From assembly GCA_029933125.1 (NCBI GenBank), contig JAOZOU010000006.1:141408-205407 (forward strand): a stretch of 64,000 bases of DNA, read 5' to 3'. Numbering within the stretch: the first letter of the stretch is position 1; each line of letters begins with the position of its first letter. A program made the position numbers and the translations under genes. The stretch is from a bacterium. Lineage in GTDB: Bacteria; Arandabacterota; Arandabacteria; Arandabacterales; Arandabacteraceae. Below, piece after piece: positions 1 through 64,000 of the stretch. The notes under the pieces are model-generated. The model ran no database searches, was not told where the DNA came from, and was given only the letters and a program-made list of their open reading frames with translations.

Positions 1-432
1 CTGCCTTCATTTCTAGTTAAGGGCGAAGGCCTCAATTCGGGGCTTATGGTAGCTCAATATACTGCAGCCTCACTCGCTTCTGAGAACAAGCTCCTCGCTC
101 ACCCTGCAGTCACTGACAATTTCAGCATGGCGGCTGACCAGGAGGACCATGTTTGCATGGGACCGATCTCTGCCCGCAAGCTCAAGGAGATCATGTGGAA
201 TGTGGTACATATCCTTGCCATTGAGATGATGTCAGCTGCTCAAGCCTTTGACTTCCTTGATGCCTGCCCTGGTAGAGGGACGTACGCCGCATACAAGACG
301 ATCCGCAAAGTTGTCAAACCTTTAAAGAAGGATCGCGTGCTCTGGCCAGACATCCAGGCAATAGCTGATAAGATAGCATCTTGGGAAATCCTCGAGGCAG
401 TAGAAGGTGAAGTTGGTCCCTTGCAGCTTTAA
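1..432 (+). CDS. hutH: Histidine ammonia-lyase, C-terminal fragment (5' end outside window)
   Basis: The frame is open from base 1, so the start lies upstream and only about 143 C-terminal residues are visible. The enzyme removes ammonia from histidine to give urocanate, the first step of histidine breakdown, in the cytosol. Family signatures seen are LNSGLMVAQYTAASL followed by SENK and, some 20 residues on, the conserved block QEDHVCMG. The helical tail with AIEMMSAAQAFDF matches the end of HAL. The Ala-Ser-Gly that forms the MIO cofactor would be upstream and cannot be checked. A related aromatic amino-acid lyase is possible, but the QEDHV block favours HutH. No other hut gene follows in the window. 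Confidence 0.85.
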   Translation: MPSFLVKGEGLNSGLMVAQYTAASLASENKLLAHPAVTDNFSMAADQEDHVCMGPISARKLKEIMWNVVHILAIEMMSAAQAFDFLDACPGRGTYAAYKTIRKVVKPLKKDRVLWPDIQAIADKIASWEILEAVEGEVGPLQL

Positions 433-790
433 GAGAGAACGAGGGCTACATGGCTGTCTCTGTCCGACTCCACAAAGAAAACCAGAAGGCAGCACGATGT
501 GACTGCCTAAAACCTCCCTGTGGACTCACGCTCTTGCTCGAATCCCCCATTGATGTCTACCAACACAACTTGGCGCATGGAATGTGAGCTATAATTTAGC
601 TTGCTTTCGCCACATGAGTGTGTCAAAATATAGCCCGCTAGGCGTGAGAGTTTGCCGGGGAGTGACTCAGGCGGGAGCACCTTTAATTCCTTCTTGTTTC
701 CAATTAGATGGGTGCTCGTCCCTTTGAAGTTAGTGGCAGTGGCTGCGCTGAGGCAAGGCCTCCACTGATATCGCGAAGGGGGGATGCTTT
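433..790. other. Non-coding stretch after hutH
   Basis: I see no convincing gene here. A TATAAT box at 590-595 could be a -10 element, but no good -35 lies 16-18 bases upstream. The rest holds no clear hairpin followed by a T-run and no tRNA. Confidence 0.4.
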
Positions 791-1039
791 ATGAGGCTGC
801 GTCTGGTGTTGGTCGGCTTCCTAATACCTGCACTTGTTGGCGTTAGTCTAGCAGCCAGGTACGATGAGCGCCAGACTACCCCTGCCTCCAGTCCAGACAG
901 GCAGGAGCTGCATGAGTACTGGCCTCCTACTGAACCACCTGTCGCCTTTAAGATGGGTGATCCAGAGTTTCCAATGCTTTTCGGTGTCCAATATAATGGA
1001 CTCTGGTACTGGCTGAGGGTTCTCTTTAGAATCTTCTAG
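791..1039 (+). CDS. Small secreted or membrane-anchored hypothetical protein
   Basis: An 82-residue ORF that I do not recognise. It starts with a signal-peptide-like segment (RLRLVLVGFLIPALVGVSLAA), then a proline-rich hydrophilic stretch and an aromatic C-terminus (YNGLWYWLRVLFRIF) that could be a second membrane contact. A purine-rich GAAGGGGGG run lies just upstream of the ATG and can act as ribosome-binding site. It stands alone between hutH and a lipoprotein gene. It may be a real short exported protein, or a remnant. Confidence 0.35.
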   Translation: MRLRLVLVGFLIPALVGVSLAARYDERQTTPASSPDRQELHEYWPPTEPPVAFKMGDPEFPMLFGVQYNGLWYWLRVLFRIF

Positions 1040-1262
1040 ATCGCTTTCCCGTCGCGAGTAAAGGCTGGCAGAATCATAGCTGCAAGGCTGGAGGATCTAT
1101 TGGGTAAGGGGGTATTTTACCCTCAGGCACTTGCTCAAGCAGGTGTAGTCCTGCCACAGCTCGAGAGGAAGATTGTATTTGGAAAGGTAATTCCCGAAAA
1201 ACCAGTTTGCCAGGCCAGGCACTTTGTGCTTAACTTAGAAGGAGAAGTAAGGAGTAGGTGAT

Positions 1263-2327
1263 TTGCGAACCACAGTCTTGCTGGCTTTAGCTCTTACTGT
1301 TTTTCTCGTTTCCAATTGTGGAGAGGACAAAGGTACGGGTCCTCATCTTGAGTGGCTTACCCTCAATGTTGACTCGGTCAGTATTGAGGTGAGCTCTTCC
1401 TTTCAATTTGTAGCAACCCTGGATAGTGAGACAACTCAAGTTGCCTGGTATGTTGCTGGTACTGTTGGAGGAGATCCAGTAAATGGTATGATAACTACCG
1501 ATGGGCTATATATCGCTCCACCTGAGCCTTTACCCGTTGGAACAACCGTCAGGGTTACTGCAAGGACACTTGCCGATACAACAGTGAGCGCATCAGCTTT
1601 TGTCACCATCACTCAAACTGGACAATCACCATATATCCAGGTCATACCCGCTATGGCAACTCTCAATTTAGGTGATTCACTACACTTTGCTAGTCATGTC
1701 TATAATTGTTCCTCGGACGATGTTATCTGGTCCGTTGAAAAGCTCTGGGGTTCAGAGTCCCAGATAGGGCTCATAAGAACCAACGGTACCTATGTAGCCC
1801 CTACTTCCATCAGTTCTTCTCTTGTGCTGCTTGTTAGAGCCATGAGCCTTGGTTGTGGTGACAAGATTGGCATTGCTCGAATCAATCTCATAGGCTCGCC
1901 ACACCCATTCGATGTGGAGCTCGAAGATTTCACAGATTCACTGAGCCTGAATGGAGAAATCGATCGTATAGTCTGTGGTGCGGCGAGTCGCGGGATGGCG
2001 GTTTGGGGGCTCGACAGCCTCGGCGAATATGTTGATGTTCCAATGAAAGCTCCTGCTGCTGGTCAATATCTCGCTTCAGTTTGGTACTCAGCATCACCCG
2101 GCGACTCAATAACGGTTAGAGTGACGGTGATTGGGTGCGACGATGAGGATCAAAGCGAGGTATATGTGCTTGATGAGGGCACGGGCATGGGTTGAACTGA
2201 GCGCTATCATGAGGCTGCCGGGAGCAGCCACTTTAAGTTGACTCGCAATCCATGCGTGCTAAGATTTACCCACCTGGGTGGCAAAGGCGGCAGGATGGAT
2301 CGTGTTCACTTTGAGCCGGTAAAGTAG
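1263..2327 (+). CDS. Secreted lipoprotein with Ig-like repeats and a carbohydrate-binding-like C-terminus; in-frame TGA at 2193-2195
   Basis: The TTG start at 1263 has AAGGAG shortly upstream. The N-terminus is a lipoprotein signal (LTVFLVSNCGED, lipobox ending in Cys19). Two bacterial Ig-like (Big-type) repeats follow at roughly residues 32-118 and 124-210, each with the ITTDGLYIAPP / IRTNGTYVAPT signature. The final part looks like a beta-sandwich carbohydrate-binding module. The conventional ORF stops at TGA 2193-2195 (310 aa), but the same frame stays open to TAG 2325-2327 and the extra 43 codons complete the module (FKLTRNPCVLRFTHLGG, then GGRMDRVHF). A hairpin at 2213-2229 with loop CGGGA begins 17 bases after the TGA. 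This may be a selenocysteine codon, a nonsense mutation or a sequencing error. Function unknown; probably a cell-surface protein. Confidence 0.6.
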
Positions 2328-2402
2328 ATCCTTTCCAATTGAATCTCCAGGAGACTTAAGGCTATCATAGACTATCCGCAGAATCATGAGGAGAAGGAGT
2401 TG

Positions 2403-3749
2403 ATGAAGCGACGCTCACTCATCACCTCTGAGATAAAGGAGATACTTGCAGAGGGTAGAAAAGACGATCTCCTCAATTTCCTGAGGCAACAATCCCCTCA
2501 CGATATTGCAGAATATCTCGAAGATCTTGAGCCTAAGATGATTGCTGAGATAGTTCTGGGGCTTGGCTCACCTGCTGGACCAGATGCGTTTCAGAAGCTT
2601 CCCATAGATCTCCAAGTTGAAGTGCTTGAAGAGATGTCAAGAACCGATGGTGCACACTTGCTTGAGGGGATGGATCCCGATGAGCGAACTGACCTGGTGA
2701 AAGCCTTACCTGAGGAGGAAGCTGAGAAAATCCTTCCTCTGATCGCACAGGCCAAGCGCAATGAGATTGCCAGGCTCTTAACCTATGAAGAGGGTACAGC
2801 GGGTTCGGTTATGACAACCGAATATGCTGCTCTTCCCCAGGATCTCACAATAACCGAAGCACTTTCCGAACTCCGCAAAATTGCGCCCGACCGCGACACG
2901 CTCTACAACGTTTATGTCGTTGACGATGCCCGTCGCCTTGTAGGTGTGATTCCCCTCAAGGACATCTTTGTTCAGCCCAGTCTTGCTCGGCTCAAGGAAG
3001 TGATGCGGACCGATGTAAAGAGTGTTAAGGCAACTGACGACGTTGAGGAGGTTGCACGGCTGGCACGTGACTATGATCTTGTTTCAATACCGGTTGTCGA
3101 TGATGAGTCAAAGCTCATAGGGATAGTGACCATTGATGACATCGTTGATGTTTTTGAAGAAGAAGCAACTGAGGATATTTATCACTATGGAGCTGTTGAT
3201 GAGCATGTAAGGTATCTTCCCTCGAATCCCTTATGGCTTGCCCGTCAGAGAGTTGTGTGGCTGATATTGCTTGCTGCAGTCGGATTCATATCTGGTGCGG
3301 TTATCGATCGTTATGAATCGATAATAACAAGTGTATTTGCCCTTGCCATATTCATTCCTGTTATCAATGCCTCTGGAGGCAATGCTGGCACTCAGGCATC
3401 GACAGTTATCATAAGAGGGCTCGCAACGGGTGAGATTTCCATTGCTGACTCCTTGAGAATCTTTTCAAAGGAGATCCTTGTTGGCTTAAGTGTCGGGGTT
3501 GTTGTGGCAATTGTCGGAGCCCTTAGAGGCTTCCTGCTTGAGCATAGCATACGCCTTGCAATTACAATTGGGCTAGCGATGGTTGCTGTCGTGACCTTTG
3601 CGACAGTCCTGGGAGCTGTCTTGCCGCTTCTCTTTAAGCGCCTAAAGCTCGATCCTGCTGTTGTATCTGGCCCCTTTATTGCAAGTGTCCTCGATGTTGT
3701 CGCTCTTCTCATCTATCTTGAAATCGCCCGCCTGATCCTCAAACTATAG
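2403..3749 (+). CDS. mgtE: Magnesium transporter MgtE
   Basis: A Mg2+ channel of the inner membrane gated by cytosolic Mg2+. The 448-residue length is normal for the family. Order: N-terminal superhelical domain (about residues 25-130), two CBS domains (about 135-255) that sense Mg2+, then a five-helix membrane domain (about 280-448). The pore signature PVINASGGNAGTQAST is intact. I chose the ATG at 2403 because AAGGAG sits about six bases upstream; an in-frame TTG at 2400 is the alternative. It is a single gene with no obvious partner. I see no M-box-like structure in the 70 bases upstream. Confidence 0.95.
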   Translation: MKRRSLITSEIKEILAEGRKDDLLNFLRQQSPHDIAEYLEDLEPKMIAEIVLGLGSPAGPDAFQKLPIDLQVEVLEEMSRTDGAHLLEGMDPDERTDLVKALPEEEAEKILPLIAQAKRNEIARLLTYEEGTAGSVMTTEYAALPQDLTITEALSELRKIAPDRDTLYNVYVVDDARRLVGVIPLKDIFVQPSLARLKEVMRTDVKSVKATDDVEEVARLARDYDLVSIPVVDDESKLIGIVTIDDIVDVFEEEATEDIYHYGAVDEHVRYLPSNPLWLARQRVVWLILLAAVGFISGAVIDRYESIITSVFALAIFIPVINASGGNAGTQASTVIIRGLATGEISIADSLRIFSKEILVGLSVGVVVAIVGALRGFLLEHSIRLAITIGLAMVAVVTFATVLGAVLPLLFKRLKLDPAVVSGPFIASVLDVVALLIYLEIARLILKL

Positions 3750-3774
3750 CATCATCGCCTACCATGCGTCGCGG

Positions 3775-3803
3775 TTGACAAAGACAGCTTGTTGGTGTAA
3801 CAT
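3775..3803 (+). promoter_or_regulatory. Sigma-70-type promoter for isocitrate dehydrogenase
   Basis: TTGACA at 3775-3780, a 17-base spacer, and TAACAT at 3798-3803. Transcription would begin near 3810, which argues against the in-frame TTG at 3775 being the start codon of the following gene. Confidence 0.75.
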
Positions 3804-3867
3804 GACATACTCTGGTAAGCGCAATATCTCCAGTAAGCTATTACTTGAACCAGCAGAGGAGGAAGGC

Positions 3868-5070
3868 ATGAACCAAGAGGTGATTGAAAGAGCAAAAAAA
3901 CACTTCGAGAATCTTGTGCTTGAGCAGCTTGAGCGAGTTGAGCGCATGAAGCAAGCAGAGGATTGGATCGATTACTCGAAGCTTAAGCCCATCATCATAG
4001 GTGTCATAGGTGGCGACGGTATTGGACCCTACATCGCAGCCGAGGCCCAACGTGTGCTCGAAACCATGCTTGCTGAAGAGGTCAAATCTGGCAAGGTTGA
4101 ATTCAGGGTAATTGAGGGCTTGACTATTGAGAACCGTGCGAAAGTTAACAAGCCTATTCCTGACGATGTTCTCGAAGAGATTAAGAAGTGCCATGTTACT
4201 CTCAAAGGACCCACAACAACGCCGCGCAAGGGCGATCCCTGGCCCAATATTGAAAGTGCAAATGTGGCAATGAGACGCTATCTTGATCTGTTTGCAAATG
4301 TAAGACCGGTCAAGGTGCCGAAGGAGGGGATTGATTGGATATTCTTCAGGGAAAACACTGAAGGTGCATATGTCTTAGGCAGTCAGGGGATAGAGGTTAC
4401 AGAAGATCTTGCATTTGATTTCAAGGTGATAACAACACAGGGAGCCGAAAGGATAATAAGACTGGCCTTTGATTATGCTCGCAAGAATGGCATTAAACGA
4501 GTAACAATCGTGACAAAGGCAAATGTCATAAAGACAACCGATGGCAAGTTCCTCAAGGTGGGGCAGAAGATTGCGGAGGAATATCCTGAGATCGAGTGCG
4601 ATGACTGGTATATCGACATTATGACCGCCAAGCTTGTCGACCCCAAACGCCGCCGTGATTTCAAGGTGTTGGTTCTGCCCAATCTCTATGGGGACATTTT
4701 GACAGATGAGGCTGCCGAGTTCCAGGGTGGTGTGGGAACAGCTGGCAGTGCAAACATCGGCAAACGCTACGCCATGTTTGAAGCGATACATGGCTCCGCA
4801 CCTCGGATGGTGAGGGAAGGACGCGCCCAGTATGCTGATCCGTCCAGCATGATTCGTGCTGGTGCGATGATGCTTAACCACATTGGCTTTCCTGAGAAGG
4901 GCAAGCGGCTTGAGATGGCTCTTGACATATGTGGACAATATGAGAAGAAACTCGTTATGACTGGCCGCCCAACCGGAGCCACGGGTAAGGAATTTGCTGA
5001 CTATATCCTGGAGACGGTGAGAGACCCTAAGCTTGAGGAACGCTGGAAGAGCTATGCCCTGGCAGAGTGA
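3868..5070 (+). CDS. icd: Isocitrate dehydrogenase (isocitrate/isopropylmalate dehydrogenase family)
   Basis: Oxidatively decarboxylates isocitrate to 2-oxoglutarate in the cytosol. The roughly 400-residue protein has the family blocks: VIGGDGIGP near the N-terminus, RENTEGAY, the substrate-binding KANVIKTTDGKF, the metal site DEAAEFQGG, and the nucleotide-binding AIHGSAPRM. The variant spacing is typical of the shorter isocitrate dehydrogenases rather than of LeuB. An aconitase gene at the other end of the window supports a TCA-type role. The ATG at 3868 has GAGGAGGAAGG just upstream, and the promoter at 3775-3803 excludes the longer TTG start. NAD versus NADP preference cannot be decided by eye. 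Confidence 0.88.
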   Translation: MNQEVIERAKKHFENLVLEQLERVERMKQAEDWIDYSKLKPIIIGVIGGDGIGPYIAAEAQRVLETMLAEEVKSGKVEFRVIEGLTIENRAKVNKPIPDDVLEEIKKCHVTLKGPTTTPRKGDPWPNIESANVAMRRYLDLFANVRPVKVPKEGIDWIFFRENTEGAYVLGSQGIEVTEDLAFDFKVITTQGAERIIRLAFDYARKNGIKRVTIVTKANVIKTTDGKFLKVGQKIAEEYPEIECDDWYIDIMTAKLVDPKRRRDFKVLVLPNLYGDILTDEAAEFQGGVGTAGSANIGKRYAMFEAIHGSAPRMVREGRAQYADPSSMIRAGAMMLNHIGFPEKGKRLEMALDICGQYEKKLVMTGRPTGATGKEFADYILETVRDPKLEERWKSYALAE

Positions 5071-5106
5071 AGTTGCAAGAGACTGCCATACGATGAGGGG
5101 TGTGGA

Positions 5107-6924
5107 TTGAGGCGTTTGTGGGTATTGGCTTTGCTTGCCCTGCTTTCAGGCTTGGCCACATGCGCCTCCCGGCTTGATCCCGGCAGGCTACTTCATGATT
5201 TTGATTGCTATCTTGTGCAGCTCCACATTCATGGCCTTTCCAACCACAATGGCAACAGGTTGCCAGCATCAATGGAATCGCACAGCTCTGAGGCTCGAAG
5301 GTGTAACTTTGATGTCATATGGTGGAGCGATCATGCGCGCATCTTTGAATCCTATGCTGACGACATCAAGGTGCGCTTCCGGAATGCAAGGCTCAACGGG
5401 GACACGCTTATCTTTGCCAAGAAGCGTGAGAGGGCGCTTTCGCGTTTCGCCGTCACTAAGGTTGGTAAAGGCTGCGACATTTCGATCGATAGAGCAAGTG
5501 TAAAGATTGGTTTCACAAGGCTTGAAGAGCCATGTTCTGAGCGTGCTGTAAAGATCAGACTGGCATCTGCACGTGGCAAGGTTCATACACTTGATTTCTG
5601 CCGACCTGTAGCATCTGGATTGAAAGTCCTTATGTGGGGTGACTTTAGCACCCTCAAGCAAGCCAACTCCTATCTCCGATTCAAGGTTGACCTCTCGTGG
5701 CATCCCAAGGGTCAACACCATCTGATGTGGGTCTTCTCAGGAGAGAAAGAGGGGAGGCTTGAGGTTGTGGGAGATACTCTGGCAAGTAGGGTATTGCCAC
5801 TTGATGGTTCCAAGCACCTGATCACCCTCGACGTGGAAGATCTGGCATCAAACCTCCCCAATGGCTATGACAATACCCTGAGTGATGTTGTGATTGAATT
5901 CGGAACACACGCATGTGATCCCTTAAGTGTCAGGCTCGATAGCCTTGCGATTCACAGTGATCGACCTCAGGGAGAGAATCAATATGGCCTAGTTGAGGAA
6001 CTCGCTCGAAGATATGCTTCCAACTATGGTGTGACGGAATATGTGGGTGTTGAGCTCGGACTCTTCCACACCCCCTTGCTCCCGCACATGAATGCCTTCC
6101 TGCCCGATAGCACACGAACTTTCTATGACATGAAGATCTGGCGGGGTATGAAGCGGCCAGATTGGGTTGAACTTATTCATGCGAAGGGTGGGCTTGTCTC
6201 CTTCAATCATCCTTTTGGTGCATCTTTAAGGCCTCGCCATGCACCCCTTGACACAATACCGCTTGATGCATCTCCACGCCGCATGTGGCGCAGCGGAAGA
6301 AAGGTAAGTGAGAGTGATTTCTGGAGGGTAGCAAAGCCCCTGCTCGAACATAAGGCTCTCGGTGCAGACATTCTTGAGGTCGGCTATCTTTTTAGGGCAA
6401 CTGGGTCGCTTGAAGATCATCTTCGCCTCTGGGATCTTGCCCTTGCGAATGGTATCAAGCTTGTTGGAGATGGTGTAAGCGATAGTCATGGCGGAAGGTG
6501 GGAACCCAATATGGTTCCGGGTGATTTTGCAACATGGATATGGGCTCGCAGCAAGGATGCGGATGACATCATTCAGGCGCTTAGGCATGGAAGGGTTGCT
6601 TTTGGCGATCCCTTCTATTGGAAAGGAAGGTTTGCGTTCGGGATTGACAACACGCTGATGGGTGACACCCTTCATGCGCAAGGTAGTGGCAAAGCTCGGG
6701 CATGGATACTTATGGATCCGCCACGCAGTGATGTTATCGTAAGACTCATCCAGATTGAGATGCGGAAGGCACACGATCTTTCATTCGTTCGTCAAGATAC
6801 GATACGTACCCATTTCGATTCGATAGATGTCGAAAAGATCGTACCCAGCTTTGTACGCATCGAGGTTTATGACCTCGATGGAAACCCTCTTATTTTCAGC
6901 AATCCTGTGTTTATCCTCCGCTAG
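5107..6924 (+). CDS. Exported PHP-domain metallo-phosphoesterase-like protein
   Basis: A 605-residue protein with an N-terminal signal (VLALLALLSGLATCAS; the Cys could be lipidated, although LATC is a poor lipobox). PHP-type metal ligands are visible: LHIHGLSNHNG near residue 40, WWSDHARIF near residue 78, SFNHPFGA near residue 365 and GVSDSHGG near residue 460. About 210 residues of beta-rich sequence separate the second and third motifs, more than in a bare PHP domain, so a carbohydrate-binding or Ig-like module is probably inserted. It starts with TTG, 36 bases after isocitrate dehydrogenase, and may share its transcript. Substrate unknown; it would act outside the cytoplasm. Confidence 0.7.
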   Translation: MRRLWVLALLALLSGLATCASRLDPGRLLHDFDCYLVQLHIHGLSNHNGNRLPASMESHSSEARRCNFDVIWWSDHARIFESYADDIKVRFRNARLNGDTLIFAKKRERALSRFAVTKVGKGCDISIDRASVKIGFTRLEEPCSERAVKIRLASARGKVHTLDFCRPVASGLKVLMWGDFSTLKQANSYLRFKVDLSWHPKGQHHLMWVFSGEKEGRLEVVGDTLASRVLPLDGSKHLITLDVEDLASNLPNGYDNTLSDVVIEFGTHACDPLSVRLDSLAIHSDRPQGENQYGLVEELARRYASNYGVTEYVGVELGLFHTPLLPHMNAFLPDSTRTFYDMKIWRGMKRPDWVELIHAKGGLVSFNHPFGASLRPRHAPLDTIPLDASPRRMWRSGRKVSESDFWRVAKPLLEHKALGADILEVGYLFRATGSLEDHLRLWDLALANGIKLVGDGVSDSHGGRWEPNMVPGDFATWIWARSKDADDIIQALRHGRVAFGDPFYWKGRFAFGIDNTLMGDTLHAQGSGKARAWILMDPPRSDVIVRLIQIEMRKAHDLSFVRQDTIRTHFDSIDVEKIVPSFVRIEVYDLDGNPLIFSNPVFILR

Positions 6925-7022
6925 CCTACCGTTTGCAATTGCCCTCGTGCATGGATATAATCCAATCGATATTCTTCAGGTTTTCTCCAGCTACGTAGGA
7001 GTTAACCTCAACGAGGAAAGCT

Positions 7023-7490
7023 ATGCCTAAGAAGAAGACCGTCATAACCTATGGCACATTCGACCTTTTCCATATTGGTCACCTTCGCCTGCTCAAGCGA
7101 GCTAAGGAGCTCGGGGATCATTTGATTGTGGGTGTATCCACTGATCGCTTCAATGCTATCAAAGGCAAGCGAAGCATCATCCCCTTCGAACATCGGGCAG
7201 AAATCGTTAAGGCTATTCGTTATGTTGATGAAGTCATAGAAGAAAATTCCTGGGAGCAGAAGGTTGATGACATAAAGAACTACGAGGTTGATATCCTTGT
7301 AATGGGCGAGGATTGGAAGGGGAAATTCGATCATCTGAAGGAGTACTGTGATGTGGTCTATCTACCCCGTACACATGGGGTATCCTCAACAGAGCTCAAG
7401 ACGTCCTTGAGAAATCTCCTTGAGGTCTCTCCTGCCAGGCTGCGTGAAGCCCTAGCCATGCTTGAGCAAATACTCAGAGAGCTGGAATAG
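7023..7490 (+). CDS. Glycerol-3-phosphate cytidylyltransferase-like nucleotidyltransferase (TagD type)
   Basis: Transfers CMP from CTP to an alcohol phosphate, normally making CDP-glycerol for surface polymers. The signature YGTFDLFHIGHL (with the catalytic HxGH) and the closing VSSTELK motif are intact. The 155-residue length exceeds the usual 130 or so because of a helical tail (about residues 125-155). GAGGAAAG lies just before the ATG. The next gene is a TagB/TagF-like glycerophosphotransferase, which would use the product, so the pair probably makes a phosphoglycerol-type decoration on a surface glycan. Confidence 0.85.
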   Translation: MPKKKTVITYGTFDLFHIGHLRLLKRAKELGDHLIVGVSTDRFNAIKGKRSIIPFEHRAEIVKAIRYVDEVIEENSWEQKVDDIKNYEVDILVMGEDWKGKFDHLKEYCDVVYLPRTHGVSSTELKTSLRNLLEVSPARLREALAMLEQILRELE

Positions 7491-7497
7491 CCTTACG

Positions 7498-8703
7498 ATG
7501 CTAAGCTTGATCATGAAATCGCACAAAGTTAGAGCCTTGCTCATGTTCCCCATCTATATCTTTTCAAGGTTCGTTAAACGCAATAGGAGAATCTGGCTAT
7601 TTGGACCTCTCAATCGAGCATTCCTGGATAATGGTAAGTACTTGTTTCTACATGTTATCGAAAGGCATCCCGAGATTCGCGCCTATTTTGTGTGTCAGGA
7701 CAAGAAGCTCCTAGCGGATCTTGAGGCCAGAAACTTACCCTGCCTGTACAAATGGAGTCTCAAGGGGATAGCTTACTGTCTTAGGGCAGGCTATTATCTC
7801 ATAAGTGCCTATGTCGATGACATCAATTTCTGGACATCGCGTGGCGCATGCGTGATTAACCTATGGCACGGCATACCCTTGAAAAGAATCGAATTCGATA
7901 TAACAACTGGACGACTTGCGAGGCGCTATCAAAAGCCGAGCCTAAAAGAACGTCTTTTCAAGCCCTGGCTTTTTCGAAAGCCCGATTTTGTTATCTCAAC
8001 ATCTGAAGAGGTAAGCAGGTTGTTCGCATCCGCCTTTCGCGTGTCTCGAGAGAGATGTCTTCCGATGGGCTATCCCAGGACAGATATCTTTTTCAGCGAT
8101 GACGCTGAGGTGGTAGCCCATATAAGAAGATATGAGCCGCAAATAGTATTTGACCTCTATGAGAAAATGTTGCAGTACAGGCATGTCCTCATCTACATGC
8201 CAACGTGGCGGGAGGATCGAAGGGATTTTCTAAAAGATGCATTCCCCGATCTTGAGGCTCTCAATTCAGTCCTCGCGTCCCAGAATGCATTGCTGCTTAT
8301 TAAACTCCATCCCAACGACATTCTCCCGGGTGACATTGGCGATCTCAGCAATATAGAGGCAGTTGATTCAAAGGTTGACATGTATCCATTGCTTAAGTTC
8401 ACGACTGCACTCATAACAGATTACTCATCAATCTATTTTGATTATATGTTACTCAGGAAGCCAATAATTCTTTTCCCGTTTGATTTGGAAGACTATCAGC
8501 GCATGCGCGGCTTATATTTCGACTACGATGATGTTGCTCCAGGGTATGTAGCGAAGGATTTCGAAAGTCTCCTGGCTTGTGTTTCGCACATCGATGATCT
8601 TAGGGTGGAGCAAAAGTATTACGATCTGCTTAACCGCTTCTGGAAACACCAGGATGGCAAAAGCAGTGAACGCATTGTCGAGTCTATAGAGAGGCTCTCA
8701 TAG
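7498..8703 (+). CDS. CDP-glycerol:glycerophosphotransferase family protein (TagB/TagF-like)
   Basis: Transfers glycerol phosphate from CDP-glycerol to a lipid-linked or glycan acceptor at the cytoplasmic face of the membrane. The family's two key blocks are present: NLWHGIPLKRIEFD (general-base His) and LITDYSSIYFDYM (substrate-phosphate binding), with YMPTWREDRRDF between them. The Rossmann-type C-terminal half is complete. The start is uncertain: TTG at 7462 would overlap the TagD-like gene, while ATG at 7498 follows it by seven bases; I took the ATG. Position after the TagD-like gene and before a GT2 gene indicates a surface-glycan operon. Confidence 0.82.
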   Translation: MLSLIMKSHKVRALLMFPIYIFSRFVKRNRRIWLFGPLNRAFLDNGKYLFLHVIERHPEIRAYFVCQDKKLLADLEARNLPCLYKWSLKGIAYCLRAGYYLISAYVDDINFWTSRGACVINLWHGIPLKRIEFDITTGRLARRYQKPSLKERLFKPWLFRKPDFVISTSEEVSRLFASAFRVSRERCLPMGYPRTDIFFSDDAEVVAHIRRYEPQIVFDLYEKMLQYRHVLIYMPTWREDRRDFLKDAFPDLEALNSVLASQNALLLIKLHPNDILPGDIGDLSNIEAVDSKVDMYPLLKFTTALITDYSSIYFDYMLLRKPIILFPFDLEDYQRMRGLYFDYDDVAPGYVAKDFESLLACVSHIDDLRVEQKYYDLLNRFWKHQDGKSSERIVESIERLS

Positions 8704-8766
8704 GCAGGTGTGACTCTAAGATGGATAGCATGTGCCTTGGGGATTCTCTAAATATGAGAGTGCGAC

Positions 8767-9615
8767 ATGTACCCTATCAGTGTCATTGTGAGCACATACA
8801 AGCGACTTGACTATCTTGAGAAGGCATTGCTCTCGATCGAGTCCCAATCGATTGTTCCTTCAGAGGTAGTGGTTACTGACGATGGCTCCGGCGAATCCGT
8901 CATTGATTGCCTCAGGTCAATATCACCAAGGTTTGATTTCAGGATAAAACTCGTCATGCAAAAGGACATGGGCTTTCGGCTTGCCCGATGCAAGAACAAT
9001 GGGATTAGACTTGCTACAAATGAATTTCTGGTGTTTTGGGATCAGGATATAGTCGGGACAAAGCGCTATCTTGAGGTGTTTTGGAGTAACTCCCGTCGTG
9101 GGAGATTTGTCGTCTCATATCCCATAAGGCTTAGTCGGGATCAGACAGAATTGATTAGTGAGGAGACAATTCGTCGGGGAACATTTGCCGATCTTTTGAC
9201 CGACGAGCAGATAGCCCAGATTCAAAGGCAATATCGTAAGGACAAATTCTATTACTACATGAGGAAGATATTTCCTCACTCCTACCGGTATCCTAAGCTG
9301 CGGGGAGGTGTCTTCGGCATATTCAAGGATGATATTTTTAGGGTCAATGGTTTTGATGAGCAATATCAGGGATGGGGAAATGAGGACGATGACCTTGGGC
9401 GTCGACTCTATGCGATTGGTATAGCTGGCTATAATCCCTTTTGCGACGAATTTCCACTACACCTTTATCACCCACCCTATCATCAGGATGGCATGAGAGT
9501 GAACCTCGAATATCACCGCAGACGTGAGAAGGAGATTCGCAGGGGCAAGGTTAGACCTGTTTTTGGACTGGACAATCCCTCGGGTGATGATGAGCCTGAG
9601 GTAGTCGAATTTTGA
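8767..9615 (+). CDS. Family 2 glycosyltransferase
   Basis: A 282-residue GT-A fold enzyme. The N-terminus PISVIVSTYKRLDYL and VVVTDDGSGE form the nucleotide-sugar site. DQDI is the metal-binding DxD-type motif, and RGGVFGIFKDDIFRVNGFDE with WGNEDDDLGRRL is the acceptor and catalytic region typical of chondroitin-synthase-like GT2 enzymes with an added galactosyltransferase-type C-domain. It follows the glycerophosphotransferase on the same strand and completes a three-gene surface-polymer group. Sugar donor and acceptor cannot be inferred. Confidence 0.85.
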   Translation: MYPISVIVSTYKRLDYLEKALLSIESQSIVPSEVVVTDDGSGESVIDCLRSISPRFDFRIKLVMQKDMGFRLARCKNNGIRLATNEFLVFWDQDIVGTKRYLEVFWSNSRRGRFVVSYPIRLSRDQTELISEETIRRGTFADLLTDEQIAQIQRQYRKDKFYYYMRKIFPHSYRYPKLRGGVFGIFKDDIFRVNGFDEQYQGWGNEDDDLGRRLYAIGIAGYNPFCDEFPLHLYHPPYHQDGMRVNLEYHRRREKEIRRGKVRPVFGLDNPSGDDEPEVVEF

Positions 9616-9649
9616 ACCCTCACTGGCTTGTCTTCAGAGCGTACAGAGT

Positions 9650-12595
9650 TTAGCGGATGATGGCAATCTGGCACTCCAAAACCTGCTCACCAGCCTTTAG
9701 ACGTGCGTAGTAGATGCCCGGTGAGACGTGGGTGCCTGCCATATTTTTCCCATCCCACCTGGCAGAGAACTCCTCACCCGAAGGAAGCATGGTCAAGGTC
9801 TGTATGAGTCTTCCTCGCACGTCATAGATCTCGCATTGAGCTTTGCTGCCTCTATAGCCACTAAGGGAGAGCAGCAGTGGGAGGGGCGCGGGGTTTGGAT
9901 GGGCAGTGAGAAGAGGAACATCCCCGTGGACTGCGACCCCTGAGATTGACAGGCTATAGGCTGGACTCAGCGCGCTTGCCTTGCCGTGAGGATAATCATA
10001 GGCGCGTACACGCCAATAGACGGGACCACCTTCAATCAATCTCTGATCTATGACATGAGCGTTTGACTTGATGTTGGAAATGCGATCGATAAGGCTCTTG
10101 AATTGGCGATCTCTTGCCATCTCAAGCTCATACCATCCACCTTCTCCGCATGTCGAGGTCCATGCAAGGGTGGGTTGAGATTCAATCCATGCCATATCTG
10201 CAGCTTTGGGTGAGCTGGGTGGTGGTGTCATGCACGTAAACTCGTAGCATGCGATATCGCTGATGGAGGTCAGTGAAGCAGATGAACTTGAAGAAAGGCT
10301 GGCTGCAGAGCTGTCGATTGCAACAACAAAGACGAGATGCCTTCCGAGAAGAAGGGGTTGTGTAGTGAGTGTCCACGACACCTCTGTGCCGCTGTCCATC
10401 AAGGTTGCCTCCTGCCATGGGCCACGGAGGTTATCGATCTTGTAAAGGACCTTCATTATGCCATAGGCTCGGGGTGAGCGAAGTGAACTTGCTGTGCCGG
10501 TTAGCGTTGGCGTTCTCGAGGAGGTCGTGTCGCCCGGCAGCGAATCAATTGTAACTATGAGGCGTGGGGTGATTTTGTCTCTGAGCTTTATGACCTCAAC
10601 TGAATTTCTACCGTGGTTGGAGATGTAAAGTTTCTCAAGTACTGGATCATAGGCTATACCGTGGGGTTCCTCCCCGACAGGTATCTTCAAGGCTGATAGG
10701 AAATTGGCATCTATCACAAAAGCATCAGGGTAATCCCAGCTTACCGCATAAACCTTATCAAGGTAGGGATCTACTCTTACACCGAAGAGTCCCTGCTCAC
10801 ATCTAACAGGCCTTCGTGCATATGTATCCCCGTCTATAACAGTGATTTCACCATCAAGGCCACTTGATACATAGATGGTATTGGTATTGAGATTGAGACT
10901 TAAGGCTCTGGGCGTTGTCCCTACAGGCACAACGGTGCGTTCGAGTGTCACACCATCTATCACGGATATGGTCCGCTTATTGCTGTCAACACTGAAGATC
11001 TTGTTGGTTAGGGGATTGACATGAACCTGAGTTGGCCCAGGTCCAACCCTGGGAAACTTGGTGGAAAGCAGAGCTCCATCAACCACCGTGAGAGTCCAGC
11101 TTGTTCGATTGGGGATGTAGATCTTGTTTGTTTCAAGATTGATGGCAACATCGCATGGATATGCGCCCGTACGGACAAGGGTTGTATCAAGCGTCTTGGT
11201 GTCGATTATCGTCATGTCACGAGAATATCTGTTGGCTGTATAGACCTTGCCGGTGTTTGTGTTGAGCTCTATGCCATGGGCATAGCTCCCTATCGGCACT
11301 GTCAGCGTATCCCCATCGGGGTGTTTAATTGTGACTTTGTTCGCCCAGGCACAAAGGATGTAGACATCATCCGCGATTGGATCAACTATCAAACAGTTAG
11401 GCCCATCAGCCACCTTGAAGTTTGAAACTCCGTTCGTGTAGCCATCTATTACAGTAACGTTGGCGGTGTACCAGTTGGGGGTATAGACCTTGTGAGTCTC
11501 CATGTTAATCACCACAGGACCTGGTCCTCCACCAGCAGCAACTCTCGTGCCTGAATAATTCGCTGCCTCGAGAACACTTACCCTACTGGGTGCTGATGTT
11601 AAGACATAGGCTTTGTTTGTTATGGGATTCAGGATTAGATCCGAAGGTGTGCCAGAGACAGCCACTATGGCCGTATCGCCAGCTGAATTGACTTCGATTA
11701 CATGGCCGGGTGAAGGTAGGCTGACAAATGCTCTGTCTGAAAGTGCGTCGATGGAGAGATGATCAGGTGTAGCATGCAGGGCGATCTCAAGGGTTTCAAA
11801 GGAGTTGGTATTCACGATGCATAAAGCGTTGGAAGTGGTTGCGACAAAGAGGTGATGGGTTTCAGGATTGAGTGCAAGGTGAACAGCATTTCCACAAATT
11901 GGTGTGCTCACCAGGGAGTCACTATCGATTGCCAGCACCTTAAGAGAGTCACTGTCGAGAGCTATGTAAAGTTTGCCTTCGACAGGATCTATCTCGAGGG
12001 AATGGGGATCAGGTCCAACAGCATAATAGGTCGTATCGAGAGTTGATGGGCAGAAGCTAAGGAGAAGATCAGCATCACCTAGCGAGGCAAAGATTGTGCC
12101 CCGTTTAGGATCAACGGCGATTGCAGAAGGTGAGCCAGGGCATTTCAGGGTATCAGTGATAGCTCCACTTTGGATCGAGTAGATTGCACTATCGCCATCA
12201 CACGCCACATAGGCAGCTCCTCTCACCCCATCAACGGCTATCGCTACAGGCGATTGGCCAACGCTTACAAGTGAAGTATCACGCGAGTCCGTATTGAGTA
12301 TAGTAACGAGAGAGGACGGGTGAGCAAGATAGAGAAGGCGGCTTGCCGGATCGATTCCCATAGCGCAAGCCGGAGCAATCATAGGGATAATCTCGAGGTG
12401 TGATGTTGCCTCCTCGATGTAGGCAAGATCGGCGCTAGAAAGCGATATCCAAAAACCCCTTGAAATAGGATCCAGAAGGATAGCCTGAGGGTTTGATGGA
12501 AGATCTATATCGCCGCAGTGCCACATAGTAAAGGCAGGTGGGGTGAGTGCAAGAACAAGAGCGATAGCAACTGCTACCAGGCTGAGATGCTTCAA
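9650..12595 (-). CDS. Secreted YVTN-type beta-propeller protein with FlgD-like C-terminal sorting domain
   Basis: A 981-residue exported protein. After a signal peptide (VAVAIALVLALTPPAF) come about fourteen to sixteen repeats of some 43 residues with the pattern N-P-x-T-x-K-I-Y-V, up to about residue 670, giving probably two seven-bladed propellers. Two fibronectin-like or E-set segments follow (about 675-880). The last 85 residues are a FlgD Ig-like / type-A sorting domain (HPNPAP, CEIYDVRGRLIQTL, SPGIYYARLKAGE). TTG start with GGAAGGTGAC upstream. Such proteins sit on or outside the cell surface; binding partner unknown. Confidence 0.8.
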   Translation of the reverse strand: MKHLSLVAVAIALVLALTPPAFTMWHCGDIDLPSNPQAILLDPISRGFWISLSSADLAYIEEATSHLEIIPMIAPACAMGIDPASRLLYLAHPSSLVTILNTDSRDTSLVSVGQSPVAIAVDGVRGAAYVACDGDSAIYSIQSGAITDTLKCPGSPSAIAVDPKRGTIFASLGDADLLLSFCPSTLDTTYYAVGPDPHSLEIDPVEGKLYIALDSDSLKVLAIDSDSLVSTPICGNAVHLALNPETHHLFVATTSNALCIVNTNSFETLEIALHATPDHLSIDALSDRAFVSLPSPGHVIEVNSAGDTAIVAVSGTPSDLILNPITNKAYVLTSAPSRVSVLEAANYSGTRVAAGGGPGPVVINMETHKVYTPNWYTANVTVIDGYTNGVSNFKVADGPNCLIVDPIADDVYILCAWANKVTIKHPDGDTLTVPIGSYAHGIELNTNTGKVYTANRYSRDMTIIDTKTLDTTLVRTGAYPCDVAINLETNKIYIPNRTSWTLTVVDGALLSTKFPRVGPGPTQVHVNPLTNKIFSVDSNKRTISVIDGVTLERTVVPVGTTPRALSLNLNTNTIYVSSGLDGEITVIDGDTYARRPVRCEQGLFGVRVDPYLDKVYAVSWDYPDAFVIDANFLSALKIPVGEEPHGIAYDPVLEKLYISNHGRNSVEVIKLRDKITPRLIVTIDSLPGDTTSSRTPTLTGTASSLRSPRAYGIMKVLYKIDNLRGPWQEATLMDSGTEVSWTLTTQPLLLGRHLVFVVAIDSSAASLSSSSSASLTSISDIACYEFTCMTPPPSSPKAADMAWIESQPTLAWTSTCGEGGWYELEMARDRQFKSLIDRISNIKSNAHVIDQRLIEGGPVYWRVRAYDYPHGKASALSPAYSLSISGVAVHGDVPLLTAHPNPAPLPLLLSLSGYRGSKAQCEIYDVRGRLIQTLTMLPSGEEFSARWDGKNMAGTHVSPGIYYARLKAGEQVLECQIAIIR

Positions 12596-12658
12596 TTAGT
12601 CACCTTCCAACAAAAACTGCCGGTGAGTCGGCACAACTCCCGGCTTCCAACACATATG

Positions 12659-12687
12659 ATTTTACCACGCTAAAGCCCTTGAGTCAA
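12659..12687 (-). promoter_or_regulatory. Sigma-70-type promoter for the beta-propeller gene
   Basis: On the minus strand, TTGACT at 12687-12682, a 17-base spacer, and TAAAAT at 12664-12659, about 65 bases before the TTG start at 12595. Confidence 0.7.
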
Positions 12688-12712
12688 CTCGATCAGACAG
12701 GTGTGACGGGGA

Positions 12713-13495
12713 TTATGGGTGGGGACTCAAAGGATTGGTTCCTTCGGGATTGAGCTTCTCCAATATGGTCAGCCCGCTACAATTGGCATAATGTCTAATT
12801 AGCCAGCCATTGACTAAGTCAGTGAAGTTTGCCCTCTCATTGAATCTGCGGTTGAAAAAGCACTCGAGAGCCCTGATCACACCGCGCTTGTTGTTCCAGC
12901 CCAGACCCATCGAGCCATCCTTGCGAAAGAAAATCGTCCTGAGATTTGTGTCGTGGAAAAACACCTTCGCCTTCTTTGAAAGGTAGGGAAACCAGTGCTC
13001 TATTTCAGACAGGGTGTGCTCGAATAAGTGGCTGGTATCGATGAAGAGAATGTCGATGCTGGGATCTATTCCCCTGTCTTCACACCACCTCGGGAAAGCT
13101 CTGGCAAATTCTACGTCATCGCTCTTGACAAATGTCCAATTCTCGTAGGAAGAGGCTTTTGAGCAGTCATTAATGTCAACACTGATAAGCTTTGCATCAC
13201 AGAGTCTTGCTACTCGCTCAAATACAAAGGTTGATTCGCCGCCTCTTACACCCAATTCAACTATGAGGTCGGGATTAAATATGAGAGATTCGATGAAAAT
13301 TACCTCGAGGTGATCACTGATCCCTGAACGCTTAAGAGCCCTTTGCCTTATCTCATCAAGCTCACGGAATCCGGATGGGAAAAACCTTCTCTTGACGGGA
13401 ATCGAAACAAAGAGATTGTAAAGCTCGGTCAGGAGAAAAAATCCTCCTCTTAAAGGATTCCTGATGGCTTTTTTGATATCAGACTCTTTTGGCAA
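12713..13495 (-). CDS. Class I SAM-dependent methyltransferase (Methyltransf_24 / CmcI-like)
   Basis: A 260-residue protein with a SAM-binding Rossmann core: VELGVRGGEST (motif I, about residues 79-89), LISVDIND (acidic end of strand 2), and the DILFIDTSHLFEHTLSEIEHW block with the Asp and His typical of the cephalosporin-hydroxylase-like group. The ends are basic and helical. The gene starts with TTG behind a GGGGGGG run. These enzymes often sit in glycan or small-molecule gene groups; the glycosyltransferase genes nearby make a surface-glycan O-methylation role plausible but unproven. Confidence 0.72.
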   Translation of the reverse strand: MPKESDIKKAIRNPLRGGFFLLTELYNLFVSIPVKRRFFPSGFRELDEIRQRALKRSGISDHLEVIFIESLIFNPDLIVELGVRGGESTFVFERVARLCDAKLISVDINDCSKASSYENWTFVKSDDVEFARAFPRWCEDRGIDPSIDILFIDTSHLFEHTLSEIEHWFPYLSKKAKVFFHDTNLRTIFFRKDGSMGLGWNNKRGVIRALECFFNRRFNERANFTDLVNGWLIRHYANCSGLTILEKLNPEGTNPLSPHP

Positions 13496-13801
13496 TTGCT
13501 TCCCCCCCCATTGTTTCGTTGGAGATCTTATCGCCTGCCTTCGTCATCCCGACGATCTCAATCTCTTGAGGTCCTGCCTCCGATTATAAGAAATTCGCGA
13601 AGATTGTTCCATATTTTGATTTCCCACCACTGAAGTTGTGTTCGAATGATCGTTGATTGTAGATGCTTCTAGATTTGCTTGGTGAGAATCCGCCTTCTGC
13701 GCGCTATGACATGCACCTAACAATCTTTGGAGTGGAAGATCCAGAGCCAAGGTGATATAAGCGACAAAGGTGCACTATGAGGGAATACTTGAAAGGAGAA
13801 A
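13496..13801. other. Intergenic region between divergent genes
   Basis: Divergent spacer of about 306 bases. On the minus strand a TATAAT at 13595-13590 could serve the methyltransferase gene. On the plus strand TATAAG at 13756-13761 could serve the esterase. Neither has a strong -35. No coding or RNA gene is recognisable. Confidence 0.35.
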
Positions 13802-15031
13802 ATGATGCGATCGCCTGATCTTATGTGGAGCGTGTTTGTTTTGATCTTTGCTGCCTTCCTGTTGCTCTCCTTCGCCTTTGCTAGTACGGGTGAGAACAAG
13901 CATTGGGGAGGCGAGTTGGTAAAGTCACCCAAGATAGAGGCACTTAGGGCAAGGATATCAAAGGCAGATCCCGAAAGAATCGAGAGCATTCTGGATGAGT
14001 TTGTAAGCGAGAACAAAGGAAAGTTTCCTCTGATAGAGGATAATCTTGTGACATTTGTCTATCGTGGAAGGGTTGGACTCAAAGCTACCGTTCCCTCAGA
14101 TCTCAATCGCTGGGACGTCAAGGCTCACATTATGAAGCGACTGGATGAGACAGATCTTTATTACTTGACTTTAACTCTCCCAAGGGATGCCCGGATCGAT
14201 TACAAATTCTACGTTGACAATCTTTGGATGCTTGATCCTCTCAATCCGCAAACAGTGCTAGGTGGATTCGGTCCCAATTCAGCGTTTGCCATGCCAGGTT
14301 ATGTGCCGCCATCCGAGATCGAATATGTAGATTCCATACCTCATGGTAAAGTCACAGAGTACGATTTCACCAGCAATATCCTCAATAACACACGCAAGAT
14401 TCACATCTATCTTCCTCCGGGATATGATTCAGCGGGTGAACATCGCTATCCGGTCGTTTTCGTCCAGGACGGTGGCGAATACATAATGCTCGCCTCGATG
14501 ACCAATGTTCTCGACAATCTTATATTTGCCAAACGCATTCCTCCGGCAATTGGCATCTTCATCGATCCGGTAGATCGTAACTATGAATACTACGCCAATC
14601 CGAAATACGAACGCATGCTCATTGAGGAGTTGATACCTTTTGTACGAAAGAATTATGCCATTGCATCTCGGCCTCGCGAAACTGCGATAATGGGGGTCTC
14701 ACTGGGGGGAGCAATCTCACTGATGATTGCTCTCGACCATCCTGAGATATTCGGAAACTGTGGGTCCCAATCCGGTGCTTTTGGCATTGATGATGGAAAG
14801 CTCTATGATCTCGTCATGAAGCAGCCACTTAAGCGCGTTGCTTTCTATCTGGATTGCGGTAGATTTGGTGATCTACTCGAAGATAATCAGAAAATGGTGC
14901 ATCTGCTCAAAACGAAAGGCTATGCTCTTGAGTACAAGGAGTTCAACGAAGGTCACAGCTGGGGAAATTGGCGAGCTCACATAGATGATATGCTTGTTTT
15001 CTTCTGGGGAAAGGAAGGTGAGGGTCAATGA
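13802..15031 (+). CDS. Exported alpha/beta-hydrolase, esterase D / enterochelin-esterase family
   Basis: A 409-residue protein with a signal peptide (FAAFLLLSFAFAS). An early beta-sandwich E-set domain (about residues 75-165), related to those that bind glycans, is followed by the PF00756 hydrolase. The nucleophile elbow is GVSLGG (Ser near residue 300), the acid is probably in YLDCGRFGDL, and the catalytic His is in NEGHSWGNW. Start: ATG after GAAAGGAGAAA. It overlaps the next gene by four bases (ATGA), so the two are translationally coupled. Likely substrate is an ester outside the cytoplasm. Confidence 0.82.
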   Translation: MMRSPDLMWSVFVLIFAAFLLLSFAFASTGENKHWGGELVKSPKIEALRARISKADPERIESILDEFVSENKGKFPLIEDNLVTFVYRGRVGLKATVPSDLNRWDVKAHIMKRLDETDLYYLTLTLPRDARIDYKFYVDNLWMLDPLNPQTVLGGFGPNSAFAMPGYVPPSEIEYVDSIPHGKVTEYDFTSNILNNTRKIHIYLPPGYDSAGEHRYPVVFVQDGGEYIMLASMTNVLDNLIFAKRIPPAIGIFIDPVDRNYEYYANPKYERMLIEELIPFVRKNYAIASRPRETAIMGVSLGGAISLMIALDHPEIFGNCGSQSGAFGIDDGKLYDLVMKQPLKRVAFYLDCGRFGDLLEDNQKMVHLLKTKGYALEYKEFNEGHSWGNWRAHIDDMLVFFWGKEGEGQ

Positions 15032-16005
15032 TAAAGTGGCTCCTAATTACGGCGCTCTTATGGGGAGCTCTTAGTACACCTGCACTTGCTACATCGAGAG
15101 CGAGAGAGGTTGCTACCTTCTCGATTGTAGGATTTGATCCAGCCACTGGAGAGCTTGGGGTGGCAGTCGCATCGAAATTCCTAGCAGTAGGTGCAGTTGT
15201 CCCCTGGGCAAGAGCTGGGGTTGGGGCAATTGCAACTCAGGCATATGCGAATACCACCTATGGACCTGAGGGGCTTAGACTTCTTGAAACTGGTCTCAGT
15301 GCCCATGAAGTCATCGATAGCCTAACAGCCAGGGATGCTGATCGTGAGCGTCGCCAGGTTGGGATCGTTGATGCCCATGGCAATTCTGCAACATTTACTG
15401 GTAAAGAGTGCATTGCCTGGGCGGGGGGAAGAGCTGGGAAGCATTATGCATGCCAGGGCAACATCCTTGTGAGCGAAGCGACTGTCAACGCGATGGCCGA
15501 GACCTTCGAGGACACCGAAGGCGAACTTGCTATCCGTCTGCTTAAGGCTCTTAAAGCTGGTGAGGAAGCTGGGGGTGATTCGCGGGGAAAGCAGTCGGCA
15601 GCACTTCTTGTCGTTAAAGAAGGCGGCGGCTATCTTGGTCTTAACGATCGTTACATTGATCTTAGGGTTGATGACAACCCTGAGCCAATCGATGAACTCG
15701 GAAGACTGCTTAACATACAGCTGTCGTATTCGGCTCTCTTTAAGGCATCATCCCTCAGGGAGAAAGGGGATCTCCAGGGAGCTCTGGATCAAGCCAAAAA
15801 GGCAGTGGAAATAAACCCGGATCTGCCTGAGGCACTCTACGATCTTGCCTGCTATTATTCTTTGAGTGGTCAGAAGCAAGAAGCCCTCAGGGCACTTAAG
15901 CGAGCTATCGAGCTTGCTCCTCGGTTTAAGCAAATGGCAAAGGAGGATCCTGATCTTGAACCCCTGAAGGAGAACGTAGAATTCAAGGGAATTATATCAC
16001 AATAG
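15028..16005 (+). CDS. Exported DUF1028 (Ntn-hydrolase-like) protein with C-terminal TPR
   Basis: A 325-residue protein with a signal peptide (ITALLWGALSTPALA). Residues about 28-235 are DUF1028: it opens with ATFSIVGFDPATGELGVAV and contains GVGAIATQAYANTTYG and CQGNIL, a fold related to the N-terminal-nucleophile hydrolases. The last 90 residues hold two tetratricopeptide repeats (DLQGALDQAKKAVEINPDLP, YYSLSGQKQEALRALKRAIE). The start codon overlaps the stop of the esterase gene. Function of DUF1028 is unknown; coupling to an exported esterase suggests shared work outside the cytoplasm. Confidence 0.8.
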   Translation: MIKWLLITALLWGALSTPALATSRAREVATFSIVGFDPATGELGVAVASKFLAVGAVVPWARAGVGAIATQAYANTTYGPEGLRLLETGLSAHEVIDSLTARDADRERRQVGIVDAHGNSATFTGKECIAWAGGRAGKHYACQGNILVSEATVNAMAETFEDTEGELAIRLLKALKAGEEAGGDSRGKQSAALLVVKEGGGYLGLNDRYIDLRVDDNPEPIDELGRLLNIQLSYSALFKASSLREKGDLQGALDQAKKAVEINPDLPEALYDLACYYSLSGQKQEALRALKRAIELAPRFKQMAKEDPDLEPLKENVEFKGIISQ

Positions 16006-16463
16006 ACTTTGGAGCCTAGGCAATATTCTCATGAGAAGGGGTATATTTGCTAGGAGGTTCTGATTTCGAGAGTTCTCCCTGTCGCAAACATTGCTTCGTT
16101 TGCACCAACTGAAAGACGCAAATCCAAAAGTAGATGCAAAGGCTGATTTCTAAGATACCTTATCTTGATAGGTAACTTTAGTTGATGTGCTCGAAAGCCG
16201 ATTGGCCACGTCCGAGTGCCCTCCTCAGCGAGCCATGCCAACTCATCATTCCGCCACATCTAGAAAGCCAAGGCTCAGCAACTGGTGTCTTTTAGAGAAT
16301 TGTTTTCAAGTGCCTTTTGAGAACCGCATCGCCATTCACGCATCTAAAACAACAAGGGGACAGGAGAATACCTGGTAGCAATTACTTTAGAAGATCATTC
16401 ATCCATGCCTTGATCTTCTTGATCATGACCACAATTGCCACCCCTAAAGGAGCTGGAAGCAGT
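16006..16463. other. Region upstream of the broken DUF255 gene
   Basis: About 450 bases without a gene I can support. The DUF255 frame is open back to 16317, but those upstream codons do not resemble the family N-terminus. No clear promoter or hairpin stands out. Confidence 0.35.
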
Positions 16464-18202
16464 ATGAAGGATGAGCGAGGATCGGGTAACAGATTGAAGG
16501 ATTCTAAGAGCCCATATCTGCTTCAGCATGCAGACAATCCGGTTGATTGGTATCCATGGGGAGATGAGGCATTCGAGAAGGCAAAACGCGAAGACAAACC
16601 CATATTTCTTTCCATTGGCTATTCCACATGCCACTGGTGTCATGTTATGGAACATGAATCGTTCGAGGACAGGGAGGTAGCAAGGCTGCTCAACGCTACT
16701 TTTGTTTGCATAAAGGTTGACCGAGAGGAACGGCCTGACATTGATGAGATCTATATGTCGGTTTGCCAAATGATGACCGGGCGTGGAGGATGGCCGCTTA
16801 CTATAATCATGACGCCAGAGAAACAGCCCTTTTTCGCAGCCACCTATATCCCTCGCGAATCCCGCTATGGCATGACGGGTTTGCTTGAACTCATTCCCAG
16901 GATCAGGCAACTCTGGGAGAACCGGCGTCATGAAGTTGAGTCCGCTGCAAAACAGATAACGGTAGCACTAAGCGAAGTCAAGCAAACCACCTCAGATCAG
17001 GGGCTCAACGAGGGTATGCTCAAGGCGGCATATGAAGCGCTTGCCACAAGATTTGACAAGCGGAATGGTGGTTTTGGTGGGGCACCCAAGTTTCCCTCTC
17101 CAACTAACCTTGCGTTTCTTCTCAGGTATTGGAGAAGATACGCTGATCCCAAGGCACTGGAGATGGTTGAGAAGACTTTGAGAACCATGCGGCTTGGAGG
17201 GATTTACGACCATGTAGGTTTTGGCTTTCATCGCTATAGCACGGATGCCGAATGGCGAATCCCCCACTTTGAGAAGATGCTCTATGATCAGGCTCTGCTT
17301 CTTATTGCATACAGTGAAGCCTACCAGGCAACCCATAAGCCTTTCTATGCACAGACAGCTCGGGAAATTGCAACCTACGTCTTGCGTGATCTCAAGGCAC
17401 CTTGCGGTGGTTTCTATTCGGCTGAAGATGCCGACAGTGAGGGCGAGGAGGGCAAGTTCTATACATGGATGATTTCAGAACTTGAGAAGCCTCTTGGCAA
17501 AGCCGATGCTCGACGAGTTGCCAAGATATTCAATTGCTCAGAGCATGGTAACTTTACCGAGCAAGCGGGCGCATCCCCAAGGAATGTACTTTACCGCGGC
17601 CCGGGTGAAAACGGCGCATTGGGGATTGATGAGAAGGAGTTGGCAGCCTACATAGAAAAGGTGAGGCAGAAGATGTTTGCCGTGAAGGCACTTGGAGCAA
17701 GACCGCTCCGTGACGAGAAAATTCTCACAGATTGGAATGGGCTTATGATTGTTGCACTTGCTAAGTCGGGAGCAATCCTCGGCGAATCCACTTACATTGA
17801 GGCAGCAAGGCAAGCTGCCTCTTTTATCCTGGATGAAATGGTAATGGATGATGGAAGGCTTCTCCATCGTTACTATGATGGCGACAAAGCCATTGATGGT
17901 TATATTCAAGTTTTGATATGGCGTTGGGTCCAGCCTACGAGGTTGTGGTTGTTGGTAGGCGGAATTCCGAGGATTCACAAGAGATATTGAACATCTTAAG
18001 AAGCGAATTTCTACCCAACAAAGTGGTCCTATTTGTTGAAAGTTCAGATCTGGCTTCTACAACGGGTATCCTCCCCGATTTTGTAAAAGATTACACAATG
18101 ATCAATGACAAAGCGACAGTATATGTCTGTGAGAATTTCTCATGCCAGCAACCCACAAACGATGTAAAGAAGGTGCTCGATCTGCTGGCAATATCGCGCT
18201 GA
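16464..18202 (+). pseudogene. Thioredoxin-domain protein, DUF255/YyaL (SSP411) family, with internal deletion and frameshift
   Basis: Family members carry an N-terminal thioredoxin-like domain followed by an alpha/alpha-toroid resembling N-acylglucosamine epimerases, usually about 650-700 residues. Here the N-terminal part is normal ([50 protein letters not shown]). The toroid then breaks near 17910: the frame after DKAIDGYIQ runs into unrelated sequence ending at 17990, while the true C-terminus ([13 protein letters not shown], then VCENFSCQQPT) continues in another frame from 17918 to 18202. More than 100 residues of the toroid are missing between them, so this is a deletion plus a frame change rather than a simple read error. 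Start taken at the ATG preceding [11 protein letters not shown], after AAGGAG. Confidence 0.75.
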
Positions 18203-18265
18203 GCCATCACATCCTTTGGCTACTCTAGTAGACTGGAGCATTTAAGTTTGTTAGGGTTTTAGCAT

Positions 18266-19027
18266 ATGGCAGAAGGTCCACTGGTTCACTATTATGCCTC
18301 AAGACTTAAGAGGGTCCTCGATGGAAGATATGCGAGCATAGAGCTTCGGCTCCCCAGGTTCAAACCTTCCGAAGTCTCACTTAAGCGTGTTAAGGTCAGG
18401 GAGGTTGAGGCTTACGGAAAACAGTTTCGGATCTGGTTGGAGGGCGGCAAGGTTCTCTTTGTGCATCTCATGATGTGGGGATCTTGGGGCATATATAGAA
18501 AAGGGCAACCGTGGGAAAGATCCGGTGAAAGAGCCAGAGCGGTAATAAGAACTAGCACGCACGAGGCTGTTGTCTTCTCAGCCCCTGTTGTTCGCCTGCT
18601 CACACGCGAGGAGTTTGAGAATCATCCGAGATGGGGCAGGGTGGGTCCGGATCCTCTGAGGAAGGATTTTTCAAGAAAAGACTTCTACAATCGACTGGCG
18701 AAGCGCCCAGAAATGCCCATTGGTGAAGCTCTTCTTGATCAAAGCATAATCTCGGGTGTTGGAAACATTTTGAGGATAGAAGCTCTTTTTCGAGCAGGCG
18801 TTCATCCAAGAAGGAAAACCGCGGCACTCTCACCCCGTGACAGAAGAGCTCTGCTTCGATGGATTGTCTCATTTATGAAAAGATGGTTGGATGATAGGAA
18901 CAGCGCTTCGAGATGGATGAAGATTTATAGAAAATCCGGCAAACCATGCCCAAGGTGCGGTGCGAAGATTGAATCCTTCAGGCAAGCTGGACGAATAACC
19001 TTTGCCTGCCCCAACTGTCAATGCTGA
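18266..19027 (+). CDS. nei: Fpg/Nei-family DNA glycosylase
   Basis: Base-excision repair enzyme that removes oxidised bases and nicks the abasic site. The 253-residue length, the helix-two-turn-helix region (EALLDQSIISGVGNILRIEALF) and the C-terminal zinc finger (CPRCG about 15 residues before CPNCQC) are normal, and the finger's arginine appears in RQAGRIT. The N-terminus reads MAEGP, not MPEGP or MPELPE: the residue exposed after Met removal would be Ala instead of the catalytic Pro, with Glu next to it kept. NEIL3 uses Val at this position, so activity is not excluded. Closer to Nei than to MutM by its EGP start. Confidence 0.85.
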   Translation: MAEGPLVHYYASRLKRVLDGRYASIELRLPRFKPSEVSLKRVKVREVEAYGKQFRIWLEGGKVLFVHLMMWGSWGIYRKGQPWERSGERARAVIRTSTHEAVVFSAPVVRLLTREEFENHPRWGRVGPDPLRKDFSRKDFYNRLAKRPEMPIGEALLDQSIISGVGNILRIEALFRAGVHPRRKTAALSPRDRRALLRWIVSFMKRWLDDRNSASRWMKIYRKSGKPCPRCGAKIESFRQAGRITFACPNCQC

Positions 19028-19052
19028 ATAATGGGTTAGAAGGAGGTGGCAA

Positions 19053-19802
19053 ATGAAGAAATCGAGGTGGATAGTTTTGCTTTCCCTATCCTTAGTGCTA
19101 GCCTCATGCATACTCTATGGCTTGCACTACGTTATCTTCCGTGATGCTCACCATATCTTCATCTACATGCTCGGAGATGTTGCATTCGTACCGATCGAAG
19201 TGCTTCTGGTCACTGTAATTGTCCATCAACTCTTGAGTCGCAGAGAGATGCGCATTAGGTTTGAGAAACTCAACATGGTAATTGGGGCCTTTTTTAGCGA
19301 GGTTGGAACGGAGCTGTTGCGTCTGTTTTCTCAAGCTGATCCACTTCTGGATACGATAAGGCAGGATCTGCTCATATCCACCGATTGGACCGATGAGAGG
19401 TTTTCAAGTACTGCAAGTCGACTCCGCCTGTATGAATACAAGATGGATACCAGGAGGCTGGATATCAAGGCGATCAAGGAATTCCTTCTTGAGCGCAGAG
19501 ATTTTCTCATGCGGCTTCTTGAGAATCCGACACTCCTTGAGCACGAGTCCTTCACACGCCTTCTAAGAGCTGTATTCCATCTCACTGAGGAGCTTGCGAG
19601 CCGTCCGCAGGTGAGCGACCTGCCTGAAGGCGATAAGGATCATCTTGCAGGTGATGCAAGGCGCTCCTATGTCAGGCTGGTCGATCAATGGATTGATTAC
19701 ATGCACCATCTCAAGGCGAACTATCCGTATCTTTTCTCACTTGCGATGAGGGTAAATCCATTCAGTCCCAAGCCCTCGGCAATAATCGAAGGTAAGCCCT
19801 AA
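19053..19802 (+). CDS. Conserved membrane-anchored hypothetical protein
   Basis: A 249-residue protein with two N-terminal membrane helices (about residues 7-27 and 36-62), then a soluble helical part rich in charged residues with coiled-coil character. AGAAGGAGG lies a few bases before the ATG. I do not recognise a named family. The two-helix anchor and helical cytosolic tail resemble uncharacterised proteins seen in deep-branching bacteria. It follows the Nei-like gene closely but shares no evident function with it. Confidence 0.55.
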   Translation: MKKSRWIVLLSLSLVLASCILYGLHYVIFRDAHHIFIYMLGDVAFVPIEVLLVTVIVHQLLSRREMRIRFEKLNMVIGAFFSEVGTELLRLFSQADPLLDTIRQDLLISTDWTDERFSSTASRLRLYEYKMDTRRLDIKAIKEFLLERRDFLMRLLENPTLLEHESFTRLLRAVFHLTEELASRPQVSDLPEGDKDHLAGDARRSYVRLVDQWIDYMHHLKANYPYLFSLAMRVNPFSPKPSAIIEGKP

Positions 19803-19856
19803 GGCTTCTATCCCGCTGACAATGAGGCAGAATGATTCGAGGGCACCCTGAGGGGC

Positions 19857-20972
19857 CTATTGGGATTCACGTAAAAGATCCTTATAAAGTGTTATATGCT
19901 TCAGGGCGGTGTTCTCAATTGAGAACCGGCTTACTGTTTCAATAGCATTTTCCGCCAGTCTTTCTCTTAAGCGAGACTCATCGATCAGTTTGATAATTGC
20001 ATCTGCAAGCGCGTCAGGGTCATTGCTGGGGACAAGGAGCCCATTTGAGTTATCAACAATGATCTCAGCAATCCCCCCAGCTGAAGTTGCAATTACAGGC
20101 AGTCCACTTGCCATCGCTTCGAGAGCCGCAGTTCCCAGCCCTTCCATTCGGGAGGCAAGAACAAAGATATCAAAAAGCTTATAGATCTGGCTCACATTCT
20201 CCCTGAATCCGAGGAATAGGAATCGATTCCCGAGCTCCAGTTGGGCATGAATGCGCTCAAGTTTTCCTCTGTCGGGTCCCTCTCCAGCGGCACAGAAAAT
20301 GGCATCTTCTCTATGCCTCAGGACCCTAGCTGCAGCTTCGAGTAAAGTCGGGTAGTCCTTGTGTCCAACCATTGCAGCAACTGTTCCAACCACGATTGCC
20401 TTCTCTGGTATCTTGTATGTTTGCCTGAGATCTTCGGTCTGAGCTCTCGGTGAGAATCGATTTAGATCGATGCCGCTGTGGATGACAGTAATCTTTGATT
20501 CCTCAACGCCGCATCTTCTCAAAACACTCGCCACATTCTCGGAGACACAGACTATTGTGTTGACCAAACGATTATTGTATTTGAGGGATCCGATGAGGGG
20601 CTTGCGAACAGGGAAATCGACTCTTCGAGAGGCAATAAGGATAATTTTGGGAAGCAACATTTTTACAAGCAGACCCAACGAGAGGGCATGGGATGAATGC
20701 GCATGAAGAATCCGGAAACCTTGACTCTTGAGTATCTTCGCAATTTTACCTGCGGCAAGGATGTCCCACGGATTACGTATTTTGACTGCTTCCACTGGCA
20801 AGCCAGTGCTATCAAAGTGCCTGAGTATTTGCGAGCCCCTTCGACATATGAGGAGTGTGTTTACCCCGTGCTTCAAGAGCTGCCCAACCAGATAGGCTAT
20901 CTGTTGCTGCCCTCCTCGCCATTCGCTAGATGTTTCGAGGTGTGCAACGCTTACTTGCGTGATTTCTCCCAT
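19857..20972 (-). CDS. Family 4 glycosyltransferase
   Basis: A 371-residue GT-B enzyme. The N-terminal domain begins with the acceptor-side loop SEWRGGQQQIAYL. The C-terminal donor site shows VGTVAAMVGHKDYPTLLEA, GEGPDRGKLE and the EX7E-type motif EGLGTAALEAMASGLP. It transfers a sugar from a nucleotide-sugar to a lipid or glycan acceptor at the cytoplasmic membrane. Its 5' end overlaps the 3' end of the neighbouring GT2 gene by 22 bases, so the two are co-expressed; with WaaE-like GT2 as partner, a lipopolysaccharide-core or similar role is likely. Confidence 0.87.
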   Translation of the reverse strand: MGEITQVSVAHLETSSEWRGGQQQIAYLVGQLLKHGVNTLLICRRGSQILRHFDSTGLPVEAVKIRNPWDILAAGKIAKILKSQGFRILHAHSSHALSLGLLVKMLLPKIILIASRRVDFPVRKPLIGSLKYNNRLVNTIVCVSENVASVLRRCGVEESKITVIHSGIDLNRFSPRAQTEDLRQTYKIPEKAIVVGTVAAMVGHKDYPTLLEAAARVLRHREDAIFCAAGEGPDRGKLERIHAQLELGNRFLFLGFRENVSQIYKLFDIFVLASRMEGLGTAALEAMASGLPVIATSAGGIAEIIVDNSNGLLVPSNDPDALADAIIKLIDESRLRERLAENAIETVSRFSIENTALKHITLYKDLLRESQ

Positions 20973-21694
20973 AGCTTGATGTACTTAAGATAGACCCCCA
21001 AGGCTGAATTCAGGCAGAGCACGAACCCAATCCTGCCGTCAAGGAATCCCAAGTGAAGTATGTACATGCGAAAGAAGCGGAAGGCAGCCCTTGCGAGCGA
21101 ACTGATTATGCTGGCTTTCTTTGAGACTCCGCCTTGAGCGGCAAGTGTTGTGTAAAGATTCATCTTCTTGATGTGCTCATCAATCGTAGGATAGCTATAA
21201 TGATATAGGGATTCCTCAATGCGCTCCACCGTTCCTGTGAATTCAACAGATTCATGAACGGTCTTGGAATTGAAGTTTCCATGGTTACGATTGAAAAGCC
21301 TTAAGGGGTAATCTCTTTGCCAGCCGCCGTAGCGTATGCGCCTACCCAGGTAGAAAGTATTACGCTTTATTCTATAGGCAACCAGGGGATCTGCATTTTC
21401 CAATATCTTCTCGATACGTCTACGGAGCTCAGGTGTAACCTCTTCATCTGCATCGATCGAGAGGATCCAGTCATGGCTTGCCTGCTCGACTGCCCAGCGC
21501 TTGGTTGCACCAAAACCCAGCCATGATGTCTTTACCACCCTGGCACCGAACTTGCCCGCGATTGCTGGAGTTTCATCTATGCAACCAGTATCAGCGACTA
21601 CGATTTCATCGACCCAGTCTAGGGATTTCAGACACCTCTCGATGTTTTCCTGCTCATCTAGCGCAATGATGACCGCTGAGAGCCTGGCTCGCAT
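20951..21694 (-). CDS. Family 2 glycosyltransferase, WaaE/KdtX-like
   Basis: A 247-residue GT2 enzyme resembling lipopolysaccharide-core beta-1,4-glucosyltransferases. Seen: SAVIIALDEQENIERCLKSL, DEIVVADTGCIDET, the metal motif LSIDADEEVT, and the RDYPLRLFNR and HESVEF blocks typical of this subgroup. I chose the ATG at 21694 because AGGAGG lies about ten bases before it; an in-frame start at 21766 adds 24 residues with no similarity. A hydrophobic C-terminal helix probably lies on the membrane. It overlaps the GT4 gene downstream. Confidence 0.85.
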   Translation of the reverse strand: MRARLSAVIIALDEQENIERCLKSLDWVDEIVVADTGCIDETPAIAGKFGARVVKTSWLGFGATKRWAVEQASHDWILSIDADEEVTPELRRRIEKILENADPLVAYRIKRNTFYLGRRIRYGGWQRDYPLRLFNRNHGNFNSKTVHESVEFTGTVERIEESLYHYSYPTIDEHIKKMNLYTTLAAQGGVSKKASIISSLARAAFRFFRMYILHLGFLDGRIGFVLCLNSALGVYLKYIKLWEKSRK

Positions 21695-21984
21695 CTTTTT
21701 GAAACCTCCTCGAGCCTTGGGGCTCGTTCTTGCATCGAGCAATACCCATAGTTGGTACCAAGCCAATCGAAGTATACATTTACCTGCGAATGAAGAGAAG
21801 ATTGTTTTTGTTTCAAGGCCCCTGAGGGTTCAGATTCAAACAGATTTCAAGTTGCCCTGCGAGGGCACCCTTGGATGAATTGAGGTCGAGAAAACAAAGC
21901 AGCAAACTGATCTTGCCATCTGATGCTGGGCTTGTTAACCTGAGATATTGATCTACACCGCTAAATAGGTAGAAGAGGCACCAC

Positions 21985-23862
21985 ATGGATTCAGGAATTC
22001 GCGACGGGATTTCACCTTTTAGGGCTGCAGTTGTGCTTGGAGTAATACCTGGTATCTACATTGGTGTATTGATTGGCCTCATGGTAGCAGGGCTGAACTT
22101 CCTCTGGGAGTCGCCAAGGGATGTGATCGTAGCAATCTTCTGGTTCGGCGTTATCTTTGGTGCAATAGGGGCAGTTGCCAGCCTGATTGTCGCTCTCCTT
22201 GCTGCGCTTCTTAAGAAATCACTGCGATGGACAGTTTTCTCCGTGTCTACTGTTGTCGCAAGCGTCTTCATCTTCATAGAAGGGTATGGGAGGTGCTATG
22301 GCTGCCATCAATTTCTCGACTGGCGCGCCCCGCATCTTATCTATACGCCAGGTAGAAGCATTCTGCTGACAGCTGCCCTGGCTCTTGGATGTATTGGTGT
22401 GGGTGCAGGTATTGGTGGGATCGTCTATGTTCTTTGGGGAGCGTGGAGGAGACGCTTCGTAAGGAGAATTGCCTACTTCGTACTCATTGCTGTGATCGCC
22501 ATAGCAATTTCATTAAGCTATCTTTCAACTCCAGGCAGAGGAGAGCACCCTTCGCAGGCGAGTCTTGGGTTAAAGCCTTCCGGTGGCCTCGATCATGTTA
22601 TCGTAATTGTGGACGATGCTGCTACCTGGACGGTTTTCGATTACCTTCTCAAGAATGGGAGTGTACCAGCCCTTCGCAAGATTGTTGAAAATGGCTCAAC
22701 TGGCTATCTTAAGACCTTTAGGCCAACGCATTCGCCTCAGATATGGACAACTATGGCTACAGGCAGATCCCCGACTCGTCATGCCATAACCGGCTTTATC
22801 AATTATGCCTTTCCCGGAATGCGTTACGGAATTGCCAACTTCGAGATTCCCTTCGAATGGATGCTCGAGTATCTGTGCCTTAAACTTCATGCCTTAGGGA
22901 TTGGCGGAGCAAGAACACTTGGCCCTGAGCGGCGAAGGGTGAAGGCTCTCTGGAATATTGCAAGCGATTTGAAACTTGGTGTAGGTGTCGTCAACTGGCA
23001 TAACACATTGCCAGCTGAGAAGGTAGAGGGCTTCATGTTATCAAACTACTTCTACCTTTCGCTTAGTAAACGGGCAAATGAGTGCGTCTATCCAGCCGAC
23101 TTGATCCCCGAAGTGGAGGACATGGTCGCAGCAGCGCATGATTCTTCATTCGACTGGGTCACAGGCTTTAGCAAAGACGAGCTTCCAGGGGGTAGCGCCG
23201 GTGAGCGTGCCGATCTTGTGAGAAAGGTTAGCAACGGCGATTTCACAGCGAATCTTGTTTCAATGCATCTTCATGAGAGATTCAAGCCAGCTCTTATGAT
23301 GATGGGACTTAAGGGCCTCGATACAATCGGCCACACAACCTACTGGGAGTACGCCCTACTTCACTATCCTCAAGAATATAAGCTCACTCCCTATCTTAGA
23401 AAGTTTACTGATGAAGAGCTCATCAAGCACCTCGGTAAAGCGATTGACAACCTCTACATCTTGCACGACAGATTCTATAGGCAGTGGCTCGACATGCTTG
23501 GGGGAAACGACGCCATCATCATCGTTTCGGATCACGGCTTTGAGATGAACGGTAATCAGCATGAGTTTGGTCCTCCAGGAGTCATAATGCTTTATGGCAA
23601 GCCCTTCAAGAAGGGCTATCGAATCGAGAATGCCTCCGTATTCGACATCGCTCCGACTGTGCTCTATCTTTTGGGTCTAGCTGTGGGGGAGGATATGGAG
23701 GGCAAGATACTTACTGAAGCCCTTGATCCGCAATGGCTTTCGAGCCATCCCATCCGCACAATCGATACATATGAAACTGTTAGGCGAAAACACAAGAAAA
23801 TACCGCGCAAGGTAAGTGAAGAAACCCTCAAGCGCTTAAAGGCCGTAGGATATATCAGATAG
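21985..23862 (+). CDS. Membrane-anchored alkaline-phosphatase-superfamily enzyme (type I phosphodiesterase/nucleotide pyrophosphatase-like)
   Basis: A 625-residue protein. Residues 1-185 hold four or five membrane helices. The remainder is an AlkP-superfamily domain facing outward: metal ligands in VIVDDA, the nucleophile region RPTHSPQIWTTMATGRSP, GLDTIGHTTYWEY, VSDHGFEMNGNQHEFG with the last metal-binding His, and LDxxPTVLYLLG-like SVFDIAPTVLYLLGL. It would hydrolyse or transfer a phosphate ester, for example lipid A or glycan phosphoethanolamine-like groups, but the substrate is not readable. Glycosyltransferase neighbours make a surface-glycan role plausible. ATG start. Confidence 0.78.
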   Translation: MDSGIRDGISPFRAAVVLGVIPGIYIGVLIGLMVAGLNFLWESPRDVIVAIFWFGVIFGAIGAVASLIVALLAALLKKSLRWTVFSVSTVVASVFIFIEGYGRCYGCHQFLDWRAPHLIYTPGRSILLTAALALGCIGVGAGIGGIVYVLWGAWRRRFVRRIAYFVLIAVIAIAISLSYLSTPGRGEHPSQASLGLKPSGGLDHVIVIVDDAATWTVFDYLLKNGSVPALRKIVENGSTGYLKTFRPTHSPQIWTTMATGRSPTRHAITGFINYAFPGMRYGIANFEIPFEWMLEYLCLKLHALGIGGARTLGPERRRVKALWNIASDLKLGVGVVNWHNTLPAEKVEGFMLSNYFYLSLSKRANECVYPADLIPEVEDMVAAAHDSSFDWVTGFSKDELPGGSAGERADLVRKVSNGDFTANLVSMHLHERFKPALMMMGLKGLDTIGHTTYWEYALLHYPQEYKLTPYLRKFTDEELIKHLGKAIDNLYILHDRFYRQWLDMLGGNDAIIIVSDHGFEMNGNQHEFGPPGVIMLYGKPFKKGYRIENASVFDIAPTVLYLLGLAVGEDMEGKILTEALDPQWLSSHPIRTIDTYETVRRKHKKIPRKVSEETLKRLKAVGYIR

Positions 23863-23934
23863 AAATCAGCGCTTCTCGGCCACTTTGATAGGTTGCGAGG
23901 CTATGCTGGAGTTTCGATAAGGGCCCCCAGGACC

Positions 23935-25291
23935 TTACTCTGGGACAAGCTCAATGCCATATTGCCTGAGGCGTTTCCAGAGAGTCACCCGGCTAATACC
24001 CAGCAGCTTTGCAGCCTTACCGCGCTTTCCTTTGGATTTGCGAAGTGCATCGATTATTCGCTGCCTTTCACCACCAGCTCCTTCAAGCTCGTAACCCGGC
24101 CGAACGCATTCTGAATCAAACAATCTTGGTGGTAGATGTTGGGGTTCGATAAGTCCCTTGGGACAGACAACGAGGGCATACTCGAGAACATTTATCAATT
24201 CCCGCACGTTTCCAGGTCACTGGTATCTCAACATAGCTTCCGGGGCTGATTCGGAAACGCCGTCAATAGGTTTTTCAGTTCTCACGCGAAGCCTGCGAAT
24301 GAAGTGGTCAACGAGGAGAGGTATATCTTCGCTTCGCTTTCGCAGAGGAGGAAAGTGAATGGGTATGACATTGAGACGATAGTAAAGATCTTCACGGAAG
24401 CTCCCATGGCGAATCATCTTGGTGAGATTTCGATGAGTGGCAGCAATGATACGCACATCAATCTTGATGGGTTTGTGATCGCCGACACGTTCAATTTCTT
24501 TTTCCTGAAGTACTCTCAGGAGCTTCACCTGAGTGGAAAGTGGAATATCGCCAATCTCATCGAGAAAGATATCACCCTTGTTGGCAGCCTCAAAGCGTCC
24601 CTTGCGATCCCGGCTTGCCCCTGTGAAAGCTCCCTTGACATGCCCAAAAAGTTCACTCTCAAGTAAGGATTCGCTTAGAGCAGCACAGCTAACCTTGACA
24701 AAAGGGCCTCTTCTGCGCCGACCGAGTTTGTGGATGGCGTCTGCAACGAGCTCCTTACCGCTTCCGCTCTCGCCATAGATGATTATTGGGGCATCGGATT
24801 GAGCTGCATTTGATATGAGTTCGTAGACTTCCTGCATTGCCTTGCTTTTGCCCACTATTCCGTGAAAGCCCTCATCGCTCGAGAGCATCTGCTTGAGCTC
24901 CGCAATCGTTCTTTCCTTATCCACAAGGTCTGTAAGGTCGGTTAGTGTTTCGACTCCTCCAATCATCTTGCCCTTGCTATCCCGCAAAACAACTGCATTC
25001 TTGAGCACATGGATGACCCTCCCGTCGGCGGCGCAATTCGCATCGCTTCCTCATCACCTAGCCTAAATTGAAGAGCTCACATTTTTTTCTCAAACCGCCC
25101 GCATCGTACGCAAGGCAGAGGTTACAGCCAAGGACAGTGCAGGGCTTTCCAATGAGCTCATCATGCTTGGAGCTCGTAAGCTCGCCAACCGCTCTGTTAG
25201 CCGAAACGATGGGTTTGCCAATAGCAGATGTCCTTGGAATCCTTTCAGACAATCTAAAGAATCGCAAAGCGGTTCTCTCACTCTCAGGCAA
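23935..25291 (-). pseudogene. PAS-domain sigma-54-dependent transcription activator, disrupted
   Basis: Remains of a regulator with an N-terminal PAS domain (IVSANRAVGELTSS, and CTVLGCNLC, which suggests cysteine-based sensing), a complete sigma-54 AAA+ core (GESGSGKE Walker A, GAFTGA, GDIFLDEIGD Walker B, RLNVIPIHFPPLRKR) and a Fis-type helix-turn-helix (GKAAKLLGISRVTLWKRL). It is broken by TGA at 24217-24219 exactly where the near-invariant Trp of WPGNVRE should stand, and the PAS-to-AAA+ link near 25010-25075 is spread over three frames. The PAS N-terminus is also missing and overlaps the divergent HdrD-like gene. I read it as decayed; a low-quality assembly patch is the alternative. Confidence 0.75.
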
Positions 25292-26181
25292 ACAGGCAAC
25301 GGCTTGGGCTAAAGGACTTGATCTACCACATGGGGGTGAGACAGTCCTTTACACTGGTCACATGTATCAACTTGTGCCATTCATCAACGCTATGACTACG
25401 AGAATGGCGGCTATTTAGGACTCCTGGCTGAGGAATCTCTTCGGGCTGGGTCGCGCAATAAATCGCATCATTGATCTTTCGCGTTTCATGTCCCTGGGTG
25501 CTGGAGGCGAACGCAAGCGTTATGAGGCGATCCTCAGGAATATTGCCATGCTCCTGCACCAGGCAGGAATCAAGTTTGGTTACCTCTATGAGGAGGAACT
25601 CTATACAGGTGCGTTGTTCTACGATGAAGGTGTTGATGAAGTATTTATGGCTCATGCACACTTTGTCTATGAGAGGCTTAAGACGCATGGTGTGAAAACG
25701 GCCATCACCGTTGATCCTCACACGACCAATATGCTAAGAAGTGTCTATCCTGAGATCATAGAAGATTACAGTCTTGAGGTTAAGACCTATATCGAAGCGC
25801 TGGCTGAGGCTGGCTATGTAGGGAATGCTGAGGTTCAAGAGGTTGTTGTTCACGATTCATGCATCTACGCCAGAAGTGAAAATGTTCTTGAACAGCCTAG
25901 AAGCTTGCTTGAAGCGGCAGGAATGAGCATCAAGGAACCTGAACTTTCGGGAAAGCTAACCCATTGTTGCGGCGGACCCCTGGAGTCCCTATTTCCTGAC
26001 AGGGCTTCACGAGATAGGAGCCAAGCGCGTTGACCAGCTTGCTGGATGTGGCAAGCATGTTGTCACTATGTGTCCCATATGTATGGCAAATCTTAGTCGC
26101 TCTTCGAAAGGAAAGATCAAAATCCTTGATTTTGCTGAGTGCCTTGGGAGGCAGGCTGGTTCATTGCCCTGGAGCCTTTGA
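25209..26181 (+). pseudogene. HdrD/GlpC-type CCG-domain iron-sulfur protein, disrupted
   Basis: The family carries CCG cysteine-rich domains that bind noncubane or [4Fe-4S] clusters and transfer electrons to thiol/disulfide or quinone partners. Recognisable parts are ADVLGILSDNLKNRKAVLSL and GGETVLYTGHMYQL at the N-terminus, HDSCIYAR and THCCGGPLESLFP in the middle, and KHVVTMCPICMANL at the end. TAG at 25416-25418 interrupts the frame where Glu is expected before DSWLRNLFG. A frameshift near 25990-26005 moves the end into another frame up to TGA 26179-26181. Two independent lesions argue for a pseudogene. It lies back to back with the broken PAS/sigma-54 gene, its probable former regulator. 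Confidence 0.75.
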
Positions 26182-26215
26182 TAATCCAAACCAGAGTATC
26201 CCAGGAAGATAGGCC

Positions 26216-28981
26216 TTAGTCAGATTTCACGCTTAGGGCACCACGATCTATGATCTTGAGTAATCTCTGCTTGGGGAGGATGTTGACAACCATTTGCTTT
26301 GATTCCCCAGGTCGAAGTTCGATTTCTGTTCGGGATGGGTCGAAGACATAATCAGGTGAAGGGTCTTTGGTTTTTACAACTATTCTCCACTTGCCTGGCC
26401 TTAGGTGGTCAAATGCAACCTCGTGATCATTTCCAACAGGCTCAACAAAGGTCTCATCACCATTTGAGATCTCCATCCAAATGTGGCTAAAATCGACTTC
26501 GTTTGGCATCAGGGTAGTGCTTAACTGAGACAGAGTCTCATGGGTTGGTGCCCGAGATGTGGTTTCGGCGTGGAACCCAAATCGTGCAGTGATGCTGGAT
26601 CCTCGGACGATCCCTATGGTGATCTTACTCGCTTGGCCGCCTTTGATTGAAAGGACAATGGGTGTTGGTTTGATGGTTGTCATTCCCGTGCCAAGTGACC
26701 GAGGGTCGAGATACAAGGAGTGATTCCCCGGCTTAAGCCCTTGAATCGTGAAGTTGCCATCGCTGTCTGTCACTGCCATATCACCACTGGCGATCACAAC
26801 AACATTGGGAACCGGCGGGTGTCCCGGGATGTCAGCACGGTAGACCTTGCCCTCGAGTGATCCCACGGATTTCTTTCTCGATGAAGGGATGCCAAGGGCA
26901 ATTTTGTATTGCAGGAGTAAAGATACCTTTTTCTCCCCATGCCTCCGTGGCTGCTCCAGGTTACCCCGGAGCTCGAAGGTATGTCCTTCTCTTGGCTTCC
27001 ACGAGAGGCTGCCGAGAAGATTGTCATAAACCATGTTTGACACTGATAACTGCTTGTACCGGAGAAAGCGGATGCGGAAAACTACACTTCTGGTCAGATA
27101 CCATGTAGCTGAGATTCCCATGTTTGTGTATCGCCGTGCTTCAGGTGAATACTGTGTGGTACCCGTATGTCCGTAGAAAGCATAAGTTTGGTTTGGAAAA
27201 GGGTGCCACGTGAGACTGCCTGAGTAGCGCTCAACTTGTTTGACAGTCTTGGCAGCATCATTTGCTAGCTCGCCTCTCTCGGCCGATCCACTGAAACTGA
27301 GGAGGCCTCCTGTATGAGCAGCGGAGAGCCTTATCACCCGTTCGGTGAAATCTGTTGCTGACCTTGCCACATTATCCCATTTAGAGAATCTCCGAAAGTC
27401 CAGGGTGAATCTATGGCCTCCACGCATCGTCCACAGAATGCCTGTCGCCACCTGGCGCTCCCTAATCGCGTCAGCCTTTGAAATGTCATTATCAAGATTG
27501 CGAGCATAGTTGCGGAAATTCGTTCTCCATGAAAAGTGCGTGCTAAGTGGTAGCCTTATTGCTGCAAGCAGATATTCAGTATCATGGTAGTATCCCTTGA
27601 ATTCAGGTTCAGCCCGAATCCATTCAAAGGAGTAGTTTCCATCCTTGCGAATTTTCCCGTGCAGGGTAACATTCTGGGCTGTCTGAGATCTTGTGAATGT
27701 CTTACCTTCTGGGCTCACTGCGACTTCAAAGGAGAGATCTCCTCCAGCCACAGCCAAACTTCCTCCGAGACTGTAAAGGTAATGGCGAGATGAATCCACT
27801 GAAGCGTTCTTCTTTGAGAGGAAACTTGTTCCTAGGGATACTCTTCGCCCCAGTCCGAAACACAAGCTCATCCCTGCTTCTGTAACAGGTCTCGGAAGCC
27901 AGCGCTTTTGGGCAAAGAAGGCCTTGGCACTAAAGGTCCTCTCCTGGTAAGTGACCTGTGCTCCACGGGCATAATTGTACCTTTCCAGCAAAGATGAAAG
28001 TGAATAGCCCTGGTCTCCAAGACGAAGGGCGATTGGGCCTCGTTTGTAGTCGATATAGATCCTATCCCGACTGGTGTAGCGCCCAACATCTTCAATGTCA
28101 GGAAGCTTCAGCACGAATCCCAGATGACTATCAGCCTCACTTAGGCTACCCCGCCCTGATAGTTCGATCTGGTATGCGCTCCCTTCTCGATCTGTTGTGG
28201 CAGTGAGTTTAAGATAAGCAGGAATTCTCACATATGGATCAACACGCCTGCTTACTCTCGGGATGACCTCGATGCGGACCGCCTTGCTGAGGCTCCTTGG
28301 CGTGCCTTTGGCTGTCTTGGCGGTTGCTGTTATTCTTATGATACTCTCACTTCTCGTCCTTATGTTCTCGGAGCTTTCAAAGAGCAATTGGCACCGCCTT
28401 GTCTCGCCTGGTTTGAGGAGGAGATTTCGTGGTTTGCTCACATATCGCATGATCTTGTCCGTTGAGGCTTCAAGCTTCACATGAAGATCGGCATTACCGC
28501 GATTTTTAAGATTCAGGCCAAGAGCGCATATCTCACCGGCAAGAACGATGTGTGGTATGTCACCCACGCTGAGGGCTAGATCTGCCACTTCGGAAACTTT
28601 GATAAGGATAGTGTCAGCACCTGCTAGGGAGCGATCGCTGAGATTCATCAGATTGTACACCAGTGAATAGGTTCCAGGACCGCATGTTGCTGGAATTTTG
28701 AGAGCCACGAGCCTAACCAGACTCCCATTTGGATCAAGATCGAGTTGGGAGCGATTTGCTGATACTACTTTCCAATTGTGTGGAAGCTGGAAAGTTTCGA
28801 CTAATGCCTGGGGTGTGCTTGAATTGTTGACAATCACCAATTTAACGGTCAGGATCTCGCCGGGCTGACTTGACGCATGAGGCGACGGTGATGTCAGAAT
28901 GTTTATAGGCTGTGGGTTGGCGCTCGCCCCTGATGTCGAGAAGGCGATGAGGACCAAGATCGCTATCAGCAGCTTGATCAT
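26216..28981 (-). CDS. Large outer-membrane beta-barrel protein, usher-like, with Ig-like N-terminus and carboxypeptidase-regulatory-like C-terminus
   Basis: About 921 residues. After a signal peptide ending near ASANP come two Ig-like NEW3/CARDB-type domains (about residues 25-250). A long region of alternating short beta strands ending in aromatics follows (about 255-700), as in an outer-membrane barrel. Next is a CarboxypepD_reg-like domain (about 710-790; GKVYRADIPGHPPVPNVVV, TDSDGNFTIQGLKPGNHSL) and a further beta domain. The stop of the upstream chaperone-like gene overlaps its ATG (TGATG). Domain order and neighbours resemble a chaperone-usher assembly platform, whose ushers also have a barrel with Ig-like and plug parts, but I do not see the classical PapC/FimD signature. 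Call is by architecture and context. Confidence 0.5.
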   Translation of the reverse strand: MIKLLIAILVLIAFSTSGASANPQPINILTSPSPHASSQPGEILTVKLVIVNNSSTPQALVETFQLPHNWKVVSANRSQLDLDPNGSLVRLVALKIPATCGPGTYSLVYNLMNLSDRSLAGADTILIKVSEVADLALSVGDIPHIVLAGEICALGLNLKNRGNADLHVKLEASTDKIMRYVSKPRNLLLKPGETRRCQLLFESSENIRTRSESIIRITATAKTAKGTPRSLSKAVRIEVIPRVSRRVDPYVRIPAYLKLTATTDREGSAYQIELSGRGSLSEADSHLGFVLKLPDIEDVGRYTSRDRIYIDYKRGPIALRLGDQGYSLSSLLERYNYARGAQVTYQERTFSAKAFFAQKRWLPRPVTEAGMSLCFGLGRRVSLGTSFLSKKNASVDSSRHYLYSLGGSLAVAGGDLSFEVAVSPEGKTFTRSQTAQNVTLHGKIRKDGNYSFEWIRAEPEFKGYYHDTEYLLAAIRLPLSTHFSWRTNFRNYARNLDNDISKADAIRERQVATGILWTMRGGHRFTLDFRRFSKWDNVARSATDFTERVIRLSAAHTGGLLSFSGSAERGELANDAAKTVKQVERYSGSLTWHPFPNQTYAFYGHTGTTQYSPEARRYTNMGISATWYLTRSVVFRIRFLRYKQLSVSNMVYDNLLGSLSWKPREGHTFELRGNLEQPRRHGEKKVSLLLQYKIALGIPSSRKKSVGSLEGKVYRADIPGHPPVPNVVVIASGDMAVTDSDGNFTIQGLKPGNHSLYLDPRSLGTGMTTIKPTPIVLSIKGGQASKITIGIVRGSSITARFGFHAETTSRAPTHETLSQLSTTLMPNEVDFSHIWMEISNGDETFVEPVGNDHEVAFDHLRPGKWRIVVKTKDPSPDYVFDPSRTEIELRPGESKQMVVNILPKQRLLKIIDRGALSVKSD

Positions 28982-29784
28982 CACTCAATTACCAGACTGT
29001 ACTGACCGCCATAGGCACAGTTGGCGCCGTCATCGAGCACAACGAGGGCCTCATACGAACCCTTGCCCACGTTGCTGAGATTGAATATGTGTCTTACTGA
29101 ACAATTTGGCAGAATCCGCTTTGCCTGACTCCTTAGCCTCGAGATGAGATTGGCTTTGGCATCGTATATCTCAAGCCACGCATCGGGTCGAACCACTTTT
29201 GTGCCGGTATTGGCTACGTCTATTTGGAGGACCATGCCACCTGGCGTTTCTTTGAGAGTCTTGCCGATGAACTTGAGTGCAGGTTTCGCAGCCTTGCCGA
29301 TGTTAGTGATCACCTGGATGCCATAGCGTGTTCTCGTGGTCACTCCCATGCTGACACCAGTGGCAGCATCAAAGAGCGTATCATGTCTGGAATCAGGAAC
29401 AGGTTCGACCATTATGATGCTCCAGTATGTGCCAGAGAGGGATGTATCATTGGGGACGGTTCCCTGATAGAAGAGCGAGAAACGCTCATGTGCCGGGATG
29501 GTGAGATATTCGTTACTGAGAGAGATCCAGGCTGCATTTGAGCGGCTATTGCTACCGGGTGGGTCATATCGGGAGATGCCATTTGCGGCAAAGACATAGT
29601 CAGTCTGGTAGATTCGAACCCCTGCATCTTTATCGGCTGTGTTCTTAAGCGTGATTGTTCCACTAAAAGTATCTCCAGGAGCAAGATCTTGCTCGTGTGT
29701 CAGACTTCCCACAACAATCACCTTACCCATGCAAAAATTTGCAAGGCTGAAGATCAAGAGAACCGCAATAATTGAAGCCTTCAA
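28981..29784 (-). CDS. Exported Ig-like protein, possible periplasmic fimbrial-chaperone analogue
   Basis: A 267-residue secreted protein (signal IAVLLIFSLANFCMG). Residues about 25-135 form a first beta-sandwich (DLAPGDTFSGTITLKNTADK) and about 165-267 a second (VLQIDVANTGTKVVRP and a C-terminal strand YSLVIE). Two Ig-like domains in tandem, the first with the DUF916-type look, is also the layout of PapD-like chaperones. The invariant Arg/Lys pair of PapD cannot be assigned by eye. TTG start with GAGGAGGGAG upstream. Its stop overlaps the start of the barrel protein, so the two are coupled. Confidence 0.5.
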   Translation of the reverse strand: MKASIIAVLLIFSLANFCMGKVIVVGSLTHEQDLAPGDTFSGTITLKNTADKDAGVRIYQTDYVFAANGISRYDPPGSNSRSNAAWISLSNEYLTIPAHERFSLFYQGTVPNDTSLSGTYWSIIMVEPVPDSRHDTLFDAATGVSMGVTTRTRYGIQVITNIGKAAKPALKFIGKTLKETPGGMVLQIDVANTGTKVVRPDAWLEIYDAKANLISRLRSQAKRILPNCSVRHIFNLSNVGKGSYEALVVLDDGANCAYGGQYSLVIE

Positions 29785-29796
29785 CTCACTCCCTCC

Positions 29797-30255
29797 TCAT
29801 TGATCGACAATCGTGAAAGTTAGGGTTGTGGAATAGGTACCAGGAGTGATGTCTATTGACGTACCGCTGAGATGGTATTGAACATCGACTCCTGTGCGAT
29901 CAAGGCTGCCAGTGAAAAGCTCGGTGTCGGTTGGGGAGACAACGAGGTAAGAGGTTCCGCCAGATATCGTGCCACTCCCGGTCCCATCAGATGCACGTTT
30001 GAGGTAGAGCGTGAAGTCCCCGCTCCAATTGGTGTCAGACCTTCGCACGTTAACTTGATAATTACCAGAAGCTGCGACATCTATCGTTGTTGCACTAGTG
30101 CTACTGTAATAATCAGTCTGGAGGTTGCTCCCTGCACCTGAGACGAGATCTGAGGCATCGATGGTTTCAGTCCAGCCGCCGACGGCTGCAATGGTTGCTG
30201 CAAGCAGGCTGTGTGCAATGCTAATGAAGGCAGCTGCAAGGAAGGTGGTTCTCAT
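29797..30255 (-). CDS. Small exported beta-rich subunit, pilin- or coat-like
   Basis: A 152-residue protein with a signal peptide (FLAAAFISIAHSLLAA). The rest is Ser/Thr/Gly-rich with predicted beta strands, ending in TYSTTLTFTIVDQ, which resembles the last strand of spore-coat-U/archaic-pilin and WxL-type subunits. No cysteines are visible in the mature part. It lies 12 bases upstream of the chaperone-like gene and downstream of a second subunit-like gene whose C-terminus (RTVTLTLTDS) is similar. Possibly a fibre subunit. I cannot place it in a named family. Confidence 0.5.
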   Translation of the reverse strand: MRTTFLAAAFISIAHSLLAATIAAVGGWTETIDASDLVSGAGSNLQTDYYSSTSATTIDVAASGNYQVNVRRSDTNWSGDFTLYLKRASDGTGSGTISGGTSYLVVSPTDTELFTGSLDRTGVDVQYHLSGTSIDITPGTYSTTLTFTIVDQ

Positions 30256-30308
30256 CCTTGATCCCCATTTCTCAGACGACTTGCTTCAAATAGGCTCTAG
30301 ATCCCCAT

Positions 30309-30791
30309 TTAGCTGTCTGTTAGCGTCAAGGTGACAGTTCTCGAATCCGAAGCAACTACCCCCGCCGAGACCGTCGCTGAAAACGTGTAAGTGATAGTCA
30401 ATCCACTTTCGGCAAGCGTGGCAATCCCTGTTACAAGGTCAGCAGCCGTTGTTGAAAGAGTGACACTTCCAGCACTTGACGCTCCAGTTGGAGCCGTCAG
30501 ATTCACCTTAAGCGTGGTATTCGCGGGCATTGCTGCATCGATAGAACCTGTGATCTTCTTGCTAGATTCGTTAGTGGTGATCGAATATGAGGTGGAGTTG
30601 TCAGTTGCATCATCAGGATCCGATCCCGCAGTTGCTGTGCTAATTACGAGATTGCCCGGATTTCCGCTCACGGAGATTTCATTGATTGCCTGGACTTCGA
30701 ATGTGACAGTCTGCGTTGCTGTGTTACCGGCATTGGCAACCTCAAACAAAACAAGCAGTATCACGCCTGCCAGCATAAACGTGCGAACCAT
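30309..30791 (-). CDS. Small exported beta-rich subunit, pilin- or coat-like (second copy type)
   Basis: About 160 residues from the ATG at 30791, which has AAGGGGGG upstream; an in-frame start at 30833 gives 14 more residues. Signal peptide FMLAGVILLVLFEVANA, then a Thr/Ser/Ala-rich beta sandwich with FEVQAINEISVSG near its start and SDSRTVTLTLTDS at its end. Cysteine-free. It is the first gene of the four-gene group and the most likely major subunit by position. The ISVSGNPG opening is like that of WxL-type and CshA-like surface proteins; homology is not established. Confidence 0.5.
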   Translation of the reverse strand: MVRTFMLAGVILLVLFEVANAGNTATQTVTFEVQAINEISVSGNPGNLVISTATAGSDPDDATDNSTSYSITTNESSKKITGSIDAAMPANTTLKVNLTAPTGASSAGSVTLSTTAADLVTGIATLAESGLTITYTFSATVSAGVVASDSRTVTLTLTDS

Positions 30792-31044
30792 GTCGTTACC
30801 CCCCTTGGCAAAATCCATTACTACGGCTTCCAAAGATGTTTATCGAAGCCCTGTGACTCTATCTTTAGCTTTTCTTCGCATTCGATTTCGAAGTCTTACA
30901 TTTTATAGGGAGCCATGTGAGGGGCTTGAGAAGATACAGAGCTGCTAAAAAGGCAAAGGTTGCCGACACTTGGGTAGAACTGTCACGCTTAGGCCAATAG
31001 CAGGCATTAAATGCCGACAACACTTCTGGCTTCGACCATATGCT

Positions 31045-31254
31045 CTACATGATACCTTCCCACACCTGCTTGCCACTTCTCTCTTGGGGTGGTTTTGCTT
31101 GCTGAGAAACAGATGCTGCTTCAGGAGTGGTTTGCTGAGGGATATCCCTTTTAGCTTGTCGGTTGCTACCTCTGAAGAGCGATGTCACAAAGAGGGCAAT
31201 AACCACTATGAGCAATGCAACAATCAAGTAACCCGTTGTTTGATGCTTGTCCAT
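31045..31254 (-). CDS. Small single-pass membrane protein at the end of the pilin operon
   Basis: About 69 residues: a short hydrophilic start, one strong membrane helix (TGYLIVALLIVVIALFVTSLF) and a Gln/Pro-rich basic tail. The ATG at 31254 overlaps the stop of the PilX-like gene, and GGAGGGAAG lies just upstream. It may be an accessory of the pilin assembly; no family recognised. Confidence 0.5.
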   Translation of the reverse strand: MDKHQTTGYLIVALLIVVIALFVTSLFRGSNRQAKRDIPQQTTPEAASVSQQAKPPQERSGKQVWEGIM

Positions 31255-32876
31255 CAAACTTCCCTCCAGGAGATTGGATGTGGGACTGGCTGGTCAACTC
31301 TAAAGACGGGTGTCAGTGGATAATAGGGTGGAGTAAAGCCCCGTCTATCATATCTGAAATCTCGGCCAAAGCCTGTCATTCCCCACCAGGGAGAGAAGGT
31401 ACCAAAAGGACCGTAGTAGCGCTGAACAACGCCACCTCTTAGGTGGACCTGGCCGCTATAGTGACGATATCTGAAATTATCAACAGTGAAGCAGCCATCT
31501 TCGCCTATTGCCATTATGAATGCATCGAGCAGCAGCTCATCAGGCGCTGAGGTGGAAATGCGAACGTCTCCATCAGATGAATAGATGCCAAGTACACTTT
31601 CAGAGGCCTCATAGGCCTCATAGGTGATGTCGCGGTCGATGACGATGTCACCTTCAGCGGTTATAGTCACCTGAGTTTCGTCATCAAGTGCTGGTGGTGG
31701 GGATCCGTCAACTCTTGCAGGGCCGCCGAGATGGTTTATGTCGCCTGTTGTGTATATCATTCCTCTTGGCAAACCCGTGTAAATGGTAGAATCAGAGCCG
31801 GCATAAACCTTTGTCACGGAATTCACTTTATCGAGCACTATGCGTTTTGTTATGCCGTTTTGATCTGTCATCTCATAGTTTTGAAAGCCATTTTCATCTA
31901 TGTAGAGACGCATGTTGTCTGCATCTCCGACTACGTAAATCCCACCCGTGACTGAAGAGCCATCGTTCGGAAGATAAATACCTGCTGGTATGGGCGAGGG
32001 ATCGTATGGATCCAGCCCGAGAGCTGCCTTTCTCTCAGAGAGCGTAACAGGAGTTGTATCACCTGGTGCATAACCTAAGGCGGCTCTTTCCTGACTGAAG
32101 GAGTTGGATGGCAGCGGTATCTCATCAACGCCGCGCATAAAGCCCCCGTAGAAGTTTGGAACATCCCTGTTACCGTTGCGGTCGGCGTCCAATTCAATAG
32201 GCCAGCCTCTGTTGTAATAGACTGCCTTCTGAGGGACGCATGTAACAAGATCCTCAAAAGTTGGAAAGTAGGCAAATCTTAATTTACCATTGCTATGCAC
32301 TCGGCCATCGAAATATCCGCTTGTATGGAACCAGATCTCGTTGCCGTCAGGCGTGTAGTGGATATCGGTGAATATCAGGAAGTCTGCAAAAGTTCCTCTC
32401 GACGCACTTAGACGCAAGGTTCCCTCTGATATGACCTGCTTTCGGCTTCCTTTGAAAGAAATCCCTGACGCAACTGAAGCGTAATGGAAGTTGAAGGTTT
32501 GGCTTGTGGATTCGAGTGAACTATCCGCAAACTCAAATGTTGTCTGAACTTGGAACCTGCCGTTTGGATCGTTAAAGCTTAAGCCTTCCTCGGGAAAGAA
32601 GCTTGCCACATCAGTTATAATTGGCCCTACGCCGGGCCAGCAGTTCTTGAGACTTTCCATCTTGGCTTGGCTAAAGGCTGCCATCTGCTGCTTCGCGACC
32701 TCTATACCGGCATCAGCCATATAGAGCGCCTGTGTGGCGAATTTCTGATTCTGAGTGATTCCCTTCTCAGTTATTGAAAGCGTGGTTATTGCTAGAGACA
32801 TTGCGGCCATCATGCCGGCTACAATGATGGCTATCACAAGTGCCACACCAGCTTCACTGTTGTCACTTATCTTCAT
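31254..32876 (-). CDS. PilX-like type IV pilus/secretion protein with DUF4900-type region
   Basis: About 540 residues. It opens with a PilX-type N-terminus, Glu8 followed by a hydrophobic helix (AGVALVIAIIVAGMMAAM), with GITQNQKFATQALYMADAGIE just after. That is the usual minor-pilin arrangement in which the processed helix packs in the pilus core. The large remainder is extracellular and beta-rich (HTSGYFDGRVHSNG, ITAEGDIVIDRDITYE), as in DUF4900 proteins. Much longer than proteobacterial PilX (about 170-200 aa). It overlaps the preceding PilW-like gene by one base. The minor pilins probably initiate or cap a pilus or pseudopilus. Confidence 0.72.
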   Translation of the reverse strand: MKISDNSEAGVALVIAIIVAGMMAAMSLAITTLSITEKGITQNQKFATQALYMADAGIEVAKQQMAAFSQAKMESLKNCWPGVGPIITDVASFFPEEGLSFNDPNGRFQVQTTFEFADSSLESTSQTFNFHYASVASGISFKGSRKQVISEGTLRLSASRGTFADFLIFTDIHYTPDGNEIWFHTSGYFDGRVHSNGKLRFAYFPTFEDLVTCVPQKAVYYNRGWPIELDADRNGNRDVPNFYGGFMRGVDEIPLPSNSFSQERAALGYAPGDTTPVTLSERKAALGLDPYDPSPIPAGIYLPNDGSSVTGGIYVVGDADNMRLYIDENGFQNYEMTDQNGITKRIVLDKVNSVTKVYAGSDSTIYTGLPRGMIYTTGDINHLGGPARVDGSPPPALDDETQVTITAEGDIVIDRDITYEAYEASESVLGIYSSDGDVRISTSAPDELLLDAFIMAIGEDGCFTVDNFRYRHYSGQVHLRGGVVQRYYGPFGTFSPWWGMTGFGRDFRYDRRGFTPPYYPLTPVFRVDQPVPHPISWREV

Positions 32877-33745
32877 CACAGACACCTCGGTCTCACAGTG
32901 GATGTGAGTCTGGTCCTATGCAGGCGTGATTGTTCACGCGAAGCGGTCTCAATTGTTACGATGAGTTTCCTTATGAGAGAAGGATCCGATGGCATAGCAT
33001 CGAGGGTTCCATCCTGAAGCCCGTAGTCAAGATCGAATGTCGAAACATATTCAGCAATGACCCTTGGCTCTTGTGTTCCTTCCTGACGCATCAGCCTTGG
33101 ACATGTTGAATCCTCGAGGTCAACATAGTAGGTAATGAGGTTGACCTTGAAAACTCTGCTTCCGGGTGCATAGCCTCCTGGTGGCCAGGGTCTGTGACCT
33201 CCAGGCTGATTGAAGGGGGAGCTTGGGTTGTGTTGTAGCATCCTGGCCGAAAGCTGCACATGCGTTACCTGAAAAAGGTTGGCGAATGAGCCGTTGGTTA
33301 TGACAACGAGATCGCCTTCGCTGAAACCATCAGCACTTTCGACCTTTATCTCTGAACTTGCATTTGGCATTTGTTGGCGGATTGTCGTCTCCACATCTCC
33401 AAACTTCCCAAGAATTCTGAAACTCTCATGTTGCCCATTGTTTTCCAGAGGTGCGATAGGATAGAGAATGAGTGAGTCACCATCTTCCTGTGATGTTACC
33501 ACTGGTATGGAGATACCCGTTCCAGCCATTCTTGCCTCTGAAACAATGAAATCAATGGCGGCACGAGCATTCTGGCGAGATTCAAGTACATGGTCTGTGA
33601 TGTCACTGGCGTTTCTCGCTCGACCCAGGATGCCGAGTACAACCCCCACTGCTGCAACGAACATCACGCTGGCAACGAGGAGCTCAATCAGGGTAAATGC
33701 CCTTTCGCATTCCCTCGAAAACAATTTCCTGCCATTTGCTTTCAT
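32876..33745 (-). CDS. PilW-like prepilin
   Basis: A 289-residue protein with a class III prepilin signal: basic leader, then CERAFTLIELLVASVMFVAAVG, where cleavage before Phe and Glu at position 5 of the mature protein are standard. The globular part has GSFANLFQVTHVQ and a late beta segment, as in PilW-type minor pilins. It sits third in an operon ordered FimT/GspH, PilV, PilW, PilX, the classic minor-pilin order. Confidence 0.82.
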   Translation of the reverse strand: MKANGRKLFSRECERAFTLIELLVASVMFVAAVGVVLGILGRARNASDITDHVLESRQNARAAIDFIVSEARMAGTGISIPVVTSQEDGDSLILYPIAPLENNGQHESFRILGKFGDVETTIRQQMPNASSEIKVESADGFSEGDLVVITNGSFANLFQVTHVQLSARMLQHNPSSPFNQPGGHRPWPPGGYAPGSRVFKVNLITYYVDLEDSTCPRLMRQEGTQEPRVIAEYVSTFDLDYGLQDGTLDAMPSDPSLIRKLIVTIETASREQSRLHRTRLTSTVRPRCL

Positions 33746-33750
33746 CTTTC

Positions 33751-34137
33751 CTACCTTCCAGCACTGGCCAGTACGGTTGATATGTCAACTTTGATTGAAG
33801 GTTCGACTTGTGACGTAACTGTAACGGTGATAAACTTGCAGCCAACCATAGGCTGATCCTCGGTTACCTCCCAGGTACGCAGGTATACGCCATCTATTGG
33901 ATTAAGGCTGTCAGCATGGGTATAGCCAGGCTCGAGCTCAGGTGCATCGTATGCAGTCATATGAAAATCCTCGAGCTTCTGTTTGCAGAGCTCAACAGCC
34001 TCGGTTGCCGTTCCCGACTTGTTCACATCTTCCATGGAAAGGGGGAAGACAATTGCTAGTCCCAGAATGCCTATGGCTATGACAGTTAGCGCCACTACTA
34101 TCTCTATGACTGTAAAACCTTCATCAGCTCTTGCCAT
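33751..34137 (-). CDS. PilV-like prepilin
   Basis: A 128-residue prepilin: leader MARADEG, then FTVIEIVVALTVIAIGILGL with Glu5, a pattern used by the prepilin peptidase. The following helix contains AVELCKQKLEDF, close to the PilV/GspI-type ATELARQKLE segment. Separated by five bases from the PilW-like gene and three from the FimT-like gene. Confidence 0.82.
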   Translation of the reverse strand: MARADEGFTVIEIVVALTVIAIGILGLAIVFPLSMEDVNKSGTATEAVELCKQKLEDFHMTAYDAPELEPGYTHADSLNPIDGVYLRTWEVTEDQPMVGCKFITVTVTSQVEPSIKVDISTVLASAGR

Positions 34138-34140
34138 AGC

Positions 34141-34629
34141 TCAATCCACCTTACAAAGCCCACTGGGTCTAATCTCAATCGTTCTTGATCGATCTGCGTT
34201 GCTAATAGTGATGTGTCCACCTGTTGTCCCGCTTTTGAGAGTCCCTTTGGGAAGAAAGACGACAACACCCGGTGGGTCAAGATCGATTTCTGAGAATTCA
34301 TAATCGTCGCCAAGTTCCCTGGTTGCTAAAATTTCTTCCCCCGTATCTATCTCACCGTCTGCGCGATCCTCAGGTTGCCCGTTACCGTCATCTATGAAAA
34401 TGACATACTCATTGAGATCGGGATCAAAGATGATAGAATGTGCTTGAGAGGTTGCAATTGCCTTCTGGCGCGCCAGCCACAGATCCGTAGCGAGGCGCAG
34501 TGCACTTGACTTAAGTCCACTTGATTGGCTAAATGATTTGAAAGCCGGGATGCTTGTAGCAAGGAGAATGCCCACAATAGCAACAATTGCTAGCAGTTCA
34601 ATTAGAGTGTAACCTGTTTGCCTCTGCAT
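34141..34629 (-). CDS. GspH/FimT-like prepilin
   Basis: A 162-residue prepilin with leader MQRQTG and helix YTLIELLAIVAIVGILL. The segment SSALRLATDLWLARQKAI is the hallmark of GspH/FimT pseudopilins. The last strands include SRTIEIRPSGLCKV, also typical. It is the first gene of the minor-pilin operon, with AAGGTGGG upstream of the ATG. Confidence 0.84.
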   Translation of the reverse strand: MQRQTGYTLIELLAIVAIVGILLATSIPAFKSFSQSSGLKSSALRLATDLWLARQKAIATSQAHSIIFDPDLNEYVIFIDDGNGQPEDRADGEIDTGEEILATRELGDDYEFSEIDLDPPGVVVFLPKGTLKSGTTGGHITISNADRSRTIEIRPSGLCKVD

Positions 34630-34959
34630 CTCATATTCCCACCTTTATGCGGTGTCTCACTTATGGAGCTTTGCATGGACTGTACCAGCATGATCACTTT
34701 CCATCAGCCCTGAGGTCTGGGTATTTTGTTGTTTTCCAAGGGATTACCCTGCGGACGCGCTTGAGGGTGGAAGCCATCCTTTGCAAGAAGCACGTATCAG
34801 CCGCAAGATGCAACTTTTTGGAGACTATAGCCCCAAAGCGGAAGGTAACTACATGGTGCAAAAGATCAGCCGACTCAGGCGCCTTACGGGCCAGGGCAGC
34901 AAGCCTGCATTCATGGCTACAATAGTGTGCGGAGCGAGAAGCAGCACCAAACGTAGCAT
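34630..34959. other. Leader region upstream of the minor-pilin operon
   Basis: About 330 bases lying 5' of the minus-strand pilin operon and 3' of the minus-strand radical SAM gene. I see no convincing gene, no recognisable c-di-GMP riboswitch core and no strong promoter; the promoter for the operon presumably lies here. Confidence 0.35.
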
Positions 34960-35928
34960 CTATTCTTCCTGACTTGGCAGGTTTCTCATATTAGGAAGGC
35001 TTCTTATATAGAAACATTCCCCTTCATATCTGACCTCAACAAGCTTGCCACTCGCAAGGAGATCCTCAACCGTGCTCCACGAAGCACCTGCCTTCGCAAG
35101 CAATTGGAGAACACTTTGCTTTCTCATAGGGTGAACCGCCGTAGCTCCCAGAATATCGCTTGTAACATCTCCTGTGAAGCCAAAAGGTTGGGTCTCATGC
35201 CCCATAAGGAGCTCGGAACTTAAGGAAAAAGATGTGAATACATGATGAGCCATGTTAAGGGTAGCCTCAGTGGGCGGCCTCACCCAGGGTTCTGCGGGCG
35301 GGCGTGTCGGGACTGATATGTAGCTGGTCTCGGGCTTGATCTGAGAAATGAACTCGGCAATTGATCTAACCTCATCCTCGCTTTCATTTACACCTCTTAC
35401 AAGCATTGTCTCTGTCGTCAAACATCCTTTGAAAGAGCTCGAAAATTCCATGATGCCATCAAGTATTTCGGCCAGCTTCAGCCCACGATAGGGTCTGTTG
35501 ATTCTATGCCATGTGCGTGGGCTTACTGCATCTATCTTTACCGACACCCAGTGAGCTCCTGAGATGGCTTGCCTAACTTGAGGCACTGAGAGCAAAGATG
35601 AATTGGTAATGACAGCTACAGGGATCGCAAGATTCTTAAGAAGCTCAATCGTTTCAGCAATTCTCGTGTCAAGTGTCGGTTCGCCGTCAGGAACAAAGGA
35701 TAGGTAATCAATTCCTTCACCATGTGCCCTTAGAGATGCAACTCGCTTGCTGACCTCTTCCGCTATTACCTCAGGATCATAGAACGCTTGCCTCGAGATT
35801 TGCATTCGGTGGGTCCTTCCTATCTGGCAATAGACGCACGAATATGAACATGTCTTAGGTGGAATATTATTTATGCCAAGGCTCTGCCCAAGCCTCCGCG
35901 AAGGTACAGGTCCAAAAACAAGCATCAT
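34960..35928 (-). CDS. Radical SAM protein of the PflA/COG0731 type
   Basis: A 322-residue protein whose N-terminus FGPVPSRRLGQSLGIN is characteristic of the family. The cluster motif is CSYSCVYCQIG (CxxxCxxC) binding the [4Fe-4S]-SAM unit. DGEPTLD and MLVRGVNESEDEV form the barrel's SAM and substrate side. A small C-terminal winged-helix-like part (about residues 235-322) follows. Reaction unknown. Its start overlaps the end of the methyltransferase gene upstream by four bases, so the pair is co-translated and may modify the same substrate. Confidence 0.85.
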   Translation of the reverse strand: MMLVFGPVPSRRLGQSLGINNIPPKTCSYSCVYCQIGRTHRMQISRQAFYDPEVIAEEVSKRVASLRAHGEGIDYLSFVPDGEPTLDTRIAETIELLKNLAIPVAVITNSSLLSVPQVRQAISGAHWVSVKIDAVSPRTWHRINRPYRGLKLAEILDGIMEFSSSFKGCLTTETMLVRGVNESEDEVRSIAEFISQIKPETSYISVPTRPPAEPWVRPPTEATLNMAHHVFTSFSLSSELLMGHETQPFGFTGDVTSDILGATAVHPMRKQSVLQLLAKAGASWSTVEDLLASGKLVEVRYEGECFYIRSLPNMRNLPSQEE

Positions 35929-36572
35929 TCAGCCTTCTTGCCTGAGATGACTACGAAGCCACCTTTACCATAGCCGCTCAAGGTTTCCTCAACCGTATCG
36001 ATTTCATCAGGAGACCTAAAAATAGTCTGAAAGAATTCGAAGCTTCTAAAGCCAGCGTCTTTCAGCATCTCCACGATCTCGCTGACGGAGAAGAACCTTG
36101 CAAGCTCATAGAATTTGCTCTTCTTTTTCTGGTATTTCTTTCCGAGAAAGCTTTCGCGATCTATGATGGCAACAATGATCCTCCCCTGGCTCTTGAGAAT
36201 GCGTCTTGTCTCGTCTATGACTCTAGCGGGTTCGTCTACAAAGCAGATGGTGATGGCTATCAAGGCATATTCGAATGTTTTATCTTTGAATGGGAGGTGC
36301 TCGCCTAAGGCAGCAACGGCATTGATGCCTCTTTGCTTTGCCAATTTCAGCATGTTTATGGCGGGATCTATACCGAACGGTATTCCAAGGGAAGAAGCAA
36401 ATCGACCCGTGCCGACACCAATCTCAAGCCCAACTCCACCATAGGGTAAAGCCTTTCGGATAGCCTTAACCTCTGAAAGATAGACATTCTTATTCTTTTC
36501 ATACCATCGGTCATATTCTTCAAAATGGTCTTCAAAGATGCTCACGGTGTCTCTTTGCACGATCCTTTCCAC
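35925..36572 (-). CDS. Class I SAM-dependent methyltransferase
   Basis: A 215-residue enzyme with the standard fold: EIGVGTGRFASSLG (motif I), GIDPAINML, ALGEHLPF with DKTFEYALI (motif II) and RILKSQGRIIVAI. UbiE/COG2226-like by length and motifs, with no target specificity readable. Coupled by ATGA overlap to the radical SAM gene. Confidence 0.82.
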   Translation of the reverse strand: MERIVQRDTVSIFEDHFEEYDRWYEKNKNVYLSEVKAIRKALPYGGVGLEIGVGTGRFASSLGIPFGIDPAINMLKLAKQRGINAVAALGEHLPFKDKTFEYALIAITICFVDEPARVIDETRRILKSQGRIIVAIIDRESFLGKKYQKKKSKFYELARFFSVSEIVEMLKDAGFRSFEFFQTIFRSPDEIDTVEETLSGYGKGGFVVISGKKAE

Positions 36573-36676
36573 TATTGCTGACTGCCTAATTGTAATGCTT
36601 CCGGTAGCAAAAGCCAGTGCAAAACCAATTCTTCAATTCAGGGAGGTGACCCGAGAGGTTTCTCAGGTAAGAAGTT

Positions 36677-36705
36677 TTAACTCGCTCGGCATTCTTTGCT
36701 AACAT
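36677..36705 (+). promoter_or_regulatory. Sigma-70-type promoter for the ferritin-like gene
   Basis: TTAACT at 36677-36682, a 17-base spacer, TAACAT at 36700-36705. The transcript would start near 36712, leaving a leader that makes the in-frame TTG at 36718 an unlikely start. Confidence 0.6.
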
Positions 36706-36750
36706 ACGCAAAGAACTTTGGTCAATGCCAAGGAGAAAGGGGGGTGTGAC

Positions 36751-37167
36751 ATCGCAACAAAGAAGCTTCTGGACATGCTGAACAGGGCAATAGCCCGTGA
36801 GATTCAGGTTTCCATTCAGTACATGTGGCAGCATGTTCTCTGGAAAGGTATTGATGGCTTCGCTGTTAAGGACGTACTTAAGAACATAGCCATTACAGAG
36901 ATGAAGCATGCGGAGGATATAGCCGAACGCCTTGCTTGTCTGGGTGGAATTCCCACAACTAAACCTGAGCCCATTTTTGTTGGCAAAACCCTCAACCAGA
37001 TGCTCAAGCAGGATGTGAAGGATGAGCAGGGAGCTATAAAGCTCTACAGAGAGATCATCGCCCAAGCAAGAAAAGAAGGCGATGACACTACTATGAGGCT
37101 CTTCAGAAGGATACTTGAGGATGAGGAAGGGCACCTTGATACCTTCCAGGGACTCCTCGGCAAGTAA
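36751..37167 (+). CDS. Ferritin-like (bacterioferritin/Dps-type) protein, probable ATC start
   Basis: A four-helix di-iron protein for iron storage or oxidative protection. Iron-binding carboxylates and histidine are in REIQVSIQYMWQHVLW (helix A), ITEMKHAEDIAERL (helix B, ExxH), DEQGAIKLYREI (helix C) and LEDEEGHLDTF (helix D, ExxH). Homologues begin about M-A-T-K-K-L-x-x-x-L-N-x-A-I; here ATC-GCA-ACA-AAG occupies that position, with AAGGAGAAAGGGGGG just upstream and the promoter at 36677-36705. The only in-frame standard start, TTG 36718, would be almost leaderless and has no ribosome-binding site. If the ATC is used the protein has about 138 residues. Confidence 0.78.
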   Translation: MATKKLLDMLNRAIAREIQVSIQYMWQHVLWKGIDGFAVKDVLKNIAITEMKHAEDIAERLACLGGIPTTKPEPIFVGKTLNQMLKQDVKDEQGAIKLYREIIAQARKEGDDTTMRLFRRILEDEEGHLDTFQGLLGK

Positions 37168-37179
37168 CAGGGCGTTTGC

Positions 37180-37208
37180 TTGACTTTCACCTGCAAAGGT
37201 GATACGAT
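37180..37208 (+). promoter_or_regulatory. Promoter with an inverted-repeat operator in its spacer
   Basis: TTGACT at 37180-37185, 17 bases, TACGAT at 37203-37208. Inside the spacer TCACCT (37187-37192) and AGGTGA (37197-37202) form a perfect 6-bp inverted repeat around GCAA, where a bound repressor would block polymerase. It drives the thioredoxin-like selenoprotein gene. Confidence 0.6.
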
Positions 37209-37218
37209 TAGTAATCGG

Positions 37219-37249
37219 AGCGGGACGCAGGCTGGTGCGTTCCGCTTTT
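37219..37249 (+). terminator. Leader hairpin followed by short T-run (possible attenuator)
   Basis: An 11-bp stem (37219-37229 with 37236-37246, one G-U pair) with loop GGCTGG, followed by TTTG. It lies just after the expected transcription start of the selenoprotein gene, so it could be a weak terminator that attenuates, or a 5' stabilising stem. Confidence 0.45.
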
Positions 37250-37272
37250 GGCTTTTGTGGAAAGGTCTTGAC

Positions 37273-39288
37273 ATGAGAGAAAAGGCAAACCTGTTTTGGC
37301 TGGTGTTTCTTACCTTGCTCACTCTTGTCTCGATTTTTCCACCAGTTCAAGCTGCACTGCGTACGGTTTTATTGGAGCAGGCAACCAATGTGGGGTGTGG
37401 CTGAGCTGCTTGCCTGAATCCAGGTCTGGATTCACTGCTTGCCGACTACGGCAGGGTTGATGTCGTCATAATTCGCTATCATGGCTGGAAGCCCTGGGAA
37501 TTCGATCCTTTCTACAATGCGAATCCAGAAGAGGTCGATGCCCGCATCGCCTACTACGGCATAACCGCTGGACCAGCCCTTTTCGTTGATGGCGAGCAGA
37601 CTGAGAACACTTGCCTCTTGGAGAACGTGAAAGACACTGTAGATTTGCGCCTTAGTGTAGTAAGTCCTATCTCGATCGCGGCAATTGACTCAATAGGTGC
37701 TGACTCTGGCTTCGTCGATGTCACCGTTGTTGCTGAGTCGTCACCCTCCTCTGATTCACTTGTGTTAAGAGCTGCTGTTATCGAGGATAGCATCTATTAT
37801 GAGGCTCCCAATGGCCAAACTATTTTCAATGCTGTCTTCAGAAAATTCATCGATGATCCAGATGGTTTTCCTATCGATATTGCTCAGGGAGACACTGTCA
37901 GGATGAATCTTGCATTTGAGGTGGACGCTGATTGGGAGCCTGCAAACCTGAGTGTGATCGTCTTTGTTCAGGATGAATCAACTAAAGCCATCTTAGGAGC
38001 AACTTCATCGAAAGAGCGCCCTGAAGGTTGGGCACGCTATGTTGCTCCCATTCAGGGTAGAGTCGAAAGATGTGGGTATTCGGTAACTTTTCCATCAACC
38101 CTTTTCAACAGGGGCTCGGATACCGATACCTTCGACATAGAACTTCAAACCGACATGCCTCAGGATTGGTCAGCTAATCTTGCTATCTCAGGGGGCATTC
38201 CACTAGGCTCGAGCGTTGTGCTTGAACGCGACAGCTCATGTACGATTGATGTCACGATTGAGTGTGGCTATGAGCCAGGGACCGGGAATGCCAGGGTAAG
38301 AGCTCAGTCTCGGCGGGATCCATCTTTTGAGCGCTCTCTTGCTTTCTTTGCAGCAGCCGGCATCTGTGGCTTACTTGTGGATGATGATGGTGGCCAGAGC
38401 CTCGAGACCTATTTCGAAAGCGCCCTCGATTCTCTTGGTATCTCCTACGGGGTATGGGATCGCAGCGTCACCTTGCCGCAGACATCAGACCTTGATCTCG
38501 TTGATTTCACAATCTGGTTTACTGGAAGTCATGCACCAACGCTTAAGTCTGACGACCGTCAAGTGCTTGCATCCTATCTCAGCGGTGATGGTAGACTCTT
38601 TATAACTGGACAGGACATTGGCTATGGTCTATGTGACATAATCAGCGAAGAACACAGTGAAGAAAGCCAGGACTTCTATGAAACCTATCTTCACGCAAGT
38701 TTTGTCCAATCCAATTCTAATCTTTTCGAGCTCTTCGGCAGACCAGGTGATCCCATAAGTGATGGGCTCGCACTTTCAATTGAGGGCGGGGATGGAGCCA
38801 ACAATCAGAATTTTCCTGATGTGATAGATTCAATTGCTCCTGCAAGGGTTATCTTTGATTATGGCGATCCCCTTAAACATGGTGGCATACGATATGAATC
38901 TGACTCATCGAAGGTTGTCTATCTCTCCTTTGGCTTTGAGGCAATCTCAAGCGCTGCCGACAGAATCACTCTGCTATCTCGGATTCTCAACTGGTTTGGA
39001 GGACTTAGCGCTATTGGTCCTGCCGATATCAAGCCCTCTATCAATGTTTATCCCAATCCAGCTCTTACCTATTCAGTTATCGCAATGGCAGGTCATAGCA
39101 AGCCCCAGGAAGTTAAAATCTATGATGCCCTCGGAAGGCTTGTGAGAAGTGCCATAGTTGGTGGAGGCAAAACCTATACATGGGATTTGAAGGACACCCA
39201 TGGCAGGGACGTCTCACCAGGCATCTATTTCCTCAAGGCTGGTGAGGAGACAAGGGCGAGGAGAATCAAACTCATCATTCTCAGATAG
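37273..39288 (+). CDS. Secreted thioredoxin-like selenoprotein with FlgD-like C-terminal domain
   Basis: From ATG 37273 (GGAAAGG upstream) the frame runs to 39288, 671 residues, with one TGA at 37402-37404 (residue 44). A signal peptide (about 1-27) is followed by a thioredoxin-like domain of the Omp28-related kind (TVLLEQATNVGCG, then Sec-A-A-C). The redox site reads C42-G-U44-A-A-C47 where relatives have CxxC. VVIIRYHGW and YYGITAGPALFVDG further along, the latter with the cis-Pro region, show the domain continues past the TGA. A perfect 8-bp hairpin with loop GGTC follows (SECIS entry). After it come beta-rich domains, a region with DDDGGQSLETYFESAL (about 380) and a FlgD Ig-like tail (YPNPAL, KIYDALGRLVR, SPGIYFLKAGE). 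Probably a surface or periplasmic thiol oxidoreductase. Confidence 0.82.
37415..37434 (+). promoter_or_regulatory. SECIS element of the thioredoxin-like selenoprotein
   Basis: TGAATCCA (37415-37422) pairs perfectly with TGGATTCA (37427-37434) around loop GGTC. The loop starts 18 bases after the UGA, within the 16-37 range usual for bacterial SECIS, and GGUC is the apical sequence recognised by SelB in E. coli fdhF. Confidence 0.85.
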
Positions 39289-39376
39289 GCGGTCTCGAGC
39301 CTAAGAGGCTAAAAGCAAATTAGCCGGCTTTACTGTGTCCCCTTTCAAGAGTTCGCCTCCTACCGGCATCACGAGC

Positions 39377-39405
39377 TTGACAAGCAATCGCTTTACCCTT
39401 ATGCT
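39377..39405 (+). promoter_or_regulatory. Sigma-70-type promoter of the Hdr/Nuo operon
   Basis: TTGACA at 39377-39382, 17-base spacer, TATGCT at 39400-39405, 63 bases before the ATG of the first gene. No other promoter of this quality is seen before 57.3 kb, consistent with one long operon. Confidence 0.72.
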
Positions 39406-39467
39406 CGACTTTATAGATTACGCTTTTTCTATTCAATATCTGGGAACATCTCTTCCAGGAGATTGTG

Positions 39468-40001
39468 ATGGTTCGTGAAAAGTGCAAGCACAGCTGGAAG
39501 ATGACCAATGTTCGCGATGGATTCATTGTTACAGAAAGGTGCTACCACTGTAATAAGTTGCGCGTTTTCTTTTCCTATGAGGAAGTTCCTCCCAAGGATG
39601 AATACAAGGAGGGCGAGCACTATTGGAACTACGCTGGAAGTGCTCAGTCGTTCAAATTCGACATGGAGTGTACAAAGTGTGGTAAATCAGTCTCATTCGA
39701 ATCCCTGATGGGACTTATGCACTGCGTAGGATGCAATGCCCGTTGCCACCTAAATATTCTTTCACAGATTGGTGAAATGCAGAACATTTGGCTTTTTGCT
39801 GCGCTTGCTTATCATCTTGGAAACGAGATAGATCTGCCGATTGAGAATCTGGAGGTGCTCACCGACTATTTCACTTCAAGGTTGCGTACGCCGGGTAAGA
39901 AGATTTTGGTTGTGCCCGGCTCATTAAGGCACGATCCTGATACTTGCCGTGGTGAGATGCTGAAGGATGTTGGCATGTTGAGCCTTACCCCAGAGACTTA
40001 A
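39468..40001 (+). CDS. Cysteine-rich zinc-type protein at the head of the Hdr/Nuo operon
   Basis: About 177 residues from ATG 39468 (AGGAGA upstream; GTG 39465 also possible). Three cysteine pairs or knuckles are visible: CKHSW near the start, CYHC about 20 residues on, CTKCGKSV near residue 65 and CVGCNARC near residue 88, typical of zinc ribbons or a small Fe-S site. The C-terminal third (KKILVVPGSLRHDP) has no cysteines. I do not recognise a named family. Its place as first gene of the electron-transfer operon suggests assembly, regulation or electron delivery. Confidence 0.6.
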   Translation: MVREKCKHSWKMTNVRDGFIVTERCYHCNKLRVFFSYEEVPPKDEYKEGEHYWNYAGSAQSFKFDMECTKCGKSVSFESLMGLMHCVGCNARCHLNILSQIGEMQNIWLFAALAYHLGNEIDLPIENLEVLTDYFTSRLRTPGKKILVVPGSLRHDPDTCRGEMLKDVGMLSLTPET

Positions 40002-40023
40002 TAAAAACCAAGGAGGCTGAGTC

Positions 40024-40362
40024 GTGACTGTCAAGGAACTCCAGTCCAAACTGAAACTGAAACCGCTAAACGATGTAAATGACAAGGAAATCGAGGGAGC
40101 CTTCATCTCCGATATGGTCAGTGATGTCATGGCTGGAGCACAACCTGGAAACGTGTGGGTAACAGTCCAAACCCACAAGAACATTATAGCAGCTGCAAAT
40201 CTTGTTGATATCCCTGCCATCATCGTCGTCCGCAACAAGCAGGTGCCCGAAGATACATTGCAAATGGCTGATCGGGTCGGTGTAACGGTTTTTAATACCG
40301 ATTTAGATTCATACAGCATTGCCATAAAGCTCTATGAAGCAGGCATAAAGCCCGCAGGCTAG
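40024..40362 (+). CDS. DRTGG-domain protein
   Basis: A 112-residue DRTGG-type protein, GTG start behind AAGGAGG. The fold seen is a lone DRTGG domain: ISDMVSDVMAGAQPGNVWVTVQTHKNIIAAANL, with IAAIIVVRN-like IPAIIVVRNKQVPED next. Such domains also occur in phosphotransacetylase and CBS proteins and are thought to bind nucleotides or regulate. Single-domain versions recur beside electron-bifurcating hydrogenase and NuoEF operons. A second copy lies at 55143-55499. Confidence 0.82.
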   Translation: MTVKELQSKLKLKPLNDVNDKEIEGAFISDMVSDVMAGAQPGNVWVTVQTHKNIIAAANLVDIPAIIVVRNKQVPEDTLQMADRVGVTVFNTDLDSYSIAIKLYEAGIKPAG

Positions 40363-40428
40363 TCCAGATTCACACATATAGCGGGGCCGGCTCAGCGGCT
40401 GGCTCAGCGAACAGAGGTGTGATGGGGT

Positions 40429-40794
40429 TTGCCAAAACTTGATGCCAGGAAATTGCTTGACCTGAAGGAATCCCTCAAAGCCTCAAAACAAGCAAAGCCC
40501 CTGATCGTTGTCCACATGGGAACTTGCGGAATAGCATCTGGTGCCGAAGAGGTGCTCACCTACTTGCTGGAGCTTGTGCGTGAGAGTGGCGACGACATCA
40601 TAATCAAAACCTCGGGTTGTGCTGGTCTCTGCTCGAGGGAACCCATGATCACGGTTAAGATGCCAGAGAAGCCACCTGTCAAGTACTGTCAGATTGACAG
40701 GTCGAAGGCTAAACGCATATACGCTGAACATGTGAAGGGTGGTAAGCCTGTCAGGGAATACGCTATCGGCTACGGTTGCGAAATGCTCTATTAG
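40429..40794 (+). CDS. Thioredoxin-like [2Fe-2S] ferredoxin
   Basis: A 121-residue NuoE/HndA-type [2Fe-2S] protein with the four cluster cysteines in MGTCGIASGAE and TSGCAGLCSREP and a Tyr-rich end (YAIGYGCEMLY). It would carry single electrons between the Nuo-like and partner subunits. TTG start; GTGTGATGGGG precedes it. Closely related stand-alone proteins accompany HydABC-type hydrogenases. Confidence 0.85.
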   Translation: MPKLDARKLLDLKESLKASKQAKPLIVVHMGTCGIASGAEEVLTYLLELVRESGDDIIIKTSGCAGLCSREPMITVKMPEKPPVKYCQIDRSKAKRIYAEHVKGGKPVREYAIGYGCEMLY

Positions 40795-40812
40795 CTTTCC
40801 AAGGACAAGACG

Positions 40813-41694
40813 TTGGTTGAACTTGTAGTCTTTGTTTTCGAGCAACTAGCGAAGAGACGTCAAGAGCTTCAAGAGGCATTCCAATCTCAGGGCTACAGGG
40901 TTCATGCCGCTGCCGAGAGCGCTGATCTCGTTTCGGAGATTCAAGCCCTTCGACCTCACCTCGTGGTTCTTGATCTCGACCTGCCACAGGATCGAGGTCT
41001 TGCTTTGCTCAAGAGCATCCACGATATGATGCCTTCGCTACCTGTTGTGGCAGAAACTACCAGACCGACAGTTGAGGGAGCAGTCGAGGCGATGCGGAGA
41101 GGTGCTTACAACTACGTATCCAAGCATTCACCACCTCAGGTCATCGTCGATACCGCGGCTCATGCGCTTGAGAAGGAACGGCTGCGAGTGGAAGCCCTAG
41201 TTAAGACACAGGAGAGAAGAGTTCGGTCCATAGATTATCCTGAAATGGTTGCTGAGATTGAATATATTCTTGCCAATAAGGGACACTCTGAAGCAGCCCT
41301 GATTTCGTGTCTTCAAGATATCCAGAAAGAGCTCAACTACTTGCCTCAGGATGCTCTGAAACTTGTCGCTGCTAGGGTTGGTGTGGGTCTTCCCCGTGTC
41401 TATGCGATCGCCACCTTCTACAAATCTTTCAGCCTCCGTCCGCGTGGAAGGCACCTGATACACGTGTGTCTCGGGACAGCATGCCATGTCCGTGGGGGAG
41501 CCAAGCTCCTCGAAAGCTTTGAGCGGGAGCTTGGCCTGCAAACCGGTGGCACGACTTATGACAACCGTTTCACGCTTGAGTCAGTGCGATGTGTGGGGTG
41601 CTGTGGGCTGGCACCGGTTGTCATGGTAGATGGTAAGTTTTATGGCAAAGTAACCCAGGAAAAGGTCCCCGAGATTATTCAACGCTATGATTAG
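40813..41694 (+). CDS. Response-regulator receiver domain fused to NuoE-like [2Fe-2S] subunit
   Basis: A 293-residue fusion starting with TTG. Residues about 1-125 form a CheY-like receiver: acceptor Asp54 in VVLDLDLP, Thr82/83 in AETTRPT, and Lys104 in NYVSKHSP are all present, with a single Glu at position 10 where two acidic metal ligands usually sit. Residues about 140-293 are NuoE/HoxE/HydC: helical bundle, then CLGTACHVRGG and RCVGCCGLAPVVMVDG with the four cluster cysteines. The NuoF gene overlaps its 3' end. Ordinary NuoE has no receiver, so phosphorylation or degenerate REC contacts may control electron entry. Cytosolic. Confidence 0.85.
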   Translation: MVELVVFVFEQLAKRRQELQEAFQSQGYRVHAAAESADLVSEIQALRPHLVVLDLDLPQDRGLALLKSIHDMMPSLPVVAETTRPTVEGAVEAMRRGAYNYVSKHSPPQVIVDTAAHALEKERLRVEALVKTQERRVRSIDYPEMVAEIEYILANKGHSEAALISCLQDIQKELNYLPQDALKLVAARVGVGLPRVYAIATFYKSFSLRPRGRHLIHVCLGTACHVRGGAKLLESFERELGLQTGGTTYDNRFTLESVRCVGCCGLAPVVMVDGKFYGKVTQEKVPEIIQRYD

Positions 41695-43540
41695 GAAGGC
41701 AAAACATAAGACGCCTCGTAAGACGAAGGCCAAAGTAGCAAGCAAGACAATCAACATCTGCCACGGCACATCCTGCATCGAGGCTGGTTCGGGGCAGTTG
41801 GAAGTGGCTTTTGAAGCTGCCCTGCGACACAAGAGCTTATCAGCTGATGTCAAAGTGCGACCAGGCAGGTGTATGGGATATTGTCATGTGGCGCCTGTTC
41901 TGACAATTGAACCTGATGGTGTCACCTACGGGAATGTGAAGTTGAGTGATGTAGAAAGGATCATAGACAAGCATGTGATAGGTGGGAAGATCTTGAAAGA
42001 CCTGCTTGTGCCTGCTGAACCCGCCTATCCCTCACTTCAGCCGCTTAGCAGGGCTGGATTTTTCGAGAAGCAAGTTCTTATCGTCATGCGGAACAGAGGC
42101 AGGATCGATCCCGAATCGATTGAGGACTACATCGCCAATGATGGTTATCAAGCACTGGCTAAAGCGGTCTCGGAGATGGAACCTGAGCAGGTGATTGATG
42201 AGGTCAAGCGGGCTGACCTCAGGGGTAGGGGTGGAGCTGGCTTTCCAACGGGACTCAAATGGGAGATCTGCAGGCGATCGAAGACTTCCGAAACCAAGTA
42301 CATTGTCTGCAACGCCGACGAGGGGGATCCCGGCGCCTTCATGGATAGAAGTCTACTGGAGTCAGATCCTCACGCTGTCGTCGAAGGGATGATTCTCGGC
42401 GCGTACGCAATAGGTGCCTCTCATGGTTTTGTCTACGTAAGAGAAGAATATCCCATAGCCCTTGAGCGCATAGTTGGAGCCATCGAGGCTGCGAGGGACT
42501 ATGGATTGCTGGGAGAAGGCATCCTTGGCTCTGATTTCTCCTTTGATATATCGGTGGTGAGGGGTGCGGGAGCCTTTGTTTGCGGTGAAGAGACTGCTCT
42601 GATGGCTTCGATCGAGGGTAAGGATGGTCGACCCAGACCTCGTCCTCCTTTTCCAGCCGAAAGGGGGTTATGGGGGTGTCCAACCAATATCAACAACGTT
42701 GAGACATGGGCAAATGTACCGCCAATCATCCTGAAAGGTGGTGAGTGGTATGCCTCCATAGGAACTGCGAAGAGCAAAGGAACAAAGGTCTTCTCGCTGG
42801 TGGGCAAGGTGAAGAACACAGGTCTGATTGAGGTCCCGATGGGAACAACTTTGAGGGAGATCATCTACGACATCGGTGGCGGTGTATTGCGTGATCGAAA
42901 GCTCAAGGCTGTTCAGACGGGAGGTCCTTCAGGAGGATGCATACCAGCTTCCCTCATAGACCTTCCTGTTGATTATGAAGAGCTCAGCAAGGCGGGCTCA
43001 ATCATGGGTTCAGGTGGACTCATCGTCATGGACGAAGATACCTGTATGGTTGATGTTGCCCGCTATTTTGTGAGGTTCCTTGAAGAGGAATCCTGTGGCA
43101 AGTGTACCCCATGCCGTGAAGGCCTTACACGGATGAGGCAAATCCTTGATAGAATCGTTGAGGGCAAGGGCAAGAAGGGCGATATCGAGCTTCTTGAAGC
43201 GCTTGCCAAGGTTGTCAAGGATGCATCGCTATGTGGTCTCGGGGCAACAGCTCCCAATCCCGTATTGAGCACGCTAAAATATTTCCGCGACGAGTATGAA
43301 GCTCACGTCTATAGAAAGAGATGCCCGGCCAAGGTATGTAAGGCACTCATTGTCTACAGAGTTATCCCTGAGAAATGCACAGGTTGCCAAAGGTGTGTGC
43401 GTGCCTGTCCTGTTGGGGCAATATCAGGTCCAAGGGCTCAACCTCACAATCTTGATCAATCTTTGTGTATAAAATGTGGAGCGTGCTACGAGGTGTGTAA
43501 ATTCGATGCTATTGCCGGCGATGCTATCTATGTGGAGTAA
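41687..43540 (+). CDS. NuoF-like NAD(P)H-binding flavoprotein subunit (HydB/HndC type)
   Basis: A 617-residue subunit that oxidises NAD(P)H or reduces NAD(P)+ through FMN. Domains: N-terminal thioredoxin-like [2Fe-2S] (Cys25, Cys30, Cys62, Cys66), FMN/NADH core with GRGGAGFPTG (residues 180-189) and CNADEGDPGAFMDR, SLBB-type region, cluster N3 motif ESCGKCTPCREG, and a C-terminal double [4Fe-4S] ferredoxin (CTGCQRCVRACP, CIKCGACYEVC). This layout is that of electron-bifurcating hydrogenase HydB and NfnB-like partners, not of complex I NuoF (about 430 aa). The 3' neighbours are HydA-like and Hdr genes. Confidence 0.93.
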   Translation: MIRKAKHKTPRKTKAKVASKTINICHGTSCIEAGSGQLEVAFEAALRHKSLSADVKVRPGRCMGYCHVAPVLTIEPDGVTYGNVKLSDVERIIDKHVIGGKILKDLLVPAEPAYPSLQPLSRAGFFEKQVLIVMRNRGRIDPESIEDYIANDGYQALAKAVSEMEPEQVIDEVKRADLRGRGGAGFPTGLKWEICRRSKTSETKYIVCNADEGDPGAFMDRSLLESDPHAVVEGMILGAYAIGASHGFVYVREEYPIALERIVGAIEAARDYGLLGEGILGSDFSFDISVVRGAGAFVCGEETALMASIEGKDGRPRPRPPFPAERGLWGCPTNINNVETWANVPPIILKGGEWYASIGTAKSKGTKVFSLVGKVKNTGLIEVPMGTTLREIIYDIGGGVLRDRKLKAVQTGGPSGGCIPASLIDLPVDYEELSKAGSIMGSGGLIVMDEDTCMVDVARYFVRFLEEESCGKCTPCREGLTRMRQILDRIVEGKGKKGDIELLEALAKVVKDASLCGLGATAPNPVLSTLKYFRDEYEAHVYRKRCPAKVCKALIVYRVIPEKCTGCQRCVRACPVGAISGPRAQPHNLDQSLCIKCGACYEVCKFDAIAGDAIYVE

Positions 43541-43546
43541 GGTGGA

Positions 43547-44197
43547 ATGAAGCGTGAAGATAGTATGCGAATAACCATTGATGGGCGCAGGAGAAGAGCT
43601 GAGAGAGGGCAGACAATTCTTGAGGTTGCTCGTGAAGCAGGGATTGAAATCCCAACCCTGTGCTATCATGAAGCACTCACGCCCTGGGGAGCATGTAGGT
43701 TATGTGTTGTCGAGACCAGCATGGGGGGTAGGACACGCATCGTTGCCTCCTGTGTTACGCCTGCTGAGGATGGAATGGTTGTTAGGACTGACACCGATAG
43801 GATCAGGGATATACGCAAGATGATAATAACTCTGCTTCTTGCACGCTGCCCTGGAATTGAGATTCTTAAGAGCTATGCCAGGCAATTCGGAATTAAGAGG
43901 ATTCCGTTTGAGAAAGGTAGTGAAGATTGTTTTCTCTGTGGCATGTGTGTAAGAGCTTGTTCTGAGATTGTGGGTGTGGGCGCTATCGATTTCGCCTATC
44001 GGGGAGTAAAGACCGACGTTGAACCGCCCTTCGGGGTTACCTCTAGTGCATGCATAGGGTGTGGAACATGTACAACCATATGCCCAGCAAGAACTCTGAC
44101 ACTTGAGAAGGTTTTTGCCAGACGGACAATGCATTGCAAAAAGGAAGAGATCGTGGGCAGATGCACAATTTGTGAAAGCTACTATTCGGGAGTCTGA
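43547..44197 (+). CDS. NuoG/HydA N-terminal-like ferredoxin ([2Fe-2S] plus [4Fe-4S] clusters)
   Basis: A 216-residue protein with a plant-type [2Fe-2S] domain (TLCYHEALTPWGACRLC, then CVTPA), a remnant of the His-Cys helical region (RKMIITLLLARCPG), and two [4Fe-4S] motifs (CFLCGMCVRACSEI, CIGCGTCTTICPA) with a Cys-rich tail. It matches the N-terminal electron-wire half of HydA and NuoG but lacks the H-cluster or molybdenum domain. Thus it feeds NuoEF electrons to something else, most likely the HdrA modules encoded next. ATG 43547 has AAGGTGG upstream. Confidence 0.87.
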   Translation: MKREDSMRITIDGRRRRAERGQTILEVAREAGIEIPTLCYHEALTPWGACRLCVVETSMGGRTRIVASCVTPAEDGMVVRTDTDRIRDIRKMIITLLLARCPGIEILKSYARQFGIKRIPFEKGSEDCFLCGMCVRACSEIVGVGAIDFAYRGVKTDVEPPFGVTSSACIGCGTCTTICPARTLTLEKVFARRTMHCKKEEIVGRCTICESYYSGV

Positions 44198-45859
44198 ATG
44201 CCCAAAGCAGCAAGTAAAGACAAGGCATCTTCGAAGGTTGGTATCATAATTTCCCAGTTTGAGGGCGATCTGGCTCATATATTTGATCTTCCTGCAATTT
44301 CAAAAGCTGCAAAAGCCAATCCACAGGTTGGTGCTTTTGAGATTCAATCCTTTCCCTCCTCGAGAAAGCAGGTTGCCGAAATAGCCGAGCGCCTTACCAG
44401 AAAGGGAATTAAGAGGTTTGTGGTAGCCGGCTGCAGCGAGCGTCTTTATGGGAAAGTCTTTCGAGACACCTTTGCCCAGTTTGGTGTACCAAGGACAATG
44501 ATTGAATTTGCAGACATCCTTACAGGTCGAGTTTGCCGAAAGGGAGCCAAGGCGGACACTTCGACTGCGATAGAATTGATAAACCTGGCACTTGCTAAAG
44601 TCACAACGGCGTTGGAACCAGAGATAATTTCGGTTGATATAAAACCTCTGGCTGTTGTCATAGGTGGTGGCATTGCTGGGATTTCAGCTGCTTTGGGCCT
44701 GGCTACGCGTGGAGTAAAAGTTAAGATCATAGAGCGCGGCGACCGTCTTGGCGGACGTCTCAATCTCCTTAACAGGATCTTTCCTACCTACAGTCGTGCA
44801 TCTCAGTTTCTCGAGGAGCAGGTTAAAAATCTTAAAGAGGCTGGTGTTGATGTCCTTACGGGTGTTGAGCCCATCGGTCTTGAAGGACACGTCGGCAACT
44901 ACACACTTGAGCTCGCGGATGGAAGTAGCATTGATTGTGGGGTAATCATTGTTGCTACCGGTGCTGATCTTTTTGTTCCAAAGGGAATGTATGGCTATGG
45001 AGAAAGACAAAATGTAATCACACAGCTCGAGCTCGAAAGGAAACTCCTCAACAATGAGAAGCCTGGCTCCAACATAGTCATGATTCAGTGTGTTGGCTCA
45101 CGTAACGACGAGCGTCCATATTGTTCCCGTATATGCTGCACAGCTTCAATCAAGAACACCATTACAATTAAGGAGCAATTTCCCAAGGCACGCCTAACTG
45201 TGCTTTCGAGAGGAATTGCTGAATATGCTGGCGATCTTGACAGAGCAAGGGACATGGGGGTTGAGATAATCCGCTACTCGCCCGAGAGGCCTCCGCTTAT
45301 CAGGGAAAACATGGTTGAGGTCTTCGATGAGATATCAGAAATGGAAACCCATATTCCTTTTGACCTTGTGGTGCTTGCCGTGCCTATGGTGCCTTCTGAA
45401 TCTAATCGTAAGCTGGCGGAAATTCTACGCATTCCCCTTGATCCCTATGGTTTCATGATCGAGCCGCACCTGCGCCTAAGACCTGAAGAGCGGGCGCCAA
45501 GAGGCATTTTCGTTGCTGGAACCGTCCACTGGCCTGCAACAATAACTGAATCAGTTGTTCAAGGGTATGGAGCCGCCTCAAGGGCTTTCGAGCTCTTGCG
45601 AGCTGGCAAGATCACACGTGAGGCTATAACAGCAAGGGTTGTTGAGGAGCTTTGCAGAGGATGCAGGCGGTGCTATGACGCCTGTGAGCACAGCGCAATA
45701 GAAATGGTGGAAGATGACATACCTGTTGCGAGGGTCGTAAAGATCCACTGCACGGGATGTGGAGTTTGCGTCTCTGTCTGCCCATCTGGGGCGATGACCC
45801 TGCCGGAGATTACGCCTCAGAGTCTGAAAGCCACCGTTGAAGTCTTGAGGAGGAACTAG
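44198..45859 (+). CDS. HdrA-like FAD/[4Fe-4S] protein 1
   Basis: A 553-residue HdrA relative. The N-terminal domain (about 1-140) has lost the usual CNCG cysteine box. From residue about 148 a FAD-binding thioredoxin-reductase-like domain begins (VVIGGGIAGISAALGLATRG) with the inserted CVGSRN and YCSRICC motifs, typical of HdrA. It ends with two [4Fe-4S] motifs (CRGCRRCYDACEH, CTGCGVCVSVCP). ATG immediately follows the stop of the NuoG-like gene. HdrA flavins can split electron pairs between high- and low-potential acceptors. Which modules of this operon bifurcate is unknown. Confidence 0.85.
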   Translation: MPKAASKDKASSKVGIIISQFEGDLAHIFDLPAISKAAKANPQVGAFEIQSFPSSRKQVAEIAERLTRKGIKRFVVAGCSERLYGKVFRDTFAQFGVPRTMIEFADILTGRVCRKGAKADTSTAIELINLALAKVTTALEPEIISVDIKPLAVVIGGGIAGISAALGLATRGVKVKIIERGDRLGGRLNLLNRIFPTYSRASQFLEEQVKNLKEAGVDVLTGVEPIGLEGHVGNYTLELADGSSIDCGVIIVATGADLFVPKGMYGYGERQNVITQLELERKLLNNEKPGSNIVMIQCVGSRNDERPYCSRICCTASIKNTITIKEQFPKARLTVLSRGIAEYAGDLDRARDMGVEIIRYSPERPPLIRENMVEVFDEISEMETHIPFDLVVLAVPMVPSESNRKLAEILRIPLDPYGFMIEPHLRLRPEERAPRGIFVAGTVHWPATITESVVQGYGAASRAFELLRAGKITREAITARVVEELCRGCRRCYDACEHSAIEMVEDDIPVARVVKIHCTGCGVCVSVCPSGAMTLPEITPQSLKATVEVLRRN

Positions 45860-45861
45860 AG

Positions 45862-46272
45862 ATCGCAGCAAAAATCACAATTGTAGCCTGTAAATGGCAT
45901 CCGCTAACAGCCATGGAGAATGCTGCCAAGGATGGCTTCTGCCTCAACCCGGGCACAAGTGTTATTCCTGTCAAATGTAGCGGGCTCATAAAGGTTTCAT
46001 TCCTTCTTAGACTTTTTGCCAAAGGCTCCGACGGAGTTCTTGTTCTTGGTTGTCTCGAACAGGATTGTAGATACTTCAATGGCAGTATTCGTTGCGGCAA
46101 AATTGTGGATGAGACTCGCAAGATACTTGAGCTTGCTGGAATCGATGCGACAAGGCTTGGCTTCCATCTCATCTCAGAGAGCCAGGGGAGAGAGTTCAAG
46201 AAGATATTCAGACGATTCGTAAAGCAGTTTAGCAAGCGAGGGCGCCGTGTCGCTACGTCAAGCAGTCGTTAG
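45862..46272 (+). CDS. MvhD-like electron-transfer subunit 1, probable ATC start
   Basis: A protein of the MvhD/F420-nonreducing hydrogenase delta-subunit family, which binds a [2Fe-2S] cluster and links HdrA to its electron donor. Reading back from the ATG at 45913, the frame contains KITIVACKWHPLTAMENAAK, the family N-terminus, so the protein must start upstream. AGGAGG at 45848-45853 is eight bases from ATC 45862-45864, and no ATG, GTG or TTG lies between it and an upstream in-frame stop. Other features are VKCSGLI and LGCLEQDCRYF. About 136 residues. The 3' end overlaps the HdrC-HdrB gene by 26 bases. Confidence 0.78.
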   Translation: MAAKITIVACKWHPLTAMENAAKDGFCLNPGTSVIPVKCSGLIKVSFLLRLFAKGSDGVLVLGCLEQDCRYFNGSIRCGKIVDETRKILELAGIDATRLGFHLISESQGREFKKIFRRFVKQFSKRGRRVATSSSR

Positions 46273-47386
46273 GTCTCGAGCATATCTTTGCCTTGAATGC
46301 GGTATCTGTACAGGGAGCTGCCCCGTATCACGATTCAATGCAGCATATTCACCGCGCCTGACGGTTGAAAGAGCACTTCTACTTGATGAAGAAGAAAGCC
46401 TCCATGATCATGAGATTTGGGCATGCCTTACCTGTGGGACTTGTGATGTGCGGTGTCCATCGACTGTTGACTTCACTGGCTTCATGAGGGATTTAAGAGA
46501 GCGAGCGAGAAAGGCTGGAAATGATGGTATCTGTACTCATGCCGAGACAATTGAAGCAGTTCTGGATCTACAACTTTCCCCCAACTTCAGAAGATCTACT
46601 TCCTGGTTAAGGTCCTTACAAACCTCATCCAGAGGAAAGGTTTACTACTTTGGTGGATGCCTTCCTTTCCTCGATGTGATTTTCGAGGATATAGGTTTTG
46701 AAGGGACTAAAATTGGAAGATCAAGTGTGCGCCTTCTCAATGCACTAGGTATAAGACCTGCGGTAAGCTGTGATGAGGTTTGCTGTGGGCATGATGCCTA
46801 TTGGACTGGACGGATTGATCTTGTCAGGACATTGGCAGATATCAATGTGAAGGCTATTCGCAGGACTGGCGCGAAACAGGTGATCTTCTCATGTCCGGAA
46901 TGCTTCTACATGTTCAAGCATATCTATCCCGACATAGTTGGTGATCTCGGTTTCGAACCTGTCTACATTCTTAATGTCCTTCTTGAGGCGATCGATAAGG
47001 TCAAGTTTAAGCCTGTGAATGCGAAGGTAACCTATCAGGATTCGTGTCGTCTTGCTCGGATTGAAGGAATGGTTACCGAACCCAGACAGGTTCTTCAGGC
47101 TCTGCCCGATGTTGATTTTGTTGAGATGCAGCGTATGGGTAAGGATGCCATTTGCTGTGGTTCGAGCAATTGGGTTAGCTGCTCAAGGGTTAACAAGCAG
47201 ATACAGATTGATCGCCTCACCGAAGCTGCTTCAACTGGTGCCAAGATCTTGGTGACATCCTGTCCCAAGTGCAATATCCACCTGAGATGTGCCTTGAGGG
47301 ATGAAGATTGTAAAGTTGATATTGACGTAATTGACCTGATGGTGCTTCTTGCAAGTCACCTGGGAGGTGGAAAGCGTGGAACCTAG
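46247..47386 (+). CDS. HdrC-HdrB fusion protein
   Basis: A 379-residue protein. Residues about 1-95 are HdrC, with two [4Fe-4S] motifs [12 protein letters not shown] and [12 protein letters not shown]. Residues about 125-379 are HdrB, with two CCG domains: GGCLPF with CDEVCCG and CPECF, then DSCRLAR with CCGSSNW and CPKC. In methanogens these cysteines bind noncubane [4Fe-4S] clusters that reduce the CoM-S-S-CoB heterodisulfide; bacterial relatives act on other thiols or unknown carriers. GTG start overlapping the MvhD-like gene, and overlapped in turn by the HdrA selenoprotein gene. Confidence 0.88.
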
Positions 47387-48671
47387 AGCAGCAGTCATAG
47401 GGGGAGGTATTGGTGGAATTCAAGCCGCTCTTGATCTTGCTGAGATGGGTATTGAGGTCTTGTTGGTTGAGAAGCAGCCCAGTATTGGCGGCGTGATGGC
47501 GCAGCTTGATAAGACCTTCCCCACGAACGATTGCTCTATATGAATTCTTGCGCCCAAGATGTTGGATGCCGGTCGGCATCCCAAGATCAGGATCCTGGCT
47601 TATAGCGAAGTTGAAGGACTCAAGGGGCGAGATGGAAACTTTGAAATCAAGATCCGAAGAAAGGCACGCTATGTCAAAGAAGATGTTTGCAATGCATGTG
47701 GAATGTGCGTCACCAAATGTCCAGGTAGGGCTCTTGATGCATTCGACATGGGTTTAAGGAAACGCACAGCAATCTATCTTTACTTTTCCCAGGGTATCCC
47801 AGCCGTGATGACCATCGATCCTGAACATTGCATCTATTTCACAAAGGGCAGATGTAGAACCTGTGAGAAGGTCTGCGATAAGGGTGCAATAGATTTTGAA
47901 ATGAAGGCCAGAGTGGAAACCTATCCCGTCAATGCCGTCATTCTTGCAACTGGACTTGACATCCTCGATCCTTCCCATCTTACACACTATGGGTATGGAA
48001 AACTTAAGAACGTCATCACGGGTCTCCAGTATGAGCGCTTGATAAATGCGACAGGGCCAACTGGCGGACACCTCGAGCGACCTTCCGATGGCAAGCTTGC
48101 CAAGAAGGTCGCCTATGTGCAGTGTGTTGGCTCAAGAGATCTCAATAACTGTGCCTATTGCTCGAGCGTATGTTGTATGTATTCCATAAAGGATGCAATG
48201 CTTGCTCGGGAGCATGATCCCGAATCTGACTCCTACATCTTCCATACTGATCTCAGGAATGTCGGCAAATGGTTCCAGAAGTATGAAAAAAGGGCTCGTG
48301 AGGAATATGGTGTCAATTTCATAAGAGGTAGAGTTGCCCAGATAGAAGAGGATGAGGAGTGTAATCCAATCGTCTGGTACGAGGACACAAGGCTTCAGGA
48401 GGTTAAAGCGCTAAAGGTTGAGATGGTTGTACTGGCTACAGCTGCAACTCCTGCAAAAGGTGCTAGAGGTCTTGCCAGGCTTTTGGGTGTGAGGACGGAT
48501 CCGTATGGTTTCATACAGACAAAACCAGATGAACCTGCTGACACTTCACGGCCAGGCATCTTTGCATGTGGCTTTTGCAAAGGACCTTGTGATATCCCCG
48601 AGGCTGTGAGTCAGGCAAGTGCAGCTGCGGAGAGAGTAGCAGCCTTTATCAGCCAGACTGCTGGAGTATAG
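47376..48671 (+). CDS. hdrA: HdrA selenoprotein
   Basis: A 431-residue HdrA with one in-frame TGA at 47541-47543. From GTG 47376 (GGAGGTGG upstream), FAD site [21 protein letters not shown] leads into [17 protein letters not shown], then Ile-Sec56-ILAPKM. The universal HdrA sequence is D-C-S-x-C-I-L-A-P-K, so Sec takes the place of an iron-sulfur-cluster Cys. Downstream are [16 protein letters not shown], a second [4Fe-4S] site in [24 protein letters not shown] and CVGSRD, and the NADP/FAD-binding end [27 protein letters not shown] hairpin is present. Sec at this Cys is known in methanococcal HdrA. It would be the bifurcating subunit of the complex. Confidence 0.9.
47562..47584 (+). promoter_or_regulatory. 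SECIS element of HdrA
   Basis: TTGGATGCC (47562-47570) pairs with GGCATCC and CCAA (47575-47584, one bulged C) around loop GGTC at 47571-47574. The loop begins 27 bases after the UGA. It has the same GGUC loop as the thioredoxin-like selenoprotein's element. Confidence 0.85.
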
Positions 48672-48674
48672 AAG

Positions 48675-50366
48675 GTGAAGAACTCGAAAAGAAGTTCAGG
48701 TGATAGTACTGCTCCGAGGATCGGAGTATTCGTTTGTAACTGCGGAATCAACATAGCGGGCTTTGTCGATACTAAGGAAGTGGCGGAGTATGCGAAGACC
48801 CTGCCAAATGTGGTTTTCGTGCGTGAAAATCTTTATTCATGTTCTGAGGCTGGCATAAGGGATATAAAGCAAGCAATAATTGAGAACAAGCTTGAGCGGG
48901 TAGTGGTTGCTGCTTGCACACCGAGGACTCATGAGCCCACTTTCCGAGCTGCTTGCGAGGAAGCTGGAGTCAATCCCTATTACTTCGAGTTTGTGAATAT
49001 ACGTGAACATTGTTCATGGGTTCATAAGGACTCGCGTGATGATGCCACTGAGAAGGCAAAGGATCTCATAAGGATGGGTGTTGCTCGGGCAGCATATCTT
49101 GAGCCTATGGAGCCGATCATCGGCGACGTGACCAAGAAAGCACTCGTAATTGGAGGCGGAGTATCAGGTATGACAGCTGCCCTCGAACTTGGGTCACGTG
49201 GCTTTGATGTGGTTCTTGTAGAGAAGGATAAGGCACTCGGTGGCCTGCTCAGAGCACTAGATGAGATCTATCCTTGGGGAAATAAAGCCAGCACTTACCT
49301 TAAGCAACTTGTTGAAAGCACCAAGACCAACACGCATATAGAGGTTTTGACATCAACCGAAGTTACGGATGTCACGGGGTATGTCGGCAATTATGATGTT
49401 AAGCTTTCGACACTTGAGGAACCCATCAGGGTTGGAGTGATAATCGTTGCTACTGGTGCTGTCCCGCTTGTTCCTGAAGGCGCTTATGGCTATGACGCCA
49501 GGAGCAAGATAAGCATGTACGAGCTTGAGGTAATGCTTAAGCAGGGTAAATCGCCTGGCAAGCGAGTTGTCATGATCGGCTGTGCTGGGGTTCGATCGAA
49601 TGAGCGACTCTACTGTTCACGGATCTGCTGCATGACAGCAATCAAGAATGCCCTTCTCTTGCGTAAGCGCTATAAGGCACAGGTAACTGTTCTCTATCGC
49701 GACTTGATGTGTTACGGGACACGTAACGAGGAAATTCTGGCTGAGGCCAAGAAAGCAGGGGTAAGATTCATTAACTTCAGCGATGAAGAACCTCCGCTTG
49801 TTGAGAAGGAGGCTGTTAAGGTAAAAGGAGCGATCCTTGGCAGAGAGATTTCACTTCCTTATGATAAGGTTGTGTTAACGAGTGCTCTTTCTCCCGCACC
49901 AACGAACGAATCCCTTTCGCGAATGCTTAAGGTACCACTTGATGAGTATGGTTTCTTCTTAGAAGCTCATGTAAAGCTTCGACCGCTTGATTTTGCCACT
50001 GATGGCATATTCGTATGTGGAACTTCTCGCTGGCCTGCAACTATCACGGAGTGCCTTGAGCAGTCAATAGGTGCTGCATCGCGCGCCTCAACCTTCCTGG
50101 CGACAGGCAGTGCCAAGGTTGAGCCGATTGTTTCTGTTATCGATCCCGAGAAGTGTCGTGGATGTGGACTCTGTGTGGCAGTGTGTCCATACGGGGGAAT
50201 CGAGCTTGTTGAAACCGATCAGGGTATCAAAGCAAGGACAATCGAGGTCGCATGCAAAGGATGTGGCACATGTGGAGCAACCTGCTACAGAGGTGCAATC
50301 ACAATGCGCCACTATACCAATGAGCAATTGGTGGCTCAGATAAAGGCAGCATTTGCAAAGGTGTAA
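48675..50366 (+). CDS. HdrA-like FAD/[4Fe-4S] protein 2
   Basis: A 563-residue HdrA with all standard parts: N-terminal domain with VFVCNCGINIAGFVD and ACTPRTHEPTF (about residues 1-145), FAD domain (VIGGGVSGMTAALELGSRG), the CAGVRS and YCSRICC inserts, CGTSRWPATITECLEQS, and two C-terminal [4Fe-4S] motifs (CRGCGLCVAVCPYGG, CKGCGTCGATCYRG). GTG start four bases after the HdrA selenoprotein. Together with that gene it gives the two-HdrA arrangement seen in bacterial Hdr complexes; which flavin bifurcates is unknown. Confidence 0.88.
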   Translation: MKNSKRSSGDSTAPRIGVFVCNCGINIAGFVDTKEVAEYAKTLPNVVFVRENLYSCSEAGIRDIKQAIIENKLERVVVAACTPRTHEPTFRAACEEAGVNPYYFEFVNIREHCSWVHKDSRDDATEKAKDLIRMGVARAAYLEPMEPIIGDVTKKALVIGGGVSGMTAALELGSRGFDVVLVEKDKALGGLLRALDEIYPWGNKASTYLKQLVESTKTNTHIEVLTSTEVTDVTGYVGNYDVKLSTLEEPIRVGVIIVATGAVPLVPEGAYGYDARSKISMYELEVMLKQGKSPGKRVVMIGCAGVRSNERLYCSRICCMTAIKNALLLRKRYKAQVTVLYRDLMCYGTRNEEILAEAKKAGVRFINFSDEEPPLVEKEAVKVKGAILGREISLPYDKVVLTSALSPAPTNESLSRMLKVPLDEYGFFLEAHVKLRPLDFATDGIFVCGTSRWPATITECLEQSIGAASRASTFLATGSAKVEPIVSVIDPEKCRGCGLCVAVCPYGGIELVETDQGIKARTIEVACKGCGTCGATCYRGAITMRHYTNEQLVAQIKAAFAKV

Positions 50367-50368
50367 CT

Positions 50369-51151
50369 ATGGATTTTAGACCAAACATATTGGCTTTCTG
50401 CTGCAACTGGTGAGCTTACAGTGCAGCAGACCTCGCCGGGGTAGCGAGGCTTCAATATCCACCCGATGTGAGAGTGGTCAGAGTGATGTGTTCGGGTAGA
50501 GTAGATCCGCTCATGGTTGCAGAAGCATTTGCAGCGGGTAGTGATGGGGTCTTCATAGGCGCTTGCAAGCGAGGTGAATGCCACTATTCCACAGGCAATC
50601 TTCATGCAGAAGCAAGAGTGGAGCTCCTAAAGCATGTGCTTGAAGCAGCTGGTCTGAGTCCTGAGCGGGTTGTCTTACGAATGATGTCAAGCGCTGAAGG
50701 TAACAAGTTCGTTGAGTTTACGACTGAGTTTCAAAGGGTAATCACCGAGCTGGGTCCCCTCGGTCAAGCTGAGGGAATGGACAGGACGACTTTGGCGATA
50801 AAGCTGAGTGCCATAAGGGAAGCCCTTGGAGGAAGAAAGCTTCGCTGGGTTGTTGGGAAAGTGGTTGAATTCAAAAACAATGGCAATCTCTATGGGGAAA
50901 GGTTCACGGACCATGAGATAAAACGCCTTCTCCAGGAGGTTGGCATGGATGAGGTCAGGATAAGAGAAATAATTGAAAGGCTTAAGGATAAGCCTAAGTC
51001 GGTAAAGCAACTCAGCGAAGAGATCAATGCACCTTCAAGAGTGATTTTGAGACAGATGGCTGATCTTCGTAGAATGGGGCTTGCTGATATTGCTAGCGTG
51101 GATGGCAGAACACCTATATGGCAGCTCAAGGTGGATGCAAGGTATGAATAA
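50369..51151 (+). CDS. mvhD: MvhD-like selenoprotein with C-terminal winged-helix domain
   Basis: From ATG 50369 to TAA 51151, 260 residues, with TGA at 50411-50413 read as Sec15. The N-terminus MDFRPNILAFCCNW, then U-A-Y-S-A-ADLAG, is the MvhD sequence (F-C-C-N-W-C-S-Y-A-G-A-D) with Sec for the fifth-motif Cys, as in methanococcal VhuD. VRVMCSGRVDP, CKRGECHY and GRNKF-like EGNKFVEF follow. The MvhD part ends near residue 140. Residues about 195-260 form a winged helix (KPKSVKQLSEEI, SRVILRQMADLRRMGLADI) that does not belong to the family core. Its stop overlaps the next gene. Electron conduit between NuoEF-type donor and HdrA. Confidence 0.88.
50431..50449 (+). promoter_or_regulatory. SECIS element of the MvhD-like selenoprotein
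   Basis: CCTCGC (50431-50436) pairs perfectly with GCGAGG (50444-50449) around loop CGGGGTA. The loop begins 23 bases after the UGA. Loop G residues are consistent with bacterial SECIS. Confidence 0.78.
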
Positions 51152-52835
51152 GACTGACCAGAAGCGGTTGGTAATAGTGATCGGTGGTGGAATTGCTGGG
51201 CTTCAAGCAGCTCTTGAAGTTGCATCCTCCGGCAGTGATGTCGCTCTGGTTGAGGAATCACCTTTCCTTGGTGGATTGTTCTTTAAGGAGGAATCTTTGA
51301 CAGTTGGCAATATGCCGGCACTCTGCTTTGCCTCAAAACTCATAAATCAGGTCCTATCTCACCCGAGGATAAGAGTACTTACAAATACGAAGGTTGAGCG
51401 TATTCGAAGCGGCGATGGAAAGGTAAGGATTGATGTTAAGATTCTGCCTTCAAGAGTTAATTCCGAGTGCACTTCATGTGGTGAATGTTTGCTTGTTTGT
51501 CCTATTAAGCCATACGATAGCTACAACGAGGGCCTCATGCTGAGGACAGCTATTGATTTTGCAGGACCTCGTAGCTTTGGTGGAACATATAACATTGAAA
51601 AAGAAACCCCAGCATGCCAGGAACGTTGTCCAGCTCACATTGACATAAGGAGATATGTGGGGCTCATTGCAACAGGCCGCTACGAGGAAGCTATCAAAGT
51701 AATTCGTGAGAGGAATCCTTTCCCAGCGGTCTGCGGACGCATCTGTCCTCATCCATGTGAGTCTGTCTGCAATCGCGGAAGACAGGACGAACCAGTCGCG
51801 ATCGATGCTCTCAAGAGGTTTGTCTCTGAATACGAAATAGCTATGCGCAAGGCAGGAAAGTTTGTTCCTCCTAAGCCCAAGAAGGATAGAAAGATAAAGG
51901 TTGCTGTGGTTGGGGCTGGACCTGCTGGTCTAACTGTAGCTCATGATCTTGCTCTGGAAGGTTTCAGGGTGACAGTTTTCGAGGCAGCACCAGTACCTGG
52001 TGGCATGATGCACCTAGGCATTCCTGAGTACCGGCTTCCCAGGGACATACTCATGAGTGATGTTGAATACATAAGAGACCTTGGGGTGGAAATAAAGCTC
52101 AATACCCCCCTGACCAGGGAATTCACAGTCGATGACATCTTCAAGCAGGGCTATAAGGCTGTCTTCCTTGGAATCGGTGCCTATAAGGGGCTCAAGCTCA
52201 GGGTTCCCGGTGAAGATGAATACGAAGGATTTCTCGACTGCATAGAATTCTTAAAAAGGGTCAATCTTGGCGATAAGACCAAGCCAGGTAATAAGGTCAT
52301 CGTAATCGGGGGTGGCAATTCAGCAATCGATTCAGCCCGAACAGCTTTGCGTCTCGGATGCGATGAGGTCACCATACTCTACAGGAGATCACGCAAGGAG
52401 ATGCCTGCAAATCCATGGGAGGTCGAAGCTGCAGAACATGAAGGCGTCAAGATCCATTACCTTGCAGCTCCTGTGAAAATTCTTGGCAAGAATGGTAGGG
52501 TTACTGGCATGGTCTGCACAAAGATGAGACTTGGCAAGCTTGACGCCAGTGGCAGAAGAAGGCCTATCCCAATCGAAGGTTCGGAATTTGAAGTTGAGGC
52601 TGATCTTATAATCCCCGCTATAAGCCAGCAACCTGATCTCTCGTTCCTGCCGGAAAACCATGGCTTTGAGATCTCACGCTGGAATTCCTTCCTTGTTGAT
52701 GAAGCCACTATGGCTACAAATCGTGAGGGAGTTTACGCTGGTGGTGATGCTGTTACAGGTCCGGCAACTGTAATTAAGGCTATCCAGGTTGGCCATGTAG
52801 CCGCCAATTCTATCAGGGAGTACCTTAGCAAGTGA
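51144..52835 (+). CDS. HdrA N-terminal half fused to a GltD/NfnB-like NAD(P)H oxidoreductase
   Basis: About 563 residues from ATG 51144, overlapping the MvhD-like gene. Residues 1-140 are the front of an HdrA: VIGGGIAGLQAALEVA, then GGLFFKEESLTVGN in place of the cysteine loop of active HdrA, and CTSCGECLLVCPIKP. From residue about 155 it becomes GltD (glutamate-synthase small chain/NfnB-like): CQERCPAHIDIRRY, CGRICPHPCESVC, FAD site VAVVGAGPAGLTVAHDLAL, NADP site VIVIGGGNSAIDSARTALRLG. The HdrA reading then resumes in the next gene (CSVTCCRRS and so on), so the GltD module appears inserted between HdrA halves and the gene split. It likely binds NAD(P)H. Confidence 0.85.
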   Translation: MNKTDQKRLVIVIGGGIAGLQAALEVASSGSDVALVEESPFLGGLFFKEESLTVGNMPALCFASKLINQVLSHPRIRVLTNTKVERIRSGDGKVRIDVKILPSRVNSECTSCGECLLVCPIKPYDSYNEGLMLRTAIDFAGPRSFGGTYNIEKETPACQERCPAHIDIRRYVGLIATGRYEEAIKVIRERNPFPAVCGRICPHPCESVCNRGRQDEPVAIDALKRFVSEYEIAMRKAGKFVPPKPKKDRKIKVAVVGAGPAGLTVAHDLALEGFRVTVFEAAPVPGGMMHLGIPEYRLPRDILMSDVEYIRDLGVEIKLNTPLTREFTVDDIFKQGYKAVFLGIGAYKGLKLRVPGEDEYEGFLDCIEFLKRVNLGDKTKPGNKVIVIGGGNSAIDSARTALRLGCDEVTILYRRSRKEMPANPWEVEAAEHEGVKIHYLAAPVKILGKNGRVTGMVCTKMRLGKLDASGRRRPIPIEGSEFEVEADLIIPAISQQPDLSFLPENHGFEISRWNSFLVDEATMATNREGVYAGGDAVTGPATVIKAIQVGHVAANSIREYLSK

Positions 52836-55138
52836 AGAAACCAAAGTTCATACCCGAATACAAAGACATACCTTCAGAACGGCAAAAGATGCCCGAGCTC
52901 CCCATTGAGGAGAGAAAGCTCAACTTCAAAGAGGTCGAGCTCGGCTTTACAGAGGAGATGGCACTTAAGGAGGCAGCTAGGTGCCTCAGCTGCAGGCGAT
53001 GTATTGGCTGTGGATTGTGTCTGGCTGAATGCGATCCCAAGGCGATTGTCTATGATCAAGAACCTGAGCGTTTGTTGCTTGAGGGCGATGCCCTGATCTA
53101 TACAGGTGATGGCAAGATCTATAATCCGGATCGCGATTCCGCTCTCGGTTATGTCACCTGTACGAATGTGATAACGAGCTATGAATTCGAACGTCTCATC
53201 AGCCCAACTGGACCGTTCGGGGGCTATCTCCTGCGGCCATCGGATGGCGAGATTCCCCAAAGCATCGCATTCATACAATGCATTGGCTCGAGAAACGAGG
53301 CGATTGGAGCTGAATTCTGCTCGGTAACATGCTGTCGGCGCAGCCTCCTCCAGGCAAAGCGGGCGAGACAGCTTAGAGGTGATGTCAATGTCACCATCTT
53401 TCACAAAGGGCTTCGGCCCGTGGGTAAGGATGGTGAGATTCTTCTTGAGGAGATAGCGAAAAGTGACTGGGTCGAGCTAATTGAAGAGGAGGTGAAGGAG
53501 GTAAGTGAGGGTGAGGGTGGGAGTCTCAAGGTTAGATTCGGGGATGGTGGTGAGAGGAAATTTGACCTCGTTGTGCTTGCAGTTGGCATTTGGGCTCAGG
53601 GTGAGTTCAGAAAGTATGCGAAAGCTGCAGGTGGCTCCGTAAACAGATTTGGTTTTGTTGAGTGTAACCTTGAAAGGCTCATGAGCGAAGAGAGCGGTGT
53701 GGCTTTCGCCGGAGCTGCTTGTGGTCCAGCTTTGCCTGAATTTTCAATTGTAGGAGCGATGGCGGCTGCCTGCCTCCATCTTGCGCCTGGTGCTCAGGAG
53801 AAGTTTAGGAGTCTGAGTGGTGAATCTGTCGTGATCTATGGCTGCGCCTATGGGCTCAACTCAGCAGGTGTGGATGAAAGTCTTGTGAAAAGTCTCGAGA
53901 CAAATGGCTTCAAGTTTGGCGGATTCTATTCTTATCTGTGCCATAAGGACGGCCGAAAGGCACTTGCTCAGGGTCTTGAAGAGGCTGCTCACATTGTAAT
54001 ACTTGGATGTCGCAAAGGAAGCCATGAAGCCCTCTTTGAGAGCATCCTCAATCTTGAGCAAGGAAGTATTGCCATAGTCGATGCCAAAGAAATCAATGGC
54101 AATCCTCTTGAGGCTGTCAAACGAGCCCTTGACTTGAGTCAAATCCCCAAGTCCAAGGAGAAACCGCCGCTTTCCGTAAGTATCATCGGAGGTGGCATAT
54201 CAGGTCTTGCTGCTGCAAAGGGTCTTTTGCGAAATGACTTGGAAGTTCATCTTATTGAGAAGAGCGCTGATATTGGCCGAGGCTTAAGGCTTGCCGCAGC
54301 GAATGAGGGTATTGAACAGCAAAAGGTGGATGCCTTCATCGATTCCGTCACAAGCCATCCCAACATAAAGTTATACAAGAATGCTCACCTCCTGAGCTAT
54401 CGAAAGGACGGTTCGAAATGTATCCTCTCGCTTGAATCAGACGGGGGCGAGGTTACGCTTGAATCTGGAGCAGTTTTGGTCGCAACGGGATCAGGTCGCT
54501 TTGATCCGGCACAGGCAGGGTATTCCGAGAGCTCAAATGTCCTTACTCAGGATGACTTTGCTGAGCTCTTGAATGGAGGCGAGGTTAAGGCGAAGCATAT
54601 CATCATGATTCAGTGTATTGGTGCACGGGATGGGCAACATCGCTATTGCAGTCGCTTCTGCTGCAGGCAAGCTCTACAGAATGCGCTTACCTACAAAGCC
54701 AATGTGGAGGATGGCAGGGTCACAATCATCCATAAGGGATTGCGGCTTTACGGATTTGAGGAAATTCTCCTGGGCGAAGCTCTTGATAAGGGGATTGAAT
54801 TTGTGAGTGCAGAGGGGAAGGTTGACATCTCAGGAGAGGGTCCTCTCAGGGTTAAGGCTCGAAGCAAGAATGAAGAGTTAGAGCTTGAAGGCGATATGGT
54901 TGTTCTCTCAGTCGCCCATGACAACACAGCGATACACACTATGCTTGCTGAGAAGACTGGGATTCACATCGACGATCTAGGGTTTATAGAGACACCAGAA
55001 GCAAGTGATCCCTTTAGAACGAGTGAAGATGGGATTTTTGTTTGTGGCTTTGCACGTAAGCCCATGGTTGCCGAAGAGGCTTTTCTTGATGGATTGGCAG
55101 CAGCCACGGTCGTCATAAGACGACTCAGGGCAGGGTGA
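52832..55138 (+). CDS. Fused HdrA C-terminal half plus second HdrA-like module
   Basis: A 768-residue protein; the GTG start overlaps the previous stop. Residues about 1-75 carry the GltD-type end and a [4Fe-4S] ferredoxin (CLSCRRCIGCGLCLAECDPKA). About 80-320 is the HdrA C-terminal half (ALGYVTCTNVITSYEFERL, RPSDGEIPQSIAFIQCIGSR, CSVTCCRR). About 325-440 looks like an HdrA N-terminal domain without its CNCG. About 450-768 is another FAD module (VSIIGGGISGLAAAKGLL, CIGARD, YCSRFCC, CGFARKPMVAEEAFLDG). The protein therefore continues the HdrA begun in the preceding gene and adds a second. Confidence 0.82.
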   Translation: MKKPKFIPEYKDIPSERQKMPELPIEERKLNFKEVELGFTEEMALKEAARCLSCRRCIGCGLCLAECDPKAIVYDQEPERLLLEGDALIYTGDGKIYNPDRDSALGYVTCTNVITSYEFERLISPTGPFGGYLLRPSDGEIPQSIAFIQCIGSRNEAIGAEFCSVTCCRRSLLQAKRARQLRGDVNVTIFHKGLRPVGKDGEILLEEIAKSDWVELIEEEVKEVSEGEGGSLKVRFGDGGERKFDLVVLAVGIWAQGEFRKYAKAAGGSVNRFGFVECNLERLMSEESGVAFAGAACGPALPEFSIVGAMAAACLHLAPGAQEKFRSLSGESVVIYGCAYGLNSAGVDESLVKSLETNGFKFGGFYSYLCHKDGRKALAQGLEEAAHIVILGCRKGSHEALFESILNLEQGSIAIVDAKEINGNPLEAVKRALDLSQIPKSKEKPPLSVSIIGGGISGLAAAKGLLRNDLEVHLIEKSADIGRGLRLAAANEGIEQQKVDAFIDSVTSHPNIKLYKNAHLLSYRKDGSKCILSLESDGGEVTLESGAVLVATGSGRFDPAQAGYSESSNVLTQDDFAELLNGGEVKAKHIIMIQCIGARDGQHRYCSRFCCRQALQNALTYKANVEDGRVTIIHKGLRLYGFEEILLGEALDKGIEFVSAEGKVDISGEGPLRVKARSKNEELELEGDMVVLSVAHDNTAIHTMLAEKTGIHIDDLGFIETPEASDPFRTSEDGIFVCGFARKPMVAEEAFLDGLAAATVVIRRLRAG

Positions 55139-55142
55139 AGGC

Positions 55143-55499
55143 ATGAAACTCACGGAGATAAAAGAACTTCTTGATGCTGAAGTCATTACGGGTGCTAACC
55201 GTCTCGAAGATGATTTTCAGGAGGTATGCAGCGCTGATCTCATGAGTGACGTTCTAGCTTTTGCAACGCCAGGCACGATACTTGTGACAGGTCTGACAAA
55301 TGTGCAATCGGTTATAACCGCTCACGTCGCTGAGGTTGGAGCAATTATCTATATCAGGGGCAAGCACCCTGAAGAGGATGCAATCAAGCTAGCTAAACAG
55401 AAAAATCTGCCGCTTCTGGCAAGCCCCTTATCAATGTTTGAAGCATGCGGTCGACTTTATGCGAAGGGGCTAAAATCGGGAAGTAATACTCCAAAGTGA
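55143..55499 (+). CDS. DRTGG-domain protein 2
   Basis: A 118-residue single DRTGG domain, homologous to the 40024-40362 protein: VCSADLMSDVLAFATPGTIL and GAIIYIRGKHPEEDAIKLA align with ISDMVSDVMAGAQPGNVW and AIIVVRNKQVPEDTLQMA. ATG four bases after the HdrA gene. Together with the next two genes it makes the DRTGG, RsbT-like, hydrogenase-like trio found near bacterial HydABC loci. Confidence 0.82.
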   Translation: MKLTEIKELLDAEVITGANRLEDDFQEVCSADLMSDVLAFATPGTILVTGLTNVQSVITAHVAEVGAIIYIRGKHPEEDAIKLAKQKNLPLLASPLSMFEACGRLYAKGLKSGSNTPK

Positions 55500-55930
55500 T
55501 GGAAGATGAAGTGCTATTTTTCCAGGAATTCTCAATAATGGGTAAGGATTTCTCAAATGCGGGGACAGTCTCGACACAGATCAAGGCGATACTCAAGGAG
55601 ATTGGCTTTGACCCCGTCATCGTTAGAAGAGCTGCAATAGCAGCCTATGAGGCAGAGATGAATGTTGTGATGTATGCTGATCGCGGCGTGGTCAGGCTAA
55701 GGGTCACTCCACATAAGATAAACATAGAGCTCGAGGATGAAGGCCAGGGGATTGAGGACATTGAACTTGCCATGCAAGAGGGTTATTCAACAGCAACTCC
55801 CGAGATGAGAGAAATGGGTTTCGGGGCGGGGATGGGGTTGCCGAACATAAAGAGAAATTCCGATGAGTTTGAGATAACCTCAGAACGTGGCAAAGGTACA
55901 AGACTCAACATAGTGATTAACGCTCGATAG
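55499..55930 (+). CDS. RsbT/RsbW-like GHKL ATPase (anti-sigma-factor type)
   Basis: A 143-residue histidine-kinase-type ATP-binding protein: N box AAYEAEMNVVMYADRG, G1 box ELEDEGQGI, G2 box MGFGAGMGLPNIKR, and the closing GKGTRLNIVI. The N-box Asn is present, so ATP binding is likely. RsbW-type proteins phosphorylate anti-anti-sigma factors; no STAS partner is in this window. The stop of the DRTGG gene overlaps its start. Proteins of this kind recur in hydrogenase operons with a role not yet defined. Confidence 0.85.
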   Translation: MEDEVLFFQEFSIMGKDFSNAGTVSTQIKAILKEIGFDPVIVRRAAIAAYEAEMNVVMYADRGVVRLRVTPHKINIELEDEGQGIEDIELAMQEGYSTATPEMREMGFGAGMGLPNIKRNSDEFEITSERGKGTRLNIVINAR

Positions 55931-55934
55931 GGTT

Positions 55935-57206
55935 ATGGAGAAATACTATCATCCAATCAAGTTCGTAGAAGAGCGATGTCAGGGAAGAATGAAATGCATG
56001 CGGGTTTGCCCAACACAGGCAATACGTGTGAAGCAGGGTAAGGCTAGATTGATTGAGGACCTATGTGTTGATTGTGGTGAGTGCATGAATGTTTGCCCCA
56101 GCGGTGCGATAGTGCCCTTGACGGATCCCTTCACTCGTTCTATGGATTTCAAGTACAAGGTAGCACTTCCATCGCCTGTGCTTTTTTCTCAATTCAGGCC
56201 AGACGTTGATCCGAGGAAAGTCGTAATCGCATTGAAACGGATTGGCTTCGACTATGTTTGCGATGTTTCTCGGGCATGCAGAGAAATCACCATAGCTCTT
56301 GAGGAATTTCTCGCAACCTATCGTGGTAGGCTTCCCCTGATTTCTTCCTTCTGCCCAACAGTTGTGAGATTGATTCAGGTGAAGTATCCTGATCTTACCG
56401 AACTTGTTGTTCCGATAGATGTTCCCAGAGAGATAGCTGCTCGCGATTTCAAGCACAATCTTGCACAGAAACTTGGTGTTGACATACAGGAGATAGGCAT
56501 CATCTATATAACAACATGCCCAGCGAAGATAGTCTCGATAAAGCAGCCAGCAGAGAAGGAGAGATCCTGGATAGATGGAGCGATTTCGCTTATTGATGTC
56601 TTTGCTCCGCTTTTCTCTGCTGTTAGCGATGTCAAAGATGAAGACATAAGGGAGGAGGAAGTTGGAGAATTCACTTTTGATGCTGGATGGTCAATGCTTG
56701 GAGAGATGACGCATCTTCTTGGCTCGGAACGCTCGATCGCAGTTTCAGGTATGAGCGATGTCACCAAGGTGCTCGATGATATAGAAAGCTCGAAGCTCAG
56801 GGATATTGACTTTGTTGAGCTTTCCTCCTGCCTAGGTGGATGCATTGGCGGGTCCCTTGTGGTTGAGAATATGTATGTTGCCAGGAACAATCTCATCAAG
56901 CTCCTCGAGAAATTTCGGGGTACCACAACCGTCGACAGGAATGAGGTACTTGATAGATACAAGAGGGGATATTATTTTCTTGAACGTAAACTTGCACCGC
57001 GGCCGCTTAGGCCACTCGATCCTGATGTAGCCAAGGCTATTGAGAAGAAGAAGAAAAAGGATGCTATCTATGAGTCGCTCCCTAAGATAGATTGTGGCTG
57101 CTGTGGGGCGCCGACTTGCTTGGCATTTGCTGAGGACATAGTTCGTGGATATGCCAACCTTGAGGATTGTATTTATATGGGAGGTGTGAAACGTGGGCAA
57201 GGGTGA
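55935..57206 (+). CDS. [FeFe]-hydrogenase large-subunit-like protein with degenerate H-cluster motifs and a C-terminal Fe-S domain
   Basis: A 423-residue protein. Two [4Fe-4S] motifs begin it (CMRVCPTQAI, CVDCGECMNVCPSG). The hydrogenase-like core has weakened H-cluster signatures: SSFCPTVVRLI where TSCCPAW is normal, TTCPAKIVSI for MPCxxKK, and ELSSCLGGCIGGS for EVMACPGGCxxGGG. A final Cys-rich domain follows (DCGCCGAPTCLAFAEDIVRG). It probably does not make or use H2; such proteins are thought to be sensors or electron-transfer adaptors near true hydrogenases. It follows the RsbT-like gene by four bases. Confidence 0.8.
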   Translation: MEKYYHPIKFVEERCQGRMKCMRVCPTQAIRVKQGKARLIEDLCVDCGECMNVCPSGAIVPLTDPFTRSMDFKYKVALPSPVLFSQFRPDVDPRKVVIALKRIGFDYVCDVSRACREITIALEEFLATYRGRLPLISSFCPTVVRLIQVKYPDLTELVVPIDVPREIAARDFKHNLAQKLGVDIQEIGIIYITTCPAKIVSIKQPAEKERSWIDGAISLIDVFAPLFSAVSDVKDEDIREEEVGEFTFDAGWSMLGEMTHLLGSERSIAVSGMSDVTKVLDDIESSKLRDIDFVELSSCLGGCIGGSLVVENMYVARNNLIKLLEKFRGTTTVDRNEVLDRYKRGYYFLERKLAPRPLRPLDPDVAKAIEKKKKKDAIYESLPKIDCGCCGAPTCLAFAEDIVRGYANLEDCIYMGGVKRGQG

Positions 57207-57291
57207 TAGGCGTACAAGGAGAGGTAAGATTTTCCAGGGAACTACAGGAAAGAGTCGACCCAAGAAGAAGAAAAAGAAGAAGAAAGCCTAG
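57193..57291 (+). CDS. thx: 30S ribosomal protein bTHX
   Basis: A 32-residue, lysine/arginine-rich protein: it opens V(M)GKGDRRTRRGKIFQG and ends in a lysine run. This is the bTHX signature (M-G-K-G-D-x-x-T-x-x-G-K-I), a small 30S head protein found in Thermus, Bacteroidota and relatives. GTG start with GGGAGGTG six to seven bases upstream; its first 14 bases overlap the end of the hydrogenase-like gene. It supports an affiliation with the FCB group and shows that the operon ends in a housekeeping gene. Confidence 0.88.
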   Translation: MGKGDRRTRRGKIFQGTTGKSRPKKKKKKKKA

Positions 57292-57316
57292 GTTTGGGCT
57301 CGAAGCTTTTGTAACG

Positions 57317-57967
57317 TCATTTTGCATCAAGTTGCCTTAAGATTTCCTCAGTTGTTGTCACGTAAGCGAAGGCATAAGCAAGGTTCTTGAGTGAAGCCAG
57401 GTGGAACTCTGGCTCTGAGCTTGCTGTTGCATCGGCAACAAAGAACACCCTGAAGTCTCGGAAAAAGGCATCGCGTGCCGTTGACTCGCAGCAAACATTG
57501 GTGAGAACCCCAGTGATAATCACATCACTAACTCCAAGCCCTCTCAGATATAACTCTAAGTCCGTATTGTAGAAGGCGCTATAGCGATGCTTAAGGATCA
57601 CCTTTTCCTTCTTGCGGGGCTTTAGCTTGGGGTAAATTTCCACACCTTTTGTCCCCTTCAGGAGGCTCTCACCTCTTTTTATCTCAGGCCACCACTGAGC
57701 GGTCATACCTCCGTCCACACTCGGATCCTCATGAACATGAGCTGTGTAGATGACCGGGATTCTTTTTTGGCGACATGTGGTCAAAAGCTTCTTCACATTT
57801 GGAACTATCTCGCGCGCATAGTGGAAAAAAACAGTTCCATCGTTTGAGAGGAATTCGTTTTGCATATCGATGATTATGAGGCATGAAGTCTTGCTTCTAA
57901 GTTTCATTCTATGGGTGTTGTACTTTGCTATTTCCTTTAGCCATCTGGCAGTCTGTTCTGTCCACAT
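57317..57967 (-). CDS. Isochorismatase-family cysteine hydrolase
   Basis: A 216-residue enzyme with the family core: CLIIIDMQNEF (catalytic Asp), VILKHRYSAFYNTDLELYL (Lys), and ITGVLTNVCCESTARDAF (nucleophile Cys). Members hydrolyse nicotinamide, ureidoacrylate, isochorismate or carbamoyl groups; substrate not readable here. N-terminal extension of about 27 residues. AGGAGG seven bases before the ATG. Convergent with the Hdr operon. Confidence 0.85.
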   Translation of the reverse strand: MWTEQTARWLKEIAKYNTHRMKLRSKTSCLIIIDMQNEFLSNDGTVFFHYAREIVPNVKKLLTTCRQKRIPVIYTAHVHEDPSVDGGMTAQWWPEIKRGESLLKGTKGVEIYPKLKPRKKEKVILKHRYSAFYNTDLELYLRGLGVSDVIITGVLTNVCCESTARDAFFRDFRVFFVADATASSEPEFHLASLKNLAYAFAYVTTTEEILRQLDAK

Positions 57968-58108
57968 CCCTAAACCTCCTTTTCTTGCTTTTTCAAGGGA
58001 GCATATCCATCCTGGGGCACAAGATAAAGACTTTTGTGCTTGATGCCAGCTATCAGGATGGTAACCCGATGCTGTTTGCAGGATCTTGCCAAAAGGAGGG
58101 TGAGTCGG

Positions 58109-58558
58109 ATGAAGTGGATCTTATTGGCTCTTATAGCTACGGGCTTTGCCATCATCTATGGCTGTGCTGAAAAGGAGCAGCCTCAGACTACAAGCGCCGC
58201 AGATCTCTGGAAGATTATTAGCCAGGAGAAACCGTACAAGCAGCGGGGTAGCTGGCCTGGTGTCGAGGGTCTCATGGAGGGTAAGGCTCCTCATGGTAAA
58301 TTCATACGCACTTATGCCAACGATATAGCCGTTAAGGCTAAAGGTGCAAGGTATCCTTATGGGTCGACCATTGTGAAGGAAAACTACATGCCAGATACCA
58401 CGCTTGCCAAGATAACAGTGATGCACAAGGTTAAGGGCTTCAATCCCGAAGCTGGCGACTGGTTCTGGGTAATTTACTCACCTGATGGCACTGTAGAGAT
58501 GGAGGGCAACATGAAGACCTGTATTGCCTGCCATTCGTTGCGTGAAGCCAACGATTAG
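58109..58558 (+). CDS. Cytochrome P460-domain lipoprotein
   Basis: About 149 residues from ATG 58109 with AAGGAGG upstream. The signal ends in a lipobox (FAIIYGC19). The beta-rich body (GKAPHGKFIRTYANDIAV, GDWFWVIYSPDGTVE) and a C-terminal heme-c motif CIACH (about residues 138-142) match the cytochrome P460 / cytochrome c' beta family, which binds heme and in some members oxidises hydroxylamine or binds NO. It is anchored in the outer or cytoplasmic membrane by lipid. Confidence 0.82.
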   Translation: MKWILLALIATGFAIIYGCAEKEQPQTTSAADLWKIISQEKPYKQRGSWPGVEGLMEGKAPHGKFIRTYANDIAVKAKGARYPYGSTIVKENYMPDTTLAKITVMHKVKGFNPEAGDWFWVIYSPDGTVEMEGNMKTCIACHSLREAND

Positions 58559-58671
58559 GTGTACCTACACTCGCTAAAGTGAATGCCAGAAGGACATACC
58601 TTCGAAGGGATGAACTATCAGCTGGTTGCAAGCACCAGCTGCTATATAGTCTAGAGAGTGTCCCTTTCTAG

Positions 58672-58950
58672 CTATTTCTTACGCATCGGGTGACCGCAGC
58701 ACATTAGCCTGCTTATACCAAGGCCTTCCTTCGTGACAGCCACCTCAACACCGCAAAGTACACATGTGTACTTTGGCTTTTTCTTGGGCTTGGCCTTGAC
58801 AACGGCCTTTTTCTTAGTGACCCTCTTTACCTTGGTCTTTCTCGCTTTCTTTGTAGTTTTCTTAGTTGCCTTTCTCGTCGTCTTCTTTGTCTTCTTAGTC
58901 GCCTTACGAGTGGTCTTCTTTGTCTTCTTCTTAGTTTTTCTTGCTGGCAT
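58672..58950 (-). CDS. Histone-H1-like lysine-rich protein with C-terminal desulforedoxin-like metal knuckle
   Basis: About 92 residues from ATG 58950, with GGGAGG eight bases upstream. The N-terminal 60 residues are almost only Lys, Thr, Arg and Ala in KKTTRKATKK-type repeats, like bacterial histone-H1-like DNA-binding proteins. The last 30 residues read YTCVLCGVEV ... LMCCGHPM, which has the CxxC and CCGxPM cysteines of desulforedoxin and the N-terminal domain of superoxide reductase, so it probably binds one Fe or Zn. A DNA-binding tail joined to a redox-sensitive metal site is unusual. Confidence 0.75.
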   Translation of the reverse strand: MPARKTKKKTKKTTRKATKKTKKTTRKATKKTTKKARKTKVKRVTKKKAVVKAKPKKKPKYTCVLCGVEVAVTKEGLGISRLMCCGHPMRKK

Positions 58951-58992
58951 ATGTTTCACCTCCCATCAAGTTTAGCAAACACTGACCTGTCC

Positions 58993-59020
58993 AGTATATT
59001 TAGGGTAGAATCTGTGTCAA
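58993..59020 (-). promoter_or_regulatory. Promoter for the lysine-rich gene
   Basis: On the minus strand TTGACA at 59020-59015, 16-base spacer, TATACT at 58998-58993. It lies 43 bases before the ATG at 58950. Confidence 0.6.
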
Positions 59021-59087
59021 GATTTTCTTTAATATATTTAAAGCAGCCACACACGTGGTGGCGATGTTTATTAGGGGGTGAATTGCA

Positions 59088-60437
59088 TTGATTGAGTGTT
59101 ATCCATATATTGCACTTTGTTTTTTTCTAGCAATGACAGGAGCGAGCTCCCTAGGCCATAGCCAGAGCAATGTCATTGATGGCATCCCTCCTTTTCCCCT
59201 CGATTATGACTCAGGATCAATGGCGCTCCATGCACTCCATTCTGCTACACTACCTTTCTATCCGAGATCGATTTACTCATACTTAGTTGGCATCTCGGGA
59301 GCGGCTTTCAAGTTTGTTTATGATTCAACAGAAGCATATGAACCTCTTCGCGATGCTTCACCGACCGATGAATTGACCCTGGCAGCTCACGCCCTTGGTT
59401 TTCCACATGCTCACTGGGTTGTGAACAAGGATATTGAAACGGTTAAGCGCCTCGTAAGGGATGAGGTTGATGGGGGCCGTTGTGTGCTTGTCCCCTTCAT
59501 TTACAATCAAGCCTACCATGGCTTTTTCGTGATCGTTGGCTACGACTACGATAATTCTCAATTCGTGCTGCAGGGCGCACTTGGGGAGAAGACCTATGCG
59601 CGGATTCCTATCCCTCACGAATGGTACGGTCCGACTCTTAGCCCGCTGGGATGGGCAATGAATCCAGTTTTTGTTCTTGGAGATTTCGTAAGTGGCCATG
59701 AGGGGAATGGGACTTCTAGCTCGGAGATTCTGCGTCTTGCTTATGATTTGTTCAAAGGTGGGAGACTGACCTACGGTAGGCATCCATCGGAAAGGGCGTA
59801 TATTGCGAGTGGAGATTCGTGTGAGGCATGGTATGGGCTACCGGCGTTCGAAATCCTTGCACAGGATGTGGAAAGAGCAAGCCTCGTCCGGGAAACGTGT
59901 GATGGTAGTGATCTCAATTTTGGGTTTCTGTGGCGTATAGATTCCCAACTGGGGCAACTGGCTCACAATAGGAAAAATGGAGCAATATTCCTGCGCATGC
60001 TTAAGGGCAAGCTCATGCCCAATGCGGCGAATCTTGTTGTCAAAATAGCAGATCTTTTTGAAGCTACTTCCCGCGATGCCCAAGCTGTTCGAAGGTTTTT
60101 CTGGGATGCAATTCCTGAGGATCATCTGAGTGAGTCGGGTGTAAAATCCTATGTGGATTCCTCCACGGCAATAGTTTTCGCACTGGGACAGGACACGGCG
60201 CTTGCAATGCAGCTCCAGCATGGTGGATACAAGACTTATAAGAGCCCATGGGGCTGGGTGCTCATAGCAGATTCACCAGAGAAGCGCATGCTGGCAAAAA
60301 CTGCGGTCCATAGTGCCTATGTTCATGAAAAGCTTGCCTTTACCATGCTTGAGCGCATTCAGGGGCTGACGGTTGAAAGATCAACCAATCAACCCAAAAT
60401 GCCTCCCGGGAGGCGAAAGCATCGTAGGCGCAAGTAA
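59088..60437 (+). CDS. Exported hypothetical protein, possibly C39/papain-like fold
   Basis: A 449-residue protein with a signal-like N-terminus (YIALCFFLAMTGASS). The first 170 residues contain a papain-like pattern (LTLAAHALGFPHAHWV, VKRLVRDEVDGGRCVLVPF, AYHGFFVIVGYDYDN), as in C39-like and BtrH-type proteins, where the last element would supply the catalytic His; the expected catalytic Cys near the start is not seen (DSGSMALHAL instead). The C-terminal half is helical and basic at its end (RRKHRRRK). TTG start after a GGGGGGTGA run. Function not assignable. Confidence 0.5.
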   Translation: MIECYPYIALCFFLAMTGASSLGHSQSNVIDGIPPFPLDYDSGSMALHALHSATLPFYPRSIYSYLVGISGAAFKFVYDSTEAYEPLRDASPTDELTLAAHALGFPHAHWVVNKDIETVKRLVRDEVDGGRCVLVPFIYNQAYHGFFVIVGYDYDNSQFVLQGALGEKTYARIPIPHEWYGPTLSPLGWAMNPVFVLGDFVSGHEGNGTSSSEILRLAYDLFKGGRLTYGRHPSERAYIASGDSCEAWYGLPAFEILAQDVERASLVRETCDGSDLNFGFLWRIDSQLGQLAHNRKNGAIFLRMLKGKLMPNAANLVVKIADLFEATSRDAQAVRRFFWDAIPEDHLSESGVKSYVDSSTAIVFALGQDTALAMQLQHGGYKTYKSPWGWVLIADSPEKRMLAKTAVHSAYVHEKLAFTMLERIQGLTVERSTNQPKMPPGRRKHRRRK

Positions 60438-60461
60438 TCACCCAGGAGGAGGTGAGAGATT

Positions 60462-61451
60462 TTGGAGAGGAAGCGCACGATAGGCAAGATCTCAAAGCGA
60501 CTTGCTGCAATTTGCCGTAAGAGTGACTTCTTCAGGTGTGCCAGTAAGTATGCGGTTCCCTCAGATGAGTCTGTAAGGCAAATTCTCTCCCTCTTTCAGG
60601 AGGTTCTTCTCATTGGCTATTTCGGGAAGCAGGACATACCTGATTGGGAGCTGGAATCCCATCTTCATGTTTTGATGTCGAAATTGTTCGATGTGCTTTC
60701 GACTCAAATAGCGAAGAGCTTGCGACATGAATGTGAGGGGATCCACGAGGTGTGCGACGATTGTAAATCGCGTGGCGAAGAGCATGCCATGCTTCTTCTG
60801 GAGAAGATTCCCAAAATAAGGAAGCTGCTGGAGGGTGATGTACAGGCAGCTTACGATGGAGACCCGGCTGCCAAAAGCTTTGATGAGGTTATTTTCAGCT
60901 ATCCATGCATAAAAGCGATACTGGTTCATCGAATAGCCCACGAGTTGTATTTGCAGGGCATACCGCTCCTACCACGCATAATGTCGGAATATGCACACCA
61001 AATTACCGGTATTGACATCCATCCTGGAGCCAAAATTGGAAAGAACTTCTTCATAGATCACGGAACCGGAGTTGTGATTGGCGAAACAACAGTCATAGGT
61101 GACAATGTGAAGATATATCAGGGAGTTACTCTTGGAGCTCTGAGTTTTCCTAAAGATGAGAAGGGCAATCTCCTGCGTGGCATAAAGCGTCATCCGACGA
61201 TCGAAGATAATGTCACGATCTATGCTGGGGCAACTGTGCTTGGTGGCAATACTGTAATTGGAAAAGGCTCAACTATAGGTGGTAATGTCTGGATAACTCA
61301 CAGTGTGCCTCCGGGGACCAAGGTCGTGATTGAACCACCTGAACTTTCATTCAAGGGGGAACTAACCGGCAAAGTGAAGGAAGGGCGAGGTGTGGCTCGC
61401 CCGGAGAATGCAAGATCTTCTAAGGCAAGTAGTAAGCGACGCCCTAAGTGA
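60462..61451 (+). CDS. cysE: Serine O-acetyltransferase (EpsC/CysE family)
   Basis: Makes O-acetylserine from serine and acetyl-CoA, the first step of cysteine synthesis. The 329-residue length is that of the long EpsC type. About 175 residues of helices precede the left-handed beta-helix (about 180-300) with hexapeptide repeats. The active-site stretch [11 protein letters not shown] with [19 protein letters not shown] has the catalytic His-Asp pair, and [20 protein letters not shown] and [14 protein letters not shown] complete it. A basic tail follows. TTG start behind AGGAGGAGGTGAGAG. Cysteine supply fits the Fe-S-rich proteins encoded here, though co-regulation is not shown. Confidence 0.92.
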
Positions 61452-61466
61452 TCACGGTTTGGGACG

Positions 61467-63395
61467 TTAGCTGACAACCTTCTTTACGTGGTTAAGCAGA
61501 CCTCCGTCAAGAATTATCTCACGTTGCCTTTCTGAGAGATCGTAGGTTGCCTCGATCTTTAAGCCTTTGGTTACGTTATTGAGAATGAGTGGCTTGTTCT
61601 GCTTAAGATTCTCACGTACATTCTCGACCCTGACAGTATCTCCGTTTTCTATCTTCTCATAGTCTTCCGCACGCGCAAAAGTGAGAGGTATTATGCCGAA
61701 ATTGACAAGATTGGCTTTATGGATTCTTGCAAACGATTTCGCCAGAACCCATTTTATGCCAAGATACATTGGAGCGAGGGCAGCATGTTCACGGCTTGAG
61801 CCTTGGCCATAGTTCTCGCCTCCAACGATGAAGCCTCCGCCTTCCTGTTTCGCTCTGGCAGCGAAGGATGGGTCAATAACTTCGAAGACATGTTCAGATA
61901 TTGCAGGTATGTTGGATCTGAGGGGTAGGATCTTTGCTCCTGCTGGCATTATGTGGTCAGTCGTAATATTGTCTTCAACTTTGAGGAGAACCTTGCCCTC
62001 AATCACGTCCGGTATTGGTTGAGCCTTGGGGAGTGGTTTGATATTTGGACCTCTTATTATCTTGACCTTTGAGCCATCCCTGGGTGGTTTGATTATCATG
62101 TTGTCATTTATCAGGAATTTTTCTGGAAGCTCAATTCTCGGTCGGCTGCCCATGCTTCTCGGATCGGTTATAACCCCATTTATTGCCGATGCCGCTGCTG
62201 TCTCGACGCTTACAAGATAGACATTAGCATCTTTGGTTCCGCTTCTTCCAAGAAAGTTGCGATTGAAAGTTCGCAGGCTTGTAGCACCCGAAGGTGGTGC
62301 TTGCCCCATTCCGATGCATGGACCACAGGCACATTCGAGGACTCTTGCCCCAGCGCCTACTATTTTGGCAAGTGCACCACTTGCGGCAAGCATTTCAAGA
62401 ACTTGCTTGGAACCAGGCGAAACAACAAGACTCACGTTTGGGGCTACCGTCTTACCGTCAAGCAGGGCTGCAAGCGTTAACATATCCTTAAGGGATGAGT
62501 TTGTGCAGCTGCCTATGGCTACTTGATCAACAGGTTTGCCTTCTATCTCTTTGACCTTGACCACATTGTCAGGACTGTGAGGCTGGGCAATCAGGGGCTC
62601 GAGGGTGGAAAGATCCAAATCCACAACCTCATCGTAGACTGCATCATCATCTGCCTTAAGTTCCGTCCATGCAGATTCCCTTCCCTGGGCTTTAAGGAAA
62701 GCAAGCGTGACTTCATCGCTTGGAAAGATTGAAGTTGTTGCACCAAGCTCAGCTCCCATGTTCGTTATAGTTGCCCGCTCCGGAACCGATAGGGTTTTGA
62801 CACCATCCCCACCATATTCCATTATCTTACCCAGACCACCCTTTACCGTGAGGCGCCTGAGCAGCTCAAGTATGACATCCTTCGCTGTCACCCATTCACC
62901 AAGCCTACCCGTCAGGCGAATGAGGACGATTTTGGGAGCTGGGAGATGGAATGGATAGCCTGCCATAGCAGCTGCGACATCGAGCCCACCAGCTCCAATT
63001 GCAATCATGCCTATGCCACCCCCCGTTGGGGTGTGGCTATCCGAGCCGAGGAGGGTCTTGCCTGGGATCCCAAATCGCTCGAGATGAACCTGATGGCAGA
63101 TACCATTGCCTGGTCTTGAAAAGATGATTCCATACTTTGCCGCAACGGATTGCAGGAAGCGATGGTCATCTGCATTCTCAAAACCAGCCTGTAGGGTATT
63201 GTGATCGACATAGCTCACAGATAGTTCGGTTCTTACGCGAGGGATGTCCATTGCCTCAAATTGAAGGTATGCCATTGTCCCCGTCGCATCCTGGGTGAGA
63301 GTCTGATCTATCCTGATCGCTATTTCAGTTCCAGGTTTGAGCTCACCCTTAATGAGATGGGCTCCGAGTATCTTTTGTGCTACTGACTTACCCAC
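61467..63395 (-). CDS. acn: Aconitate hydratase
   Basis: Interconverts citrate and isocitrate with a [4Fe-4S] cluster in the cytosol. The 642-residue length fits the shorter aconitase type of many anaerobes and archaea. Cluster Cys ligands are in GSCTNSSLKD and CACGPCIGMGQ. Substrate and catalytic blocks are GSDSHTPTGGGIG, TNMGAELGATTSIFP, and the swivel GGENYGQGSSREHAAL. RBS AGGTTCCGCC on the coding strand is weak, with AAGGAGG a few bases further upstream. Pairs with the isocitrate dehydrogenase at 3868-5070 in the oxidative or reductive TCA cycle. Convergent with the cysE gene. Confidence 0.93.
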   Translation of the reverse strand: MGKSVAQKILGAHLIKGELKPGTEIAIRIDQTLTQDATGTMAYLQFEAMDIPRVRTELSVSYVDHNTLQAGFENADDHRFLQSVAAKYGIIFSRPGNGICHQVHLERFGIPGKTLLGSDSHTPTGGGIGMIAIGAGGLDVAAAMAGYPFHLPAPKIVLIRLTGRLGEWVTAKDVILELLRRLTVKGGLGKIMEYGGDGVKTLSVPERATITNMGAELGATTSIFPSDEVTLAFLKAQGRESAWTELKADDDAVYDEVVDLDLSTLEPLIAQPHSPDNVVKVKEIEGKPVDQVAIGSCTNSSLKDMLTLAALLDGKTVAPNVSLVVSPGSKQVLEMLAASGALAKIVGAGARVLECACGPCIGMGQAPPSGATSLRTFNRNFLGRSGTKDANVYLVSVETAAASAINGVITDPRSMGSRPRIELPEKFLINDNMIIKPPRDGSKVKIIRGPNIKPLPKAQPIPDVIEGKVLLKVEDNITTDHIMPAGAKILPLRSNIPAISEHVFEVIDPSFAARAKQEGGGFIVGGENYGQGSSREHAALAPMYLGIKWVLAKSFARIHKANLVNFGIIPLTFARAEDYEKIENGDTVRVENVRENLKQNKPLILNNVTKGLKIEATYDLSERQREIILDGGLLNHVKKVVS

Positions 63396-63651
63396 GGCGG
63401 AACCTCCTTAGGTTGAGATACAATCGAGAATCATGTTTACGTTATCCTCCATTGATATGGATAGAAACCTAAAAGGTGCCGCAAAATCTTAACCCAGCTT
63501 GGAGGCAAAGGCAAGGGGTTGGAACCAAAAATGCTCTTGTTGAGCTCGTTGGTTTAGGTTTGTATGACTTGGCTGGATGGAGCCCAGGCAAAGATAGGAG
63601 GCTATGAGCCCTCTTCACCTCTATAGCCTATGGCTTCTATGACTGCTCAGC

Positions 63652-64000
63652 TTACCTCGAGATTACTATCTTGCGTGAGGAAGTCTCCGATCCCATCTGT
63701 AAACTCACAAAATAGATGCCACTGCGTAGCCCTGCACCAGCACTCAAGGAAACACTATGATAGCCTGCTGTGTATAGCCCATCTGCAAGTGTGGCAACAA
63801 CTCGCCCAGAGACATCATAAAGGGTGATAGAGACCTTGCCATCTGAAGGGATGCCAAATCTCACAATCGCTCGCTCAGCAACTGGATTGGGCTTAACTGA
63901 TGCTATAATAAGGTGCGCTGGAATATCTGGCTCGCTAACCGAGGCGAGGGGGTCATAGAGCTCAAAATCACCATCACTCACATCCTCGCCACTGTTGCCA
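63652..64000 (-). CDS. C-terminus of a secreted protein with FlgD-like sorting domain (5' end outside window)
   Basis: The frame stays open to the window edge (codons before the apparent GTG at 63981 read N-S-G-E-D-V), so this is the tail of a larger gene. The last 80 residues form the FlgD Ig-like / type-A sorting module: VKPNPVAERAIVRF, ITLYDVSGRVVATL, LRSGIYFVSLQMGSE, KIVISR. Upstream visible residues (FELYDPLASVSEPD) look like a linker. Third protein of this type in the window. Confidence 0.75.
   Translation of the reverse strand, partial: GNSGEDVSDGDFELYDPLASVSEPDIPAHLIIASVKPNPVAERAIVRFGIPSDGKVSITLYDVSGRVVATLADGLYTAGYHSVSLSAGAGLRSGIYFVSLQMGSETSSRKIVISR

Follow-up and report, generated by a model that had tools for sequence, protein, structure and literature searches.

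What do 17 same-strand genes at positions 39465-57206 encode in a 64,000-nucleotide stretch of DNA (the window, whose coordinates are used throughout; all features lie on its + strand) from Ca. Eisenbacteria, an uncultured phylum? An initial annotation of positions 39377-57291 interpreted the region as a single-promoter operon for a large electron-bifurcating complex. This interpretation is still the best supported one for the catalytic genes, which agree with the definition of the Bfu family and include three HdrA modules with bifurcation residues, whereas we infer the assembly of all genes into one complex. From these sequence features, we propose that the operon on balance probably encodes a Type 2 Bfu bifurcating enzyme that uses a multi-HdrA hub as its third-substrate side ("Hdr-Bfu") and is accompanied by its own regulatory cassette.

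Gene order and transcription signals

The junctions between the operon genes range from -26 to +22 bp, apart from a single gap of 66 bp. Pfam and NCBIfam searches recovered NuoE, NuoF, a NuoG-like protein, two FlpD/MvhD proteins, an HdrC-HdrB fusion and GltD, in agreement with the gene content and tight junctions described initially. The gene-order search that the initial annotation had suggested identified all 17 genes in identical order in a genome of another genus (G004); Zixibacteria, Methylomirabilota and one additional lineage retain most of this order. Because the order is kept to this extent, it exceeds chance, and the operon is real. No description of Eisenbacteria with this system was found in the titles and abstracts searched.

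The single promoter did not hold up as well. The sigma-70-like match TTGACA-17-TATGCT (39377..39405) reaches the top score of 10/12 in the promoter scan of the region but ties with two other sites. Moreover, the promoter/terminator scan yielded 18 promoter-like sites against an expected 17.6 +/- 4.6. Since such sites are not above chance, a single promoter and a single transcript are unproven. Rfam and tRNA scans of the window gave no matches.

The first operon gene (39465..40001) encodes a conserved, uncharacterised Cys-rich protein that occupies the equivalent position in G004, G006, L134, L135, L138 and L139. A thioredoxin-like [2Fe-2S] ferredoxin (40429..40794) matches NCBIfam fdxn_Clost with an E value of 3.9e-5, under the family cut-off.

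The Bfu core and the Hdr modules

The NuoEFG-like trio consists of a receiver domain fused to NuoE/BfuC (40813..41694; PF00072 and PF01257), NuoF/BfuB with an FMN/NADH site and clusters B1-B5 (41687..43540; Pfam and alignment) and a short NuoG-like BfuA (43547..44197). The trio agrees with all domain definitions of BfuB, BfuC and BfuA given for the Bfu family (PMC9304861). BfuB contains PF01512, PF10531, PF10589 and Fer4, which provide the FMN, SLBB, NADH_4Fe-4S and 4Fe-4S domains, and can be aligned over its full length with HydB-type chains that bifurcate (790 bits to 7t2r_B). Clusters B2-B5 were used as a criterion, as they are absent from non-bifurcating homologues. Four ligands of the B2 cluster, which is specific to bifurcation, are kept (C438, H525, C531 and C536), and the B5 and B3/B4 motifs align. 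As a point against, B2 ligand C476 is replaced by Val, at a position that is semi-conserved among known members. BfuA (216 aa) has 9mqx chain A (247 aa) as its best PDB match and, like that chain, has no ligands in the His-Cys3 region. It shows the Type 2 pattern, with a 2Fe-2S and a 4Fe-4S cluster (assigned to A2/A4 by position), no A3/A5 and no catalytic domain. Thus, the predicted catalytic core fits Type 2 of the published Bfu family.

The initial annotation counted five or more HdrA modules, and five were identified: HdrA1 (44198..45859; NCBIfam and alignment), HdrA2 (47376..48671), HdrA3 (48675..50366), HdrA4, which is split around GltD, and HdrA5, which has permuted domains. HdrA2 is nearest to the structurally known HdrA (432 bits to 5odc_A). 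E356 and K409, two residues linked to flavin bifurcation, are kept in three of the five modules (HdrA1, HdrA2 and HdrA3) and in the relatives of these three that were checked; K409 is lost in HdrA4 and HdrA5. One gene (51144..52835) carries the N-half of HdrA4 and the inserted GltD, with GGGNSA (GxGxxA) as second Rossmann motif, and the next (52832..55138) carries the GltD tail, the C-half of HdrA4 and HdrA5. HdrA halves therefore flank GltD across two adjacent genes, and the GltD insertion is that of the published type III HdrA of ANME-1 and Bathyarchaeota (PMC12054007). In contrast to that protein, HdrA4 is divided into two genes, has lost K409 and contains GxGxxA instead of GxGxxG; the passages of PMC12054007 consulted describe no split type III HdrA.

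The remaining Hdr-associated proteins are MvhD1 (FlpD; 45844..46272; Pfam), in which the second Cys of CxWC is replaced and the start codon is uncertain, MvhD2 (50369..51151), which has a C-terminal extension, and the HdrC-HdrB fusion (46247..47386). The domain pattern is that of soluble HdrABC, with FAD-binding HdrA bearing E356/K409, two [4Fe-4S] motifs in HdrC and two CCG domains in HdrB, and the CCG domains suggest a disulfide-type acceptor. Methanogen HdrABC-MvhAGD and Moorella HdrABC-MvhD-MetVF share HdrA, MvhD and HdrC/HdrB with two CCG domains. However, the operon has no MvhA/G, FdhAB or MetVF and has BfuABC as its predicted donor side.

The sequence evidence supports the earlier assignment of two selenoproteins. 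In-frame UGA codons in HdrA2 (NDCSIU; 47541..47543) and MvhD2 (CCNWU; 50411..50413) coincide with known Sec sites of HdrA and MvhD and are kept in relatives, and the genome encodes SelB (398 bits). SECIS-like hairpins are located 3' of both codons (GGATGCC-GGTC-GGCATCC at 47564..47581 and CCTCGC-CGGGGTA-GCGAGG at 50431..50449). Hairpin covariation is only supportive because it amounts to one change in each, a level matched by 55/500 and 76/500 shuffles. For the MvhD2 region, an RNAalifold fold that pairs across the UGA was set aside, and the short hairpin 3' of the codon was counted instead.

Which known enzyme does the catalytic core resemble most? When subunit types are compared from published descriptions, its nearest kin is Bam-Bfu. 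Bam-Bfu also has an MvhD-type subunit. The class II benzoyl-CoA reductase complex BamBCDEFGHI of Geobacter and Desulfosarcina shares the Type 2 BfuABC and HdrA/HdrB-type subunits with the operon (PMC9304861, PMC13328260), and selenocysteine is known in BamE as well as in HdrA and MvhD (PMC5109826). In contrast to Bam-Bfu, the operon lacks the tungsten subunits BamB/BamC and adds five HdrA modules, the GltD insertion, two MvhD proteins and the sensor cassette. A benzoyl-CoA reductase identity was rejected because the tungsten subunit is missing from the operon. Given the similarity to the BamDEFGHI subunit types (PMC9304861, PMC13328260), a Bam-like aryl-CoA/tungsten enzyme could instead have its catalytic subunit elsewhere, with an AOR-family pair docking on Hdr-Bfu. 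The genome encodes a single AFOR protein, next to an Fe-S protein. Nevertheless, this pair lies on a different contig (C152) with no operon homologue found adjoining, and AOR never occurs within the conserved operon in the loci read, which makes such docking very improbable.

A second relative, Nfn-Bfu (Sporomusa-type StnABC and Thermococcus sibiricus; PMC9304861), likewise joins a BfuBC core to an NAD(P)H domain of the GltD/NfnB type. It differs from the operon in that its BfuA carries the NADP domain itself and the Hdr block is lacking. NuoEFG, MvhD and HdrA were noted in one putative unit in Desulfotignum phosphitoxidans in 2013 (PMC4046663); these units are smaller, and the text consulted mentions no activity, GltD or sensor cassette. 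Such precedents in NuoEFG-MvhD-HdrA units, Bam-Bfu, Sec and type III HdrA, together with the presence of a hydrogenase homologue, reduce the novelty that had been claimed, although the operon is unusual in its size, in how its modules are combined and in the sensor cassette attached to it. Its parts are known; their combination is conserved and new.

The [FeFe]-hydrogenase-like protein and its cassette

Contrary to the initial annotation, which reported no hydrogenase subunit, the last gene (55935..57206) encodes an [FeFe]-hydrogenase-like protein (FeHyd; PF02906, Fe_hyd_lg_C, 96 bits), a probable sensor. The best 50 PDB matches of its AlphaFold model are all [FeFe]-hydrogenases; the model is of moderate quality (pLDDT 62) and is thus evidence for the fold but not for the active site. 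FeHyd has the group D-type architecture of two N-terminal [4Fe-4S] motifs, an H-domain and a Cx2Cx4Cx16C tail without PAS, as found in group D (M2e) TamHydS (PMC8163306). The likeness to TamHydS (PMC8163306) extends to the loss of C299 (CpI numbering; Phe in FeHyd), the replacement of M353 by Thr, a histidine-kinase-like ATPase neighbour and the adjoining Bfu operon.

Does FeHyd handle H2? It could be a catalytic H2 site that couples H2, NAD(H), ferredoxin and Hdr, or an H2 sensor with a complete H-cluster. All four cysteines that ligate the cubane are kept in 12 relatives, as is the active-site lysine, so that an H-cluster pocket fits better than a plain sensor, and group D enzymes can bind the H-cluster and turn over H2 slowly (PMC8163306). 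However, C299 is lost, and two maturases for group D H-cluster assembly were not detected: in the genome, which is 96.7% complete, and in its family, HydG gave no match and HydF none over the cut-off. HydG over the cut-off is likewise absent from eight other genomes with operon parts and from 14 of the 28 tested genomes with FeHyd orthologues. G119 does encode HydG, but in the FeHyd of its Hdr operon Ser replaces one ligand Cys and Ile replaces the lysine. Unlike TamHydS, FeHyd also has a partner enzyme that is not a hydrogenase. Since neither HydG nor HydF was detected, an H2-linked Bfu enzyme is not our preferred reading, and we regard it as unlikely.

Instead, FeHyd is probably a redox sensor in a regulatory cassette rather than a catalytic site, as its gene context suggests. 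The neighbouring genes encode DRTGG-domain protein 2 (55143..55499; Pfam) and a histidine-kinase-like ATPase (55496..55930; PF13581/PF02518), in which no DHp or sensor domain was found; DRTGG-domain protein 1 (40024..40362; PF07085, E 1.3e-5) lies near the operon start. In many genera, FeHyd occurs together with DRTGG and HATPase genes, next to Bfu enzymes that use other substrates. Related cassette genes adjoin Nfn-Bfu-like genes (BfuA and GltD) at L134/L162, L135/L163, L144/L164, L142/L165 and L138, and the cassette is therefore not tied to one third substrate. Many genomes with so-called putative H2-sensing hydrogenases thus lack a detectable HydG and place these proteins beside Bfu enzymes that do not use H2. 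If PF02906 were the sole basis for annotating hydrogenases, H2 metabolism would be misreported in these lineages.

One complex or several enzymes

How would electrons move through Hdr-Bfu? From the observed gene content, order conservation, cofactor-ligand conservation, Sec sites and undetected HydG/HydF, we infer a single complex with its electron route, direction, acceptors and sensor role. BfuABC would exchange electrons with NAD(H) and ferredoxin at the FMN/Fe-S site, and BfuA and the selenium-containing MvhD would pass mid-potential electrons to the HdrA flavins. The flavins of HdrA1-3 would split electrons between, or merge them from, two paths: a ferredoxin path of low potential and a path of higher potential via HdrC-HdrB. 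GltD within HdrA4 may be an extra NAD(P)(H) port, and HdrA4 and HdrA5 may act as relays. The redox-sensing cassette would comprise both DRTGG proteins, the HATPase, the receiver on NuoE and FeHyd, probably without the [2Fe] subcluster.

The same genes could encode at least two separate enzymes, a Bfu NADH/ferredoxin oxidoreductase and a multi-HdrA(BC)-MvhD enzyme, that are co-regulated because they draw on common ferredoxin and NAD(P)H pools. In G007, a class-level relative, neither NuoEFG nor the cassette adjoins the Hdr block, and NuoEFG lies on another contig, so these may be separate enzymes. The same genome holds a second Hdr-MvhD block (L069), which lacks NuoEFG and adjoins a 2-oxoacid:ferredoxin oxidoreductase cluster, assigned by reading the sequences. 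On the other hand, the short Type 2 BfuA has no catalytic domain of its own and thus needs a partner subunit, HdrA and MvhD genes directly follow BfuA in several lineages, and purified Bam-Bfu is a precedent for Bfu and Hdr-type subunits in one complex (PMC9304861, PMC13328260). We therefore consider separate enzymes possible but not probable.

The single-complex proposal can be extended, as a speculative possibility, to one megacomplex that would perform stacked bifurcation by uniting the Bfu FMN/Fe-S site with the bifurcating flavins of three HdrA modules and an additional NAD(P)H port. This megacomplex would be controlled by an [FeFe]-hydrogenase-fold protein without the [2Fe] subcluster that serves many Bfu enzymes as a sensor of redox state, not of H2. 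A single complex of the operon products, if it exists, would rank with the largest soluble enzymes that bifurcate electrons. It would also offer a natural way to test whether Bfu and HdrA sites can operate in series, as has so far been argued for benzoyl-CoA reductase.

Gene content and conservation of the operon

The operon consists of 17 genes on the + strand (39465-57206) in a host genome of 3.23 Mb that is 96.7% complete and whose relatives carry the label Candidatus Eisenbacteria in a scan of named genomes. Its gene junctions range from -26 to +22 bp, with a single exception of 66 bp. The gene content proposed in the initial annotation is borne out by Pfam and NCBIfam for NuoE and NuoF, the short NuoG-like protein, the HdrA modules, the fusion of HdrC with HdrB, both MvhD proteins and GltD. 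The promoter proposed alongside does match at 10/12, but such sites do not occur in the region above chance.

The order of all 17 genes is retained in G004, which belongs to another genus of the same family. Contigs of G001-G003 and G006, which are fragmented, agree with this order. Much or most of the order also recurs in other Eisenbacteria-labelled loci, Zixibacteria (L087 and L088), a Methylomirabilota record (L079) and genome G119 (L139). The class-level relative G007 contains the Hdr block without NuoEFG and without the tail of the DRTGG2, HATPase and FeHyd genes, and its NuoEFG genes are located apart from the Hdr block.

Bfu-type catalytic core and Hdr modules

As judged from its sequence, the catalytic part of the operon enzyme would work like a Bfu enzyme coupled to an Hdr hub, and the features that could be tested assign it to Type 2 Bfu. 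The NuoEFG trio (BfuABC) has the domains that define the Bfu family (PMC9304861), and NuoF is alignable along its length to bifurcating HydB-type subunits. PMC8880783 names five B2 ligands; NuoF keeps four and has Val in place of Cys476. BfuA is a short protein without the His-Cys3 site, which is also missing from 9mqx_A, and this is consistent with Type 2. An identity as a Bam enzyme was rejected because the tungsten subunit is missing from the operon. The genome's only AFOR-family protein is encoded on contig C152 (L070, 7917-10186), where it follows a 4Fe-4S protein.

Among the HdrA modules, HdrA2 is the most canonical (432 bits to 5odc_A). E356 and K409, the key bifurcation residues according to PMC12054007, are both kept in HdrA1, HdrA2 and HdrA3 of the window and the relatives checked. 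At the K409 position HdrA4 has Leu and HdrA5 has Gln; the residue varies among HdrA4 relatives, with Lys kept in the Zixibacteria locus L087. HdrA4 is split, its N-half preceding GltD within 51144-52835 and its C-half starting the next gene. This split HdrA4 with GltD corresponds to the type III HdrA of PMC12054007, but the operon motif, GxGxxA, differs. By the rule given there, the GxGxxA motif in the GltD of HdrA4 would indicate NADP preference.

The same genome contains further related gene sets. A second Hdr-MvhD block (L069, G000:C171:131000-150999) adjoins genes whose sequences suggest subunits of a 2-oxoacid:ferredoxin oxidoreductase, and one of its HdrA genes has UGA at the Sec site. 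Another NuoE/NuoF/HdrA/HdrB-type set (L155, G000:C171:150000-169999), in which NuoE is fused to part of an HdrA, adjoins genes reading as EtfAB and acyl-CoA dehydrogenase. A third NuoEFG trio (L154, G000:C76:266000-285999) directly adjoins a glutamate-synthase-domain protein and is possibly a glutamate synthase-linked Bfu.

The terminal hydrogenase homologue

The operon had been described as lacking any hydrogenase subunit, which is wrong as written because its last gene (55935-57206, + strand) encodes an [FeFe]-hydrogenase homologue, FeHyd, with Fe_hyd_lg_C at 96 bits and a C-terminal FeS domain. FeHyd is the sole PF02906 protein found in the window's genome. Like group D enzymes (PMC8163306), it has two [4Fe-4S] motifs, the H-domain and Cx2Cx4Cx16C, lacks a PAS domain and C299, and has Thr at M353. 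In 12/12 relatives, the four cubane cysteines and the lysine of FeHyd are unchanged. In G119, a genome with HydG, one Cys among the cubane ligands of the Hdr-operon FeHyd (L139, 1217-2551) is replaced by Ser, and the lysine by Ile. In G001, from the same genus as the window's genome, the FeHyd match (L007/L040) crosses a TAA near its end if extended to full length.

HydG has no match in the window's genome and its relatives (G000-G007), and HydF has none above the cut-off in the same set. HydG is above the cut-off in 0/8 further genomes that contain parts of the operon. FeHyd orthologues occur in 38/386 sampled genomes, the window's relatives included, and HydG above the cut-off is missing in 14 of 28 genomes with such orthologues. 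In the loci read, DRTGG and HATPase genes, and often NuoE/NuoF, accompany FeHyd. The cassette partner resembles Nfn-Bfu, the kind with a GltD-type partner, in G335, G311, G163, G234 and G261, the first four of which lack HydG. We infer that FeHyd may be a redox sensor without the [2Fe] site; the maturases could be located in unassembled sequence.

Selenocysteine sites

UGA occupies the Sec sites of HdrA2 and MvhD2 both in the window and in all relatives for which the respective motif was found; Sec is already known in HdrA, MvhD and BamE (PMC5109826). Hairpins lie downstream of the UGA in HdrA2 (GGATGCC-GGTC-GGCATCC) and MvhD2 (CCTCGC-CGGGGTA-GCGAGG). The exact stems are paired in 98% and 100% of cells, respectively, compared with at most 67% for slid stems. 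Each hairpin shows one compensatory change; shuffles attain the covariation level in 55/500 and 76/500 cases, so covariation alone is weak support. The window's genome encodes SelB (398 bits).

At L084 (6063-7234), an HdrA2 homologue is seemingly frameshifted soon after the UGA codon, perhaps through an assembly error. A third selenoprotein is possibly encoded just upstream of the operon, at 37180-39288: this Omp28-like protein carries a sorting tail of the secretion-system type, and its gene has UGA in frame (TNVGCGUAACL).
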